64,000 nucleotides of DNA from Planoprotostelium fungivorum (lineage: Eukaryota > Evosea > Variosea > Cavosteliida > Cavosteliaceae): positions 62,001-126,000 of the forward strand of contig MDYQ01000015.1 in the NCBI GenBank assembly GCA_003024175.1, read 5' to 3'. A program made the position numbers and the translations under genes. Positions 1 through 64,000 of this stretch are shown piece after piece. Numbering within the stretch: position 1 is the first letter of the stretch; the number at the start of each line of letters is the position of its first letter. The notes beneath the pieces were generated by a model that was given only the letters and a program-made list of their open reading frames with translations, ran no database searches and had not been told where the DNA came from.

Positions 1-800
1 CTCGTCTTCTCTTCCAGAACCAGAATCGGATGATGCAGTTGATGGATGGTTGTCGATCAGTTCCTGATGCAGATGTCATTTCACGATCGTCTTACCCTCC
101 GACTCACCGCCGCGGCGACACTAGTATCGGGTCTGAAGTAAGTTCTTCCCAAGGGTAATGGAAGTTGATGGTGAGCCAGTGATTCCTCGATGATGACCTT
201 CCAGCTCAACACCTGATCGGGAATCAAAAAAGATGATGTGATGATTGACTCACAGCTTGTTCAAAATCAAAGTATGAGTCGAATCGTTCGGGAGAAGGAA
301 ATGGATGCAGGATGGCGAGTGTTTCCAAGTTTGATGACTCTCCATTCGTGACGGGAGCGTAGAACAAGTCGTAGACGACTCCATGGTTACCCACATAGAC
401 TCCGCACTCGTTGAATGAAGATGATCTGATCAGTGATTTGAGTTTCGCGTCGGTGACTTGTGTCGAGAAATCGATCGGGAAATGTGGACCCATGTATTTC
501 TTTGATTCTGTACGAGATTAGAATCAGTATGTACATCATTCTACATTATTGTATTCGATTCAAAGTCTAATATAAAAGAATGTGTATGCTTGTTTAACAT
601 GCGCATCACTCACTCAATCCAGTGAAGACACGGGTGCCGATTGATGCATCTTCTTCTCCCAAGATCCGTCTCTCTGTTCTCTTACTGTTTGGACTGGCCT
701 TTCCTCTTCTCAAAAAGAGGCTGGGAGGTGATTCGTGTGTTGCCAATCGAAATAGTGTCGGAGCCGAATCCGCTCTTCTTCTACTGTTATTGGGCATCAT
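1..800 (-). CDS. Unrecognised protein, 3' end outside window
   Basis: Four exons join in frame on the minus strand: 800-614, 507-254, 212-108 and 63-1, each bounded by GT and AG, giving 203 codons before the gene leaves the window. The first exon is rich in Arg, Ser and Lys (start MMPNNSRRRADS) and looks disordered. The second encodes a more globular stretch (ECGVYVGNHGVVYDLF). The last visible exon is acidic and serine-rich. No signal peptide or membrane segment is visible and I do not recognise the family. The ATG at 800 is the first of a pair of adjacent ATGs, and the upstream frame closes soon, so this start is plausible but another 5' exon is possible. The gene lies head-to-tail downstream of pyruvate kinase. 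Confidence 0.6.
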
Positions 801-1382
801 CTCGATAGGGTGTCTGTCGATCCCTCTTCATAGACCGCTCGATGTTGCCGCATCTGGAGCTGTCATTTCATTGTAGATTGATCTATTTTCTGTTCCTCTC
901 ATGGTTTTAATTCTACAAGGTATCCTCTGAGTGAATGGCTTCTCCGTCTCTTCGCTGCCCTCTTGAACTGAGACTGCTTCAATAAACCATACAACACACA
1001 CATCCGTCCTTCATCCTTGTTCTTTATCGTCGTTCGCTGCATTCTCATGCTTTCGGAACAGAAGAGCTCACCTTGCATTCAACAGTGATTCAACCACAGA
1101 GGGCAAGAAACGTTCGCGGTCTCATTTCTATTCTGCATGGAAGGGCTTACAAAAACGAAGAGAGAGGCTTTCTGTGATTCTCATTCGTGAATCGCCGTTG
1201 CATGAGAGACGATATGACGACAATGTGATCGTATACTGGAGTATTCTAGGAATGAAAAGAAATTCTCGAACAGAGAGGCCAAAGGTGTTCATCTTCTAAA
1301 ACACACGACCATCATCCATCAAAACAATCCCATCCAATCACCATCCACGATGAATCTCCACAGAACAAAACAAGAAAAATGT
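801..1382. other. Intergenic, no gene seen
   Basis: This spacer holds the 3' end of pyruvate kinase and the upstream region of the minus-strand gene at the left edge. An open plus-strand frame at 622-876 overlaps the neighbour's first exon antisense and has no family features. No convincing RNA gene or repeat is visible. Confidence 0.5.
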
Positions 1383-3171
1383 TTATGGGCATGAGATGAC
1401 TCTCAGCGTGTTGGTGCCTCCAGGAACAAACTCCATCGTTCCACTGATGACGACCACGAGAGATCCGGGCTTGCACAGACCCATCACCTTTCCCTTCTCC
1501 ATGGCCAAGCCGATGAGAAACTCTGCGGCATCCTTCTGAGTGCTGACCAAGAAGGGAACGGCTCCTCTCGTTAAGAGGAGAGAATTGGCCACGTGTTCGT
1601 GATGAGTCACACAGATGACGGGGACTCTGGGTCTGTACTTGCAAGCGAGTCTGGCGGTAGCTCCTGTCTCAGATAGAGTCACCAAGAGAGAGGCTCCCAC
1701 ATCGTTTGACGCTCTCACGGCGTAAGAGGCGACGACCTGCATGGCGTCGGCGATCTACAACGAGGCATCCTCTCACCTCGGGGGTGCTGAGGTCCTCGCA
1801 GGCAGTTCTAAAGCCTTCAAAGAGGGTGGGGTAGTGTGTCGCTGCCTCTACGTTCTCAGCCTCTTTGCAGATGCCAGCCATGTAGGTGATGGCCTCCAGA
1901 GGGTAGTCACCCGAGGCCGTCTCACCGGACAGCATGACACAGTCGGTACCGTCTAAGACGGCGTTGGCGACGTCGGTGGCTTCGGCACGAGTGGGTCTGG
2001 GGTTCTGAATCATAGACTCCAGCATCTGAGTGGCCGTGATGACTGGCTTGCCGGCGGCGTTACACTTGGACACCATCATCTTCTGAGCCTGAAAAGAGTA
2101 AGAGGTGTGGAGAGGAAGAAGTAGACTTACGACAAAGATCTGTTCCATGGGTAGTTCCACACCGAGATCACCTCTGGCGACCATGATGCCATCGGACACC
2201 TTCAAGATGGAATCAAAGTTCTCGAGTCCCTCGGTGGATTCGATCTTGGATATGATCTTGATGTTTCTTCCCTCTTCTCCAAGGATCTTTCTGATCTCGA
2301 GGACGTCATATGCAGATCGGATGAAAGAGGCGGCGATCATATCGACCTCTGTCGGATGTCAATGAGAGGAAGAGAAGGACACGACCCACTCTGTTCGACT
2401 CCAAACTTGAGATCCTTGATGTCCTTCTCTGATACGGCGGGAAGATTGACCTTAGCTCCGGGAAGATGGGTGTTCTTGTTCTCTCCCAAGACAGATGTGT
2501 TGTTGACTGTGCATGTGACCGTCTTTCCGGCGGCGTTGATGGAGGTGATGGTGAGTGAAATCTGTCCGTCTGCGATGAGAATGTGACCTCCGACTTTGAC
2601 AGAGGTGCACAAGTCCTACAGTTGATGAGTTTCGTGGGTGTATGATGCATTCGTCACCTGGTAGTCGACAATGATGGTGCTGTCGTCACCAATGAGAGTC
2701 AAATCTGTGGATACGTTGATGGTCTGACCGGCTGTCAGCTTGATCGTCTTGTCCTTCAATTTTCCTGGGCAGAGTGAGAAGAGTGGAATGTGACGTTAGA
2801 GTCACCTGTTCTGATCTCTGGACCCTTCGTGTCCAGCATGATGGCACAGCGAGAGTCTCCTCCTCTCTTGGATAAAGCCTTTCTCAGATTGGCAATGACT
2901 TCACCGTGGTACTGTTCGTGAGGTCAGACAATGTGAACAAAGTGAAGGTGAGAACAGAGAAGAGGACAGTGAATAGACAGACCTCGTGGCTTCCGTGGGA
3001 GAAGTTGAGACGCATGATGTTCATTCCGGCGGACATCATCTTGTCCAACACCTCAGGACTCTTCGTCTTGGGTCCAATGGTGCAGACGATTTGAGTCATA
3101 CGGTACTTCTTGTGTGCATTCTGAGCCTCCCAGTCCACTTTGAGCTTCAGGTTTCTGTTGAGGGTTGCCAT
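1383..3171 (-). CDS. Pyruvate kinase
   Basis: Glycolytic enzyme that converts phosphoenolpyruvate and ADP to pyruvate and ATP in the cytosol. Seven exons (3171-2983, 2911-2806, 2764-2658, 2615-2390, 2348-2131, 2088-1777, 1736-1383) splice to 503 residues, the usual family length. Visible signatures are [15 protein letters not shown] and [14 protein letters not shown] near the N-terminus, the K220-type signature [21 protein letters not shown], the helix [20 protein letters not shown], and [25 protein letters not shown]. The C-terminal allosteric domain ends [12 protein letters not shown]. Introns are 35-73 nt, and the last one (40 nt) carries the CGTTGTAG word found in many introns here. The stop codon is TAA directly followed by ACATTTTTC. 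I see no broken or missing key residue. The start is chosen because the preceding frame lacks family similarity. Confidence 0.96.
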
Positions 3172-3996
3172 GTCGAGAGAAAAATTGACCTCTAAAGAAG
3201 ATGAGTGGCAGTTGATCAGAAACCGAGGATGGCTATTGTGTCTTTCTTGAGACCGATTACATATCTCGGAAACGTGACTCAGTCCGAGGATTTCGCCTCT
3301 GCGTTGTAGATGCTTCCTTAATCTCCCGGCCGGAAATTTGAAATCTAAGCGTTTCAGCTTCTCCCACGAAAAGGGATGTCTAAGCATTTCAGTGTGAAAC
3401 GCTTGGGTGTTCTTGATGTGTGATATTCATTCACAAATCAATCGATCGTATGAGCCGCTTAAGTTGGAAACGAATGAATTTGAAAGACGCTTGGCGCTTT
3501 GGATGAGACCACATCACACTGTCGCCAGTAATGGTGATAACGTGATCCTCACCCAACACAGACGCATCGTTCCTCTCTTTGCTGGCCTCTTTAAGCGTCA
3601 CGATGATGTTGGTGATGTGTCAGTCCGAGGAAACTAAAGTAGTTTCTCGTGCTCTCACCGTAAGCTCTATACAACTCTCTCTGAGTGAGAAAGGATGTAC
3701 TATAGAGGAACTCCTGGACTTCATCCTTCATCTCATGCACAAGAACCCGTTATGCAGCCGTTGTAGACGTGATTTTGGTCGCTGGATCACACGTTACATT
3801 CTCATACATCTTCCTATGGGAAGATAGAATGTGGTCCAGATTCCCGCCAAAATGAGTCGTGCTGAGATAAAGTTCACAGAAAAGTTGTTTGGCGGTTGTT
3901 GACGTGTCAATTACGGTAAACTACCGAGGACGTAATTCGAAGTGCCTCCTTGACAAATTCGTCACATATTTCACAACACACGACACGACAACCACG
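3172..3996. other. Divergent intergenic region
   Basis: About 825 bp separate the starts of pyruvate kinase (minus) and the ankyrin gene (plus), so promoters of both must lie here. Short open frames exist on both strands (for example 3407-3637 and 3579-3827 plus) but show no family signal and no convincing splice partners. No RNA gene was recognised. Confidence 0.5.
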
Positions 3997-6270
3997 ATGA
4001 ACAGAACGTGTGTCTGTTTCCTGCAGAGACACAACAACTAAACGATCTTACAGTGCCCAATCTGAACAAATCTCTCTTCGCCTCGAGAGCTTGGAAGCTC
4101 AGATGAGAGCTCATGTGAGTCCATCTCCATCTGTTTCTTCCAACTCATCTTCTTCCAGAAGAACAGAACACTGGACTGTGAAGCAGATGCCGCTCGCTTG
4201 TTCGAAGAGGTGATGGACACGGAAGAAAGAGAGTCGAGCCATCACTAACCTCGAAATCAGTGGGTCCGTTTGAAGGAAGACATCGACAGACACAGGGAAG
4301 TCGTTTCGCCCGTGGACTCGTCTCTCGTCTCTGTGAGTGAAGACATCCGTCTCCCATGTCTAAATATTATTCAAGCCAATCACCCTCCTCAATGAGATCG
4401 ACTCCAGGATGGCTCATCTCGCCGAACAGTTCTCCACAGATCACAACTATTCCATTCAGAGTCTCACCACCTCCAGCACTGCTGCCACAAAGTGCCTCAC
4501 TGAGATGGCCGAGCAGTCCGACAAGGATTACGGCCAGCCCGCGGACCAGTTCATCACTGCTCTTGACAATTCCATCACTCAACTCTACGACCAACCAGTC
4601 GACGGACCTATTCTGGACAACCCTTCTCTGAAGAAGAGGGTGTTTCAACAGATGCTGAGAGAGGACGCCAACGAGGACTCCCGACACAAACGGATCTGTC
4701 AATTTATAGACGAGGTCACAAGTCAAATGCATCAGGGCAAAGCATCCATCGCACACAAGGACTGGCTCATCGCATCCAAGGACGAAAAAATCGAAAGTTC
4801 GGACCAGACGATCGCATCCAGAGACCAGACGATCGCACACAAGGACGAGGAAATCAGAATTCTGAAGGCAGAGAAGGACCAGCTCTACAGATATCTCCAC
4901 AGACCAAGACAGCCTGGGGAAACGAAGAGGCCCAATTGGGAGACCATGCAAATGGATCTACCCCTACGACTTGGAGAGAGAGAGCCGACTCCCTCACAGC
5001 CTACCGAGGGCGTGGCCCCCATCTCCTCCGACGTGTGGTCCTCGATCCTGGATTACGTACCCACATCTGGCCTCTGTGCACCATCTTTCACGTCCAGAAC
5101 TCTGCGTGATGGAATCCGTCTCACTCTCCACTCCCGCATACCCAAAGGCAGCAGGTGGTGGCGCGGCAGCAAGGAGATGTCCGTGGAGAGCGAGGATATC
5201 GTCCAGTGGTGGATGTCCCAGATCAGAGGTCCTCTCCTTCTGGAGCTGAGAGTGGCCATCCGCATAGATCGACCGGACATCGTAGACCTCTTGCGTAGAG
5301 ATAAGGTACAGCCAGGATGGAGCATCAAGGACATCACGTGGGAAGCCATCGCCAGCGGGAGCAAGAGGGTCATAAGAACATGTCACCGAAGGGAAGTCTT
5401 CACAGACAAACCAGCCGATAGTGACAAGTATCTTACCATTGGCTTGGAGGGAAAGAATCTCCACTGAGGTGAGCTAGCTCTTTGCAAGCATGACATGTCA
5501 CGCAGTGGAATAGATGCTAAGCTAGACAGGTGATGCAGTGGTGTGTTGACAACAACATACGTCCCTTTGGAGGCTATTTGGAATCTTTTCCGCTCAACGT
5601 ATCACGCGAGGTGAATTGAACTATATCTATACAATCAATCACTTTCTCTGTCTTATCCTTTGACGCGAACGCTGATCACCCGCAGACTCTACAGTTGGCC
5701 ATCGACCACGGCTGCATCACACGCGATAGTCGAGTCTTATTTCGCGAGTCAGACAACGACACGCTCGAAGACCTCAAATGGTTGCACGAGAGACACGTCC
5801 TTCATGAATTCATGTGAGTGCGACACATCCAGAAAGACGAATGCGCTGACGACGGCAGTTGTGACGAAGCAGCGATCCATGATCGCCTCGACGTTCTACA
5901 CTGGGCAGTAGAGAATGGCTACAAGTTGTACCGGTCAGCTGAAAAAGCAGTGATTCAGAAGGGATCAGCTGATACGCTCGAGTGGATGATCCACAGTGAA
6001 GAAGCAGACGAAGAGAAGATCATCGATTGGGGCAGGAAAGCTGCGAAGGCAGGTAACCTCGAACTGGTAAGATATCTGCTGCAGATCAGATGGGAAACAA
6101 GCAGAGAGGAGGTTCAGAGTTGGCTTGATCCCAGTCGGTGGATGGTTCATCTATACGACCATGGCATTCTGATGAAGAGATCGCCCAACAACATAGAAAG
6201 AAACAGATTCGAAAGAAGATCGAGGAAAATGAGTTCATTTGTCTTCATCCCAATTCATATCGTCTGTTGA
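3997..6270 (+). CDS. Coiled-coil / F-box-like / ankyrin-repeat protein
   Basis: Nine exons join in frame (3997-4007, 4027-4114, 4159-4209, 4261-4332, 4376-5368, 5406-5468, 5530-5610, 5686-5813, 5859-6270) to give about 632 residues. Residues ~230-275 form a coiled coil of near-identical 7-residue units of the type IASRDQT / IAHKDEE. An F-box-like segment (ISSDVWSSILDYV) follows, then degenerate ankyrin units seen as ..VMQWCVDNNI, TLQLAIDHGC, DLKWLHERHV, DVLHWAVENGY, TLEWMIHSEE and LELVRYLLQ. In other organisms F-box plus repeat proteins recruit substrates to SCF ubiquitin ligases; that role is inferred. The 37-nt intron 5369-5405 has a weak donor (GTCATA) but restores the frame into the repeats. 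Without it the frame stops at 5467 and the gene would be split. The last intron could be 19 or 45 nt; 45 keeps the repeat. Confidence 0.7.
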
Positions 6271-7168
6271 GGTGTGAGACCATTCAACATTGACAATCCA
6301 CCTCCAGGCATCTCGGCTGATCATTCCATCACCCCCTTCGTACGATGGATTGTGATGTCAGAGAGATCAGGTACATCGTCGGGTTGATTCGTACCTCTTC
6401 GTCTCTATGCGGTCGATGCTGGAGTAGTTGTTCGCCATCATACTCTTCAAACTCTCTGACTTGTCTCATTCAATCAGCTATTCCATGATTCCATCTGGCG
6501 CCATTGCAACAACAGGGAAGAGTTAAATGATGGAAACGTCCGTTGTATTCGGACGACCAATTTCTTGAGCCGGCTGTTAAACACGAACAGAGAGACATCC
6601 GAAGGTAACACAGGTGCTGGAAGACGATGAACACGTCACAGAACACAATCAAGAGAGTCTGATTCGACTATAGACATAATCTGAAGAAGCCGCATTGGAG
6701 AGGAATGCGATTCGTCTGAGGAGAGAAGGGAAATGGAAATATTTTGGGCAAATTGAAAACGGTCACGAGAGTGAGGTCTTTTGTGTGGTTGATGTCCTCA
6801 CTCTGTTCTGAGATTGACACGAACAGATGATCGTCTCACCTCCTCTTCTATCTTTTCACGTTTCAATGTACATCTCCAACAACGTCCTTCAGAACCACCC
6901 TCGGTCGCTGTTCCCTCAACTTCCTCACTCTGGGAAGATCACAAAGAGCATGACAGCATCATGGCACACACTGCGGACAACCTGATCTTCGGCATCAACT
7001 CGATCGACTTCAACACAAGGAAGAAGAAGAGGTGAGACACCATCGAGATCAGTCAGGGAGAGGAAGATCAGGGAATCGAGAGAGAAAGAGAGGCACATAT
7101 GCAGGTGGGTGATGAAGAGGAGGACTCAAACTGGGAGACACGCTTCACTTATAGTTCGATATCATACA
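6271..7168. other. Mostly non-coding; possible small gene near 6961-7035
   Basis: No family is recognised. A short frame starting at 6961 (MAHTADNLIFGINSIDF, then a run of basic residues) is followed by a GTGAG donor at 7033 and could be the first exon of a small gene, but I could not follow it to a convincing stop. Downstream is gene debris (permease fragment, esterase remnant), so it may itself be a relic. Confidence 0.3.
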
Positions 7169-7275
7169 GGTGGCGGGAATTCCAAAATTCGAAATTCTCA
7201 CGGAGACAGTCGGTGGTAACGACGAGTAAGTTGATCGTGGCCCAATCGAGGAGAAAGGTTTGTCTTTGCACCCAA
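7169..7275 (+). pseudogene. Permease-gene fragment (intron plus exon start)
   Basis: About 105 bp closely match a piece inside broken esterase F (60110-60217, minus). Their first ~75 bp also match an intron and the start of the next exon in the FtsX-type permease gene (about 23640-23560, minus). The shared order is GGTGGCGGGA, an AT-rich core with AAATTC, then ACAG|TCGG, so the copy includes an intron and its 3' splice site. It therefore came from genomic DNA, not from mRNA. The exon part corresponds to permease residues beginning SAGATGGLTV, here SVVTTSKLIV. No larger permease frame remains. Confidence 0.65.
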
Positions 7276-7908
7276 CTCTTCAATTCATATGAAGACTATT
7301 ATTATTATAATATGATCAGTAGCTTATATCATCCGAGGACCATCACTGATGATCGTCAGAATTTAGATCCGTTCCACACATTCGAGTTCGATAAAGACTG
7401 AGGATTGTCGAATGGGCGCAGGAGGCGAGGTGATGTCATGAGCTCATGTGTTCGTCATCTATAGAAGGGCATCCGACTGGTCACGATCTGAATCATCATG
7501 ATCTACGAGACACATTTCAGAGGTCACCTTTTTTCCGCCTCTAATCATTGTCTGTGTCATGCTCTTGGAACAATAAATGGTGACTCCAATTGGAGTTGTA
7601 TCGCGTCGGAGTATTTACCTCACGACACCCCGATGTCAGGGCGTCTTCCGTTGATGTGCAGAGTGAGCCAGTGAGCCTGTTGCTATCTCTCCCCTCGATT
7701 GATACTCTATTCTATCACTGGCTGATCATGTACGAAGTTATGTTAGGCTTCACCTCCCATCAGCGATTCGCAAACTTTCGCTAACAAATGGGTACTAAAT
7801 CCTTAAGGAGAAACTTGTGTGTCATACTACGAGACGCTGTTAGCGAAAGTGTTGACCACTCTCTTCTCAGCCAGAGCAAGAACATTCACACAGCATCATC
7901 GAACAGGG
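7276..7908. other. Spacer with esterase 3' relic and 5' region of esterase A
   Basis: No intact gene is seen. Position 7527-7580 holds a decayed esterase 3' end (separate entry). From about 7754 the sequence aligns patchily with the upstream block of esterases B and C (words such as TTCGC..ACTTTCGCTAAC and TGTGTCATAC), so the proximal promoter and leader of esterase A lie here. Confidence 0.5.
7527..7580 (+). pseudogene. Relic of an esterase 3' end
   Basis: The string TCATTGTCTGTGTC followed by GCTCT and then GGAACAATAAATGG matches the last codons (anchor peptide) and poly(A) signal of esterases A and B (TTTGTCTGTGTCGCTCT ... AACAATAAATG). The intervening bases are shortened. It lies just upstream of copy A in the same orientation, which suggests that the tandem array once held another member here. 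Confidence 0.55.
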
Positions 7909-10510
7909 ATGATGAGAGGTCTTCTGCTATTCGGCCTCATCATATCCGCCTGTGGCGCTCTGTTGCAGCCTGGCTATACCAGTAACATGGTCTTGCAGCG
8001 CGCTCCACAAAAGGCCATCTTGGCAGGCAAATCACTGGCCGCTGGTTCTGCCGTCATCGTCAACTTTAATGGACAGAATGGAAGCGTGTCGGTGGATGCA
8101 AGTGGAGCGTGGAACTACTCTCTTCCTGCAACATCCGCTGGAGGTCCTTATACGTGAGTAGACGCTAAAGACCTGATCCGATCTGATTTGGATGTAGCAT
8201 TACCGTCTACAGTGGCTCTTCTCAGCAGCAATTGACCGTGAGACGAAGATCTCGAAAGAATTCGCTGACATCTACAGAATGTTCTCTTTGGAGATGTCAT
8301 CTTGTGTTCTGGACAGAGCAACATGGTCTTCACCATGTCTCAGATGTTCAACAACGACACTTACTTGAACGCTGCATCCAACTATTCTGACATCAGGTAT
8401 CATCGAATCATACTCGATGAGTCGACAGAATATAATGGTGTCCAGACTTCTGAACGGGATCAACGCAAACTGGCAGATCAGCAGCAGGGCTTCTCTTCTC
8501 AGCTTTTCCGCCGTGTGAGTCTACAATTCTGTCGTTCGTCACTGAATGAAAGGCAGGTGTTATTTGTCCGCCCGTAACACGTACAATACGTCTCGCGTCC
8601 CACTGGGTCTCTTCCTTTCGGCCGTTGGAGGTACCTCTTCTCCGAAATTCATCGTCGAATTCTTTTCCATTTCATTATTTTCATACTGACGGAGTTAAGG
8701 TACTCGAATTGAACGGTGGTCACCACCTGGGACACAGAGCAACTGCTATGGATACGACATTCCTGATTACTCCTTCCTCTACAGAGATCGCATCGCGCCA
8801 TTCATACCCCAGAGGATCTCGGCCGTTATCTGGTATGGCTCATTGTAGATGATGATGGCTGATGAAGATGCTCAGGTATCAAGGAGAGGCGAATGTGAAC
8901 GCGGCCGGCGTCTACAACTGTCAGCTGGCCAATCTCGTTCGATCATGGAGAGCCAACTTTGGCTACGATGACTCTCTTCCGTGGTTCGTCGTACAGCTCG
9001 CGGGCTGGCCTGCGAACAACTATCACGCAGTAAGCAGCTTGAGACAAGCGCAGAAGAACGTGGCAGACACGATACCTAACGTGTACATCTTCACTGCGAC
9101 AGATCTGCGTGAGTGATCGCCGACGATGACCAACTCACGATGCGGTCAGATGACACGCTGTCCCCTTTTGGTAACATCCATCCCAGAAACAAAGAGCCCA
9201 TTGGACTGAGAATATCGAACGGTCTGCTCAACAAGCTCTACAACAAGAACGTCGTCTCTGCAGGTGAGATGCACAACGATGGCAGGATGTAGAATGACAG
9301 AGGGATAGGAGCATCATTCAACAAGGTCGAAAACGTGAAAAATGCAGAGATCAATACGACATCAGTGAACATCACACTGACCATCAGCTTCGTCGCTGAT
9401 CAGACAGCACAAGGTGAACGACGCGTTGTAGAGTAAATATTTATTCAGTATGTTTAGGTTTGGCCATCCGAAAGATCAACTGTTCGGACCCTGAGATCTC
9501 TGCATACTGCAGTAACCTCTTTGAGATCTCTGTACAGATCGCCGGAGCTGCAGCTGTGCCCACAAAGTGGATCGCAGTGCAGCAGTACTCGCTGCAGAAC
9601 GGCATGCTTGTGCTGTCCACTGCCATTCCTGTCAACTCTTCTTACACTGGCTGGAGGTGCGTGTCTCACTCTCTGGCGTGATATCGATGACACGCAGATA
9701 TGCATGGGAAGACATACCGCCCATGGTACTGTACAACGCAGCCAACTATCCCACGCTACCGTATCAGAGTCAAGCACCATCTCTCTTTCCATCTGACGGC
9801 TATTACACCATGGGCTGGAGAAACTACGATTACGGGTGAGACAGATATGATGTTGCCCATTGACAGCTGACGTGACGTCAGCATCGGCTATCGAAACGGA
9901 TCCGTCGTGCAAGGAGTGCAGTTGAGTCTAGTCAATCAAATCTATCCCGTGTGGCTGTTCCAGGCTGACAGCGACCACTTTGGCAGCCTCAGACACAACG
10001 TGAGATGCTTATTCACATGATGGCGAGCGACGTATCTGATGTGTACAGTCTACCGGATTGTATCTGACGACGAGTGGAGTCAACTGCTCGTTGATCTCTC
10101 TGGAACCCAAGAGCGGTCAGAACAATCAGAGGTGAGACGATGGAACACCTTCACCCTCATCGGGCACGCTCATCACCGTGACGTTCACTGCTGACTTCCA
10201 AAGATGGTTCATGATCTATTCCGGCTATGACGATCTGAGATACTCCATCTACAACTCGGTCTGTGGCTGGAAGGTTCTCAACAACAATTGCGATTACAAA
10301 CAGGACATCAATCTTATTGACGACACCAGTCCCGGCAGCTGCGCAGTATGGTCCCTTACTTTCGTCTCTCCTGCACCTCCTTCGACTACCACACAGAACA
10401 CTAATTCGGACAACGTCGTGGGCACGACAGCTCTGCCCAGTGGAAGTCACATCTTGTCCTCCTCTGCCATCTTTGTCTGTGTCGCTCTGTTTGTATCACT
10501 GTTCGGTTAG
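7909..10510 (+). CDS. Sialate O-acetylesterase-like protein, copy A
   Basis: About 660 residues from 14 exons. The N-terminal signal peptide (MMRGLLLFGLIISACGALLQ) is followed by the family start SNMVLQRAP. The SGNH/SASA hydrolase core shows the nucleophile block VILCSGQSNMVF, RIERWSPPGTQ, VIWYQGEANVN, SLPWFVVQLAGW and the late block GNIHPRNKEPIGLR with the expected catalytic His. A C-terminal Ser/Thr-rich linker and a hydrophobic tail (SSSAIFVCVALFVSLFG) are typical of a GPI-anchor signal, so the enzyme is probably held on the outer cell surface. The family removes O-acetyl groups from sialic acids; true substrate here is unknown. Start at the first of two ATGs, both next to the signal peptide. 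The stop TAG is followed at once by AACAATAAATG. Every splice junction I checked keeps the frame, so this copy looks functional. Confidence 0.9.
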
Positions 10511-10513
10511 AAC

Positions 10514-10519
10514 AATAAA
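10514..10519 (+). terminator. Poly(A) signal of esterase A, 3 nt after stop
   Basis: AATAAA follows the TAG stop after only three bases (TAGAACAATAAATG). The same arrangement is seen in copies B (TAGAGCAATAAATG), C (TAGAACAATAAACG) and, on the minus strand, G (TAGATAATAAATGG), so it is a conserved 3' element of the family. Confidence 0.7.
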
Positions 10520-10636
10520 TGAGATGATGCCCTTTTCGGTGAACCACCGATGAGCTTTCGTTTCCTTTTTGGAGTTGTGGGGCACCCAATTGGGTCAAAT
10601 GTATCACACGTTGGACATGGAATGTTTCAACCTCAC

Positions 10637-10757
10637 GAACATCAGATGACATCACCCTTCACCCTTTCGCGAATTCTCGCTAACGACATATTTTCAAGAC
10701 GTTTAAGATTGTTATGTGTCATACCACGAGGCGTTGTTAGCACGCAAACTATTACTT
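10637..10757 (+). promoter_or_regulatory. Conserved upstream block of esterase B
   Basis: This block is nearly identical to the one before copy C and clearly related to that before copy F. It contains GAACATCAGATGACATCACC, a CACCC..TTCGCGAAT segment, CGCTAACGACATATTTTC, AAGACGTTT and TGTCATACCACGAGG in fixed order. Conservation across three loci, outside coding sequence, fits a shared promoter or 5' leader, though recent duplication explains part of the B/C match. Confidence 0.55.
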
Positions 10758-10809
10758 CTCATTCTCTCCTCCGCTCGATCGGATCACCTCACAGCAGCTT
10801 CGAACAGAG

Positions 10810-13293
10810 ATGATGAGAGGTCTTCTATTCCTCGCTCTCGTCTTGTCCGCCTGTGGCGCTCTGTTGCAGCCAGGATATGCCAGCAACATGGTCTTGCAGC
10901 GCGCGCCTCAGCAAGCCATCTTGGCAGGTAACGGACTGACCGCTGGCGCTGCCCTCGTCGTCAACTTTAACGGTCGAAATGGAACCGCAACGGCGAGTGC
11001 AAGTGGAGCGTGGAACTACTCTCTTCCTGCAACACCTGCCGGAGGTCCTTATAAGTGAGTCATCAACGCTTTGTAAAGATCTCTTCCGATCTGACAATGA
11101 TGCAGCATTACCGTCTATAGTGGCTCTTCTCAGCAGCAGCTGACTGTGAGTGACGCTGATGTTTCGAAAATTCTCACGGCTGCGAACAGAACGTCCTCTT
11201 TGGTGATGTCATCTTGTGTTCTGGACAGAGCAACATGGAATTCAAGATGTCTCAGATCTTCAGCAACGAAACTTACTTGAACGCTGCATCCAACTACCCT
11301 GACATCAGGTATCATCGCATCACATCCAGATGTCTTTCAATTCATTATCATACAGAGTTTTGCACAACTACAATGGAAACTGGCAGGTGAGCAGCGAGAC
11401 TGCTCTCTCCAGCTTTTCTGCCGTGTGAGTCTACAACTGTGTCGTCACTGAATGAAAGGCAGGTGTTATCTGTCCGCTCTCAACACGTACAATACGTCTC
11501 GCATCCCACTGGGACTCCTCCAGGCAACCGTTGGTGGTATGTTTTGTTCGAAAATTATCGTAGAATTGATTCTATTTTATTTTATATAGCGTTAGCATTT
11601 ACCAATGTGATCCAGGCACTCGAATCGAGCTGTGGTCGCCACCCGGAACACAGAGCAACTGCTATGGATACGATGTCCCAAGCTTTTCTTCCCTCTACAA
11701 CGCTCGCATTGCGCCATTCATACCTCAGAGGATCTCGGCCGTCATTTGGTATGGCTTGTTGTAGATGGAGATGGCTGATGAAGATGCTCAGGTATCAAGG
11801 AGAGGCGAATGTGAATGCGGCCGGCGTCTACAACTGTCAGCTGGCCAATCTCGTTCGATCATGGAGAGCCAACTTTGGCTACGATGACTCTCTTCCGTGG
11901 TTCATCGTACAGTTGGCAGGCTGGGGCTCTGGTAGCTATCGCGCATTGAGTGGTCAGAGACAAGCGCAGAAGAACGTGGCAGACACGGTACCTAACGTGT
12001 CCATCTATACTGCGGCAGATCTGCGTGAGTGATGAGACGATCGCGATGATGTTCTGCTGACGTCATCAGATGACAGGCTGTCCCCTTTTGGTAACATCCA
12101 TCCGAGGAACAAAGAGCCGATTGGACTGAGAATATCGAACGGTCTGCTCAACAAGGTCGAAAGCGTGAGGACTATCGCTAACGCGGGATCAGTGAACATC
12201 ACACTGACCATCAGCTTCGTCGCTGATCAAACAACACAAGGTGAACCAGGATGACGAGTTGTAGAAGAGAGATTTATATATTTAGGTTTGGCTATTCGAA
12301 AGATCAACTGCTCGGACCCTGAGATCTCTGCATACTGCAGTAACCTCTTTGAGATCTCTGTACAGATCGCTGGGGCTGCAGCTGTGCCCACAAAGTGGAT
12401 TGCAGTGCAGCAGTACTCGCTGCAGAACGGCATGCTTGTGCTGTCCACTGTCATTCCTGTCAACTCTTCTTACACTGGTTGGAGGTGCGTTGTCTTCTCA
12501 CTCTGGCCTGAGATTGACACATGCAGATATGCATGGGAAGACATACCGCCCATGGTCTTGTACAACGCAGCCAACTATCCCACGCTGCCATATCAGAGTC
12601 AAGCACCTTCTCTCTTTCCATCTGACGGCTATTACACCATGGAATACATCAGTTATGGATATGGGTGAAATGTCGATGACGAAGATGAACGACACTGAAT
12701 GTGACGTCAGCCTTGGTTATCGAAACGGATCCGTCGTGCAAGGAGTGCAGTTGAGTGTTGTCCCACGGATCAATCCCGTGTGGCTGTTTCAGTCTGACAG
12801 CGACCACTTTGGCAGCCTCAGACACAACGTGAGATGCTTATTCAGATGATGACCAGTGACATCTGACGTGTACAGTCTACCGGATTATATCTGACGACGA
12901 GTGGCGTCAACTGTTCGTCGGTCTCTCTGGAACCGAAGAGCGGTCAGAACAATCAGAGGTCAGTGTTCTTTGTCATGATCTTGAATTGTCTGATTCACAT
13001 GCAGATGGTTTATGATCAACACTGGACTAGACGATCTGAGATATTCCATCTACAACTCGGTTTGTGGCTGGAAGGTTCTCAACAATAACTGCAACCCCGC
13101 GCTGAACGTCAATCTCACGGTTGATACCTTCGGTGGTTGCAGTATTTGGTCGCTCAATCGCATCGCTCCCGCACCTCCTTCGACTACAACAGACAACGTC
13201 GTGGGCACTACAGCTCTGCCCAGCGGAGGTCATCTCTTGTCCTACTCTGCCATCATTGTCTGTGTCGCTCTGTTGGTGTCACTGTTCCTTTAG
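10810..13293 (+). CDS. Sialate O-acetylesterase-like protein, copy B
   Basis: Same plan as copy A: signal peptide MMRGLLFLALVLSACGALLQ, nucleophile block VILCSGQSNMEF, RIELWSPPGTQ, YQGEANVNAAG, SLPWFIVQLAGW, GNIHPRNKEPIGLR, and a hydrophobic anchor tail ending CVALLVSLFL. It lies 300 bp downstream of copy A in tandem. All junctions keep frame. One difference is structural: after NGLLNK the reading frame passes directly to VESV, so the segment LYNKN(V/L)VSAGASFNK and the intron inside it are missing. The join sits at an 8-base repeat (TCAACAAG) that flanks the lost segment in copies A and C. The hydrolase blocks are kept, so activity is possible. Stop TAG is followed by AGCAATAAATGG. Confidence 0.9.
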
Positions 13294-13384
13294 AGCAATA
13301 AATGGGACGAAGAGCTCTCGTTTCTTTTTCAAAAGACGTCACGGGAATATCGAGAATGTACAACGAGCCTTCACTTCCTTCATT

Positions 13385-16300
13385 TTAAGTCCTAGAGTCT
13401 TCTGACGTATCGGTCTGAATGTAAATATTCTGAACGTTTGCATATTGGACCGATGTGATCTGATCATCTGTCGGATCACTCAAGATCGAACAGATCTCAT
13501 CGAAGGTGGGTCTCTCTGTGTGCTCCGTCTTCCAACAATCTACAACACGTCATCACGATGTTGCGATGATGATGCGATCTCGATCACCCGTCATGAGGTC
13601 CTTCAGATCAGTCGGTGTGCCTTCTGGTATGTTGAGTCTCTTGCCATTTCTGATGATCTCCACTGCCAAATCGATGACACTGTCTTCAGGAAAGGGATCC
13701 TCCACTGTCAAAACCTCCCACACTACAACTCCGAAGGAGAAAACTGTCATGAGGCATGAGCACTTTGATCGTGACTCATGAAGAGAGTGTCTCATCGTTA
13801 TGACTCACCATCTGATTTGGTGGAGTAGATGCGGCTCTGTATGGCCTCGGGTGCCATCCAACGGATTGGACCGATTGTAGATACGGTCACAGAGATTCCT
13901 TGGAAATCTGTGTTTTCCTGGGAACGAGATAGTCCGAAATCGGCGACCTGTCGCATATTTCAGATCGAAATGTTTTTTGAATTTGATATCTCTCGTTATC
14001 TCACCTTTGCTTCGAGATGAGAATTCAAGAGGATATTTCTGACTGCCAGATCTCTGTGGATGATCTGTACGTATAAGCTGGTTCTACAATGATGTAGATG
14101 ACGAAGAAAAAGATCATTCACTCTTTCTTTGTGGAGATGAAGCATACCGAGTGCGATTTCTCGAATGAATTTCCTCTTCTCCTCAGCGGTTGTACTTTTC
14201 TTTCTCAAGTAAGAATAGAGACTGCCCTCGCTGCAAAATTCTACCAAGAGTCAATTCAGTCGCTCACTATGGCGTCAAACGTATCATATATATGTGGTAT
14301 TCAGTAGATTAAAATAGAATAAAATCACCGGTCACGAGGCTTAGTGGTTGTGGTGGGAATGTCATCCCTTTCATTAATCAAATTCAATCTTTCACCTCGA
14401 TTTCCGACTCACCGATGAACATAACTAAGATCAGATCAGATCAAATTGAACGAAACGTAGATGACTTCACCTATGTTAGGATGGCTCTTGAGTCCTTGCA
14501 ATATGTTGACCTCGTCCACCTTCAGTCAACCACGTATAATGTCTCTCACCTCGTGTAAGAAATCTTCCAATTGTTTCTGCGTGACGTATTCCGCCCTCAC
14601 TTGTTTCACCTTCTCACTTCAATCTCTTTCCTTCTCATCATCAACTCACGGCCACCATCGTTTCTCTCCACTTTGCCCTGTAGACGATACCAAATGCACC
14701 GGAGCCGACCATTTGCATGTTCTTCAGATCATCAAATTGAATGATGGACCTCTTGATGGTGGCCGTGTTCAGCTGCGAGATGTCGACCATGGCCAATTGG
14801 TTCGTTCTCATCTTCTTCCTCAGATGTTTACGGTAAGAGATGAAGACGACGACGGCTACGATGAGCAGAACAAAGAAACCACCTAGAGTGTCATCGTGGA
14901 TGTCATACTGAGTGTCTCACAAGTGATACCGGCGATCAGACCCACCACGGAAACTCCATCCGATCGTGGAGCTGCAGCTCCACTGGATACGGATCCCACT
15001 GGATCGATGAGATTGTAACCGTACTGGTTGTACGTCGAGGGAGCGATGGACTTTAAGGTTTCCACCGTATCTTGCACCGACCCCTCGTTGTAGCCTTCGT
15101 AGTGCATCACTTGAACTGTGGCTATAATGCTACCCGATCTGTGACGTTCAGCCGCCATGATTGTACGCCTATGATACGTACCGTACGTCGGATATCTTGA
15201 TGCGGTCGACAGAGAAGTTACCGAGGGAGGACAAAGTGTGTAGGAAATGATTTGAATCGAACGTAATTACATCCCCCTCCATGTGATAAGGTAGAGATGC
15301 AATCGAATCGTTACCGATCTGCGAACATTCGCATTGACATTGACTTCGGATGCTCCACGAGATCGGACAATGCAATGGATTATCGTTCAGATGGCAGAGA
15401 ACATTTGGAGGGAGGGAAGACTGAATGGAATGTCAATGGAAGAGGTAAGATAGAATAAGAATGCAAACCTCTCTGGCATAAGATAAGAGATTGTTAGACA
15501 AATCGATGGTAGATAGATCACTCAATCCTCTCAAGGAGGGGATTGAACCGTTAAAATTGTTGAAACTGTCTCGCATGAAATAGAGAGAATGGATGGAATT
15601 CACCTCAAATTCAGATATTGTAACGATGTGAAGTCGGTCATGTCTTGTAATTGTCCACTCAATCCATTGTGTGACTATCTCTCTTCAATTCTGAGACACG
15701 AAACAGTCGATTCTCACCAGATCTACCAATTGAAGATTCTTCGTGGCTTCTGGCAGGAGAAATTGTCCGGTGAATAGATTATCGTTGATGCAGAGAGAAA
15801 CTACGGCTGATAGTTCTGACACGAATGTTAAATCCCCTGACAGTCGATTGTGACTGATGTTCAGGATCTACAGATGGAGTGAGATGTGAATCGTACGTAT
15901 CGTTCGTATCACCTTCACATCTCCGCGAAATTTCGAGGATTCTCCACTCAATCGATTGTTTCCCTGAAATTTCTCTCAGTTTTCGTCGGCAAAAATATCT
16001 CACCAGATCGAGGGTCTCCAGATTGGGTAAGTTGAATATGACATCAGGTATGATATCATACAGATCATTATCAGATGCCAACAATTCTTCTATGCTCGAA
16101 GCTGTCCACTATCAGAAAGATTTTGCTATGCAACTCACCCAACTGAGTGGGCAGTGTGGCTGAGATGCTATTGCGTGATAAATCGACCATCTGCAGAGAT
16201 GTCATCTGCGATAGAAAATTGAGGGATTCAGCCATCAATCGATTATCGTTGAGAGTCAACGTGGTCAATTGTGTGAGTGATCCCATCTCATGCGGAATTT

Positions 16301-19300
16301 CACCTGAATTTCTTCATCTCGATGATACACGATGGATACTTCACCACTGAATTGATTGTGATCTAATTTCAAGACGTTTAAATTGGAGGAGATGCCGATG
16401 GGAGCAGCTAACCCTCCGAGCATCTGATTGTGAGATAGATCGAACACGGTCAATCCCGTGAAGGAGTAATAATCGATGGGGAATAAGTCTTGAAACTGAG
16501 ACGAATGAGATGCGCATCGGCGATGGCGTCTCACCCGATTGCGACTGAAGTTAATGTAGCGAAGTGAAGATGAATCGGTGTAGATTAAAGTGGGTAAAGG
16601 TCCTTCAAATTGATTGGAAGAAATATCCAGTATCTTTCACATGATCAATTCAACAATTTCATCTCTTCTTCACCTGCAGACTGTTGGTGAATGTACCGAG
16701 TGAAAATCTTCCGTTCAATCGATTTCCCTATTCTCACGTCAGCTCGTTAGCAGGCAATGAGCTACGCCATCGTGATACGTTCAACTCACACTCAGTTTGA
16801 GCTCACGAACTGCAAAGCCATCCAAGAGGTTCGCCCTCAGTCCTCCTTCAAATTGGTTGTTCGATAAGTCCAATGCCAAGAGATTCCCCGAGATGAAATC
16901 AGACGGTAAGATCTGGTTCAGATGAATGGAGAGTGAGAGATGTAAGTCTCACGTTGTTGTCGTACGGGTTTCCTTCGTAATTTCCGATGTCGTTGTCGTT
17001 CATGTAGAGATAACTCGCCTGGCTCAACGTCTCCCACCAGATAGAGCTGAAGTATCCACTCAATCGGTTGTGGCTGATGTCCACATACTACAGAGATGAG
17101 CGAGCTTCTTTCATAGGATGGATTCGGATACACAATTGAATCGAACTCACCGTCAAGGATGAACCAGAGCATAATTGCTGTTGAATCTCAGGAAGATCGA
17201 TGGTGGTCGTCTTACCTCAGGAAGTGGACCGCTCAGATTGTTGTTCGATACGATGAGAGTAGTCAAATAACTTTCAAATGAAGGTAATGACCCACTCAAT
17301 TGATTATTTCCCACATCGAACACCTGATCATCATCATCATGGTGATCGTCATCATCTCTAGAGGAGCTCACTATGAGAGAATTCGGATCGTTGATCAATA
17401 GAGGAATGGATCCGTTGAATCCACAGTGATTTCCTCTGAATGTTTCGAGTGAAGTCATTCCGTTGAGGAAATCGAGTGTTCCTCCCAGATCTGGATTTGA
17501 ACTGATGTAGAGGGATCGCACTGAAGTTAAATTGGGTGGAACACCTCCGACGAGAGCATTATTTGATAGATCGATATCTGCGAACATATCACAACATTGC
17601 GTGAGACATCACGATCACCTGTGAGAAGTTGTAGATCGATCAAATCAGAGGGTATGTGTCCTGTCAACTGAGCGACGTCAGCCGATGATAAGATCGAAAT
17701 CATGCTTATCGAATATCAGATAGTATATGTATCTTTCACTTTGTTTCCGCTGGCACTGAATGTTGTCAGGTTGATCATGTGATTCATACTGGGCAGCGAA
17801 CCGTTGAACAGATTCTGTTAGGTCATCAGTCATCTCTCTACAACGAACATCACCTGGTCCATATGAATATATACACATCCATCGAGATTCGACAGGAATT
17901 TAACAGATCCTCTAAATTGATTCTACGAACGCGTCAGATCTAGCGTGACGTGGTAAATGTCACCTGTGATAAGTCCAGACACGTGACGTTACGCAGGCCC
18001 GTGAATATTTCCGGTAGATTTCCACTCAATTGATTTCTGTTGAGAGATAGTGTGGAAAGGCTGTTGGTGACAAAGAGGGAGGGAGGTAACGGACCGGATA
18101 GAAAATTTGATGAAATGTCGAGGTAGTAGAGGGAGTCGTGGAACAAGTCGGGTAGAGGTCCGGTCAGAGCGTTCAGACTGAGAGAAGGTTAACGTGATGG
18201 TGCACAGTAATTACCCCACCTGAGTTTTAAAAAGACCAGTTGATTCTTATCTTCGAATATTCCAGAAATGTTTCCGGTGAGACGATTGGTCGATGCATCA
18301 AGATGGACCAATTGGGACATGTTCTCAAATACTGACATGTTTCCCGCCAAACTGTGACATTCGAATTTCGAAATCAGTTCCACGACTCACCGATTACTGT
18401 GGACATCCAGCCACTGCAGTGGAACCGAATCGAAATCGTTACCTGTTGGTATGCCCTCTAATTCATTGATTGATAAATCTAAATATAGAATAGACGAGTG
18501 ATTGAATAGAGAAGGAGGGATCTGTCCACTGATGAAGTTGTTGGTCATGATGACCTTCTTCAGACGTGGCATCAGATGAAAGATATCAGAGATGTTTCCG
18601 GACAATTGATTGTTCGATAAGTCCTAGAATTGATAAGATGCGTACGTACATTACGCTCACTATATGCTCCAACTTCTGCAAGTCAGCCATGCCCACGGGT
18701 ATCGTGTGGTTCCCGTTCGCATAACGTCTGGGGATACTGGACTTGAAGGCAGGATTGAAGGCGATAGCCAGATGAGACAAGTTGAGCATCTGGACGATGT
18801 CACCCAGATCGACGGGAGAGGTCATGCGATTTCCGTTGACGTCTAAATGTTGCAGATGAACGTATGGAGAGAGAGGTATGAGAAAAAAGCCACACTGGGG
18901 ACGATGAGAATGGATCGTGAGGTGCAAAATCACTCCATTGACATCGAGGTAGACGAGGTGATCTGCTGGTAATTGTATGGAACCGACAGAACGAGTACCA
19001 TGGAGGTCAAACGTCTGTATTTGTGAGAGACCTTCGCTCCCATCTGCAGATGCATCAGCGCTGGTGGGTATTTGCTGGGTATTTGGAGATTACCGAGAGA
19101 GATTCGTTGAATGGAACTGAGATTGAGATATTGCAGCTGTTCTAGACTGGCTAGATGGAAGGGATCTAATGTGAGCTGATTGTTGTTGCTGTAATCGACG
19201 GTTCATTTTCACACGGATGAGTGATTGAATTCACCTCAAATCGAGTCTAATCAGAGATGTCATGTTACACAGCAGGTCTGAGACCCCATTGATGTCATTA

Positions 19301-19645
19301 CCACTAAGATCTAATTCAGAGAGATAAGTGAGCTCATAGATGGAGTCGTTGATGTATCCTTGTAGATTGTTGTTGGACAGAGAGATGGACGTGATATAAC
19401 CATCTGTTGAACATGATACTCCATAAAATTTGCAGATATCCTCTCCCGAATCCCAATTCGTATTGTTAAACCAGAAACTTCCTGATCGGTCTCATCACTC
19501 CATTCGATTCATGTAGATTACCATTCAGTTGGGAGAAGAGCTGTGACAGAACGACACGATCGGATGCGAGGCTCTGACTGATCAACAGGCCGAGAGCGAG
19601 AAGGCGGTATAGCATCCGTCGAAGGCGTTTGATTCTGTCCTTCAT
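13385..19645 (-). CDS. LRR receptor protein kinase (tyrosine-kinase-like)
   Basis: Single-pass receptor read on the minus strand through many short exons. The signal peptide (MLYRLLALGLLISQSLAS) is followed by an LRR cap with FYGVSC, then a long series of plant-type LRRs (LSGNLPEIFTGLRNVTCLDLS, LTGNISGIFEDKNQLVFLKL and others) down to about 15200. The membrane helix near 14840-14960 is GLIAGIT|GGFFVLLIVAVVVF, then a basic stop-transfer YRKHLRKK. The kinase domain has MVGSGAFGIVYRAKW, the Lys in VKQV, IIHRDLAVRNILL, VADFGLSR, GPIRWMAPEAI and VFSFGVVVWEVLT. AVRN and PIRWMAPE are forms usual in tyrosine kinases rather than plant LRR kinases. The frame ends ..TSEDSRT at a TAA. Ligand is unknown. 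I read it as one gene, but exon-by-exon proof was not done for the whole LRR part. The start could be 12 bp further upstream. Confidence 0.85.
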
Positions 19646-19731
19646 CGAAAGGCACAACCACGCACGTCACACGGTATTCCAGGGGCCGTCAGCGAATGAA
19701 GGTTTCTGTAACGACAAGAGGAAAGATCTAT

Positions 19732-22700
19732 TCACAAGTTCTTCAGTGCGATGGCAATGTCCTTTCTCTTGATGGCCAGGGCGGGTAGATAAGATCCTCC
19801 GATGGCTACCATCACACTCATCGTCAACACGAAGAAGAACAGGAGGTAGGGGAAATCGAAACTGAAGGGCAGTTCCGTGAACAGGTTAAATTGGAGCGTC
19901 AGTGTCATGGATACGGCCAATCCTGATGTCGTCAGTCAACGCCACATGATGCAATAATGATGATGTGATGTTGGGTGATGTGTTGTGTGATTATTTTATG
20001 TGATGTAATGGAACACTGTGATGTAGCGATGTGATGTGAGATGAGGAAGTATCCATCTCACCTATGAACGAACCGATGAATACGGAAGACAGGATGAGAC
20101 ACAGTGCCTCATAGACATACATCCTGATCACCGTCCCCGAATTCAATCCGATGGCCCTCAGAACACCAAACTCCCAGGCATTCTCGTTCACGTTGGCCGT
20201 GAAACTCAGCCACAAGACTAAGAAGCACAAGATGACTGAGATGACCGAAACTGTCTCAAATGTCACTCGCGAGAACGTTTCCATCTACATTACCGATGTA
20301 GAAGAAGAGGTTGAGAAGCTGAACGGCGACTTGTGTCGAATCGAGGACGTCCTGTGTGTCTACGACTTGAGTCCTGTCGTCTTTGATGTAGTTTCTGATT
20401 CCATTGATGATGAGCTCCCTGTCCGATGATGATGCACCGTCCTTCATCTTGACGATGAGTTTCTGCTTGGGAGGTCTGTCCGGCATCTCTGTCTTCTGAT
20501 CGACACATCACTCTCGTGATGACGTGTGATGACGTCACTCACCCTCTCTTGAGTCTTCCAGCCATCCTGCATGATCTTGTAGTAGGTGTCCATGGTAACA
20601 AGAACGGGTGATGCGATGGCAGCTTGACGGTAGGAAGAATAGAAGAAACCGGGCATACCAGTGAGCATGCCTCTCGTTTTAGCCAAGTAGTTGATGGTCT
20701 CGGCATCTTTCACGCCGACGGCTAATTTGAGGGGAGTCTTTGTGTCTACGGATATGGTGTATCTCTGTCGTTCATGTTAAATGGTTATCGTGGATCTAGA
20801 TGGTGGAAATGGATTGTATTGGAGTTTGTCTATCGATTGAAACAGATCATATGCTGGAGATCAGAACGATCGAGATGTTCACGATTGTGAATGATGATGA
20901 TCAAGAGATGACATGGATTTGTACTGACCAAAGCTTCCGAGCAGACGACATCGATGTACTTGAGATAAGCGTTGTTCAATCTGTCCTCGTAATACTGTCG
21001 CTGTTCCTCCTGCACGACACATGTCAACATCATCTTCTCATCAGAATGAAACCACTCACGTTCACCGTGGCCACGGCCGGTTTTGGGACTTGAATACCAC
21101 CGGTCTCGATCGGTAGGGAAGCTGAAATCTCGCGTGAATCTCACATCTCGAATTTGGGACTCACCGTTTCCCGCGTCTCGGTACAGACTGGCTATGACGT
21201 CATCCTTGTTATTTGAAGTCTTCAGATAATTGAAATGATTGTACTTATCCACTTCTGAATACCTGAAGAAACGTACGTACGTCTCGTTCAGATAATTCTC
21301 TTCGACTCCATGCAGTTGCTGAGGGATAGTGAGAAGATGGCTTCGTCTACAACGTTGTAGATCTCACGATGAGAATAGATGGATATCCCGCCAGATTCGA
21401 CAGGTAGTCTCGATTCATCCAATTGTTGTACGCCATGGGGAAAGTCACAACTACAACGAGTCAAGGAGAGATGTTCTACATTTCGACATTGCATGGAGGA
21501 TACACGTATAACCGTGGACTTGGCTGTTCTTGTCTGCCATTCTCTGTTGCAGGAACTGCCGCATTGGCATCTCATCCAAAGGCTTCGTGATACTCAGAAC
21601 TAAAATATCCGAACCACTCGCAAGAGAGACTGTAGAGCCGAGAGTGTGAGCCTGCAGGGAGAACGAAGACCCGGCGAAAATTCTGTCGCATTTCAGATCA
21701 CGTGACTGTTGTAGACGTACATGAAGGCGAGGGAGGTGGTGAACATGATGGCTGTCTTGATATTCCTGCGTGAATGGGCGGCCAAGTTCTTGCGGACCAT
21801 GGTTGAGATCGATCGATAGTCACTACCCCACATCAACACGTAGATCGACAACCTGGAGACGTGAGATACGTACGATACGTACGGCACGTACCTCTCTGCG
21901 TAGGGTTGGAGGGAGGTACCGATGATGGAGAGACCGAAGAGCATTCCTGGGAACGAGTGAGCCTTGTAGATGGAGAAATGTCGGTGAAAACTCACCGAGT
22001 AAGATGGCGGTCAGAATGAAGAAAAAGAGGGGAAAATTAGCGAATGTAAAAGCGTAAGGGATGACGTAATACACAACGAATCCCATGATGACCATCATGG
22101 CCGAAACTGCACACGTCAGCATGACATCATCACACGTCATCACGACATCATACCTGTCAGTTGCCACGTCGACAGTCCCAATTCTTCGAGACGAACGATC
22201 TGCACGCTCGTCTCACTCTGCACCTGATGGTAGATATCCAACGCGTCTCTCAGTGTCTTCGACAGTGCTCTCTACAACGCGCCATCAGCCTCGTTGTAGA
22301 TGACCGAATCCCACCTTGATGGGTCCCACAATGGCCACGAGTGGCATGATGAAACCGAGAGCGATACCAGACAGCAATGCAAAACCGTCCATCTTAACGT
22401 TCATAGGAGAGAGAGAGAAATCAGAGATGATGATTCCGATGGGAATGAAAACCAAGAAAGAAACGAGAAGTCCCAAAGCAATACCGGGGACAGAGAAGGA
22501 GAGGGACTGGACACGTCAGTCGAGATGAGGTCACGTGACCCACCTGGGAGAGTAACAGTTCGATGAGAACGTAATGCTTCATGCCCATGGCCCTCAGCAT
22601 TCCATACTCGTACGTCTTCTCTTCTACGTTCGACAATAAAAGAGAATAAATCAACAGGGCTCCCAGGACGATCAACACCACCACCACGAAGGTGAAGACC

Positions 22701-24697
22701 TGCCCAGCGTCGGCGTTCGAAGCGTAATTACGTACGTACCTGATCGAGCGATAGCCGTACGTAATAGAGAGGAACGAGAGAAGCTTGTAGAGGTAGTGTC
22801 ATCGCGATCGGTAGATCGTAACCGATGGCATCCGCGATTTGATTCGTCGTCTGCATCATTCCAAAGTTCATTCCATCCTTGTCTCTCGTGTAATAGTCGA
22901 ATCGATCCCTCACCATGGAGATGACCATGAGTGCGTATTCCTGGGAACATTGAATTTTCATCGAGTTCTCTCCCTCACTTTCTCGTGGAAGTTTTCGGAC
23001 CAAGTGTGGAGTGTTCGATTGTATTCGGTCCACTGCCTGACGGTAGCTTGGAGCAGTCCTCTGTATTCAGATGGAGCGAAGAATAAGAGTTGATTGATTT
23101 GTCTCAAGTTGACTCTCGATGTGACGTTGGCGATGATTCTCTGCACGATGTGCTTGAAATATTTCGATTCGAGTATGGCCACGTTTCCCAGGGCAGCCGG
23201 ATACTTTCCCTTGGGCTCCGGAACTGAATCTACAACTATGTAGACGGTCAAGGGTGGTGATACGTACGGTACGTACTCGTGTAGTTGCGATCTATGATGA
23301 GAGAATCGGACAATCTCTTCGAAAATATCTCGATGACGTCATCGATGCTGGATTCTTTGGGAGGTAAAGGTCCGTACATCCTCTCTAATATCTCGTAGAA
23401 GTCGGTGAAATTTCGCGATCACGTGACTCACCTGGGTGACGTTGACGAAGGGGGGTGCCACCTTCTGAAGGGTAGAGATGAGGCTGCCGACCGTAGTGTC
23501 CAGATTGATGGATGAATTTGGCGGGAAAACGATCCTCTCTTCGATTCTCGCCTTGATGAATTGAGGCACGGTCAACCCACCGGTCGCTCCCGCCGACTGT
23601 CTTCGTTTCAATTTCGAATTTTAAATCTCCCGCCACCTGTAGGACGTTGGGGAAATCGAAGCGTAAGTGAAACGTGTCTCCAGGTTTGAGCCCCATGCTG
23701 TTCATGACTGTCTCAGAGATGTGCGTCTCGTTCTCTCCCAACTCCCTGTGATTCCATCCTCTTCCTAAACCGATCTCCTGTTCTAATTTCGTGTCTAACC
23801 ACAAGACGCCGGTGCTCGTGTTCCTCTCGAAATCGGAAGGATTAATGGCCCGAGCCACGAAAACCCATCTACAACGAGTCAGAGGGATATGACGTGTTGT
23901 AGATGAACCTGGGAGCGGAACCTTTGACGAGGGGAGCGTCCTTCTTCATCTTGATGTCGATGTCGGTGAAGTTGATGCTGAAGAGGGGGTTGTCTGCGGT
24001 GGGAGCCATGACAATGTCATACTCTCCCACTTGGTCTTCGGATAGCTTGAGGAAGACGATGGGTGATCGACTGATGGAGTTTTGGAGGAGACTGATGAGA
24101 TGTGAGTCACGTGATAGGATGGGCGGATGATGTATAGGGGGAGGTGAGGCTCACCTGGTGAACCAGACAACGATGAACACAGTCAGGAAACCGATGACCC
24201 AAGCTCTCTTGTGCCTCCTCGTATCGGTTATGACGTATTTGATTGCCATCTGCAGATTGGACAACTCGAAACCGGAGACCAACATCTTCTGTGTCATTTG
24301 AGCGATGGCATCACTTACGAAAAATACCTTTCCATTCTGTGACAGACGATTTCGGATAGTGCTTGCCCGATTATATTCGAACCCATTAGAACCTACGTCT
24401 ATATCGTCCCTCCTATTAGGAGCTTTCTTCTTTCTATCTTGCACATCATCTGCTCGTGTCACCCTTCCAGGTGATGACATCAATCAGAGAAAATGTCTCA
24501 CCCTCGTGACCATTTTGAATATGACTCGCATTAGATTCATTTCCGTTCTCTCCTGAGATCGAATCATATTCCTCTCGAATGCTGCTTCTGAGATTGGGTT
24601 TACCATTTGAATGAGACTCGTCCGACCTGTTCGTCACATAATCTATAACGTGCTCATCGTCTTCGAGGACGTCCGTGACCTTCTGGTACCCCGCCAT
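19732..24697 (-). CDS. FtsX/MacB-type ABC permease, two modules
   Basis: Large polytopic membrane protein from more than 20 exons. An acidic, disordered N-terminus (MAGYQKVTDVLEDD) leads to a first helix (RAWVIGFLTVFIVVWF) and a big extracytoplasmic region. An FtsX module follows, with VLIVLGALLIYSLLLS, then EKTYEYGMLRAMGM and further helices such as GLLVSFLVFIPIGIIISDFS. A second module has VISVILCFLVLWLSFTANVN, ENAWEFGVLRAIGL and a last helix ending YLPALAIKRKDIAIALKNL. The repeated (Y/F)G(M/V)LRA(M/I)G motif is the family hallmark. No ATPase domain is present, so it must pair with a separate one or act as a mechanotransmitter; its job is unknown. An upstream ATG at 24787 is in frame, but the stretch between carries the intron word GCGTTGTAGACG, so I prefer 24697 with a possible 5' UTR intron. 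One intron and its following exon are copied elsewhere in this window. Confidence 0.8.
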
Positions 24698-25504
24698 GCC
24701 CTCTGTTGCTCTCAAAGAAATGGACCTCCGTCTACAACGCACAGCAAATGATCGGCTTTGCAGTGAAATGGGGGAAGGTCTAGACATCGATTACTCAATC
24801 GTGATATCTTGATGATAAAAAAACTTTTCTATAAAAGAAAGTTGAGGAAGACCTCGCTGCACACACCATTCCATCACCTATCGACCTCAGTGCACCGATG
24901 GACACGATGTCACCTCGATGGAGCTGGCCTCCAGGGCTGATTCACAAGTACGATATTTCATACCTAACACCATGCTCTTCGATGATCGGCCGGAAGCTTC
25001 AACGTCAATTCTGCTTTGGGAAGTCCACTCGAGGAAGCGGGATGCTGAGGATGCGGTGACGAGGCGAGAGTTGATCGTCGTTCCATCCCAGCAACTCGAT
25101 GACGTCCAGCCGATCCCTCCGTTAGGCTGCCTTCTCTTCAATCACTATGGGCTCTCTGACATTAGACGTCCACCACTTTATGGTGTCCTCGTTCTTCACT
25201 GACAACTGTTCTCTATATGTCACAAAAATGCGAATGCACAGTCCGAAAATTAAATTAATCTCACATTCCTGACATTTATTTTTTCATGCACGGAGGATGA
25301 GCTGTTTCTTCATAGATACATCTGCGAGACGAAGTGCACCTCCAAATGGCCATTCCCTGAGAAAGACCATGCGATATTCTGTGGACATTTTTGAAGTTTC
25401 GATGAAAATCTTTCAAATTCTGACGGCGGCATAAAACCCCTTCGAAGCGACATGCGAGAGAGAGCCCACGGCATTTAAGAACATGAACCCTCGACATCTA
25501 TTAG
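24698..25504. other. Divergent intergenic region
   Basis: The region lies between the start of the permease (minus) and the RCC1-phosphatase gene (plus). Open frames exist at 24887-25141 (minus) and 24918-25202 (plus), which overlap antisense. Neither shows a domain, signal peptide or splice support. One of them could be a small unknown gene; otherwise this is promoter sequence for both neighbours. Confidence 0.45.
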
Positions 25505-28500
25505 ATGGACAAGGAGTGGAAGTCATCTCGTGGGGAAAGAATCATCAAAAAGGTAGGCGAATCGTAGACATCGGCTCACACATCACTCTCGACGAACACT
25601 AGAACGTCTCTGTGGATGACGGATCTACAGTTAAACTTGGAAGGTCCATCAAGAAAAATGGCAAAAAGAAGCCCAAATCGATTAAACCTCTCACGGGGAC
25701 GGGACCGGTCAGTGTAATCGTTGGAGAGTACCATTCCTTCGTCATCACCAATGAAGGTAATTCAACATTCATATGGTATCTTCATATGTCTGACGGATGT
25801 GTCTCAGGCAGAGACATATACAGTTGGGGCTCAGGAAACAAAGGACAGTTGGGCAGAGGAGATACGAACGACCAACCCGTCCCCAGGCTAGTCAGTGGTC
25901 TGAGAGATAGAAGGATCGTCAAGCTCTCCTGTGGAGCGGAACACACGTTGGCACTCTCCTCCGACGGTTTTGCCTATTCTTTCGGTGAATCATTCATCTG
26001 TCGCATCGTCATCCATCGCGATGTAATCTTTAGACGATGGCCATTGATAGAACAAGTCAATAGAACGATATTTTATGTTGATAATAGAGACATCACGATA
26101 TGCACATGATGAATCTGCCCATGCGTTCGAAAATTCCGCTCTCTTTACGAAAACTCATCGACTTTTCACAGGCTCCAATTCGAAAGGACAACTGGGTACA
26201 GGAGGAAACCAACAATTCTCTTGTGTTCCCGAGCTAATCAAAGGACGTTGGGGCGATCAGCGCATCATCAACATCGCCTGCGGTCTCCTCATCTCTTCGG
26301 CCATCACCGAAGAGGGAGAAGTCTACGAATGGTGCGAGAATTTTCTCGGAATTTTCTCACCCCACCAGGGGTGATCACTCGACGGGGCTACTGGGTAACG
26401 GTCACGTGACTCAAGATTTCTACGTTCCAATGAAATCTACGCATTTTACAAACAATCCGATCAAGCAGATGGAGTATGGAATGTCACACTACATCGCTTT
26501 GGCAAACAACGGTTTGCTCTACGCATTCGGAGACAACAAGTGAGAAATCTACTGGAAATTTCGAGATTGACGAAGAAGGTACGGGCAATTGGGGATCACG
26601 AATAGTGCCGGGCTCGTTGTAGAGGACCAGGCGGAGTTGGTTCAATCTCTCAAGGGTGTCACACAGATCGCCGCAGGCCACTACCACAGGTGAATTTCAA
26701 TGAAAATGATCGGCCGTATCTGAAAGCGTAGCGTGGTGTTGTGTGACGACGGCTCCATCTTTTGCTTCGGCTCCAACAGTGAAGGACAGGTGAGAAAACT
26801 CGCAGAGAACTGTCAGAGATGTGACGCGGACAGTTGGGCATGGGCGATAAGAAGAATCGAGCCGCCCCTACCAAAGTCAGATTCCCAGCGTCACTCCTCC
26901 ACGATAAATTGATATCGATATCTGCGGGAGCCGAGGTGATCCATCTACAACGATGTAGATTGACATTCGACAGCACACAGTATGCCTGACGCAGTCTGGG
27001 AGGGTCTTTGCTTGGGGGAAGAACAACAAACACCAGATCTCGACTTCACACAAGAGAGACATCGCAGAGCCTGTCCTCGTTTCTGGACTGAGACATCAAT
27101 TGGTCAGACAGGTATGTGTACACATTCATCTCTTCACCTTTTATCTCTTGAAAAAGAAGGAGAAAAAGAGATTTCATCATACACGCGACACCGTTGTAGA
27201 CGGATGATGACGTGATCAGGTTGCCGCAGGAGGTCATAGCTCTGCCGTGATCACCGGTAGAATGAGTAAGACAGATAAGCCAGTCACGGAACAGCAACAA
27301 CTCCACTTTTGTTATCACGCCATCACCATAGCCATAGGCACATTCAACATCAACGGACAGAAGGAATCTCTATCTGAGAGGGTGATTCATCTCTACTCGA
27401 TGTCGTTTCGTCTCGTTGTAGAGTGACACACGGCTGATTGTAGACGAACGAAATGATCGAAATGATCTGACTCACATTGCAGGTGCTGGAAGAATGGTTG
27501 ATGGGATACAATCATCCGGACATCATTGTCGTAGGGTGAGTCTACAACTCGCCATTTCCCCAATTCTCCACGAGATCTCCCTTTCCCTGACCTTCCCACA
27601 GTATCACGGAGCTGGTGAAATTATCCGGCAGAGAAGTCGCGAAAGATTTAGTTGAAATCGAGAGTCACGATATGCGGCTCTACTTCGAGACGCAATTCAG
27701 CAACGTTCTGTCACGTCACGTGACCGAGGAAGACGAAGGACCGTACGTACAGGTACGTACAGATCTATGTGTAGATCTGACGTTCGATAGATCTTCAGCA
27801 AGAGTCTGGTGGGTACGATGTTGGCGATTTACGCCAGGAAGAGCATCAAAGGACAGATATCTGATCTGGCCTCCGATCAAGCTCGCGTGGGAATCATGGG
27901 AAAGATGGTACGTATTACGTACTATCCGAGAAATCTCGCGGAAATTTCGGACTCACCGTGTGCAGGCCAACAAGGGGGCTGTATCGGCCCGATTCAATTT
28001 GTACGAGACCCAATTGGTCTTTGTGGCTTCTCATTTGGCTGCCGGGCAATCAAAAGTAGAGAAGAGAAATCTGGACTATCAGATGGTGAAAATGTTTGTT
28101 GGAAGAGGATGTTGACACGTTGTAGATTGCATCGAAGATACGATTCAACGTACGTAACACCGAGTTGACCATATTCGATCACGAGTGAGTCAATGTTCTT
28201 TCTCCACTCTCATCATCTCTCTCTTCACACATCGTTCTGCTCTTTTTCTCTTCACATTCGTTTACATTGCTCCATTTTATCTTTCTTCTCCTTCTCTTTT
28301 GATGGTAACGAAATGTGTAGGAACATCTTTTGGTGTGGAGATCTCAATTATCGTCTGACTGGTATCTCAAAAGAAGCCGCCATCGCTGCCATCGCCAAGG
28401 GAGGTCTCGAAGACCTGTGGGCCCACGATCAGGTACCACCCATCTACACCGTTGTAGATCGTCGATTCTCAACGAAACCTCAGCTCCTCATCGAGACCCA

Positions 28501-30874
28501 AGCGAAGCGCATTTTCCACGATTTCAACGAGGGAAAACTGACTTTCCCGCCAACGTACAAGTATGACGTGGGAACAAAGATCTACGACACGTCAGAGAAG
28601 GAGAGGGTACCCTCTTGGTGTGATCGCATCTTGTGGAGGGGTGATTTTCTCATGCAACTGGATTATTCGAGGCACGAGATCTACACTTCGGATCACGTGC
28701 CTGTGTCCGGGTTGTTCAGGGTGGTCATCACGAGAGTTCGGACGGCTGAGGAGGTGACTTTTATTGTATTTTAATGATTTTCATCACTTTTGTGTTTCGT
28801 CTTTTCATCTTACCATCATCAAATTCCTCTATTTCGTATCTTTTCTCCACTGAAAACATCGAGTCGTTCTGTCGAGAAATCTCAATGACTCATTTCACCA
28901 GGCCGAGGCCGATTCAGATGAAGAGATCAACGGTACGAATCGAATGGATCCAAACGAGAAGAGAACACAGATCTTATTACAGTCACAACACATCATGCCC
29001 ATCTCCTCTGCCGCTCTCACCGAGAAGGAAATCTTCAAGGTCAGCTCATTCCTCTCGTCGTAGGATCTGAATTGATTCTAGATCTCCGAATTGTCGACAT
29101 CGCCCCCTCTCAGAAGCCCCGTCATCAGCCGAATGGTGAGCGTGTCGACATTCATTCGATTTTGTTCTATCTTTAACTCGTCACAGAACAACACACAGCA
29201 ATCACCCGTGACGCCACACCGTAGTCGAGGCTCATCCGCCAGCAGTCGAAACAGTGAGCGAATTAGGTCGGACTACAACCTGCCGTATTCACATCTATCA
29301 GCCGGTGAGTACGTATGGGTACGTACGGACTCTTCCTCCACCCTCACCACGTTCGCATCTTCCACCACCACAACCTCAGTGACGGTACCCGCTTACAAAT
29401 CGTACAACGAGGCCGTACAAGCCGAAGGTGAGAATAAAATGAAATAAAATGTTTTATTGACGTGATAGGTATCACGGATCCCACGCCCGTGGTGACGTCA
29501 TCGGGGGTCAAGATGTTCCACATGATTCCCGAAGATTACACGGTATTGCTTCCCAGCGGTAACTTGGCAACGGCCGCCACGTTCAACAGGGGCACCATCG
29601 ATCACGACAGTCGGGGTTCATCTACAACGAGTTGGTTGAGGCGATCTGCAGATGGAGAACCGAACGTAACTACAACTACCTCTTTTGTCCTCCCAACTGT
29701 ACCACCAAATACTCTCAGGTTTTATTCTATTTTATATTATTTTAATATTGTATCATGATCATCTCGTCCATCATCGTTACGGATGCAAACTCTCGTTGAA
29801 TCTAAAAATAGCCGATACACCGGAGAGGCCATGTTACCTTATACCACGACAAGTTCGACACATACGTTCATTACGCCCGCCGTCCCAATTTCCACCCCCG
29901 TTCCAGGAACACCCTCTCAGAAGAAAAAATGGCGCGGGAGTCTTCCCGGAAATTTCAAGATGGAGGCCGTATCTCTCCCCTCCTCTCCTCGCATCAGTCC
30001 CAAATTATTGGTCAGGTGCGACATTTTATCAATTTTCACGGAGAATTCAACGAAACCAGAGGTACACCCACCGTGAACGGAGGTATCACCACCATGGCTG
30101 AAGTCATGGGACCGTACAAATGCAAGGAGGGCCTCATATTAGCTCAGGGCGAAGAGGTAAGACATCTCACGTGATATCTCTGATGACGTCATCAGGTCCG
30201 AGTCATCTCGGTGGATGCGTTGGACGGAGTTTCATCTTGGGCAAAGGTGGAGAACAGTTTCGGGGAACAAGGTCTGATCCCGAGAACTCGCATACGCATA
30301 TTAGAGGATAAGATGACCGGGGTGAGTCGATCTACAACGAGACACGTTCTGAAGGGGACAGCCGGTCGTTGTAGATGCACAGGAGTCCATCAAGTTGAGC
30401 TCGGTGACGATCACTTCCATCGATGACCCGGACGTCATTCGTCAAGGGTATCTTCTGAAGGTATTTTATTTCATTTTATTGTATTTTACAATCATACATC
30501 ATTACATTCACCATCGCCATCAACACATCTCATCTGTTTCATCCTCTCATCTCCTTCAGCGCGGCGGCCTCCGCAAACACTGGAAGTCCAGATTCTTCAT
30601 CCTGACACCCACCGGTCTGACCTACTACCACTCCCAGCACTCTGGCAAGATTCCCCTCGGTAACATCAACCTCATCGAGGACAAGTCGGGTGTCCGTTTA
30701 GAACGTGTGGACGTGACAGACAAGACGGGGTGCTCCAAGAACGTGTTCATGATCAAGGTGTCTCATAGAAAGGAGCTCTACATTGATGCCGGGACATCAA
30801 TCGAGATGGACGCATGGATGAACGCGTTGGAGTCGATTTTGGGGCGGGAGACGGTGTTGGTTGGGTTGCCGTAG
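25505..30874 (+). CDS. RCC1 / inositol-polyphosphate 5-phosphatase / SH3 / PH protein
   Basis: One long plus-strand gene with more than 20 short exons. RCC1 repeats come first (IYSWGSGNKGQLGRGDT, LSCGAEHTLALSSDG, SNSKGQLGTGG, LLYAFGDNK, YGQLG, VFAWGKNNKHQ, VAAGGHSSAVITGRM). The 5-phosphatase domain follows directly: IGTFNINGQ, ANKGAVSARF, VASHLAAGQSKVEKRN, FWCGDLNYRL, PPTYKYD, PSWCDRILWRG and SDHVPVSGLF, which are the catalytic and Mg-binding motifs. After a Ser-rich linker comes an SH3-like segment (GPYKCKEGLILAQGEEV, then SWAKVENSFGEQGLIP) and a PH domain (GYLLK | RGGLRKHWKSRFFIL .. W near the end). The enzyme should remove the 5-phosphate from PIP2/PIP3 at membranes. RCC1 plus 5-phosphatase is known in Dictyostelium Dd5P2; the SH3-PH tail I do not know from there. 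The ATG at 25505 keeps phase 0 into exon 2; an upstream ATG at 25483 in another frame fails. Stop TAG overlaps AGAATAAACG. Confidence 0.88.
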
Positions 30875-31404
30875 AGAATAAACGTTTTTGAGAGATGAAC
30901 GGTGTAGAAATGAAGCGCAGAAGCGCAGCCGATACAGCATCACGGTAAACAAAGTTTTGTAACAATTCTGCCGTATCGCTTTTGTTCTTATCTTGCTTCT
31001 TGCTGTGCTTGGCTTCTGCCTTTCACTGTTTCGTTTCTCCTCAATGATCGAACATGCATTACCAAACGTTAAAACAGTACGAGAATGTGGCTATAAGCGT
31101 TGTTGCAATACCTCATCAACCACGTGAACAGATGGAATCACTCCACCGAATTTATAGATGGGTCCTGGTCAGCTCAAGCGTGTCGGTGGGTGACGAGCGC
31201 TTACACACATCACGTGTGGATGACATGTCCTTTCGTCATTACGGCAACAAAACTCTTCTGTTCTTGTTGTGGTGGTGAGGTGGGAGTATTGACAGTGTTG
31301 GGTAGATTCAGTTCAGAGTCCTTCGACTTGATCGAATTTCGCGCACGCCGCCCGCTGACCTCGATTCTCTTCATTTCGATCTTGTCTTTCATTTTCTAAA
31401 GAGG
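30875..31404. other. Convergent intergenic region
   Basis: The region lies between the 3' ends of the RCC1-phosphatase gene (plus) and an orphan gene (minus). Short open frames on both strands near 31050-31400 have no family features. No RNA gene or repeat stands out. Confidence 0.45.
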
Positions 31405-32024
31405 TCAGACGAGCATATGACGACCATCGATCGTCACCTGATACCAGTGATTGAAGTTTGAATAATCTTCCTTGATCACAGCGTCCATCTTATGTACATT
31501 ATCTTTGCGCTGCCGTCGAGGTCCCTCAGGGAGAGGCATGACCGGAAAGTTATTGAGGAGAGCGGTGCCTGCATCTTCATTCTCCATGTAACTCTGCTGC
31601 TCGGCCTGATTCGCTTCTTCTGATTGCACTTGTCTGAGTAATTCTAGATCCGTCGTCGGCGCCTTTGAGATCCTTCCCAGCGGTGAGCCGATGGATAAAG
31701 ACAGATGAGGGGTGGAGCTCTCCCTTTCTTGTCTCGTACCAGCACGTGTAGCCGGCCGTATTGGGATATTTGGAATGAGTGTGGGTCCTGTTGCATCCGC
31801 GTGAGCAGATCACATGATTCAATCCGTCACTCACCAGTATAATCGACTAAAGATTCCGACGTCGATGCAAATTCAGTACTTTTGCGAGAGAAAGGTTGGA
31901 AAGCAGAAGCACCACCAGCTCGGACACTGAAACTCGAACTCGATCTGCGACCAGGTTGATCACTGAGAGGAGGCAGTCGCTTCAGCGCAGCCTTTGCGGT
32001 CAGATTCGGTTCTTCTTGGCTCAT
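31405..32024 (-). CDS. Unrecognised small protein
   Basis: Two exons, 32024-31835 and 31787-31405, join in frame around a 47-nt GT-AG intron to give 190 residues. The N-terminal half is basic and Ser/Pro-rich (MSQEEPNLTAKAALKRLPPL) and likely disordered. The middle has a Glu/Gln-rich stretch (LELLRQVQSEEANQAEQQ). The last exon ends with a compact segment, DYSNFNHWYQVTIDGRHMLV. There is no signal peptide or membrane helix, and I do not recognise it. A GTG codon 12 bases upstream is in frame but the ATG is preferred. The CGTTGTAG word at about 32100 may mark a 5' UTR intron. Confidence 0.6.
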
Positions 32025-32270
32025 GTCTGTTCCCACATCACGTAACCGAAAGGCTGTTTGTTGTAATTCGGGAACAAAAAATTCGAAAAGAAAGATCCGC
32101 CGTTGTAGATCGCAAATTCAACCGTCATGATGAATTTCGGCAATAAAATAGGTCTAGATCCGATTCGGAGAATCGACAGGGTCCAAGACTAGTCGCACAG
32201 TCTGCATTCACCGCTCACAATCAGAGCGTTCATTTGGTGCACCTCATTCCAATTCAGGATGTCGACGTCG

Positions 32271-32395
32271 GAACATCAGATGACATCACCCCTTCACCCA
32301 TTCGCGAATCGTCGCTAACGACATATTTTCAAGACGTTTCAGATTGGTATGTGTCATACCACGAGGGGTTGTTGACACGCAAACTATTACTTCTC
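32271..32395 (+). promoter_or_regulatory. Conserved upstream block of esterase C
   Basis: The order and wording match the block before copy B: GAACATCAGATGACATCACC, CCTTCACCC, TTCGCGAAT, CGCTAACGACATATTTTC, AAGACGTTT and TGTCATACCACGAGG. It marks the left part of the duplicated segment that carries copy C. Confidence 0.5.
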
Positions 32396-32446
32396 ATTCT
32401 CTCCTCCGCTCGATCGGATCACCTCATACAGCATCTTCGAACAGAG

Positions 32447-35050
32447 ATGATGAGAGGTCTTCTATTTCTCGCTCTCGTATTGTCCGCCTGGGGCGCTCTG
32501 TTGCAGCCAGGCTATACAAGCAATATGATCTTGCAGCGCGCTCCTCAGCAGGCCATCTTGGCGGGTAATGGACTGACCGCTGGTGCTGCCATCATTGTCT
32601 ACTTTAACGGACGAAATGGAACCGCTACGGCGAGTACGAATGGAGCGTGGAACTACTCTCTTCCTGCAACACCTGCCGGAGGTCCTTACAAGTGAGCCAT
32701 CGCCTTATAGTGATCTCTGATCTGACTCGGATGCAGCATTACCGTCTACAGTGGCTCTTCTCAGCAGCAGCTGACCGTGAGTGGCTCTGATAAAACATTT
32801 CTCACAGATGCGAACAGAACGTCCTCTTTGGTGATGTCATCTTGTGTTCTGGACAGAGCAACATGGTCTTCACCATGTCTCAGATCTTCAGCAACGACTT
32901 TTACTTGAACGCTGCATCCAACTATTCTGACATCAGGTAGCATCGAATCATACTCAGAATAGAGAATGAAAATGTATCCAGAGTTTTGAACGGGGCCAAC
33001 GCCAATTGGCAGATGAGCAGCAGGGCTTCTCTCTCCAGCTTTTCTGCCGTGTGAGTCTACAACTGTGTCGCTCGTCACTGAATGAAAGGCAGGTGTTATC
33101 TGTCCGCTCTCAACACGTACAATACGTCTCGTATCCCCATCGGACTTCTTGAGGCAGCTGTTGGTGGTACGTACATGATCCATTTATCAAATTGAATACG
33201 ATTTTATTCATCAATCGTCGGTGCATGAATGTGACTCAGGCACTCGAATCGAACTGTGGTCGCCACCTGGAACACAGAGCAACTGCTATGGATACGATGT
33301 CCCAAGCTTTTCTTCCCTCTACAACGCTCGCATTGCGCCATTCATACCCCAGAGAATAGCTGCCGTCATTTGGTATGGCTCGTTGTAGATGGAGAAGATC
33401 TGACGAAGATGGTCAGGTACCAAGGAGAATCGAATGTGAACGGTGCTGGCGTCTACAACTGTCAGCTGGCCAATCTCGTTCGATCATGGAGAGCCAACTT
33501 TGGCTACGATGACTCTCTTCCGTGGTTCATCGTACAGTTGGCAGGCTACTCCTCTAAATATCAGGCCCTGAGTGGTCAGAGACAAGCGCAGAAGGACGTG
33601 GCAGACACGGTACCTAACGTGTCCATCTATACTGCGGCAGATCTGCGTGAGTGATGAGACGATCGTGGTGATGATCTAACGTGTTATCAGATGATAGCCT
33701 TTCCCCCACTGGTAGCATCCATCCGAGAAACAAGGAACCGATTGGACTGAGAATATCGAACGGTCTGCTCAACAAGCTCTACAACAAGAACCTCGTCTCT
33801 GCAGGTGAGATACACAGCGATGGTAGGATGTAGAATAACAGAGGACAGGAGCATCATTCAACAAGGTCGAAAGTGTGCAGATCGTCGCTAATAACTCAGT
33901 GTCAGTGAACATCACACTGACTATCAGCTTCGTCGCTGATCAGACAGCACAAGGTGAATGACAATGATGTGTTGTTGAATAGACACTTATTCGGCATTTT
34001 TCAGGTTTGGCTATTCGAAAGATCAACTGCTCGGACCCTGAGATCTCTGCATACTGCAGCAACCTCTTTGAGATCTCTGTACAGATCGCTGGGGCTGCAG
34101 CTGTGCCCACAAAGTGGATCGCAGTGCAGCAGTACTCGCTGCAGAACGGCATGCTTGTGCTGTCCACTGTCATTCCTGTCAACTCTTCTTACACTGGTTG
34201 GAGGTGCGTTGTCTTCTCACTCTGGCCTGAGATTGACACATGCAGATATGCATGGGAAGACATACCGCCCATGGTGTTGTACAACGCAGCCAACTATCCC
34301 ACGTGCCATATCAGAGTCAAGCACCTTCTCTCTTTCCATCTGATGGCTATTACACCATCGAACACCTCATTTATGGATATGGGTGAGATGTCGATCACGA
34401 AGATGAACAACACTGAATGTGACGTCAGCATCGGCTATCGAAACGGATCCGTCGTACAAGGAGTGCAGTTGAGTGTTGTCCCACGGATCAATCCCGTGTG
34501 GCTGTTTCAGTCTGACAGCGACCACTTTGGCAGCCTCAGACACAACGTGAGATGCTTATTCAGATGATGGCGAGTGACATCTGACGTGTACAGTCTACCG
34601 GATTGTATCTGACGACAAGCAACGTCAACTGCTCGTTGGTCTCCCTGGAACCCAAGAGCGGTCAGAACAATCAGAGGTTCGTTAGTTCTCCATCGTTGCC
34701 ATCATCATCTCGGATCTCATCTGAATCACATGCAGATGGTTCATGATCAACACCGGATTAGACGATCTGAGATACTCCATCTACAACACGGTCTGTGGCT
34801 GGAAGGTTCTCAACAATGACTGCAACCCCGCGATGAACATCACTCTCACGGATGATGCCCTCGGTAGTTGTAGTATTTGGTCGCTCAACTTCATCGCTCC
34901 CGGACCTCCTTCTACTACCACTAGCCGTTCGACTACCCTGCAGACTACCACACAGAGCACCAATTCAGACAACGTCCCAGCGGAGGTCGTCTCTTGTCCT
35001 CCTCTGCCATCGTTGTCTGTGTCGCTCTGTTCGCGTCACTGTTCGTTTAG
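32447..35050 (+). pseudogene. Sialate O-acetylesterase-like copy C, probably decayed
   Basis: Closest in sequence to copy B, including its promoter and downstream flank, but it keeps the LYNKNLVSAG segment and intron that B lost. The signal peptide and hydrolase blocks (SGQSNMVF, YQGESNVNGAG, IHPRNKEPIGLR) are intact. Two changes break the 3' part. At about 34302 one C is missing in CCCACG-TGCCATATC (A and B read CCCACGCT), which shifts the frame after ANYPT. At about 34975 some 20 bases are missing between GACAACGT and CCCAGCGGAGG, which throws the anchor tail out of frame. Without an unseen compensating splice the protein would end early and lack the anchor. Either it is a young pseudogene, or an assembly error affects the first site; two independent breaks favour decay. 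Confidence 0.75.
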
Positions 35051-35097
35051 AACAATAAACGGGACGAAAAGCTTTCGTTTCCTTTTCAAAAAAGACG

Positions 35098-35310
35098 TCA
35101 CGGGAATCTCGAGAATGTACAACGAGCCATCACTTCCTTTATTTCGAGTCCTAGAGCCTTCTGACGTAAATGTGAATATTCTGAATGTTTGCATATTGGA
35201 CCGACGTGATTGGATCGAACAGATCTCATACCACTCGAATTGAGGAAAAAGTAGGGGCCCGTGTTGCAGATTGTTGGAAGATGGAGCACACGGAGAGGCG
35301 CACAGGTAGT
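35098..35310 (-). pseudogene. Duplicated 3' tail of an LRR kinase gene
   Basis: The stretch matches the 3' end of the LRR kinase that sits directly after esterase B (13320-13550). Shared pieces are GACGTCACGGGAAT.TCGAGA, TCCTAGAG.CTTCTGACGTA, GCATATTGGACCGA and GATCGAACAGATCTCAT, then a stretch corresponding to the exon that encodes CWKTEHTERP. Similarity ends near 35310. It has no kinase core and no start, so it is a truncated passenger of the segmental duplication that carried copy C. Confidence 0.8.
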
Positions 35311-35338
35311 CCATTCAAAAGATTTCAATCCGTTTTAT

Positions 35339-38300
35339 TTACCTTCCACTTCGACTCTGAACGAATATAGCGATCAGCATCAGGGCGACGGCCCAAGCTG
35401 AAATTTCGTCAGAATTTCACCTGACAAGTCACGTGACTCACCGAACGGAACGATGTAGGCCATGTAGACGGGCATGTGTTGGATGTCCCAGCCTCTGATC
35501 ATGACAGATCGAAGTCCATCGGCCGCCCAGGTTGTGGGCAGACCTAAGCTCACCCACGAGAACCACTTTGGAATCTGTTGAGATTTAGACATCGAGTCAC
35601 GATGATCGCATCACGATCGATGATCTCATCTGATCTCATCACTGATATGTGATCACATGATGCAGGGGGAGGATGAAGTGTGGAATACTCACGGCTTCAA
35701 TTGGCCACAAGACACCACTCAACAGTAAGGCAGGAAAGAAGGCTGCCATGGTAACCTAGGACAAATTTAGACTCTTTCGAGATGTACGACACACCTGTAT
35801 GGCCTCCGTCTCTTGTTTCGAAGCTGCAGATACCAATAGTCCCAGGGCCATTCCAGAGCTTCCCAAGATGATGAGTATGACCAACACGTGAACGAAATGT
35901 CCGACGATCTGACATCACTGTCATCATCCAGCTCGATCATCCACATGATCATCAGCCTCACCTCTATACCCAGTATGAACTTTGAAGTCAACAAGAGGAT
36001 ACAGCATTGTACGACGAGTGTGATGGACTGAGCCAAGTAATGAGATAAGACGAAGATGGTGGGTGACACTCCTGCGGCAAAGACTCTGTCCAGTGTTCCA
36101 TCCGTCTTCTCTCGAATGAAGGCAATGGCAGTCAGACCTGAACGTTTGAGACGTTGGCTCATCTACATCGTTGTAGATGACTCACCGATGCTGTGTGCGA
36201 AGATGGCGGTGGATATGATTCCTTTTTCGTGTGAGTTAAGGTGGGATGATGATGTGATGATGTGATTGTGATGATGTGATGGTGATGATGTGATGGTGAT
36301 GATGTGATGGTGATGATGTGATGGTGATGATGTGATGGTGATGATGTGATGAAGATATCACCTGGAGCGAGGAAAGAAGAGAATTTGATGGATGATGAAC
36401 CATAGACGGGAGGATCCACAAAGTAGAGGGGTGACGTAGTTGTATTCAAACACACATCCACCGTCTCTGTAATCCTCATCAGTCATCATATCACGTAAAC
36501 GACACAATCGATGAGGTGATGATCTATTTGCATCACCTGCAAAGGAAGTCTGTATCTTTGCATTGATGGATAGCCCGATCTCGTAATTCGATAGATCAGA
36601 TCGAATTGAGACGGTTGACAGATTCCTAACGGTCTCGTCGTTTCTCTTGATCAATCTCTGAGGAAAGTACTGGGAAAAGTTTTGAGGTATGACGATGGAG
36701 GCCCACGCTGAGTCCCAAATGTCAACAATAAATTCGAATAAAATGTACCAAGACATCCTCACCTTGTCCTCTCTCTACCATGCGTATGCCTTCCATCTCG
36801 TCACTGACGTTATACAGATTCAATTGCGGTCCTGCTACTCATCAGACTTATCGCCGCCTCCATCTACATCGTTGTAGATGGACTCAACATATCGAATGAT
36901 CACCTGTGTTCATTCGCTGTACAAATTGATCTCCCCAATTCTCACATTGAGAACCGAAGCTCTTCGGTGCTCCCACATCTCGATTGAGTATGGCCACCTG
37001 TCACGATCATCACGATGAGAGGTCATCATCACACAATGTCATCACGATGAGAGGTCATCATCACACAATGTCATCACGATGATGAGAGATCATCATCAGA
37101 CGATGTCATCACGACTGACTCACCGTCAGATGATTGGGATCCGTTCCTACGCACAGTACGTAGATCAAGATCTCGATGGTGGGTATCACCATGTCGAAGA
37201 TGATCATCAGGGGATTCCTGCCGTACTGTTTGAGTTTTCTGCGAGATATCGCGGAGATCTGGCGCCAGTAGGAAGTTTTCCCGCCATTCTTCTTCTTCCC
37301 ACCACTGTATTGTAGTAGTGGTCTACGATCGTCCACCTGTACGATATGACGTACCATACGCACAATTACGTACGACTCACCTCATCGTAAGTCACGTGAT
37401 CGATCGTCTGGTGATCATTTCGCGCTGTAGATGAAGGAGACACCAGTGTGGTTGAGCCACCGGACCGAATGGTCTGATTGGATGACGTGCGGTGGATCAT
37501 TGGATTCGATCCCCCGCTGCTGATCTGTCCCACACCTCAATTTCATCTCCGTACGGAATGACTCACTTGTACCGTTACACGCAAATCAACATCGTTCTGT
37601 GATCGACACAAGTGAAGAAAGACACTCTCTAATGTATCGCATTGATATCGGTACATCAGATCCTCTGGTTCGCCTTCTGCCAAGATCCTGCAGATGTATC
37701 AGGTCTCTAGTGTTCGCGAGCGAGAGTACCGCTCGTTTCACTGTGTCACTCACTTTCCTTCTCTCATGAGACCGACACAGTCGGCCTGTCTGGCTTCTTC
37801 TATGTAGTGAGTCGTGATGACGACAGTCGTTCCTTCGAATTCGGTGATGGATCTCAGATGCTCCCAGATCTTCGTTCGTAAGAGAGGGTCCAGGCCAACC
37901 GTTGGTTCGTCCAAGATGAGGACGTCCGGTTTGTGTAGTAATGCGACTGGGATGGTGAGTCGATCGGTGATGATGTCGATCTGGAGGATACCTGCGAGGG
38001 AGACACGACGCTGTTGACCTCCGCTCAACTTGGCGACGAGCTTCTTTCGAAATTCGTCCATTTCTAAGAAGTTCAGGAGCCAGCTGTTCATGATTAGTCA
38101 TCGTACGAGCGCACGTGTGGATGAATGGTTATGTTATGTGGAATAAATATGAATTGTATGTATGGGATGATGGATGTGATGATCGAACCCACTCGACTCG
38201 ATCGAGAAATTCCTGTCCAACCAGTCCGTGAAGTCTTCCGTAGAATTGAAGGGTTTCGAATACGGTCAGATCGGTGTATAATGCCATCTCTTGGGGTGAA

Positions 38301-38612
38301 TAACCCAAACGTCTGCCAGGAATGCCGTGATGCTTGGTATTAGGGGGTTCTCCAAGAACTTCGACGCCTCCACTCGTAGGCTCTAAACGTCCCAAGATGA
38401 TCTGATATCGTCAGAATCATCTTCTCACTCGCACTGAAATCATTATATGGATCATTTGTAAGCGACACCTTCAATAATGTTGTCTTTCCGCAACCAGATG
38501 GACCGAGCAGCCCATATATCGTTCCAACACGAACATTGAGGTCGATGCCCTTCAAGACTTTCGTCTTTCCGTAGTTCCTCGACAGAGAATGTGCGTGAAC
38601 TCCACTGTGCAT
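35339..38612 (-). CDS. ABC transporter, ABCH-like half transporter (NBD-TMD)
   Basis: The N-terminal nucleotide-binding domain has Walker A LLGPSGCGKTTLLK, signature LSGGQQRRVSLA, Walker B VLILDEPTVGLDP and the H-loop TTVVITTHYIEEARQADCVG. The next block, LAEGEPEDLMYRYQ, is typical of ABCH and insect ABCG20/23-like proteins. An ABC-2 type membrane domain follows: RRKLKQYGRNPLMIIFDMVIP, RVFAAGVSPTIFVLSHYLAQS, VTMAAFFPALLLSGVLWPIEA and a final helix AWAVALMLIAIFVQS. Such half transporters dimerise and move lipids or small hydrophobic compounds; substrate here is unknown. Introns are short but several are swollen by minisatellites. The stop TAA is embedded in GTAAATAAAACG, so the poly(A) signal overlaps it. 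Start at 38612 lies just before the NBD (HAHSLSRNYGKTKVLKGIDL). Confidence 0.9.
36244..36356. repeat. 14-bp minisatellite in an ABC transporter intron
   Basis: About seven tandem units of GATGATGTGATGGT with minor variants lie within an intron of the ABCH-like gene. Translating it yields spurious His/Ile/Thr repeats. Confidence 0.85.
37010..37112. repeat. 32-bp tandem repeat in an ABC transporter intron
   Basis: Three imperfect copies of a unit beginning TCATCACGATGAGAGGTCAT and ending CACACAATG, the third diverged. It lies in the same transporter gene as the 14-bp repeat. Confidence 0.75.
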
Positions 38613-38744
38613 GTCGGAAATGCACCGTGTGAGGCCTTCAGAAAAGATGTCACGTGACCCAGGCGTTTCGAGGAAAAGCCAAAATCACCCGCCAACAGAA
38701 CAGATGACATCAGATCAGTCCACCTTTTCACTGACTTTGCAATT

Positions 38745-41700
38745 TTATTCCTCTAATCCGTAGACTGACTTTCTCATCATGGCCGACTGTCTGTCGGTAT
38801 TATACAAGTCATCCGCGCTCTGTTGCTGACGAATGTGCATGAACATCGAATCAGATTCGTTGTCCGTGTTGGGCCGCGGCGTCTTCACTCGAATGGCGTG
38901 ATGATTCGTGGCTTTCAGTCTCCTGCTGATGACAGCCTGGATGTCCATGAAGTTGGGCCTCACGTTGGGATCCATCGCCCAACACCTGCAACATTCAGAA
39001 GGTGCCGGTGTGTCCAATGGGCTCACTTTTTCATCAAGTTATAGACATCGTGAGAGCATCTGTCGGGTTGGTACATCATGTTGCCTCCCGTGACATAATC
39101 CACCACCTGTTTGTTCGATAATGCTTGATAAGGGACTAATTAATGTCAGTCTACAACTCGCCACCCTTCCACTCACTCGCTCCGAGAGAGAGGATCTCCC
39201 TATCAGACGTCAATGTCTTCACATCACTTGACGTCGATGACTCACCACATGACGACACCGAAGCTCCACACATCAGACTGATGAGTGCACGTTCTATCTT
39301 TGATGACTTCTGGGGCGGACCATCTGAAGGGAATGTGATCTTGTCTATCCATACCCACTTCGGCACTGAGACCGAAATCGGAAATCTGCGACGGTCATCT
39401 ACAGCGGTGTAGATGGGTGTCACCTTGACGCGCAGGGACTCGTCTAAGAGGAGATTACGGCAGGCAAGGTCCCTGTCTTTTGTCATCACTTGAATCACAT
39501 CATTGCGATGATGATCATGATCATGATGATGAGAATCACGGAGAACGTTGACACTCACCTGTGGATGATTCCCTTCGATTGGAGGTAAGTCATTCCCCTC
39601 GCGGCATCTAGACACATGGACAAGAGATCGTTGTTGGTCAAGTTATCACTGTTTGTCGTCTCCCACAAGAATCGATCCAAACCACCGTTGGCGGCATATT
39701 CCAACACCTATCTTTTGAGTTTCATCGAGATGAAACCCTTACCATGTGCAGCTTCTCGTTCAGGTGATAGACACCCAGCAGACGAACCACGTTCGGGTGG
39801 TTGAGTTTTCTGCGAAAGTTCGAATCTTCTTCCGAGAAAAAGATTTGGGACTCACTGCAGCAAACGGATTTCAGATTTGAAGTTCTCGTCATCTACACCG
39901 GCTGAAGATTTAACTCCCTTGAGAGCGACCACGGTTCCCGCCCTGTCGACAAGTCAGATACGTCGACGTCCCAAATATTTTTCCCGCTCACCATGTTCCT
40001 TTGTACACTTCACCGAAATTTCCCACGCCGATCGTCTCCTGAACAATTAAGTTCGTCAAAATCAGATTATCCATCGCATCCAACTGCAATTCCGCCAGTT
40101 TCCTGTGAAATTTCAGCGTCTACAACGAGCCACCTTCTCACTTTTTCCTCGTGTATCGCAGGAAGAACAAGACGATGAGGACGAGAAGGAGTAAGAAGAT
40201 AAATGAGCCGACGGCTATCCCCGCGATAGCTCCCTTAGATAGCGGCGCTTCTTTTGGAACTGGAGAGATCTGTTGATGACGTCACGAAACGTCGCAAACG
40301 TCTGAGAAGGCCCAAACGTTCGAGACGTCTCAAACGATCGGCCGTCCCGAATGATTGGGACTCACGACGTTGTATATGGTGAAAGATTCGAAGGATATGG
40401 GCAGGTTTGATTTCATACGTTGGAAAGTCCAATCGGCCGAAGCCTCGTTGGTGTCCTTTGGCGCAGCCGATATCTGTAGATCGCATCTGCTGTCATCTGA
40501 AATGTGCGATCAGAAAACTCTCTGACATTTCGACTCACCACTGAATAACACGGTGATACGATTGGGATTCACTTGATAATGACTGGCAATGAAATCGACA
40601 ATTTTCTGATCTTTCATCAGAAAAAGATGAAAAGAATGCATCAAAAATGTAAATCTTGAAATAGATCTCACTTGGCTGTTACTGTTCTTTCCCTCTACGA
40701 ATAATCTCATCTGTATGGAGTTGTAGTTCAACACACTACACTTGATTCCACAAGTCGTAACGGTGTCGACAGGTACGGGACATACAAACGAATTGTTGTC
40801 CATGTTACATCTACAACGGTATCAGATGTCAAATTCGGGAGAAATCTCACAGTGTGACAGCAGAAGAGATGATTCCCATGCTGCTGGCGTCGGTCAACAG
40901 ATTGTTGCTCAGGTCCAAATGCTACGAGATATCAGCGAGCTTCACGCCAAATTTCCCCTCACCACCAGCAGGCTGTGTCTGTCCGATCCCAAATACGGAA
41001 CCGTTCCTGGAACGATCGGTCCCAATTCCGAAATTTCACTCGATTCTCACCGTTTAACAAGTTGTGGCTGAAATCAATCCAAGTGACCACCGGTAACGAA
41101 TTGTACTGTATCTTCGATGTTCTACAACGCTATCAATTCACCGATGACGTCATACTACGTCACCCGTTGAGATTGTTGTGAGACATATCCACCGTCTCTA
41201 ATTTCGATTGAGACAGCAGCGAGGGAATCTGACCGGAGAAAGCATTGTGGCTAATGTTCAGGTTGGTGATAGAAGAGAGACTGTTCAAAAACTCCAATCC
41301 TCCACTGAAAGAATTACCACTCAAATCTGTCGACACGTCAGCCCCTCTGTCGACCCAACACGTGATCTATGATACGATGTCTCATATGATATCATCACCT
41401 AGAGTCTTTGGGTCGCAGCTTAGATTGGGCATCGGACCACTCAATTGATTCGAATTGAGACGGACCGTGGTGGCCGATCTGACTTGGTAGAAAGATTTTG
41501 GGACTTCCCCGTAGATTTCATTGTTAGATAGGTCCAAATCGACGAGTTGCTGTGGAGGTGAGATGAACAATCTACAACGAGACGGCTCACGCTCCAGGCG
41601 CTGAGGTCATCGGGGAACGGACCGTTGATCTCATTGTTCGACAGGTCTGCGTGGGTCAATCTACATCGTTGTAGACGAGACTCACTGAGGTGTTGCAGGC

Positions 41701-44127
41701 TGGGTAACAAGAAGAGAGACAAGTTTGTCATCTTCAATTGGTTGTTACTGCAGGAGAATTCGATCAGATTGGTCAGAGTTAAGAAGCTCTGAGGTATCTG
41801 TGGCAGATGAGGAATGAAAATAAAACAAAATGAAAGATGAATGACCTCGGTGAGCATGTTGAAATCTGCTCTCGCGCGGGTCAATGAACTGAGACCACTG
41901 AAGGAAGGTATGGGGCCTGCGTATGTTATTTCCTCGAAATTTCGATCTACAACACCTCTGAATCGGTTGTAAGACACGTCGATGACATTCAGCTTTGTGA
42001 GAAAAGATAGCGTACCTGATCTCCTGTCAGAGAGGAAATTTCGGCGGAACATCACCGGGTAGGTAACCGGATAAAGAGTTGTGAGAGTAATTAGCCGAGG
42101 TCAGCCTAGGCAAGAATTGGATGTCAGCCGTCAGGTGCCCCGTAAACGAGTTGGAGGAGAAGCTGAGAAGTCGGTGAGTTTTCCACGAGATTTTGACGGA
42201 CACGTGACTCACTCGAGGTGGGTCAACGGTGCGAACTGTTTGAAGTCGTCCGGAATATTTCCGGAGAAATTATTGTTCGAAATATCCAAGTAAGATATGG
42301 CACTGCGTCCATTCAGTCATCTACATCGTTGTAGATATCACCTCATATTGTGGAACATCGACCTGGGAAATACTTCCTGAAACGTGTTGTAAGACACGTC
42401 CAACGTCTGCAAATTGTACAGAGTAGAGAAATTTCCGATGCCTCGATTGAATTGGTTGTGCTCTAATGAGACGAGCGTCAAGTTGAACATGGTACCGAGG
42501 CAAGGTGGTAGAGCCCCGCTGAGAGAATTGTAGCCCAGGCTCAATTGGGTGAGACCGGTCAAGTTACAGAGTGTGTCTGGAAGTGTACCGGTGAGGTTGT
42601 TGTTGGAGAGATGGATGGCCTGAAATTTCATTTAGATTTCGTGGGTTCAACGCGACGTACCGTGAGCTTGGATGGCTTTCCCAGGGTGACCGGCAGCTCA
42701 CCCACGAGATGATTGAAACTGGATTAAAATCAATGAAATCGTATTTTATTCGATATGATTTGGGACGGAAGGAGAAATGTCTCACCTGATATCGAGGATG
42801 GTTGCTGAGATGAGACCTCCGATATTCGAAGAAATAGCACCAGACAACGAGTTACCCCTCAGTGAGATGAGTTGTAGATTCTTCAAGCCGTACAACTCTG
42901 ATGACGTCATCATACGTCATCACGAAGAGGTACTCACCCTCTGGGATGCTGCCGTTCAAATTGTTGCCGTGGAGACGTAACGCGGTGAGAAGCACGAGAT
43001 TACCGAGTGTACTCGGAATGTGTCCACCCAATTGATTGACGCTGATGAGATCAATCTACAACGCAGAACGGTGGATTTCATCGAAATCTCGCTCACCTCA
43101 GATCAAGTGATTGGAGGTTGGTCAGTTGGCCCAGACTGGTTGGTATCTCTGTGTATCAAGTCAGTGTGACAAGTGAAAAGTTTACGTCACCTCCAGAGAG
43201 AAAGTTGTTGTACAGGGACAACAACCTGTACAATGTCACACCGTGATACGTCTACGCTTCTTCGCATGCGATGCGATGTGATGTGATGATGGAGACTCAC
43301 TTGAGATTGCTCAATTTCCCCATGCTGGTTGGTATACTTCCATTCAAAGTGTTGGCGTAGAGAGACAATGAGACGAGAGAGGAAGCGCCACCGATACTGT
43401 TCGGGATATTTCCGGAGAAGGTGTTACTGTTATCATCAGTTGTAATCAGATGGATGACTTGTACCTATTCATAGAGAGTGAGGTGAGATTATCCATCGAC
43501 TCGAACATGTCTGGGATGGATCCTGTCGTATATTCAGATGGAATGTCACATGACCACCATCACCATTAAAGAAGTTAAAACTGGCGTCGAGGAGTACCAG
43601 CTGCTTTAGAGATGACAAATTGAGAAACGGGCCCGAGAAACTATTGTCAGAGATGTTGAAGACGTTCAAATTGAGGAGTAGGGTTAATGATGAGGGCAGA
43701 GCCCCCACTAAATAATTTGAAGACAGGGTCAGACCTACAGATGTCAGTTGATGTAAAAACAAGATCGTGCATACTCTTCAGATTGGTCAGATTGCCGATG
43801 GATGGTGGCAACATTCCTGATAGATTATTCGCATCCAAACTGAGAGCTATGACGCTCAAGTTTCTATCACAAGTGACCCCGTAGAATTGGCAGGCATTGG
43901 TTGCAGTTGCATTGTTCCAGTTGCCTCTTTGAGTCCATTGACCCCCTGAAAACCTTGTCAATCGTCGAACGAATCAACCTCTCGTGTCCTCCATCGAACT
44001 GGCTCTCACCTTGTGTCTTGTCATATAGATCCCGAAGAGCAGCGAGATCGCTCTGCCCGTCTGCACGAACCGTTGAGATCCAACCGCAGACCAAGACGAG
44101 AAGTATCAGGCGATAATCTCCCCGCAT
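38745..44127 (-). CDS. Second LRR receptor protein kinase (tyrosine-kinase-like)
   Basis: The signal peptide MRGDYRLILLVLVCGWIS is followed by an LRR N-terminal cap (WNNATATNACQFYGVTC) and many plant-type LRRs (LSGMLPPSIGNLTNLK, LTGTLPDTLCNLTGLTQLSL, IYGEVPKSFYQ). After a short stalk, the membrane helix near 40150-40230 is GIAVGSFIFLLLLVLIVLFF, then RYTRKK. The kinase domain shows IGVGNFGEVYKG, VALKGVK, HPNVVRLLGVY, IIHRDLACRNLLLD, ISDFGLS, IPFRWSAPEVI, SDVWSFGVVMW and CWAMDPNVRPNF. ACRN and FRWSAPE are again of the tyrosine-kinase type. A C-terminal tail of about 60 residues contains Tyr in DDLYNTD and SVYGLEE, possible phosphorylation sites (inference). The stop TAA overlaps GAATAAAATTG. 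Several introns carry CTACAACG inverted repeats. It is the same architecture as the gene at 13.4-19.6 kb but not a recent duplicate. Confidence 0.87.
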
Positions 44128-44595
44128 GTGGCCTGATGTGGTGGACAGAGAAAGTGGGGAAGGGTTCTCCTGTCTCCTGTCTCTTCTCTGTCTGACTCCC
44201 GCGTCCACCTTTCGAGCTCTTAACGGCAGACAGCCGACGAAGCTTCGTTGATTATCTATGCTCACGAGAGTCGATTCACCGTGGAATTTATGGAAGGTAG
44301 AGTCTGAGCGTGTATTATAGAACACTCACGTGAAGGGTCGACATGTTCTCACCACCAAGAGTCGTCACCTCTATGTCCACGTCTGTTTGTGAAGGCTGAC
44401 AAAATGTGACAAGGACAGCAATGAACAGAGGATGAGAGCGTGGGCTTCATGTGGATGGACTGCAATTCGTGCGATATTAGCTTTTATTCATATTTTAATC
44501 TGAAAACATAATTGCTGGAGGTGAACGACTGTTCAGCGAACCGGATAAGTTGCACACAACATCATCAAACGCATCGAACTCTGAACGAAAACACC

Positions 44596-46383
44596 ATGGC
44601 CTTATACAACATCAAGAAACATTTACCTGAGGTGCAACATCTGAGAGCACCCGTTGCTCACGTAGAGAACCTCGATTTCCTCTTCTCACACAGAAACATC
44701 AAGACGAAATGGAAGGTCGTGCCTTCCGATGTCTGCGATGGATATCATCTTCTATCCGTTCAGGTAGTGGCTACAAAGAAGTTCTTAGGAGACGATGAGG
44801 TGAGGCGCCTACGCACATACACGAGAGGACGCCCTCTCATTTTCGAATAGGTGTACAAGAATGAACCCAGACTGCAACAATTGGTTCCCAGAGGTCTCTG
44901 CTACGTCTTGAAGAGAGACGAAGATCCTTCCATTTTACATTTGGCCGCCATTGTATACCCCACCAGCAAGTTCTTTGGTGATGACGATCAAAGTGATGGA
45001 GTTGTCGTATTGGGAGATGATGAGTTGCAGAAAGATGTACCCAAGGGTGGGAGGCTCATTCTTATGATCTTTTTTGACTGATTTATAACAGGTTGTCGCA
45101 TGATCGGCACAGAGAAGGCCAATGGAGAGATGTTCACGGTCAATGCCGTTCACAAGGGAGACGATGGAAGTTTTCATGTTGTGTTAGGTGATCCGATCGT
45201 CACCACAATGAAACTTGATGATTAACGATGTGCAGGAAGTAAGAACAACAAATTTCTCTTCCCCTTTCATCCTCAAAAGACCACGAAAGAAGAGATCCGA
45301 CGCATGATCAAGGTGAGCATCACATCATCCACACGTACCCCCAACATGTTCCGACGTACACAGTCGTATTTGGATGTGACCTCCCCCGATAACAAATACC
45401 CCAATGTCGATCTGTCCACAGACAAGAGATGGACGTACGACAACGTCTGGGTGGAAATGTCGGAGTATTTTCTCGGAAAGATGCTCGAAATTTCCGGTGA
45501 GATTTTCCCGCGTAAGTTCTCCTCACCGTCGTCAGATGGATCTACAACGCTCTGCGATCGACTTTTCACGGAAAAGTTGACTGCCTGTGGAGAGTTTGAA
45601 TCGTGGCTGCATCCACACGTTGTAGAGCTGCCAGAAGGCCACCGATCCGTTTCCTTCTTCGCTTTCACGACCTACGACGAGGGGGGAAGTCCCAAATCCG
45701 TTTCGGGTGCCGAGCGTCTCAATCAACTGGACTGGGTGGATAGCACGGGTGAATAGGATGTGGCGGGTTGCAGATGGCTGATCCGTGTAGGATTTCAGAC
45801 GGTGACGAGAAAGGAAGTCGCAGCGGGGACAGATATCATGCAACTGAGAAGAGACGTGAGCGTTGTAGACCATCCTCTACATCATTTTATCGTTCCATTT
45901 CACTTGCACTATTCCCGTGACTGTGACATCGAGACTCATCGATTGAAAGGTGTGGGCGAGAAAGAATTCGGAGGGGCTCGTTCTTCTCGTGTTAGACGCT
46001 GCCAGCGGTGAAATTCAGAGGATGGTGAAGATGAAGACCATCTGGTACGTCGTCCACAGGGGCTACCGAGAGAGACTGAGACGATTCGTCACGGGGAGAA
46101 ATGCAAAGACGACAGGACAGGTGCACCATCATCACCATCCCCTCCATCCGATGGACGATCCTGACATGAACACCAGGCCAGGTACGAATTGATGGAGAAA
46201 GAGCTTCGCTCCGTCCTCGAGAGCAAGTTGTCCATCTTCAAGGCCTCCCTGGACGAAAAGTGGAAGGGATCTGTTCCAAGGTTAGTCGAGGCAGTACGAA
46301 AGGTGGAGAAGGAGAAGAGAATGAAAGAAGTCTTCAGTTTCGAATATCCACTGTTGATCCGTGCGGCCGATGGTCAAGAATAA
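44596..46383 (+). CDS. Unrecognised protein of about 400-500 residues
   Basis: The first exons are clear: 44596-44799, then from 44851, with in-phase GT-AG junctions (KKFLGDDE | VYKNEPRLQQLVPRG; VPKG | CRMIGTEKANGEMF). Coding continues through SKNNKFLFPFHPQKTTKEE, SYLDVTSPDNKYPNVDLS and VELPEGHRSVSFFAFTTYDE. The last exon is MEKELRSVLESKLSIFKASL .. LIRAADGQE. Two acidic DD/DE patches follow similar hydrophobic runs (TKKFLGDDE, TSKFFGDDDQ), a possible internal repeat of about 80 residues. There is no signal peptide or membrane helix. I do not recognise a family, and the splice pattern between 45490 and 46190 is not settled. The stop overlaps GAATAAAAGG. Confidence 0.65.
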
Positions 46384-46903
46384 AAGGTCACCCGATACCG
46401 TTTGATTCTCGTTACGCATTCGATCTGGAGTATCGGCTATATAAGGTGGAAGATTAGCATAAGGGTGTGGAAGACACAGATGTTACGACCAGAGGGCTCC
46501 CCTGGACTCCTTCATTGCAGAAATAAAAGTCACACATCCTATATTAGGAATACATCTACGCGATATTCATATCGAGATAGCCTATACCAATGTCGGTCTC
46601 CCTATCATTGAGAGGTTTAAAATTTTTGTTGGCGTGAGTAGCATCAAGATTGGAGGGTAGTAACCAGGAGACCATCTATGAATCGACAAGAATGTCAGGG
46701 CCGTAGGCCAAATGAGTTCATCTCGGCTGTGCTTTGCGTTGACCACACTGAGTAGAGGCAGTGCGCCATTCACGCACCACTGCAGATCAGCAACCACCTC
46801 CGCTGAGCTTTAGGTCACACTCTATAGTTGAGTGTGACCGAATAGCAAGCATAAGAGGGAGAGTTCTGATCAGGCAGACACACGAACGAAAACTACCATC
46901 CAC
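46384..46903. other. Intergenic region with one hairpin
   Basis: No convincing gene is present. Antisense and sense frames here lack family features. A perfect 10-bp stem hairpin lies at 46813-46839 (separate entry). Confidence 0.45.
46813..46839. other. Perfect inverted repeat (10-bp stem, 7-nt loop)
   Basis: GGTCACACTC and GAGTGTGACC flank the loop TATAGTT. It sits about 65 bp upstream of a small plus-strand gene. It could be a paired binding site or an RNA hairpin; function is unknown. Confidence 0.6.
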
Positions 46904-47526
46904 AATGGCCCATCGCATCGCTCGACTGAGACGACAGAGACAACATGAGAGGGCTACATGTACGAGAAGACGAGATACCAACCATCTGCATCGAAAAGTA
47001 TTGAACGTATGACGACACATCACCATCGGTCGATAAAGAGACAAATTATTCATCCTTTGGGATACAGAGTGAAGGCCTATCTCATCATCACTCTTCCGTT
47101 TCATCGTGCATGTTGCGTGAGAGCAGGTGTTTGTAGACAGGGATGGACAATGCACTGAAATTTCGCTCCCAATTTGTGGTCAGTCCCAACACAGGTACAT
47201 CATGCTACGAGCCACATACATCGTCAGATCTCACAGAGTCATACCTTCGAGAACGTCATGCAGAAGGTATGTTGATAGAAAAAGCGTCTCCTCGTAATCA
47301 CCCTGTTAATACGATCCACAGGTTCTCCTCAAGGACTGAGGATAACCTCCCAGAACATCCAAAGAACAAGACATCTGATCTAGAGCCGAAAATGCATGTT
47401 TCGAAGAGTAAACCACACACCGGCGACAATGACGAGACGTCCATTCCAATGGTGATGACAATGACGTCTGACGAGAAACCAAAATTCGTCCACCACGAAG
47501 AGAAAGAGAAGAAGGAGAATAAATGA
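46904..47526 (+). CDS. Possible small unknown gene
   Basis: The start MAHRIARLRRQRQHERA is very basic. The best-supported part is the 3' portion, open from 47143 to the stop at 47524-47526. It is hydrophilic, with FSSRTEDNLPEHPKNKTSDL and a charged tail VHHEEKEKKENK, and holds potential introns at ~47272-47322. The stop TGA is embedded in AATAAATGA. The join between the basic start and the 3' part is not resolved. No domain was recognised, and it could be a secreted or nuclear low-complexity protein, or two features. Confidence 0.4.
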
Positions 47527-47782
47527 CGTCGATGCAGTGACCTCCCGAGTCTTCGTCAGCTACATAAGATAGGATTCTATCTATCTTCGAAGGAGAGCGG
47601 CACGCTGGTATCACCCAACCACTGTGCGATGTGGTTACCATGGAAATTCGTTACTGGTAAAGCTCAAGTTTCTTGTGGACAGTTGTCCCCTTCTTAAGAA
47701 GCAGAATCGAGAAGACCCAGATGAGGAGGTACCTACTCAGGATCAAGCATTTCTCCCCTTCAACAAAAGACAAACACGCACA

Positions 47783-49355
47783 ATGAGATCCATCCTTCTC
47801 TTAACGATCTCGATCGCCCTGGTGGTGGCGGATTGCTTCCCCCAATGCGAGAACGAAGGGAAATGTGTTTTCGAGGTGGCGGATGAGATTTGTCGCGGTG
47901 ATCCATATTGACGATACGCAGCCAGACAGTCGCAATAGCAGTCAAATGATCTATCAGTGCAAGTGCAGCTACTACTTTGACGGACCATCGTGCACCGTTC
48001 CATGGCGAGATGATTCAAAGTGAGACGCAGCAATCATCTACTCTCCACATTGTCGATCGCTCACAACATGCCTCATGCGACCTGACGTCTCTTCAGATGG
48101 ATGATCTACGTAAACGTCTATGTCGCTCTGACCACCATCTCCTTCTCTCTCGTCTTAGGTTGGGCCCTCTACGAGATCTACAAGGGAGGCAAGAAATTCT
48201 GGACCGAATTCTCCGTTGTCTCATACAGCATCATCATGGTCACCATCGGTGCATCGAGTGAGTCTCACACCTTCATCATCTCATGATGTTCACTTTCTAC
48301 CGTAACACTCCACCTCATCCATCTTATCGTGTGCATGAAGATCATCATCGTCTAAATCGAATAACAGTCCGAGTCATTCTGTGGGCCATCGATCCCCACA
48401 CCATTCGTGGTATAACATCTCTTTACGTCTACACGCCTCTCTATTCTATACCCATCATCTGCTGGTTCTCCGCAGCCTTCACCATGGCCGTCTACTGGTG
48501 AATTTGGGACGTCCCAAACCCGTCTGACCCTCGCAGGATGGAGACGGCTCACGTGGCTGAGACTCTCGCAGAGAGGTGAGAGAATTCTCGCGGAGAATCT
48601 GAAGCATTTCAGGCAGAGGTGGCCCTCTTATTGTCTTGTGGCCTTGGTGTATCTGTTACTCATACCCACTACCATCGGACAATCGATTTATCCAAACGTG
48701 TACGCCACGTTAATCGCATACGATGCTTGCTGCATCATTTTATTCTCCGTTTTCATTGGTCTCACGTGAAAACCTCGTTAGACATCATCTCTTCGTTGTG
48801 ATCTGATGTGACATGACAGGATTTATTTCGGGGTGAAGATGGTGAATATGTTCAAAGACAAGCCGAAATTGGATCAAGTAAAACGATTCCTCCGAAGGGT
48901 GATCGATCACCCTTCACCTCCGTCTCATCTCGATCAGATCACACACATGATGGTCGGCATGACCATCAACTTCATCCTCACACTCTTAACTGTCCTCGTT
49001 TTCAACTTTGCTTCGGCCACGCCTTACCCTTACATATCTATCCACGTGGCTTTAAGAGGTGCATCTACAACGTTGTAGAACGACGGACTGACCCGACATA
49101 GCCGAGGAAATTTCCATCTGCCTCTGCTTGTTGTATGCATTTTCCAGGAAGAAGAAGTCAGAAGGAGAAGAAGATAGTCAGACCATGGAGAGTAGAGGGA
49201 TAACACCTGTGCCTGTAAACGTGGAGAACGTGACAGAAAATCCAACGACACAACCTGTGCCGTCGGACAACTCATCGTCCATCGTGATGGACGATCGGAC
49301 GATGAGCGTGTCGATGAGCGTCGAGGGAGATCGTTCCAACGAGGGAGGAGTCTGA
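47783..49355 (+). CDS. EGF-like domain plus seven-helix membrane receptor
   Basis: The signal peptide MRSILLLTISIALVVA is followed by one EGF-like module. Removing a 46-nt intron joins CFPQCENEGKCVFE to PDSRNSSQMIYQCKC and YYFDGPSC, giving the six-cysteine pattern. Seven hydrophobic segments follow in successive exons: VYVALTTISFSLVLGWALY, VVSYSIIMVTIGAS, YSIPIICWFSAAFTMAVYW, CLVALVYLLLIPTTIG, AYDACCIILFSVFIG, MVGMTINFILTLLTVLVF and ISICLCLLYAF. The C-terminal tail of about 65 residues is Ser/Thr/acid-rich and looks cytoplasmic and phosphorylatable. The layout suggests an adhesion- or ligand-type receptor. The helices faintly recall the THH1/TOM1/TOM3 type rather than a classical GPCR family, so coupling to G proteins is not shown. 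All junctions followed keep the frame. Confidence 0.75.
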
Positions 49356-49557
49356 TGATGAGACGAGATGATCTCACGGAACATGCAGTGTAAAAAGAAT
49401 CGAGACATACAAGTAGATATCCTCTTCTAATGTGATTTATTCTCATCTACTGATTACTGCTTGTGATGTGAGATGAAAAAGAATGCCATAAGAGTCTCTT
49501 TACATTCTGTAAGATTTGTTACAAAGCTGGTGATACAAAATGTGCTGAGCTCGTTCA

Positions 49558-50719
49558 TCATGCAACGGCAGGTGATTGAGCTAAAAGTTGGCTGCTCTGT
49601 TGATTCATGTCCTTCGCGTGCTCCTCTAATTCTTCCTCTGTCATATTCCACCAGATATCACTCCAACAGAAGACCTGAACGTTCGTCAATCTACAACGAG
49701 CCCGTACAGCCCCCACCTGCTTGTGAAATTTCAAGAAGATCTCGATCTCGGATGCGATGAGCTGATTTTCTACACGGCTGCCTAAACCAAAGAGTTTGCA
49801 CTGTATGGTGACCAGTTTGTAAGCACAGACCATGGGAAATTTGGTACAGTTTTCCCGCCAATTTTCTACCTGCCACTGTGGCTGGAGGGGTCCCAATTTG
49901 CTAACTTTTCCTTGGAAGGTTTGTGGGTCCTCAGAGGGTTTCTGGTGTTTCTTGTCCGCGAGTTGATCGACGGCAAGGTCCATGTAATGGACTGATCGCT
50001 TCTTCAAGATGTCTTCGGGAAGGTTCAAGGCGTTGTCTTCAAATTGCATGGTCTGATGTATGGCTGGTGTCTGATCTGTATCAGAGGTGATCATGTATAA
50101 GATGACACATCCGCATCCAATCTCTTTCAGATGAGGAAGAATGAAATACATACCTCTTCCTTCTTATCTTCTGGCTTCATTTCTTTGTGGATGGTCTCGA
50201 TGATGAAGGTAAATTTCTCTCCCATGAATGGGTTAGTGATGACTGTCTTGCAATAAGGATAGCAATCCCAAGCCTGTTGATCCCATCAGCGACAGTAGAA
50301 CACGCACGTCTACCTTCTCCTCCAAACGTAGGGCGGACGATGGAAGTACCGCCTTGAGATAGCCAGGAACATAACTGCAATTCTCAACATCTACAGATGA
50401 AGATGAGGCACCTGTGCAGGTAATAGATCTTCTCAGTGTAGACTCCCTCTCTTCCCATAGCCTCATCGAAATACTTCTCTTCTTTAATCAACTTGATGCC
50501 GTCGGAAGAAGTGGTTGCTTCTCTGCAACCTCTTGGAACACTGTATCTCTGTCCTGATTGGATCTTCAATGTCTGATACCAATCCATCGATCAGAGTGAG
50601 ATCTTACCCTTGTGGAATTCATCCATAGAGAATGGCATGACCACACGGACTTCTCGGTAGATGGTCATGCTGTATCGCCTCCTATCAGCGGAAATTGAAA
50701 GGCGCGTTTCCGGATCCAT
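49558..50719 (-). CDS. Phosphatidylinositol transfer protein, class I
   Basis: Soluble lipid carrier that exchanges phosphatidylinositol and phosphatidylcholine between membranes and feeds phosphoinositide synthesis. The family landmarks are in order: MTIYREVRVVMPFSMDEFHKG, QRYSVPR, GREGVYTEKIYYLH, VPGYLKAVLPSSALRLEEK | AWDCYPYCKTVITNPFMG, FTFIIETIHKEMKPED, then late MVCAYKLVTIQCKLFGLGSR and VFCWSDIWWNMTEEELEEH. The conserved Trp pairs near the C-terminus, used for membrane contact, are present. The ATG at 50719 opens the frame (MDPETRLS); an internal ATG at about 50668 begins exactly where the family normally starts, so either is possible. Length of about 270 residues fits. A second phosphoinositide gene, the 5-phosphatase, lies in the same window. 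Confidence 0.88.
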
Positions 50720-50918
50720 CGTCTACAAATCATACTTCATCATCCTTTTCTTCATTTTCCTCGCCAGAAGACAACGACAGAAGCGATAGACCTTTTCAGA
50801 ATCGATCTTGATTTCTGATTGGTCTCATTTATCTCTGGAACGAAAAAACATCTCTCATTTTTCGAACCAAAAATAGAATCTCTAGAACACACTGAAAGCG
50901 ATCGACAATCATCACAAG

Positions 50919-52367
50919 ATGCACAACACCGGACATAGCACCATCAGATTGCCTAGTCTGACGACGAAGCTGGTAGGGACATATCGTTACGTCACTGACT
51001 CACTCTTCCAATCAGCCTGATCTCAGTATGATGAAATGTGAAGATCTGCCCACCACACCCACACACATCAAGAAGCATCGGCAACAATTGTCTCCCGGCA
51101 GATCCGTCGTTCATCCTGGTCGAGCTGACGATCCCCAACCCAGATCACCCGATTTCACATTTGGCAATCGTACAAAGTATTCAGAGAGCGTGCGTGTCTG
51201 ACCATAAAACACCATAGCTGAACGATTCAGGTGGAGCAGGTCGTCTACCCTCGATCCACCAAGTTGGTGACGGAGGAGATCGCGAGGAAAGAAGAGATCT
51301 ATAATCGATCTCCACTCGGGAGAGCGAAGAAATCTGCGGCGGCGGCCCCACCGCAGGAGGGCCCATTCGGTATACGAACGCAATTTGGTGAAGGTGAGAG
51401 CGAGCGTCACTTCAATGACCTCTGACGAGAGGTGAAGGCGTGGACACGAGCTTGCGATACGAAGAGAAAGACGTTCCACAGGAAGTTATCGAGAGGAGCC
51501 TGCGTCATCACAACAATTACGAATCGGGCCAGCAGCGCAAATTGAACTACGATTGGACGTCCTCTGGCATCGACGTGAAGAACCACAGCTTCGGTAAATC
51601 GAATGCAATGGAGAAAGCTGGTGTCTCTGATTGCCTCGATTGGTACGAGAATGAAGAATTAGACGAGGAGAGGAAGAGGGCTCTACGTAGACCCACGGGG
51701 TGGGTGATGTACGTACGGTGATGAGACTGACATCACGAAGGAGCAAAGACGTGGTGAACAAGCATTCGAATTCGGTAGTCTATGGAATGCACACTGGTGG
51801 ATACGATAATATCTCGGACATCATTCACGGAGGCTACAGTCAATCGTCCAGCACAGACGATCGTTTGGGACGTACCAATACGCCTGGACTGATGAACACA
51901 GCGAGTGAGTTGTATATGTTCCATAGTGTCTGATCATCGTGTCGACAGACGGTGCCAGACAAGATGGAACTGCCTTCGGTATTTCGACCTACAAGAACAA
52001 CAATAGTTTCACGTTGAAACCAAACTCGCCGCCGAATCGCGTGAGAAATTGTCGCATCCCTCTCATCTGATGTCACCTCTTAACACTGTTATAGCGAACA
52101 GATCCATACGCCAAGACAGAAGCGTTTACACAGGGAAGAGGAAATTATGAAGAAGATTGGGTTAAACCACGGACGGAAGAAGAGGTGTTTCGTGCTCGTG
52201 CTGGATTATAGACTCACTCGCTGCAGTTGTTCGACATCGTCAGATCAGCCGGTGTTCTTCAAGACGAACAGCTACATCGCGAGATTTTGAGAGCTCTGAA
52301 AGAGAACGGTAGCATCGTCAACGTCCACAATTATCAGAAGGCTTTGTCTGTGTGGCACGAAAAGTGA
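50919..52367 (+). CDS. EFHB/CFAP21-like ciliary protein (tentative)
   Basis: It begins MHNTGHSTIRLPSL and has VVHPGRADDPQPRSPDFTFG, VTEEIARKEEIYNRSPLGRA, VPQEVIERSLRHHNNYESGQ, QRKLNYDWTSSGID, SFGKSNAMEKAGVSDCLDW and DGTAFGISTYKNN. Recurrent (T/P/S)(A/F)FG(I/N/K) motifs and the 'NY.(S/G)GQ..R.Y.W' segment are what I know from EFHB (CFAP21), a protein inside the doublet microtubules of cilia and flagella. The last exon (ELLQLFDIVRSAGVLQDEQL .. WHEK) may be a remnant of the EF-hand region. I did not prove each splice junction. If correct, the organism makes a flagellum at some stage. The alternative is an unrelated cytoskeletal protein. Confidence 0.6.
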
Positions 52368-52566
52368 AGAGATGTTTGAAGATGGAAGAAGAATCAATGG
52401 AACGGTAATGGAGTCTCACCTATCCCAGAGAGCTACACGTTCTCACCTTTGAAATATAAAAATGTAACGAAGATACTGTATTTCGCTCAATAAGATCATG
52501 CCATCGTCCTCGTGTGATCGTGAGAGATGATGAGATGGACATCAATTGACAATCTCAACTTTTTTA

Positions 52567-55500
52567 TTACACGGTTTCCAATGGAACGTTATTACCCAAC
52601 AACGCATCTCTGTCATCGCGCGACACCTTTCGGTAGACATCCATGTTCTCTCCTTGCTTTCTCAGCCATTCACTGCCCGCTGTTGCTCTCTCAGTCTCGT
52701 CACAAACTACGACGTGATCACCTTTCAGTGGATTCGAAGAAGAAGGTTTCTTGATGTTGTGAATGTCTGGTTTCTTGTATCGCTTGAGGAGAAGAGAAGA
52801 GACGACGACAGACACGGACGAGAAGGCCATGGCGAAACCGGCAAGCATGGGAGGGATCTGTCGGTGTCTTAGATCATCTTCTCTCCATCACGTTGCATTT
52901 GGATTGATTCAATGGATGACATCCATCGTGAGAAGAATAAACGAAGAATAAAACGAAGAATAAAACGAAGAATAAAACGAAGAATAAAACGAAGAATAAA
53001 ACGAAGAATAAAACGAAGAATAAAACGAAGCTTCACCTCAATGTGCCAAGGAACGAGGACTCCCGCAGCGAGTGGTATACCCAACACATTGTAGATGATT
53101 GCCCACAGATAATTCATCTGGATCTTTCTGAAAGTCTTCCTCGACAAGTCCACGGCCACCACAACGTCCCTCAGGTCACTCTTCACCAGAATCATCCCCG
53201 CCGCCTCCATGGCCACATCCTATTCGTTCACGTCAGACTACAACGATGTAGACGGACCCACCGTGCCCGCTCCGATGGCGATACCGACGTCTGCTTCTGC
53301 GAGTGCCACGCTATCGTTGATACCATCACCCACCATGGCGGTGATGTAGCCTCTGTCTTTCAGTTCTTTGATCTTCTTCGCCTTCTGAGAGGGAAGGACT
53401 TCTGCAAAGACGTTCGTGATGCCCAACTGTGATTACGTTCAGTCGTGCGATTCACTTGTCTCGTGTGGTTGATGTAGTTGAATGATGATAGTCAACGATC
53501 ATTTGAATCGGGTACAGAATGATGAAGAAGGTGTGCGGTGAACAAAAGAGTACGGGGAGATGATGAAAAGTGTAGATGAGCGATGAGAAGAGGAATTTGA
53601 GAGGATCACCTGAGCTGCGATGGCATTGGCTGTCGATCGATTATCTCCCGTGATCATCCACGTCTCGATGCCCAAAATGCGAAGGGCAGAAATGGTCGCC
53701 TTCGCCTCTGGTTTCACCGTATCGGCCGCAGCGAAAAATCCCGCAAATCTACCGTCGAACGAAGCGAGTGAGACTGTCCTCCCTTGTCTCTCTTGTGTCA
53801 TGATGGCTTCTTCCACGTCTGATTCAATGGAAACGTTATTCGAGATGAGGAATTTCCTGCTGCCGACCATGACCCTCACACCCTTGATCTACAACGAGTC
53901 AACTTGGAATTGTCATCGAATTTCCACCTTGCATGTGATACCCTCTCCCGGCTTAACCACGAATTCTTCCGGTTCGGAGAATTTGACGGAGAAATATTCC
54001 GTGGCGTATTTCACTGCGGACTTTGCGATCGGATGTTCCGAGGCTCGTTCCGCGGAAGCTACTTGCTCCCAAAATAGCTTCTCCACCGACCGTTGACCAC
54101 CGTTGACCACGAACGAATCTACAACGCTCGGTTTTCCACTGGTGAGTGTACCGGTCTTATCGAACGCGATGGCCGTGACACGGTAGGCGGTCTCGAGTAC
54201 GGCTCCACCCTTGATGAGTACGCCTGGGGTGGTGTGAGTACGTAGGTTACGTCGGAGGATTTACCCAGGGAAGCTCCGACACCTGTTCCGACCATGATGG
54301 CCGTCGGTGTGGCGAGACCTAAGGCACAGGGACAAGCGATGACTACAACGGAGATACAGAAGCGAAGGGCCAACAGCCACCGGTTCAACTTCCCTTCTCC
54401 CTCTGTAATCGACGTCGGTATTTTGGCGGGAAAATTTTGGCGGGAAATCACCTGCAGAGTGCTCGAACATGGTGGGGACACCGTAGGCGTGGAGTATGAT
54501 GACCCAGACGAAGAAAGTGGCGAGGGATAGAACGATGACTGAGGGTACAAAGACACCCGCGACCTGTGAGACTGATCAGACTCGTTGTAGATGGAGTATC
54601 ACCTTGTCGGCTAAGTTTTGAATGGGAGCTTTATCCGTCTGAGCTTCTTGTACCAAGCGAATGATCTGTGACAGTCCAGTATCCTTCCCCACCTACATCA
54701 CGTCACGAAAATTTCCACGAAATTTCTCCGCTGACTCACCTTGGTTGCCTTCATGTGGATGAGACCGGATAAGTTGATGGTTCCTCCGATGAGTTGATCT
54801 CCCGGCGACTTGGATACAGGCAGCGATTCTCCGGTGATCATGGATTCATCCAAGCTGGAATCGCCTGACACGACCACACCATCCGTAGGTACCTGTCAGA
54901 TATCAACATCGAAATCTCATCGAGTTTTCACGAGATGGAGTCCGAGGAGAGATGAATGGAAATAAAATGAAATAAAATAGTCACTTTGGATCCGGGAATC
55001 ACTTTGAGGTGATCGCCACGTTGAATGAGATCGATGTCCATGTTCTTCTCCTCTACAACCTGCCCGTTGTCGTCCAAGACGAGGAGCTAGAAGAAGATGA
55101 GTCAACGAGACTGACTGACGATCGATCACCGTGGCAATGGAGGGTTGTAGAACCATCAATTTCTGAATGGCTTCTGAGGTTCTGCCCTTGGCTAGGGTCT
55201 CAAAGTATTTTCCCAGAATGATGAACGTGATCAACGTGGCAGACGTTTCGAAAAACACCATGGCTGTAGATAATTAGAACCTCATCACGATGATCGTCTG
55301 TTTCATGATCTGATCATCAAGACGATCGTTTTTCTGATCATCACTTTTGCTTCGTGATGATCATCACGATCGTTTTCATGAATGTGAGGTTCAACTCATA
55401 GATTCAACTCACCGTGATTCATCGGGTCAAATATGTTGAGAAAAATCGCCAAGACCGAATACAAGTAAGCTGCCGTCGTACCCAGTACTACCAAGACATC

Positions 55501-56555
55501 CATGTTTCCTCCACCGTGTTTCAAAGACTTGTACGCTCCGATGTAAAATCTCTTGCCGATGTGAAACTGTACACGTCACGAAATATTCATTCTACAACGA
55601 GCCACACCTGCACCGGAGTAGTGAGAGCCCACAACAGGCAGTGGCTGAGTGGTAGACCCTCTACGAACGGATTCCACATGAGAATGCGATCGAGAGAACG
55701 GATCTCCATGAAGACCATGCCGATGAGAAAGACGGGGACGGAGAACATGAGAGACAGATGGAGTTGACCTTTGAGGTATTCTAACTCTTCGGTTCGGTTG
55801 AGAGAATCGTTCGTGGGTTCTTGTGCGAGGGAGGCAGTGAAGCCGACCTGATGGGAGTGAGATGATGTGTAGGGAGGATGATATCACATCTTCGATGGCG
55901 GAGATGATGCTGCGGGGACCGGTAAGGTCGGAATCGTATAGAACCTTAGCGCTATAGATGATTAGACGATTAGACGATGGAGGATTTGAGTTGGATGATA
56001 GGATGCTCAGTGGATGGTAGAGAGAAGATATTCACCTGTTCGTCGTGAGATTGACGGATATCTCTTTAACTCCCGTGTGAGATCCTACAACGTTCTCTAT
56101 GATAGATACACAAGATGCACAAGTCATTCCACCGATGGAAAGGTTCACAACATCTCCTTTCGTCTGTTTCTGTGTCAATGCAAGAGAAAGGATAGGTGTG
56201 ATGGAAAATGATGTTTGTGATGTGTTTTACGCCAATAAACGTGATCTCCCACCTGTTCGAGAATTTTGGCCTGAAAACCGACGTCTTCTATTGCTTCTCT
56301 TACTTTCTCTTCCTAATTAGCAATGTCAGCAGATCAATTTCATCAGAGAAGGAGGAGAAAGGTTCTATCTACCTCGGTAATATTGTAGTCGTAATAGACC
56401 TCTGCTTTCTCAGAGAGGAGGGCAACAGACACAGATATGACTCCATCTTGGCACCCGACATAGTTCTCTATCGTCGCAACACAAGCTCCACACGTCATAC
56501 CTCCTACGCTGAGCACTACCTTGCGGCGATCCACTGTCGCCGGCGGTCCTATCAT
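52567..56555 (-). CDS. Copper-transporting P-type ATPase (P1B-1)
   Basis: Exports Cu(I) using ATP, usually into the secretory pathway or out of the cell. Two N-terminal metal-binding domains carry GMTCGAC and a GMTC(A)SC-type site. The transmembrane core has the entry motif [19 protein letters not shown] with CPC, a dephosphorylation loop with [11 protein letters not shown], the phosphorylation site [12 protein letters not shown], the nucleotide-domain [17 protein letters not shown] and [20 protein letters not shown]. Then come [17 protein letters not shown] and [18 protein letters not shown], which supply the YN and MxxSS copper residues. The C-terminal tail is basic then acidic, about 60 residues. 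Start at 56555 ([12 protein letters not shown]) lies directly before the first metal-binding domain. An upstream ATG leads into a stop. The intron before the last exon holds a 12-bp minisatellite. Confidence 0.94.
52934..53031. repeat. 12-bp minisatellite in a copper ATPase intron
   Basis: Eight tandem units of AGAATAAAACGA, the first one base shorter, lie within an intron of the copper ATPase. Because 12 is a multiple of three it stays open in all frames and yields false peptides (RFIL or KRRI repeats). AATAAA occurs in every unit but reads on the plus strand, antisense to the gene. Confidence 0.9.
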
Positions 56556-57062
56556 TCTCTATCAGATATTGATTCGGCTTGGCATTCATTGCCAAGGGAT
56601 AAGAAGACATTTTCACCTTCTCCTGGCATGTTGAGGACGATGAGAGTGCGATGCTGTTCTCGTTTGTGATGGTGCGGCCCGAAAACCTTCCGTTACGTAA
56701 TTGTGAATTTCGACCTCAAGCTTCTCACAGAACAGTCGACCACACGTTCTTCACACGATTAGAGGAGAAATTGCTTTCGCCGAGAGAAGTAAGCCTGCCG
56801 CCTGCCGTTCATATGGATGGATGCAGACACTTGAAGAAGTGGACGAGGTTTCCACCTTAAGCTTTGCGATCGCTTCGACACGAGAAGTCGCTGACAGTGA
56901 TGTCAATCGATCTGTGAACCAGTATGACGACACAGACTGTACAATGTTTCACTACCGTGCACGGTAGACCAGGTGTTCTGAACACGCAATATGAGACGGT
57001 CTGGTGTTAATAAAGTCGCCAAATAGATGGATCGAATGGAGATCGTGATTGTATTCATTCAT
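56556..57062. other. Intergenic region, no gene seen
   Basis: The region lies upstream of the copper ATPase and beyond the 3' end of esterase E. Short frames at 56651-56860 (plus) and 56751-56933 (minus) show no domain. GAATGAATACAATC after the E stop may serve as a weak poly(A) region. Confidence 0.45.
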
Positions 57063-59706
57063 CTAAATGAACACCGATGTGAACAGAAAGGCATATACCA
57101 ATGCGGCAGAGAAGGACAACAGACTTCCTCTGTTGGGAATAGCAGCTGTGCTCACAGTGTCATTATGTGACGAAGTCCAGGCAGTGCTCTGTGTCGATCG
57201 GCTAGTTGTAGTGGAAGGAGGTGCTGGCTCGATCAAGCTGAGTGACCATACACCACAGGCTGTAGGACCTGAGGTGCTCACATCGACGAGGGTGATGTTA
57301 TTGTTGAAATTACAGTAATTCGTGATGACCTTCCAGCCACAGACCGAGTTGTAGATGGAGTACCTCAGGTCATCGTATCCGGAATATATCATGGTCCATC
57401 TGAAGAGGTCAGAAAGGCGTTCGTGATCGATGATGATGATGATGTCGATGATGAAGGTGCGCGTGACATCTCACCTCTGATCGGGCTGACCACTCTGGGC
57501 TTGTAGAGAAATTAACGAGCAGTTGTCGCTCACTGTCAGATAGAGTCCGGTCGACTGTAGACGTCAGAAGTGTCACACGATGCCCATACACGTTGTGTCT
57601 GAGGGTACCAAAGTGGTCGCTGTCCGATTGATAGAGCCATACCGGGTATATGTTATTCACGATGCTCAACGGTACTCCCTCTACAACGGGTCCGTTCTTG
57701 TAGCCAATTCTGCAAGTCGAATCAGCCGTCGTTCCTCATCGTGATACGAATCTCACCCGTAATTATACTGGATGTAACCTATGGTGTAATAGCCATCAGA
57801 TGGAAAGAGAGAAGGTGCTTGACTCTGATACGGCAGCGTGGGATAGTTGGCTGCGTTGTACAACACCATGGGCGGTATGTCTTCCCATGCATATCTGCGT
57901 GTCATCGATATCACGCCAGAGAGTGAGATGAGACACGCACCTCCAGCCAGTGTAAGATGAGTTGACAGGAATGACAGTGGACAGCACAAGCATGCCGTTC
58001 TGCAGCGAGTACTGCTGCACTGCGATCCACTTTGTGGGCACAGCTGCAGCCCCGGCGATCTGCACAGAGACTTCGAAGAGGTTGTTGCAATAACCCAAGA
58101 CTTCGGGATCAGAACAGTTGACTTGTCGAATAGATAAGCCTGAACGAGCGGATGAGTGGTGGAATACAACGTGCCTCATCTGCTGATCATTCACCTTGTG
58201 CTGTCTGATCAGCTACGAAGCTGATAGTCAGTGTGATGTTCGATGATGTTGTATTCATCGCCACAGTCTTCACACTCTCCAATTTGTTGAACGATGCTCC
58301 TGTTCTCTGTCATTCTACAACCTGCCATCACATTGCATCTCACCTGCAGAGACGAGATTCTTGTTGTAGAGCTTGTTGAGCAGACCGTTCGATATTCTCA
58401 ATCCAACAGGGACTTTGTTTCTCGGATGAATTCTACCTGCAGGGGCTTGCATGTCATCTGATGATGTTCATCAGATCACCGACATCATATGGGAAGGATT
58501 CTCACTCACGCAGATCTGTTGCAGTGTAGATAGACACGTTAGGTACCGTGTCCGCCACGTTCTTCTGTGCTTCTCTCAAGCTGCTTACTCCGTGGTAATT
58601 ACCCGCAGGCCAGCCCGCAAGCTGTACGATGAACCACGGAAGCGAGCTGTCGTTGTATCCAAAGTTGGCTCTCCACGATTGAATGAGATTCTTCAGTTGA
58701 CAATTGTAGATACCCGCCGAATTGAAATTGGCTTCTCCTTGATACCTGAGAGGACGTCATCATCCTTCTATAATGAGTCGTACCATATGACGGCTGATAT
58801 TCTCTGAGGTAAGAAGGGTGCTATATGTCCGTTGTAGAGGGAGGCGTAAGCAGGAACATCGTAACCATAGCAGTTGCCCTGTGTTCCAGGTGGCGACCAC
58901 AGTTCGATTTGAGTTCCTGAAGAGGCATGAGTATTTAAATACGAATAAATTTGATAAAAAATGTGAGACGTACCACCGACGGCCGTGAAGAAGAGGCCCA
59001 GGGGAATACGAGACGTATTGTACGTGAACAGAGCAGACAGATAACATCTGTGGCTTCATTAAGCGACGAGTTGAAGTGTGAGACTTACACCGCTGAGAAA
59101 CCGGACAAAGCGGATGGGCTATTGATATTCCAGCCGCCAGAATACTCTTTCAGAAGTCTACTCCGATTTAGTTTCTTCTAATGAGCAAGGATGTGTAAGG
59201 AGATACCTGATATCTGTATAGTTGGAGGCCGTGCTCAAGTAGGTCCCGCTGTCGAAGATGTTCGACATTGTGAATTGCATGTTGCTCTGTCCGGAACACA
59301 AGATGACATCACCAAAGAGGACATTCTGTTGGTGTGTCAGGAATGAGCAGCGATGAGAGCGCCACTCACGGTTAGCTGTTGCTGAGACGAGCCACTATAG
59401 ACCTTGATGCTAGCGAATTGAACATCGGTCACAATCGATCGGCACTGCAATAAGATCTCACGTGTAAGGGCCACCAGCTGATGTTGCAGGAAGAGAGTAG
59501 TTCCACGCACCGGTTGCATCGGCCGTAGCGGTTCCATTTCGTCCATTGAAGTTGACAATAACAGCCGCACTTCCATTGAGTCCATTACCCGCCAAGATGG
59601 CTTGCTGAGGAGCACGCTGCAAGACCATGTTATTAGTATACCCGCTCTGAAGGAGAGCACCCCAGACGGACAGGACAAATGAGATCAACAGAAGACTTCT
59701 CATCAT
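57063..59706 (-). CDS. Sialate O-acetylesterase-like protein, copy E
   Basis: Intact minus-strand member. The signal peptide is MMRSLLLISFVLSVWGALLQ, followed by TNNMVLQRAP, FGDVILCSGQSNMQF, QIELWSPPGTQGNCYGYDVP, YQGEANFNSAG, SLPWFIVQLAGWPAG and IHPRNKVPVGLRISN. The Ser/Thr linker and hydrophobic tail LSFSAALVYAFLFTSVFI suggest a GPI anchor. One intron (before LLKEYSGGWN) needs the acceptor GGAGTAG rather than a later AG to keep frame; copy A uses the matching phase. It groups with copy G: both have NCSDPEVLGYCNNLFEVSVQ where A, B and C have NCSDPEISAYCSNLFEISVQ. Yet the next ~115 bases are almost identical in all copies, which looks like gene conversion. Confidence 0.88.
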
Positions 59707-59855
59707 GTTGTGATGTTACCGCGTGGTAGTCTGGCTCGGTCGGACGAGAATGTGAATGTCGGGGTGATAGTCTCCGCGTAGTGGCATTGGAAATTCTCCG
59801 GTCACATTTTAGCGAAACTTCGCGACGTGATGACGTCGTCATTCGAGTTGCTCTC

Positions 59856-60742
59856 TGCAGAGCTGTGGTGCCCACGACGTTGTCTGAACTGGTGCTCAGC
59901 GTGGTGGTTGTAGTCGAGGCAGTGACACGATGAGGTTGAGCGACCAGATACCGCAGGTGCTGAGTGATCGTGATACCGTGAGAGTGATGTTCAGCGCGGG
60001 GTTGCAGTTGTTGAGTAACTTCCAGCTACAGACCGAGTTGTAGATAAAGTATCTCAGATCGTCTAATCCACCATCTGTATGTAAATCAGAGGAGATGAAA
60101 AGGAGAAGCATTGGGTGCAAAGACAAATCTCCCTCCTCGATTGGGCCACTATCAACTCGCTGGTCGCTACCGCCGACTGTCTCCGTAAGAATTTTGAATT
60201 TCTAATTTCCCGCCACCTCTTGTGAAAACACTACGTCACAACAAATTTGACCACTCGGGGCATGCCAACCAGAGGAATAGCCTGCCAACTGTACGATGAA
60301 CCACGGAAGAGAGTCATTGTAGCCAAAGTTGGCTCTCCAAGATCGAACTAGATTAGCCAGCAGACAGTTGTAGACGCCAGCAGCAAGCACATTCGATTCT
60401 CCTTGGTACCTGATCATCTTCATCAGCCTTCTTGATCTACAACGAGCCATAACAGATTGCGGTCGAGATCCTCTGGGGCATGTATGGAGCAATGCGAGTA
60501 TTGTAGAGGGAAGAATAGTCCGGAACATCGTATCCATAGCAGTTGCTCTGTATTCCGGGTGGCAACCACAGTTCGACCCGAGTACCTGAATCACGTTAAT
60601 GCACCGACGACACGAAGAATAAAATCTCAGTCCATTACCTGCCAAGATGGCCTGCTGAGGAGCTCGCTGCAAGACCATGTTGCTGCAGCACAGCGCCACA
60701 GATGGACAAGATAAGAGTCAGAGATAGAAGACCTCTCACCAT
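59856..60742 (-). pseudogene. Broken, chimeric esterase copy F
   Basis: The start MVRGLLSLTLILSICGA is family-like, but about 14 bases are missing before the SNMVLQRAP block, which shifts frame. The region from NGL to the intron before the RVELWLPPGIQ-type exon is deleted. The exon with YQGESNVLAAGVYNC survives up to SSGWHAPSGQ. It is followed by a junction to a permease-gene fragment, then by the last esterase exon (DDLRYFIYNSVCSWKLL), and the copy stops before the anchor tail (GTTAL). By promoter and wording (CNPALNITLTV) it belongs with copies B and C, although it lies between E and G. It cannot encode a working enzyme. Confidence 0.85.
60110..60217 (-). pseudogene. Permease-gene fragment inside esterase F
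   Basis: The piece reads GGTGGCGGGAAATTAG, then ACAG|TCGGCGGTAGCGACC and, further on, GTGGCCCAATCGAGGAG and TTTGTCTTTGCACCCAA. It matches 7169-7275 (plus) over its whole length and the FtsX-type permease gene (23640-23560, minus) over about 75 bp, including an intron and the exon start (SAGATGG there, SAVATSE here). Confidence 0.7.
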
Positions 60743-60824
60743 CTCTGTGCGATGATGCTGTGTGCTTTGATTGTTGAAAAGAGAATGAGGGTTGTTCCAC
60801 CCGATCTTCGTCAACAACGTCTTG

Positions 60825-60908
60825 TGGTATGACATCCGAAACGTCCGGAAAATACGTTATTATCGATAATTTGCGAAAGGGCGAAGGGGTGATGTCACAT
60901 AATGTTCC
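60825..60908 (-). promoter_or_regulatory. Conserved upstream block of esterase F
   Basis: On the minus strand it reads GGAACATTATGTGACATCAC, CCCTTCGCCCTTTCGCAAAT, then CGATAATAACGTATTTTC and GACGTTTCGGATGTCATACC, the same order as before copies B and C. It survives although the gene behind it is broken. Confidence 0.5.
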
Positions 60909-61036
60909 GCGATGTTGGATCTATGGTCTGTGCTGGAACGTGTGCACCCCCAGAAGATCTTTTTGATACTCACGAGGATATCCAGCACTCACGAGGTGAA
61001 ATCGATCTCACAGCAGTAATGTCATCCATTTATTAT

Positions 61037-63793
61037 CTAAACTACTATCGACGCGAGGAGTAGGGTACAGAGCAAAACGCCAGAGAAGGACAAGAGGGGT
61101 CCTCTGTTGACATCTGAAATACTAGATACGGTACCCTGCAAGATACTCTGTGTGTCGCTCTGTACTGCATTTTGTGTCACGTTTTGTGTCACGTTCAGTG
61201 CGACGCTCAGATCGATGCTCTGCACACTCTGAGTGGAAATACGAGTGGTCCCCTGGACAGTAGTAGAACGACTGGTTGTGGTTGATAGAGGTGCAGATGC
61301 GATGAAAGTGAGAGACCACGCAGTGCAGGAGCCAGGTGAGACGTCGTCATCCAAAGTGATGTTCAACTTGTAGTTACAGTTGCTGTTGAGAACCTTCCAG
61401 CCACAGACAGAGCTGTATATGGAGTATCTCAGATCTTCGAATCCGGTGTAAATCATGAGCCATCTGATTGACGTTCAGATTGTGTGGCGTTCGTGATGAT
61501 GGTGATGAGATCAGTATTTATAATTGTTGGAGAAATTTGAGATGATGGTGATGCGATGATGACGAAAAGGAGGAAAAGGATGACCTTTGATTCGGCGAGC
61601 TCTTCTTTGCCTCTAAGAAAACCATCGAACAATCGTTGTTTGTAGCCAAATAGAGTCCGGTCGACTGTGTTCGTCAGAATTCCGTGCGTTGTACATGTTT
61701 CACGTTGTGCTTAAGGGAGCCGAAGTGGTCGCTGTCAGCCTGGAACAGCCACACGGGATAGATCTGTTTGACAATGCTCAATTGTACTCCCTCTACAACG
61801 GGTCCGTCTCTGTACCCTATCCTAAACTTGAGTCAGATATCACTTGACATTGCAATTTGTATTTCACCCGTAATCGTAGTTGATATTATTCATAGTGTAA
61901 TAACCGTCGGAAAGATAAAGAGAAGGTGCTTGACTCTGATACGGTAGCGTGGGATAGTTGGCTGCGTTGTACAACACCATGGGCGGTATGTCTTCCCATG
62001 CATATCTGTATGTGTCAATCGCAGGCCAGAGAGTGAGATGACAACGCACCTCCAGCCAGTGTAAGATGAGTTGACAGGAATGACAGTGGACAGCACAAGC
62101 ATGCCGTTCTGCAGCGAGTACTGCTGCACTGCGATCCACTTTGTGGGCACAGCTGCAGCCCCGGCGATCTGCACAGAGACTTCGAAGAGGTTGTTGCAAT
62201 AACCCAAGACTTCGGGATCAGAACAGTTGACTTGTCGAATGGTTAAACCTGGAAGACGTAAATTGTTTGTCTGTAATAACCGATCATTATTCACCTTGTG
62301 CTGTCTGATCAGCTACGAAGCTGATAGTCAGTGTGATGTTCACTGATGTCGTATTCATCGTAGCAGTCTTCACACTTTCAACCTTATTGAATGACGCTCC
62401 TATCCCTCTGTCATTCTACAACTTGCCATCACATTGCATCTCACCTGCAGAGACGAGGTTCTTGTTGTAGAGCTTGTTGAGCAGACCGTTTGATATTCTT
62501 AGTCCAATGGGGGCTTTGTTTCTTGGATGAATTGGGCCATTTGGAGAAAGCCTGTCATCTAGCAAAAATAAGTTCAAGATGACGATCCATCATACACTCA
62601 CGCAGATCTGTCGCAGTGTAGATGGACACGTTAGGTACCGTGTCTGCCACGTTCTTCTGTGCTTGTCTCAAGCTGCTGACTCCATGAATGTTGTTAGCAG
62701 GCCAGCCCGCAAGCTGTATGACGAACCAAGGGAGAGAATCATTATAGCCGAAGTTTGCTCTCCAGGACCGCACGAGATTAGCCAGCTGGCAGTTGTATAT
62801 CCCGGCGGCGTTAAAATTAGCTTCTCCTTGGTACCTACGTCGACGATATCATCATTTTGGTCAATTTACAACGAGTCATACCAGATGACGGCCGAGATCC
62901 TCTGGGGTATGAAAGGTGCCACACGAGCGTTGTAGAGAGACGCATAATCAGGAATATCGTATCCGTGGCAGTTGCTCTGTGTGCCAGGCGGTGACCACAG
63001 TTCAATGCGAGTACCTGAATAACGTTTATACTTTGATGTACGTCGATACGTAGAATCATCGATACGTACCTCCCACGGAAGTTTGGAAGAGGCCCAGGGG
63101 AACGCGAGACGTATTGTACGTAAATAAGGCAGACAGGTAACACCTGTACGTCCATCAGTGACAAGAGAAAGAGTTGTAGACTCACACGGCGGAGAATCGA
63201 TAGAGAGAGGCCTTACTGCTCACCTGCCAGCTGTTGGTGACTTCGTTCATAACTCTGAACCCGATTCAGTTGCTGTTTTTCGATAGATATCGTTGTCATG
63301 CTTTCTATTCACACCTGATGTCTGGATAAAAGGAGGAGGCATCCAGATAGGTGTCGTTACCGAAGATCTGAGTCAATGTGTAGACCATATTACTTTGACC
63401 GGAACACATGATGACATCGCCAAAGAGGACATTCTGTTAAGATCAGCTCATCGGTCATATGAATGTCTCACGTTAAGCTGTTGTCGAGAAGAACCACTCG
63501 TGACGACGATGCTGCTCTTTCTAAGATTTATAACGTGCGGAGTGGACTCACATGTATGGACCGCCCGCCGGTGTTGCTGGAAGAGAGTAGTTCCACGCTC
63601 CAATTGCATCGGCCGTAGCGGTTCCGTTCTGCCCGTTGAAGTTGATGACAACGCTGACACCGGCGGTCAGTCCATTACCTGCCAAGATGGCCTGCTGAGG
63701 AGCTCGCTGCAAGACCATGTTGCTGGTATAGCCTGGCTGCAGCAGAGCGCCACAGGCGGATAAGACGAGAGTGAGCAACAGAAGACTCCTCAT
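61037..63793 (-). CDS. Sialate O-acetylesterase-like protein, copy G
   Basis: Intact minus-strand member. Signal peptide MRSLLLLTLVLSACGALLQ, then GYTSNMVLQRAP, FGDVIMCSGQSNMVY, RIELWSPPGTQSNCHGYDIP, YQGEANFNAAG, SLPWFVIQLAGWPAN, IHPRNKAPIGLRISN, and a long linker with NVTQNVTQNAVQSDTQS (a short internal repeat with potential N-glycosylation sites). The tail LLSFSGVLLCTLLLASIVV fits a GPI-anchor signal. All junctions that I followed keep frame. The stop TAG is followed by ATAATAAATGG. It is closest to copy E in the middle exons. Start chosen at the single ATG directly before the signal peptide. Confidence 0.9.
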
Positions 63794-64000
63794 GTTTACC
63801 CGTGAGAGATGATGTGAGGTGATCAGACTCGAGAGGAGAAAAGAATGAAGGTTATGGACAGATTCTCTCACTGTCATACTGCGGTGCTGCCTTCTCAATA
63901 TCTCGGCCGTGTTTCCTTTCATTGTCTTCCGTTCCGCAGACTGATCGAGAACTCCGCGGGGGAGCCTCGATTTCACCAGACCACACCGAACCAAACTTAC
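63794..64000. other. Upstream region of esterase G
   Basis: The frame upstream of the esterase start stays open but has no family similarity and lacks the conserved block seen before B, C and F. It probably holds the promoter and leader of copy G; another gene may begin beyond the edge. Confidence 0.4.

What the first reader, a model, noticed from the sequence alone, without database searches (positions are those of the whole stretch)
1755..63200. An intron-borne word, CTACAACG / CGTTGTAG, recurs in unrelated genes
An 8-base word is expected about twice in 64 kb on both strands. I count more than 40 instances, nearly all inside introns of pyruvate kinase, the permease, both LRR kinases, the ABC and copper transporters, the RCC1 gene and the esterases. 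Many extend to TCTACAACGAG(T/C)C or CATCTACAACG. The word usually lies about 5-25 nt from a splice site and can be in either orientation. It helped me find introns that open frames hid (e.g. 29616-29651). It could be a splicing or nuclear-protein signal, or the scar of an intron-creating element (introner).
Basis: partly seen in the sequence, partly recalled or inferred. Interest (0 to 1): 0.82.

Follow-up and report, generated by a model that had tools for sequence, protein, structure and literature searches.

The report
Strictly spaced palindrome inside genes
A short DNA word that a reader noticed in introns is half of a strictly spaced palindrome found about 1,800 times in the genome of an unidentified eukaryote, mostly inside genes in the part I could examine, and it looks more like a protein-binding site on DNA than like a scar of intron birth.

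Summary
The word is real: CTACAACG/CGTTGTAG occurs 53 times in the window (1.2 expected) and 14,371 times in the 36.9-Mb assembly (2,122 for the reversed word). My own gene models for 314 kb (no RNA-seq) give 1.88 per kb in introns, 0.26 in exons and 0.17 between genes. In the window 32 of 53 are intronic, not 'nearly all'.

It is half of a dyad with exactly four bases between arms: TCTACA-N4-TGTAGA 1,800 times, N3 4 times, N5 2 times. It occurs in both orientations, in exons beyond synonymous-codon expectation, and across 3' splice sites into exons. It is scarce in the first 500 bp of genes and about five-fold thinner in one 140-kb domain. Two other strict palindromes, GAAATTTC and TGACGTCA, behave alike.

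Introner predictions failed: no target duplications, no decayed second arm, word turnover inside old introns. Its overlap with 3' splice sites is explained by its TAG.

Best reading: a DNA-level site for a dimeric DNA-binding protein acting in gene bodies. Protein, function and organism are unknown. Cyanobacterial HIP1 is the closest analogue.

The parts
1755..1762 (+). word, pyruvate kinase intron
3302..3309 (-). word, between predicted genes
3759..3766 (-). word, between predicted genes
9424..9431 (-). word, esterase intron
11695..11702 (+). word in esterase exon (codes LYN)
14083..14098 (.). dyad TCTACA-N4-TGTAGA, LRR kinase intron
15086..15093 (-). word in LRR kinase exon
17838..17845 (+). 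word, LRR kinase intron
21346..21361 (.). perfect dyad with ACGT spacer (words 21347+ and 21353-), permease intron
21451..21458 (+). word forming a predicted 3' splice site, permease intron
22272..22299 (.). two inverted words 12 nt apart in one permease intron (22272 forms the predicted 3' splice site)
23229..23244 (.). dyad TCTACA-N4-TGTAGA, permease intron
23869..23876 (+). word forming a predicted 3' splice site, permease intron
24732..24739 (+). word, between predicted genes
26615..26622 (-). word in RCC1-gene exon
26944..26959 (.). dyad (word 26945+), RCC1-gene intron
27192..27199 (-). word, RCC1-gene intron
27414..27421 (-). word, RCC1-gene intron
28118..28125 (-). word forming a predicted 3' splice site, RCC1-gene intron
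28443..28458 (.). dyad inside a predicted exon (word 28450-)
29622..29629 (+). word in predicted exon; possibly a hidden 3n intron
30332..30339 (+). word, RCC1-gene intron
30367..30374 (-). word in predicted exon, inverted to 30332
32101..32108 (-). word, between predicted genes
33319..33326 (+). word in esterase exon (codes LYN)
33381..33388 (-). word, esterase intron VI^WYQGE, compared in paralogs
36162..36177 (.). dyad (word 36169-), ABC transporter intron
36863..36878 (.). dyad (word 36870-), ABC transporter intron
39398..39413 (.). dyad TCTACA-N4-TGTAGA, LRR kinase intron
40120..40127 (+). word, LRR kinase intron
40811..40818 (+). word forming a predicted 3' splice site, LRR kinase intron
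41122..41129 (+). word forming a predicted 3' splice site, LRR kinase intron
41572..41579 (+). word, LRR kinase intron
41660..41675 (.). dyad (word 41667-), LRR kinase intron
42320..42335 (.). dyad (word 42327-), LRR kinase intron
43056..43063 (+). word, LRR kinase intron
45542..45549 (+). word in exon
45618..45625 (-). word in exon
45861..45868 (-). word, intron
49064..49079 (.). perfect dyad (words 49065+ and 49071-), intron
49691..49698 (+). word, intron
53238..53245 (+). word in a CTACA-N4-TGTAG palindrome, P-type ATPase intron
53889..53896 (+). word forming a predicted 3' splice site, P-type ATPase intron
54119..54126 (+). word in P-type ATPase exon
54343..54350 (+). word in P-type ATPase exon (codes ISVVVIACP)
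54583..54590 (-). word, P-type ATPase intron
55592..55599 (+). word, P-type ATPase intron
56085..56092 (+). word in P-type ATPase exon; the only window word in the first 500 bp of a gene model
57681..57688 (+). word in esterase exon
58830..58837 (-). word in esterase exon (codes LYN)
60437..60444 (+). word in an esterase fragment, same intron as 33381
61793..61800 (+). word in esterase exon
62928..62935 (-). word in esterase exon (codes LYN)

Best explanation
CTACAACG is one half of a DNA dyad site, ATCTACA-WCGW-TGTAGAT, that a homodimeric DNA-binding protein reads on double-stranded DNA inside gene bodies. A second common form keeps one full half (CGTTGTAGATGGA) next to a shorter GRCT half, as a heterodimer or asymmetric site would. 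Shown: the fixed 4-bp spacing, both orientations, the coding copies above synonymous expectation, the scarcity in the first 500 bp of genes, the domain pattern, and the same pattern for two other strict dyads. Inferred: that a protein binds it, and that the site serves gene-body chromatin or represses internal transcription start, which would explain why gene 5' ends lack it. Introns look preferred over exons because coding sequence rarely has room for it.
For: Spacing: TCTACA-N4-TGTAGA 1,800 genome-wide against 4 for N3 and 2 for N5; in 314 kb, 29 at gap 4 and at most 1 at any other gap up to 40 in that arrangement. A plain RNA hairpin would be expected to tolerate several loop lengths. Orientation: both occur in introns (31 sense; 41 antisense apart from the 27 at 3' splice sites) and both are in excess in exons: CGTTGTAG 15 against 0.8 and CTACAACG 31 against 10.0 in synonymous shuffles of 171 kb of coding sequence. 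Orientations mix within genes as by chance (12 genes with both, permutation mean 11.9). The site runs over the splice junction: the exon starts with AT after 78% of 27 word-ended introns, 16% of 879 others. Gene 5' ends, in the word-rich regions: 1 word in 23.5 kb of exon within 500 bp of the start codon against 40 in 79.0 kb further in (Poisson 9e-5); 2 in 7.1 kb of intron against 87 in 25.7 kb (1e-8). The intron difference holds in the window alone and in C1 beyond 140 kb alone, the exon one too. Domain: beyond 500 bp, introns have 55 words in 14.2 kb for C1>140 kb and 10 in 14.1 kb for C1<140 kb, with broadly similar codon usage and donor sites. Companion dyads GAAATTTC and TGACGTCA show strict spacing and the same two gradients.
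Against: Sites for a DNA-binding protein would usually be sought between genes, where density is low (14 in 82.7 kb); the gene-body restriction is described, not explained. Words favour short introns: 79 words in 381 introns of up to 55 nt against 8 in 107 longer ones (Fisher 0.001 if each word is taken as one intron), which a pure DNA model does not predict. Half-site forms outnumber dyads: 106 CGTTGTAGA without an upstream CTACA against 29 TCTACA-N4-TGTAGA in 314 kb. Asymmetric spacers lean to one strand in introns (ACGA 6, TCGT 2; few). By an intron-against-rest test another word, CATCATCA, ranks above this one (z 35.4 against 26.2). The 500-bp and 140-kb limits were chosen after seeing the data. 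Genome-wide counts include some duplicated stretches (L060 and L064 show the same intron and flanks). No binding protein, no chromatin data, no RNA-seq, no second species.
Confidence: 0.5

Rival explanations
1. A highly iterated palindrome kept up by a biased mutation, repair or conversion process (as proposed for cyanobacterial HIP1, or as recalled for bacterial uptake sequences), with little or no function of its own.
For: Very high copy number, coding copies through synonymous codons, several specific palindromes at once, domain dependence. A HIP1 paper argues that such excess can be a by-product of mismatch repair, though it also favours selection for HIP1 itself (PMC4390886, passages).
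Against: Loss by change of the CG is visible in paralogs (5 of the 6 altered copies of one intron's motif); GAAATTTC has no CpG; a drive does not obviously predict scarcity in the first 500 bp of genes.
Confidence: 0.18
2. An RNA signal in pre-mRNA: a hairpin or single-stranded motif that helps splicing of the roughly 40-nt introns.
For: Introns are 11 times denser than DNA between genes; short introns are preferred; word-bearing introns fold 1.55 kcal/mol below their shuffles (78 introns) against 0.24 for 788 others; antisense form 68 against 31.
Against: Exonic copies, both orientations, exact 4-nt spacing, domain dependence although donor sites are alike. Use at the 3' splice site is 11-fold per register while TAG alone predicts about 24-fold. 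Fewer than a tenth of introns carry it (86 of 1,003).
Confidence: 0.15
3. Scar of an introner: a small element with inverted ends CATCTACAACG...CGTTGTAGATG that created introns.
For: 71 genome-wide places with inverted words up to 25 nt apart; in 28 of the 40 that I fetched, the second word forms the predicted 3' splice site.
Against: No target-site duplication in those 28 (best of 384 offset and length choices P 0.02); word-ended introns show no decayed second arm (mean best match 6.0 against 6.0; length-matched 5.96 against 5.81); shared sequence fades within about 13 nt of the word. Intron positions with words are shared with paralogs in 6 of 11 cases, against 95 of 142. A rough independence estimate of mine gives about 145 introns with both orientations, so 71 is no clear excess.
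Confidence: 0.07
4. Artefact of composition or of the gene models.
For: All intron calls are from a self-trained gene finder without RNA-seq.
Against: The genome-wide counts need no gene models. Spliced models give strong Pfam matches in 6 of 6 proteins tried, and introns fall at matching places in five esterase paralogs.
Confidence: 0.04

Closest known systems
HIP1, highly iterated palindrome of cyanobacteria (GCGATCGC)
   Same: Short palindrome far above expectation genome-wide; biased production or selection both discussed (start of abstract in the listing, passages of PMC4390886).
   Different: Prokaryotic, contiguous 8-mer discussed with DNA methyltransferases; here a spaced dyad in a eukaryote, densest in introns and scarce at gene 5' ends. 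No methylation data here.
Transcription-factor dyads: CRE TGACGTCA, heat-shock-type GAAnnTTC (recalled)
   Same: Strict inverted half-sites; one companion word equals the textbook CRE and the other fits GAAnnTTC.
   Different: Textbook sites act mostly near promoters; these are densest in gene bodies. I could match no known factor to TCTACA-N4-TGTAGA.
Introners (Gozashti et al. 2022, PMC9860276; passages seen)
   Same: Intron-associated; inverted ends in some places.
   Different: No target duplications, no shared full-length intron sequence, word turns over inside old introns.
DNA uptake sequences of Neisseria and Haemophilus (recalled)
   Same: Very frequent short word, both orientations, often in inverted pairs, also in coding DNA.
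   Different: No uptake process known here; gene-body and domain pattern.

Membership tests
Introner | copies share sequence along the whole intron | tested here: not met
   aligned copies lose information within about 13 nt of the word; no all-against-all intron comparison was run
Introner | target-site duplication or terminal inverted repeats (each seen in part of the families in PMC9860276) | tested here: not met
   28 two-arm introns: no duplication beyond shuffled pairing; word-ended introns lack a decayed arm
Introner | word-bearing introns are recent gains | tested here: inconclusive
   6 of 11 shared with paralogs against 95 of 142; no sister species available
Dimeric DNA-binding site | inverted half-sites at a fixed spacing | tested here: met
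   N4 1,800; N3 4; N5 2
Dimeric DNA-binding site | independent of transcribed strand | tested here: met
   introns 31 sense and 68 antisense, 27 of the latter in the 3' splice-site register; both orientations in excess in exons; mixing in genes as by chance. The balance of whole-assembly strands does not bear on this.
Dimeric DNA-binding site | a protein binds the duplex | not testable with these tools
   needs gel shift, DAP-seq or ChIP
Highly iterated palindrome (HIP-like) | palindrome strongly above expectation genome-wide, coding included | tested here: met
   genome-wide; coding in 171 kb
Highly iterated palindrome (HIP-like) | linked to a DNA methyltransferase | not tested
   no methylation data
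Splicing enhancer or RNA hairpin | acts in one RNA orientation at set places in introns | tested here: not met
   both orientations, exons too; 3' splice-site use explained by TAG

The most novel reading that the evidence does not exclude
A eukaryote has written thousands of strict palindromes of at least three unrelated sequences into the bodies of its genes, synonymously in exons and freely in short introns, while thinning them out between genes, in the first 500 bp of genes and in whole chromosomal domains: a sequence-coded gene-body mark read by dimeric DNA-binding proteins.
Probability: 0.3. Interest if true: 0.85.

Novelty: new variant of a known kind. Interest (0 to 1): 0.62.

Why it matters
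Gene-body chromatin is usually thought to be laid down by the passing polymerase, not by DNA sequence. If these dyads mark gene bodies, a compact eukaryote codes that mark largely in its introns. It would also give a eukaryotic case of a highly iterated palindrome, in which selection and biased mutation can be told apart because introns, exons, gene 5' ends and word-poor domains serve as internal controls. And it warns that a word recurring in introns need not be a splicing signal or an introner.

Tried and rejected
Introner with inverted ends: looked good at first (two-arm introns ending in the word), dropped after the TSD, second-arm and paralog tests. RNA hairpin: folding energies are lower in word introns, but exact spacing, both orientations and exonic copies speak against it. 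Special 3' splice site: dropped after the register test. Pairing between introns of one gene: orientations mix as by chance. Hidden introns as the source of exonic words: 3 of 46 exonic words score above the 99th percentile of random exonic places, so most look coding. A foreign or hybrid origin of C1<140 kb: codon usage and splice sites are broadly the same, so not favoured. Gene-level traits: word density goes with CDS length, exon number, GC3 and coding CpG; no cause found. General excess of palindromes in introns: only a few specific ones are enriched. Literature: searches for the word with 'intron', for ACAACGTTGT, for over-represented palindromic motifs with introns in unicellular organisms, and for gene-body palindromes in protists gave nothing relevant in their listings; this is no proof that nothing is in print. 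Rfam gathering search of the window: 0 matches. The organism was not identified; the 18S locus (L034) looked opisthokont-like only from recall.


Full report
WHAT WAS CHECKED. CTACAACG/CGTTGTAG occurs 53 times in the window against a mean of 1.20 in 100 dinucleotide shuffles. It is the most over-represented 8-mer in the window plus 250 kb of contig C1 (160 against 4.5 expected from dinucleotides). In the whole assembly (36,859,091 bases, 471 contigs) it occurs 7,188 + 7,183 times; the same letters read backwards occur 1,037 + 1,085 times. The window is about twice as rich as the assembly average. Some stretches appear more than once in the assembly (L060 and L064 show the same intron and flanks), so counts are somewhat inflated.

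GENE MODELS. I wrote a self-training gene finder whose coding, intron and background models are too short (order 2) to learn an 8-mer. A first run merged genes and was discarded. On 314 kb the second gives 1,003 introns in models scoring at least 10, median 43 nt in the trained set, with GTGAGT-like donors and, in about a third of introns, a YTGAY branch site; where present it typically ends 8-11 nt before the 3' splice site. Spliced pieces of six window genes match Pfam: pyruvate kinase, protein tyrosine and serine/threonine kinase, E1-E2 ATPase, sialic-acid acetylesterase, ABC transporter, RCC1. Introns of five esterase paralogs fall at matching places.

WHERE THE WORD IS. Introns 99 (1.88 per kb), exons 47 (0.26), between genes 14 (0.17). 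Shuffled introns give 0.36 sense and 0.46 antisense words against 31 and 68. In the window: 32 intronic, 16 exonic, 5 between genes; there exons and DNA between genes are equally dense (0.41 and 0.44 per kb). In coding sequence (171 kb) shuffled only among synonymous codons, CGTTGTAG occurs 15 times against 0.8 and CTACAACG 31 against 10.0; CGTTGTAG is the most enriched 8-mer by that test. Leaving out the six words at two homologous esterase sites would leave 13 and 27. So the word is not purely intronic. Ranked by introns against the rest, CATCATCA is ahead of it.

WHAT IT IS. Aligned copies show a core CGTTGTAGATGGA that fades within about 13 nt. Many copies also carry the mirror half: TCTACA-N4-TGTAGA. 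In 314 kb, 29 pairs of half-sites have a gap of 4 (25 in introns, 2 in exons, 2 between genes, by a nearly identical pattern), and no other gap or arrangement up to 40 exceeds 3. Genome-wide the counts are 1,800 for a gap of 4, 4 for 3 and 2 for 5; backward controls 7, 13 and 12. Other gaps were not counted genome-wide. Spacers are mostly ACGT, also ACGA, TCGT and others. Single-half forms often have GACT or GGCT in place of the second half (24 of 106).

WHERE IN GENES. In the word-rich regions (window and C1 beyond 140 kb) the introns within 500 bp of the start codon hold 2 words in 7.1 kb; those further in 87 in 25.7 kb. Exons: 1 in 23.5 kb against 40 in 79.0 kb. Each region alone shows this: window introns 0 in 2.0 kb against 32 in 11.9 kb; C1>140 kb 2 in 4.8 against 55 in 14.2. 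The 400 bp upstream of genes, where not covered by another model, hold 8 words in 18.8 kb, and the 400 bp downstream 2 in 13.8 kb. C1<140 kb is poorer: 10 intronic words in 14.1 kb beyond 500 bp, and none of the 42 listed C1 dyads lies before 144 kb. Donors are alike there and codon usage is broadly similar, with some shifts such as GAA 0.34 against 0.43; median introns are 41 and 44 nt, and AGAAGAG-type words are commoner there (361 and 642 introns). CpG observed/expected in introns is 0.80 against 0.96, averaged over genes. Both limits, 500 bp and 140 kb, were set after looking. Patchiness is not confined to C1: the 50 within-contig gaps among the first 100 of 262 places of a 15-base version include 16 under 10 kb, against about 7% expected; contig ends and duplicated stretches bias this test towards short gaps.

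COMPANIONS. GAAATTTC (5,048 genome-wide; reversed control 272) and TGACGTCA also have strict spacing in introns (GAAA/TTTC: 30 at gap 0, at most 2 at each gap of 1-8; TGAC/GTCA: 37 and at most 2). Both are low in the first 500 bp and in C1<140 kb and favour short introns. CATCATC, another intron word, does not follow the domain pattern. Both exceed synonymous shuffles in exons (20 against a mean of 5.2; 13 against 5.4, with a largest shuffle value of 12). TCACGTGA is only about twofold enriched. That TGACGTCA is a CRE and GAAATTTC fits a heat-shock-type GAAnnTTC is recalled, not tested.

SPLICING. 27 of 68 antisense words end exactly at the predicted 3' splice site, and none of the 68 ends 1-13 nt before it. 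Introns end in TAG about 24 times more often than TAG occurs in intron bodies (0.186 against 0.0079), while the word is 11 times more frequent in that register than in an average inner one. The overlap therefore needs no splicing role. The two exon bases after these introns are AT in 78% (16% otherwise), as expected if the site simply lies across the junction. Against this DNA-only reading, words favour short introns even per intron (79 in 381 against 8 in 107), and word introns fold 1.55 kcal/mol below shuffles (78 introns) against 0.24 for 788 others.

INTRON BIRTH. Genome-wide 71 places have inverted words up to 25 nt apart. The answer listed 50 of them; I fetched 40 (one more lies in the window, nine one-base-loop palindromes were left out). 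In 28 of the 40 the second word is the predicted 3' splice site. No target duplication stands out from shuffled pairing (best of 384 choices P 0.02) and word-ended introns carry no decayed first arm. Word introns with a comparable paralog are shared in 6 of 11 cases, others in 95 of 142; the sample is small. In the esterase intron VI^WYQGE, nine paralogs carry the motif: three intact, five changed at the CG (one of them elsewhere too) and one changed elsewhere; two more distant ones show none in the fetched stretch. Its motif columns look better conserved than the columns after them, in an ungapped alignment anchored at the donor, which favours that result. In one kinase intron shared by two paralogs the word sits at the 3' end in one and as a degenerate mid-intron palindrome in the other. 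The word turns over by substitution inside old introns.

MECHANISM. Shown: an abundant, strictly spaced DNA palindrome, in both orientations, tolerated in exons through synonymous codons, densest in gene bodies and in certain domains. Inferred: that a dimeric protein binds it. Most likely role, at low confidence: gene-body chromatin or silencing of internal starts. I give 0.5 to the DNA-level dyad reading as a whole and would give about 0.2 to that particular role.

NOVELTY. The nearest kind I could find is HIP1, where both selection and a mismatch-repair by-product have been argued (PMC4390886; listing and passages). Introners were compared with passages of PMC9860276. Four searches listed no earlier description.

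Noticed in passing
7912-13293, 32450-35050, 57063-63793: Five full-length and one fragmentary sialic-acid acetylesterase paralogs with matching introns, useful for tracing intron words.
   Followed up: partly
15927-54719 (19 GAAATTTC), 9873-42902 (12 TGACGTCA): Two further strict palindromes with the same gene-body and domain pattern as the word (one search gives the places).
   Followed up: partly
contig C1 0-140 kb (L009-L022): A 140-kb domain poor in all three palindromes, with lower CpG observed/expected and broadly the same codon usage.
   Followed up: partly
introns longer than 55 nt, window and C1>140 kb: CATCATC/GATGATG is densest in the longer introns and avoids word-bearing introns (2 of 76 against 85 of 412).
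   Followed up: partly
13385-19615 and 38745-44127: LRR receptor kinases whose catalytic loop HRDLAxRN looks like that of tyrosine kinases (recalled motif); the second one's kinase domain matches PF07714.
   Followed up: partly
52941-53060: Short tandem repeat (AAACGAAGAATAAA-type) inside a predicted 179-nt intron of the P-type ATPase gene.
   Followed up: no
C1:122437-124573 and C1:198877-201492: Two gene models with the same first 70 residues, a likely recent duplication about 76 kb apart.
   Followed up: no
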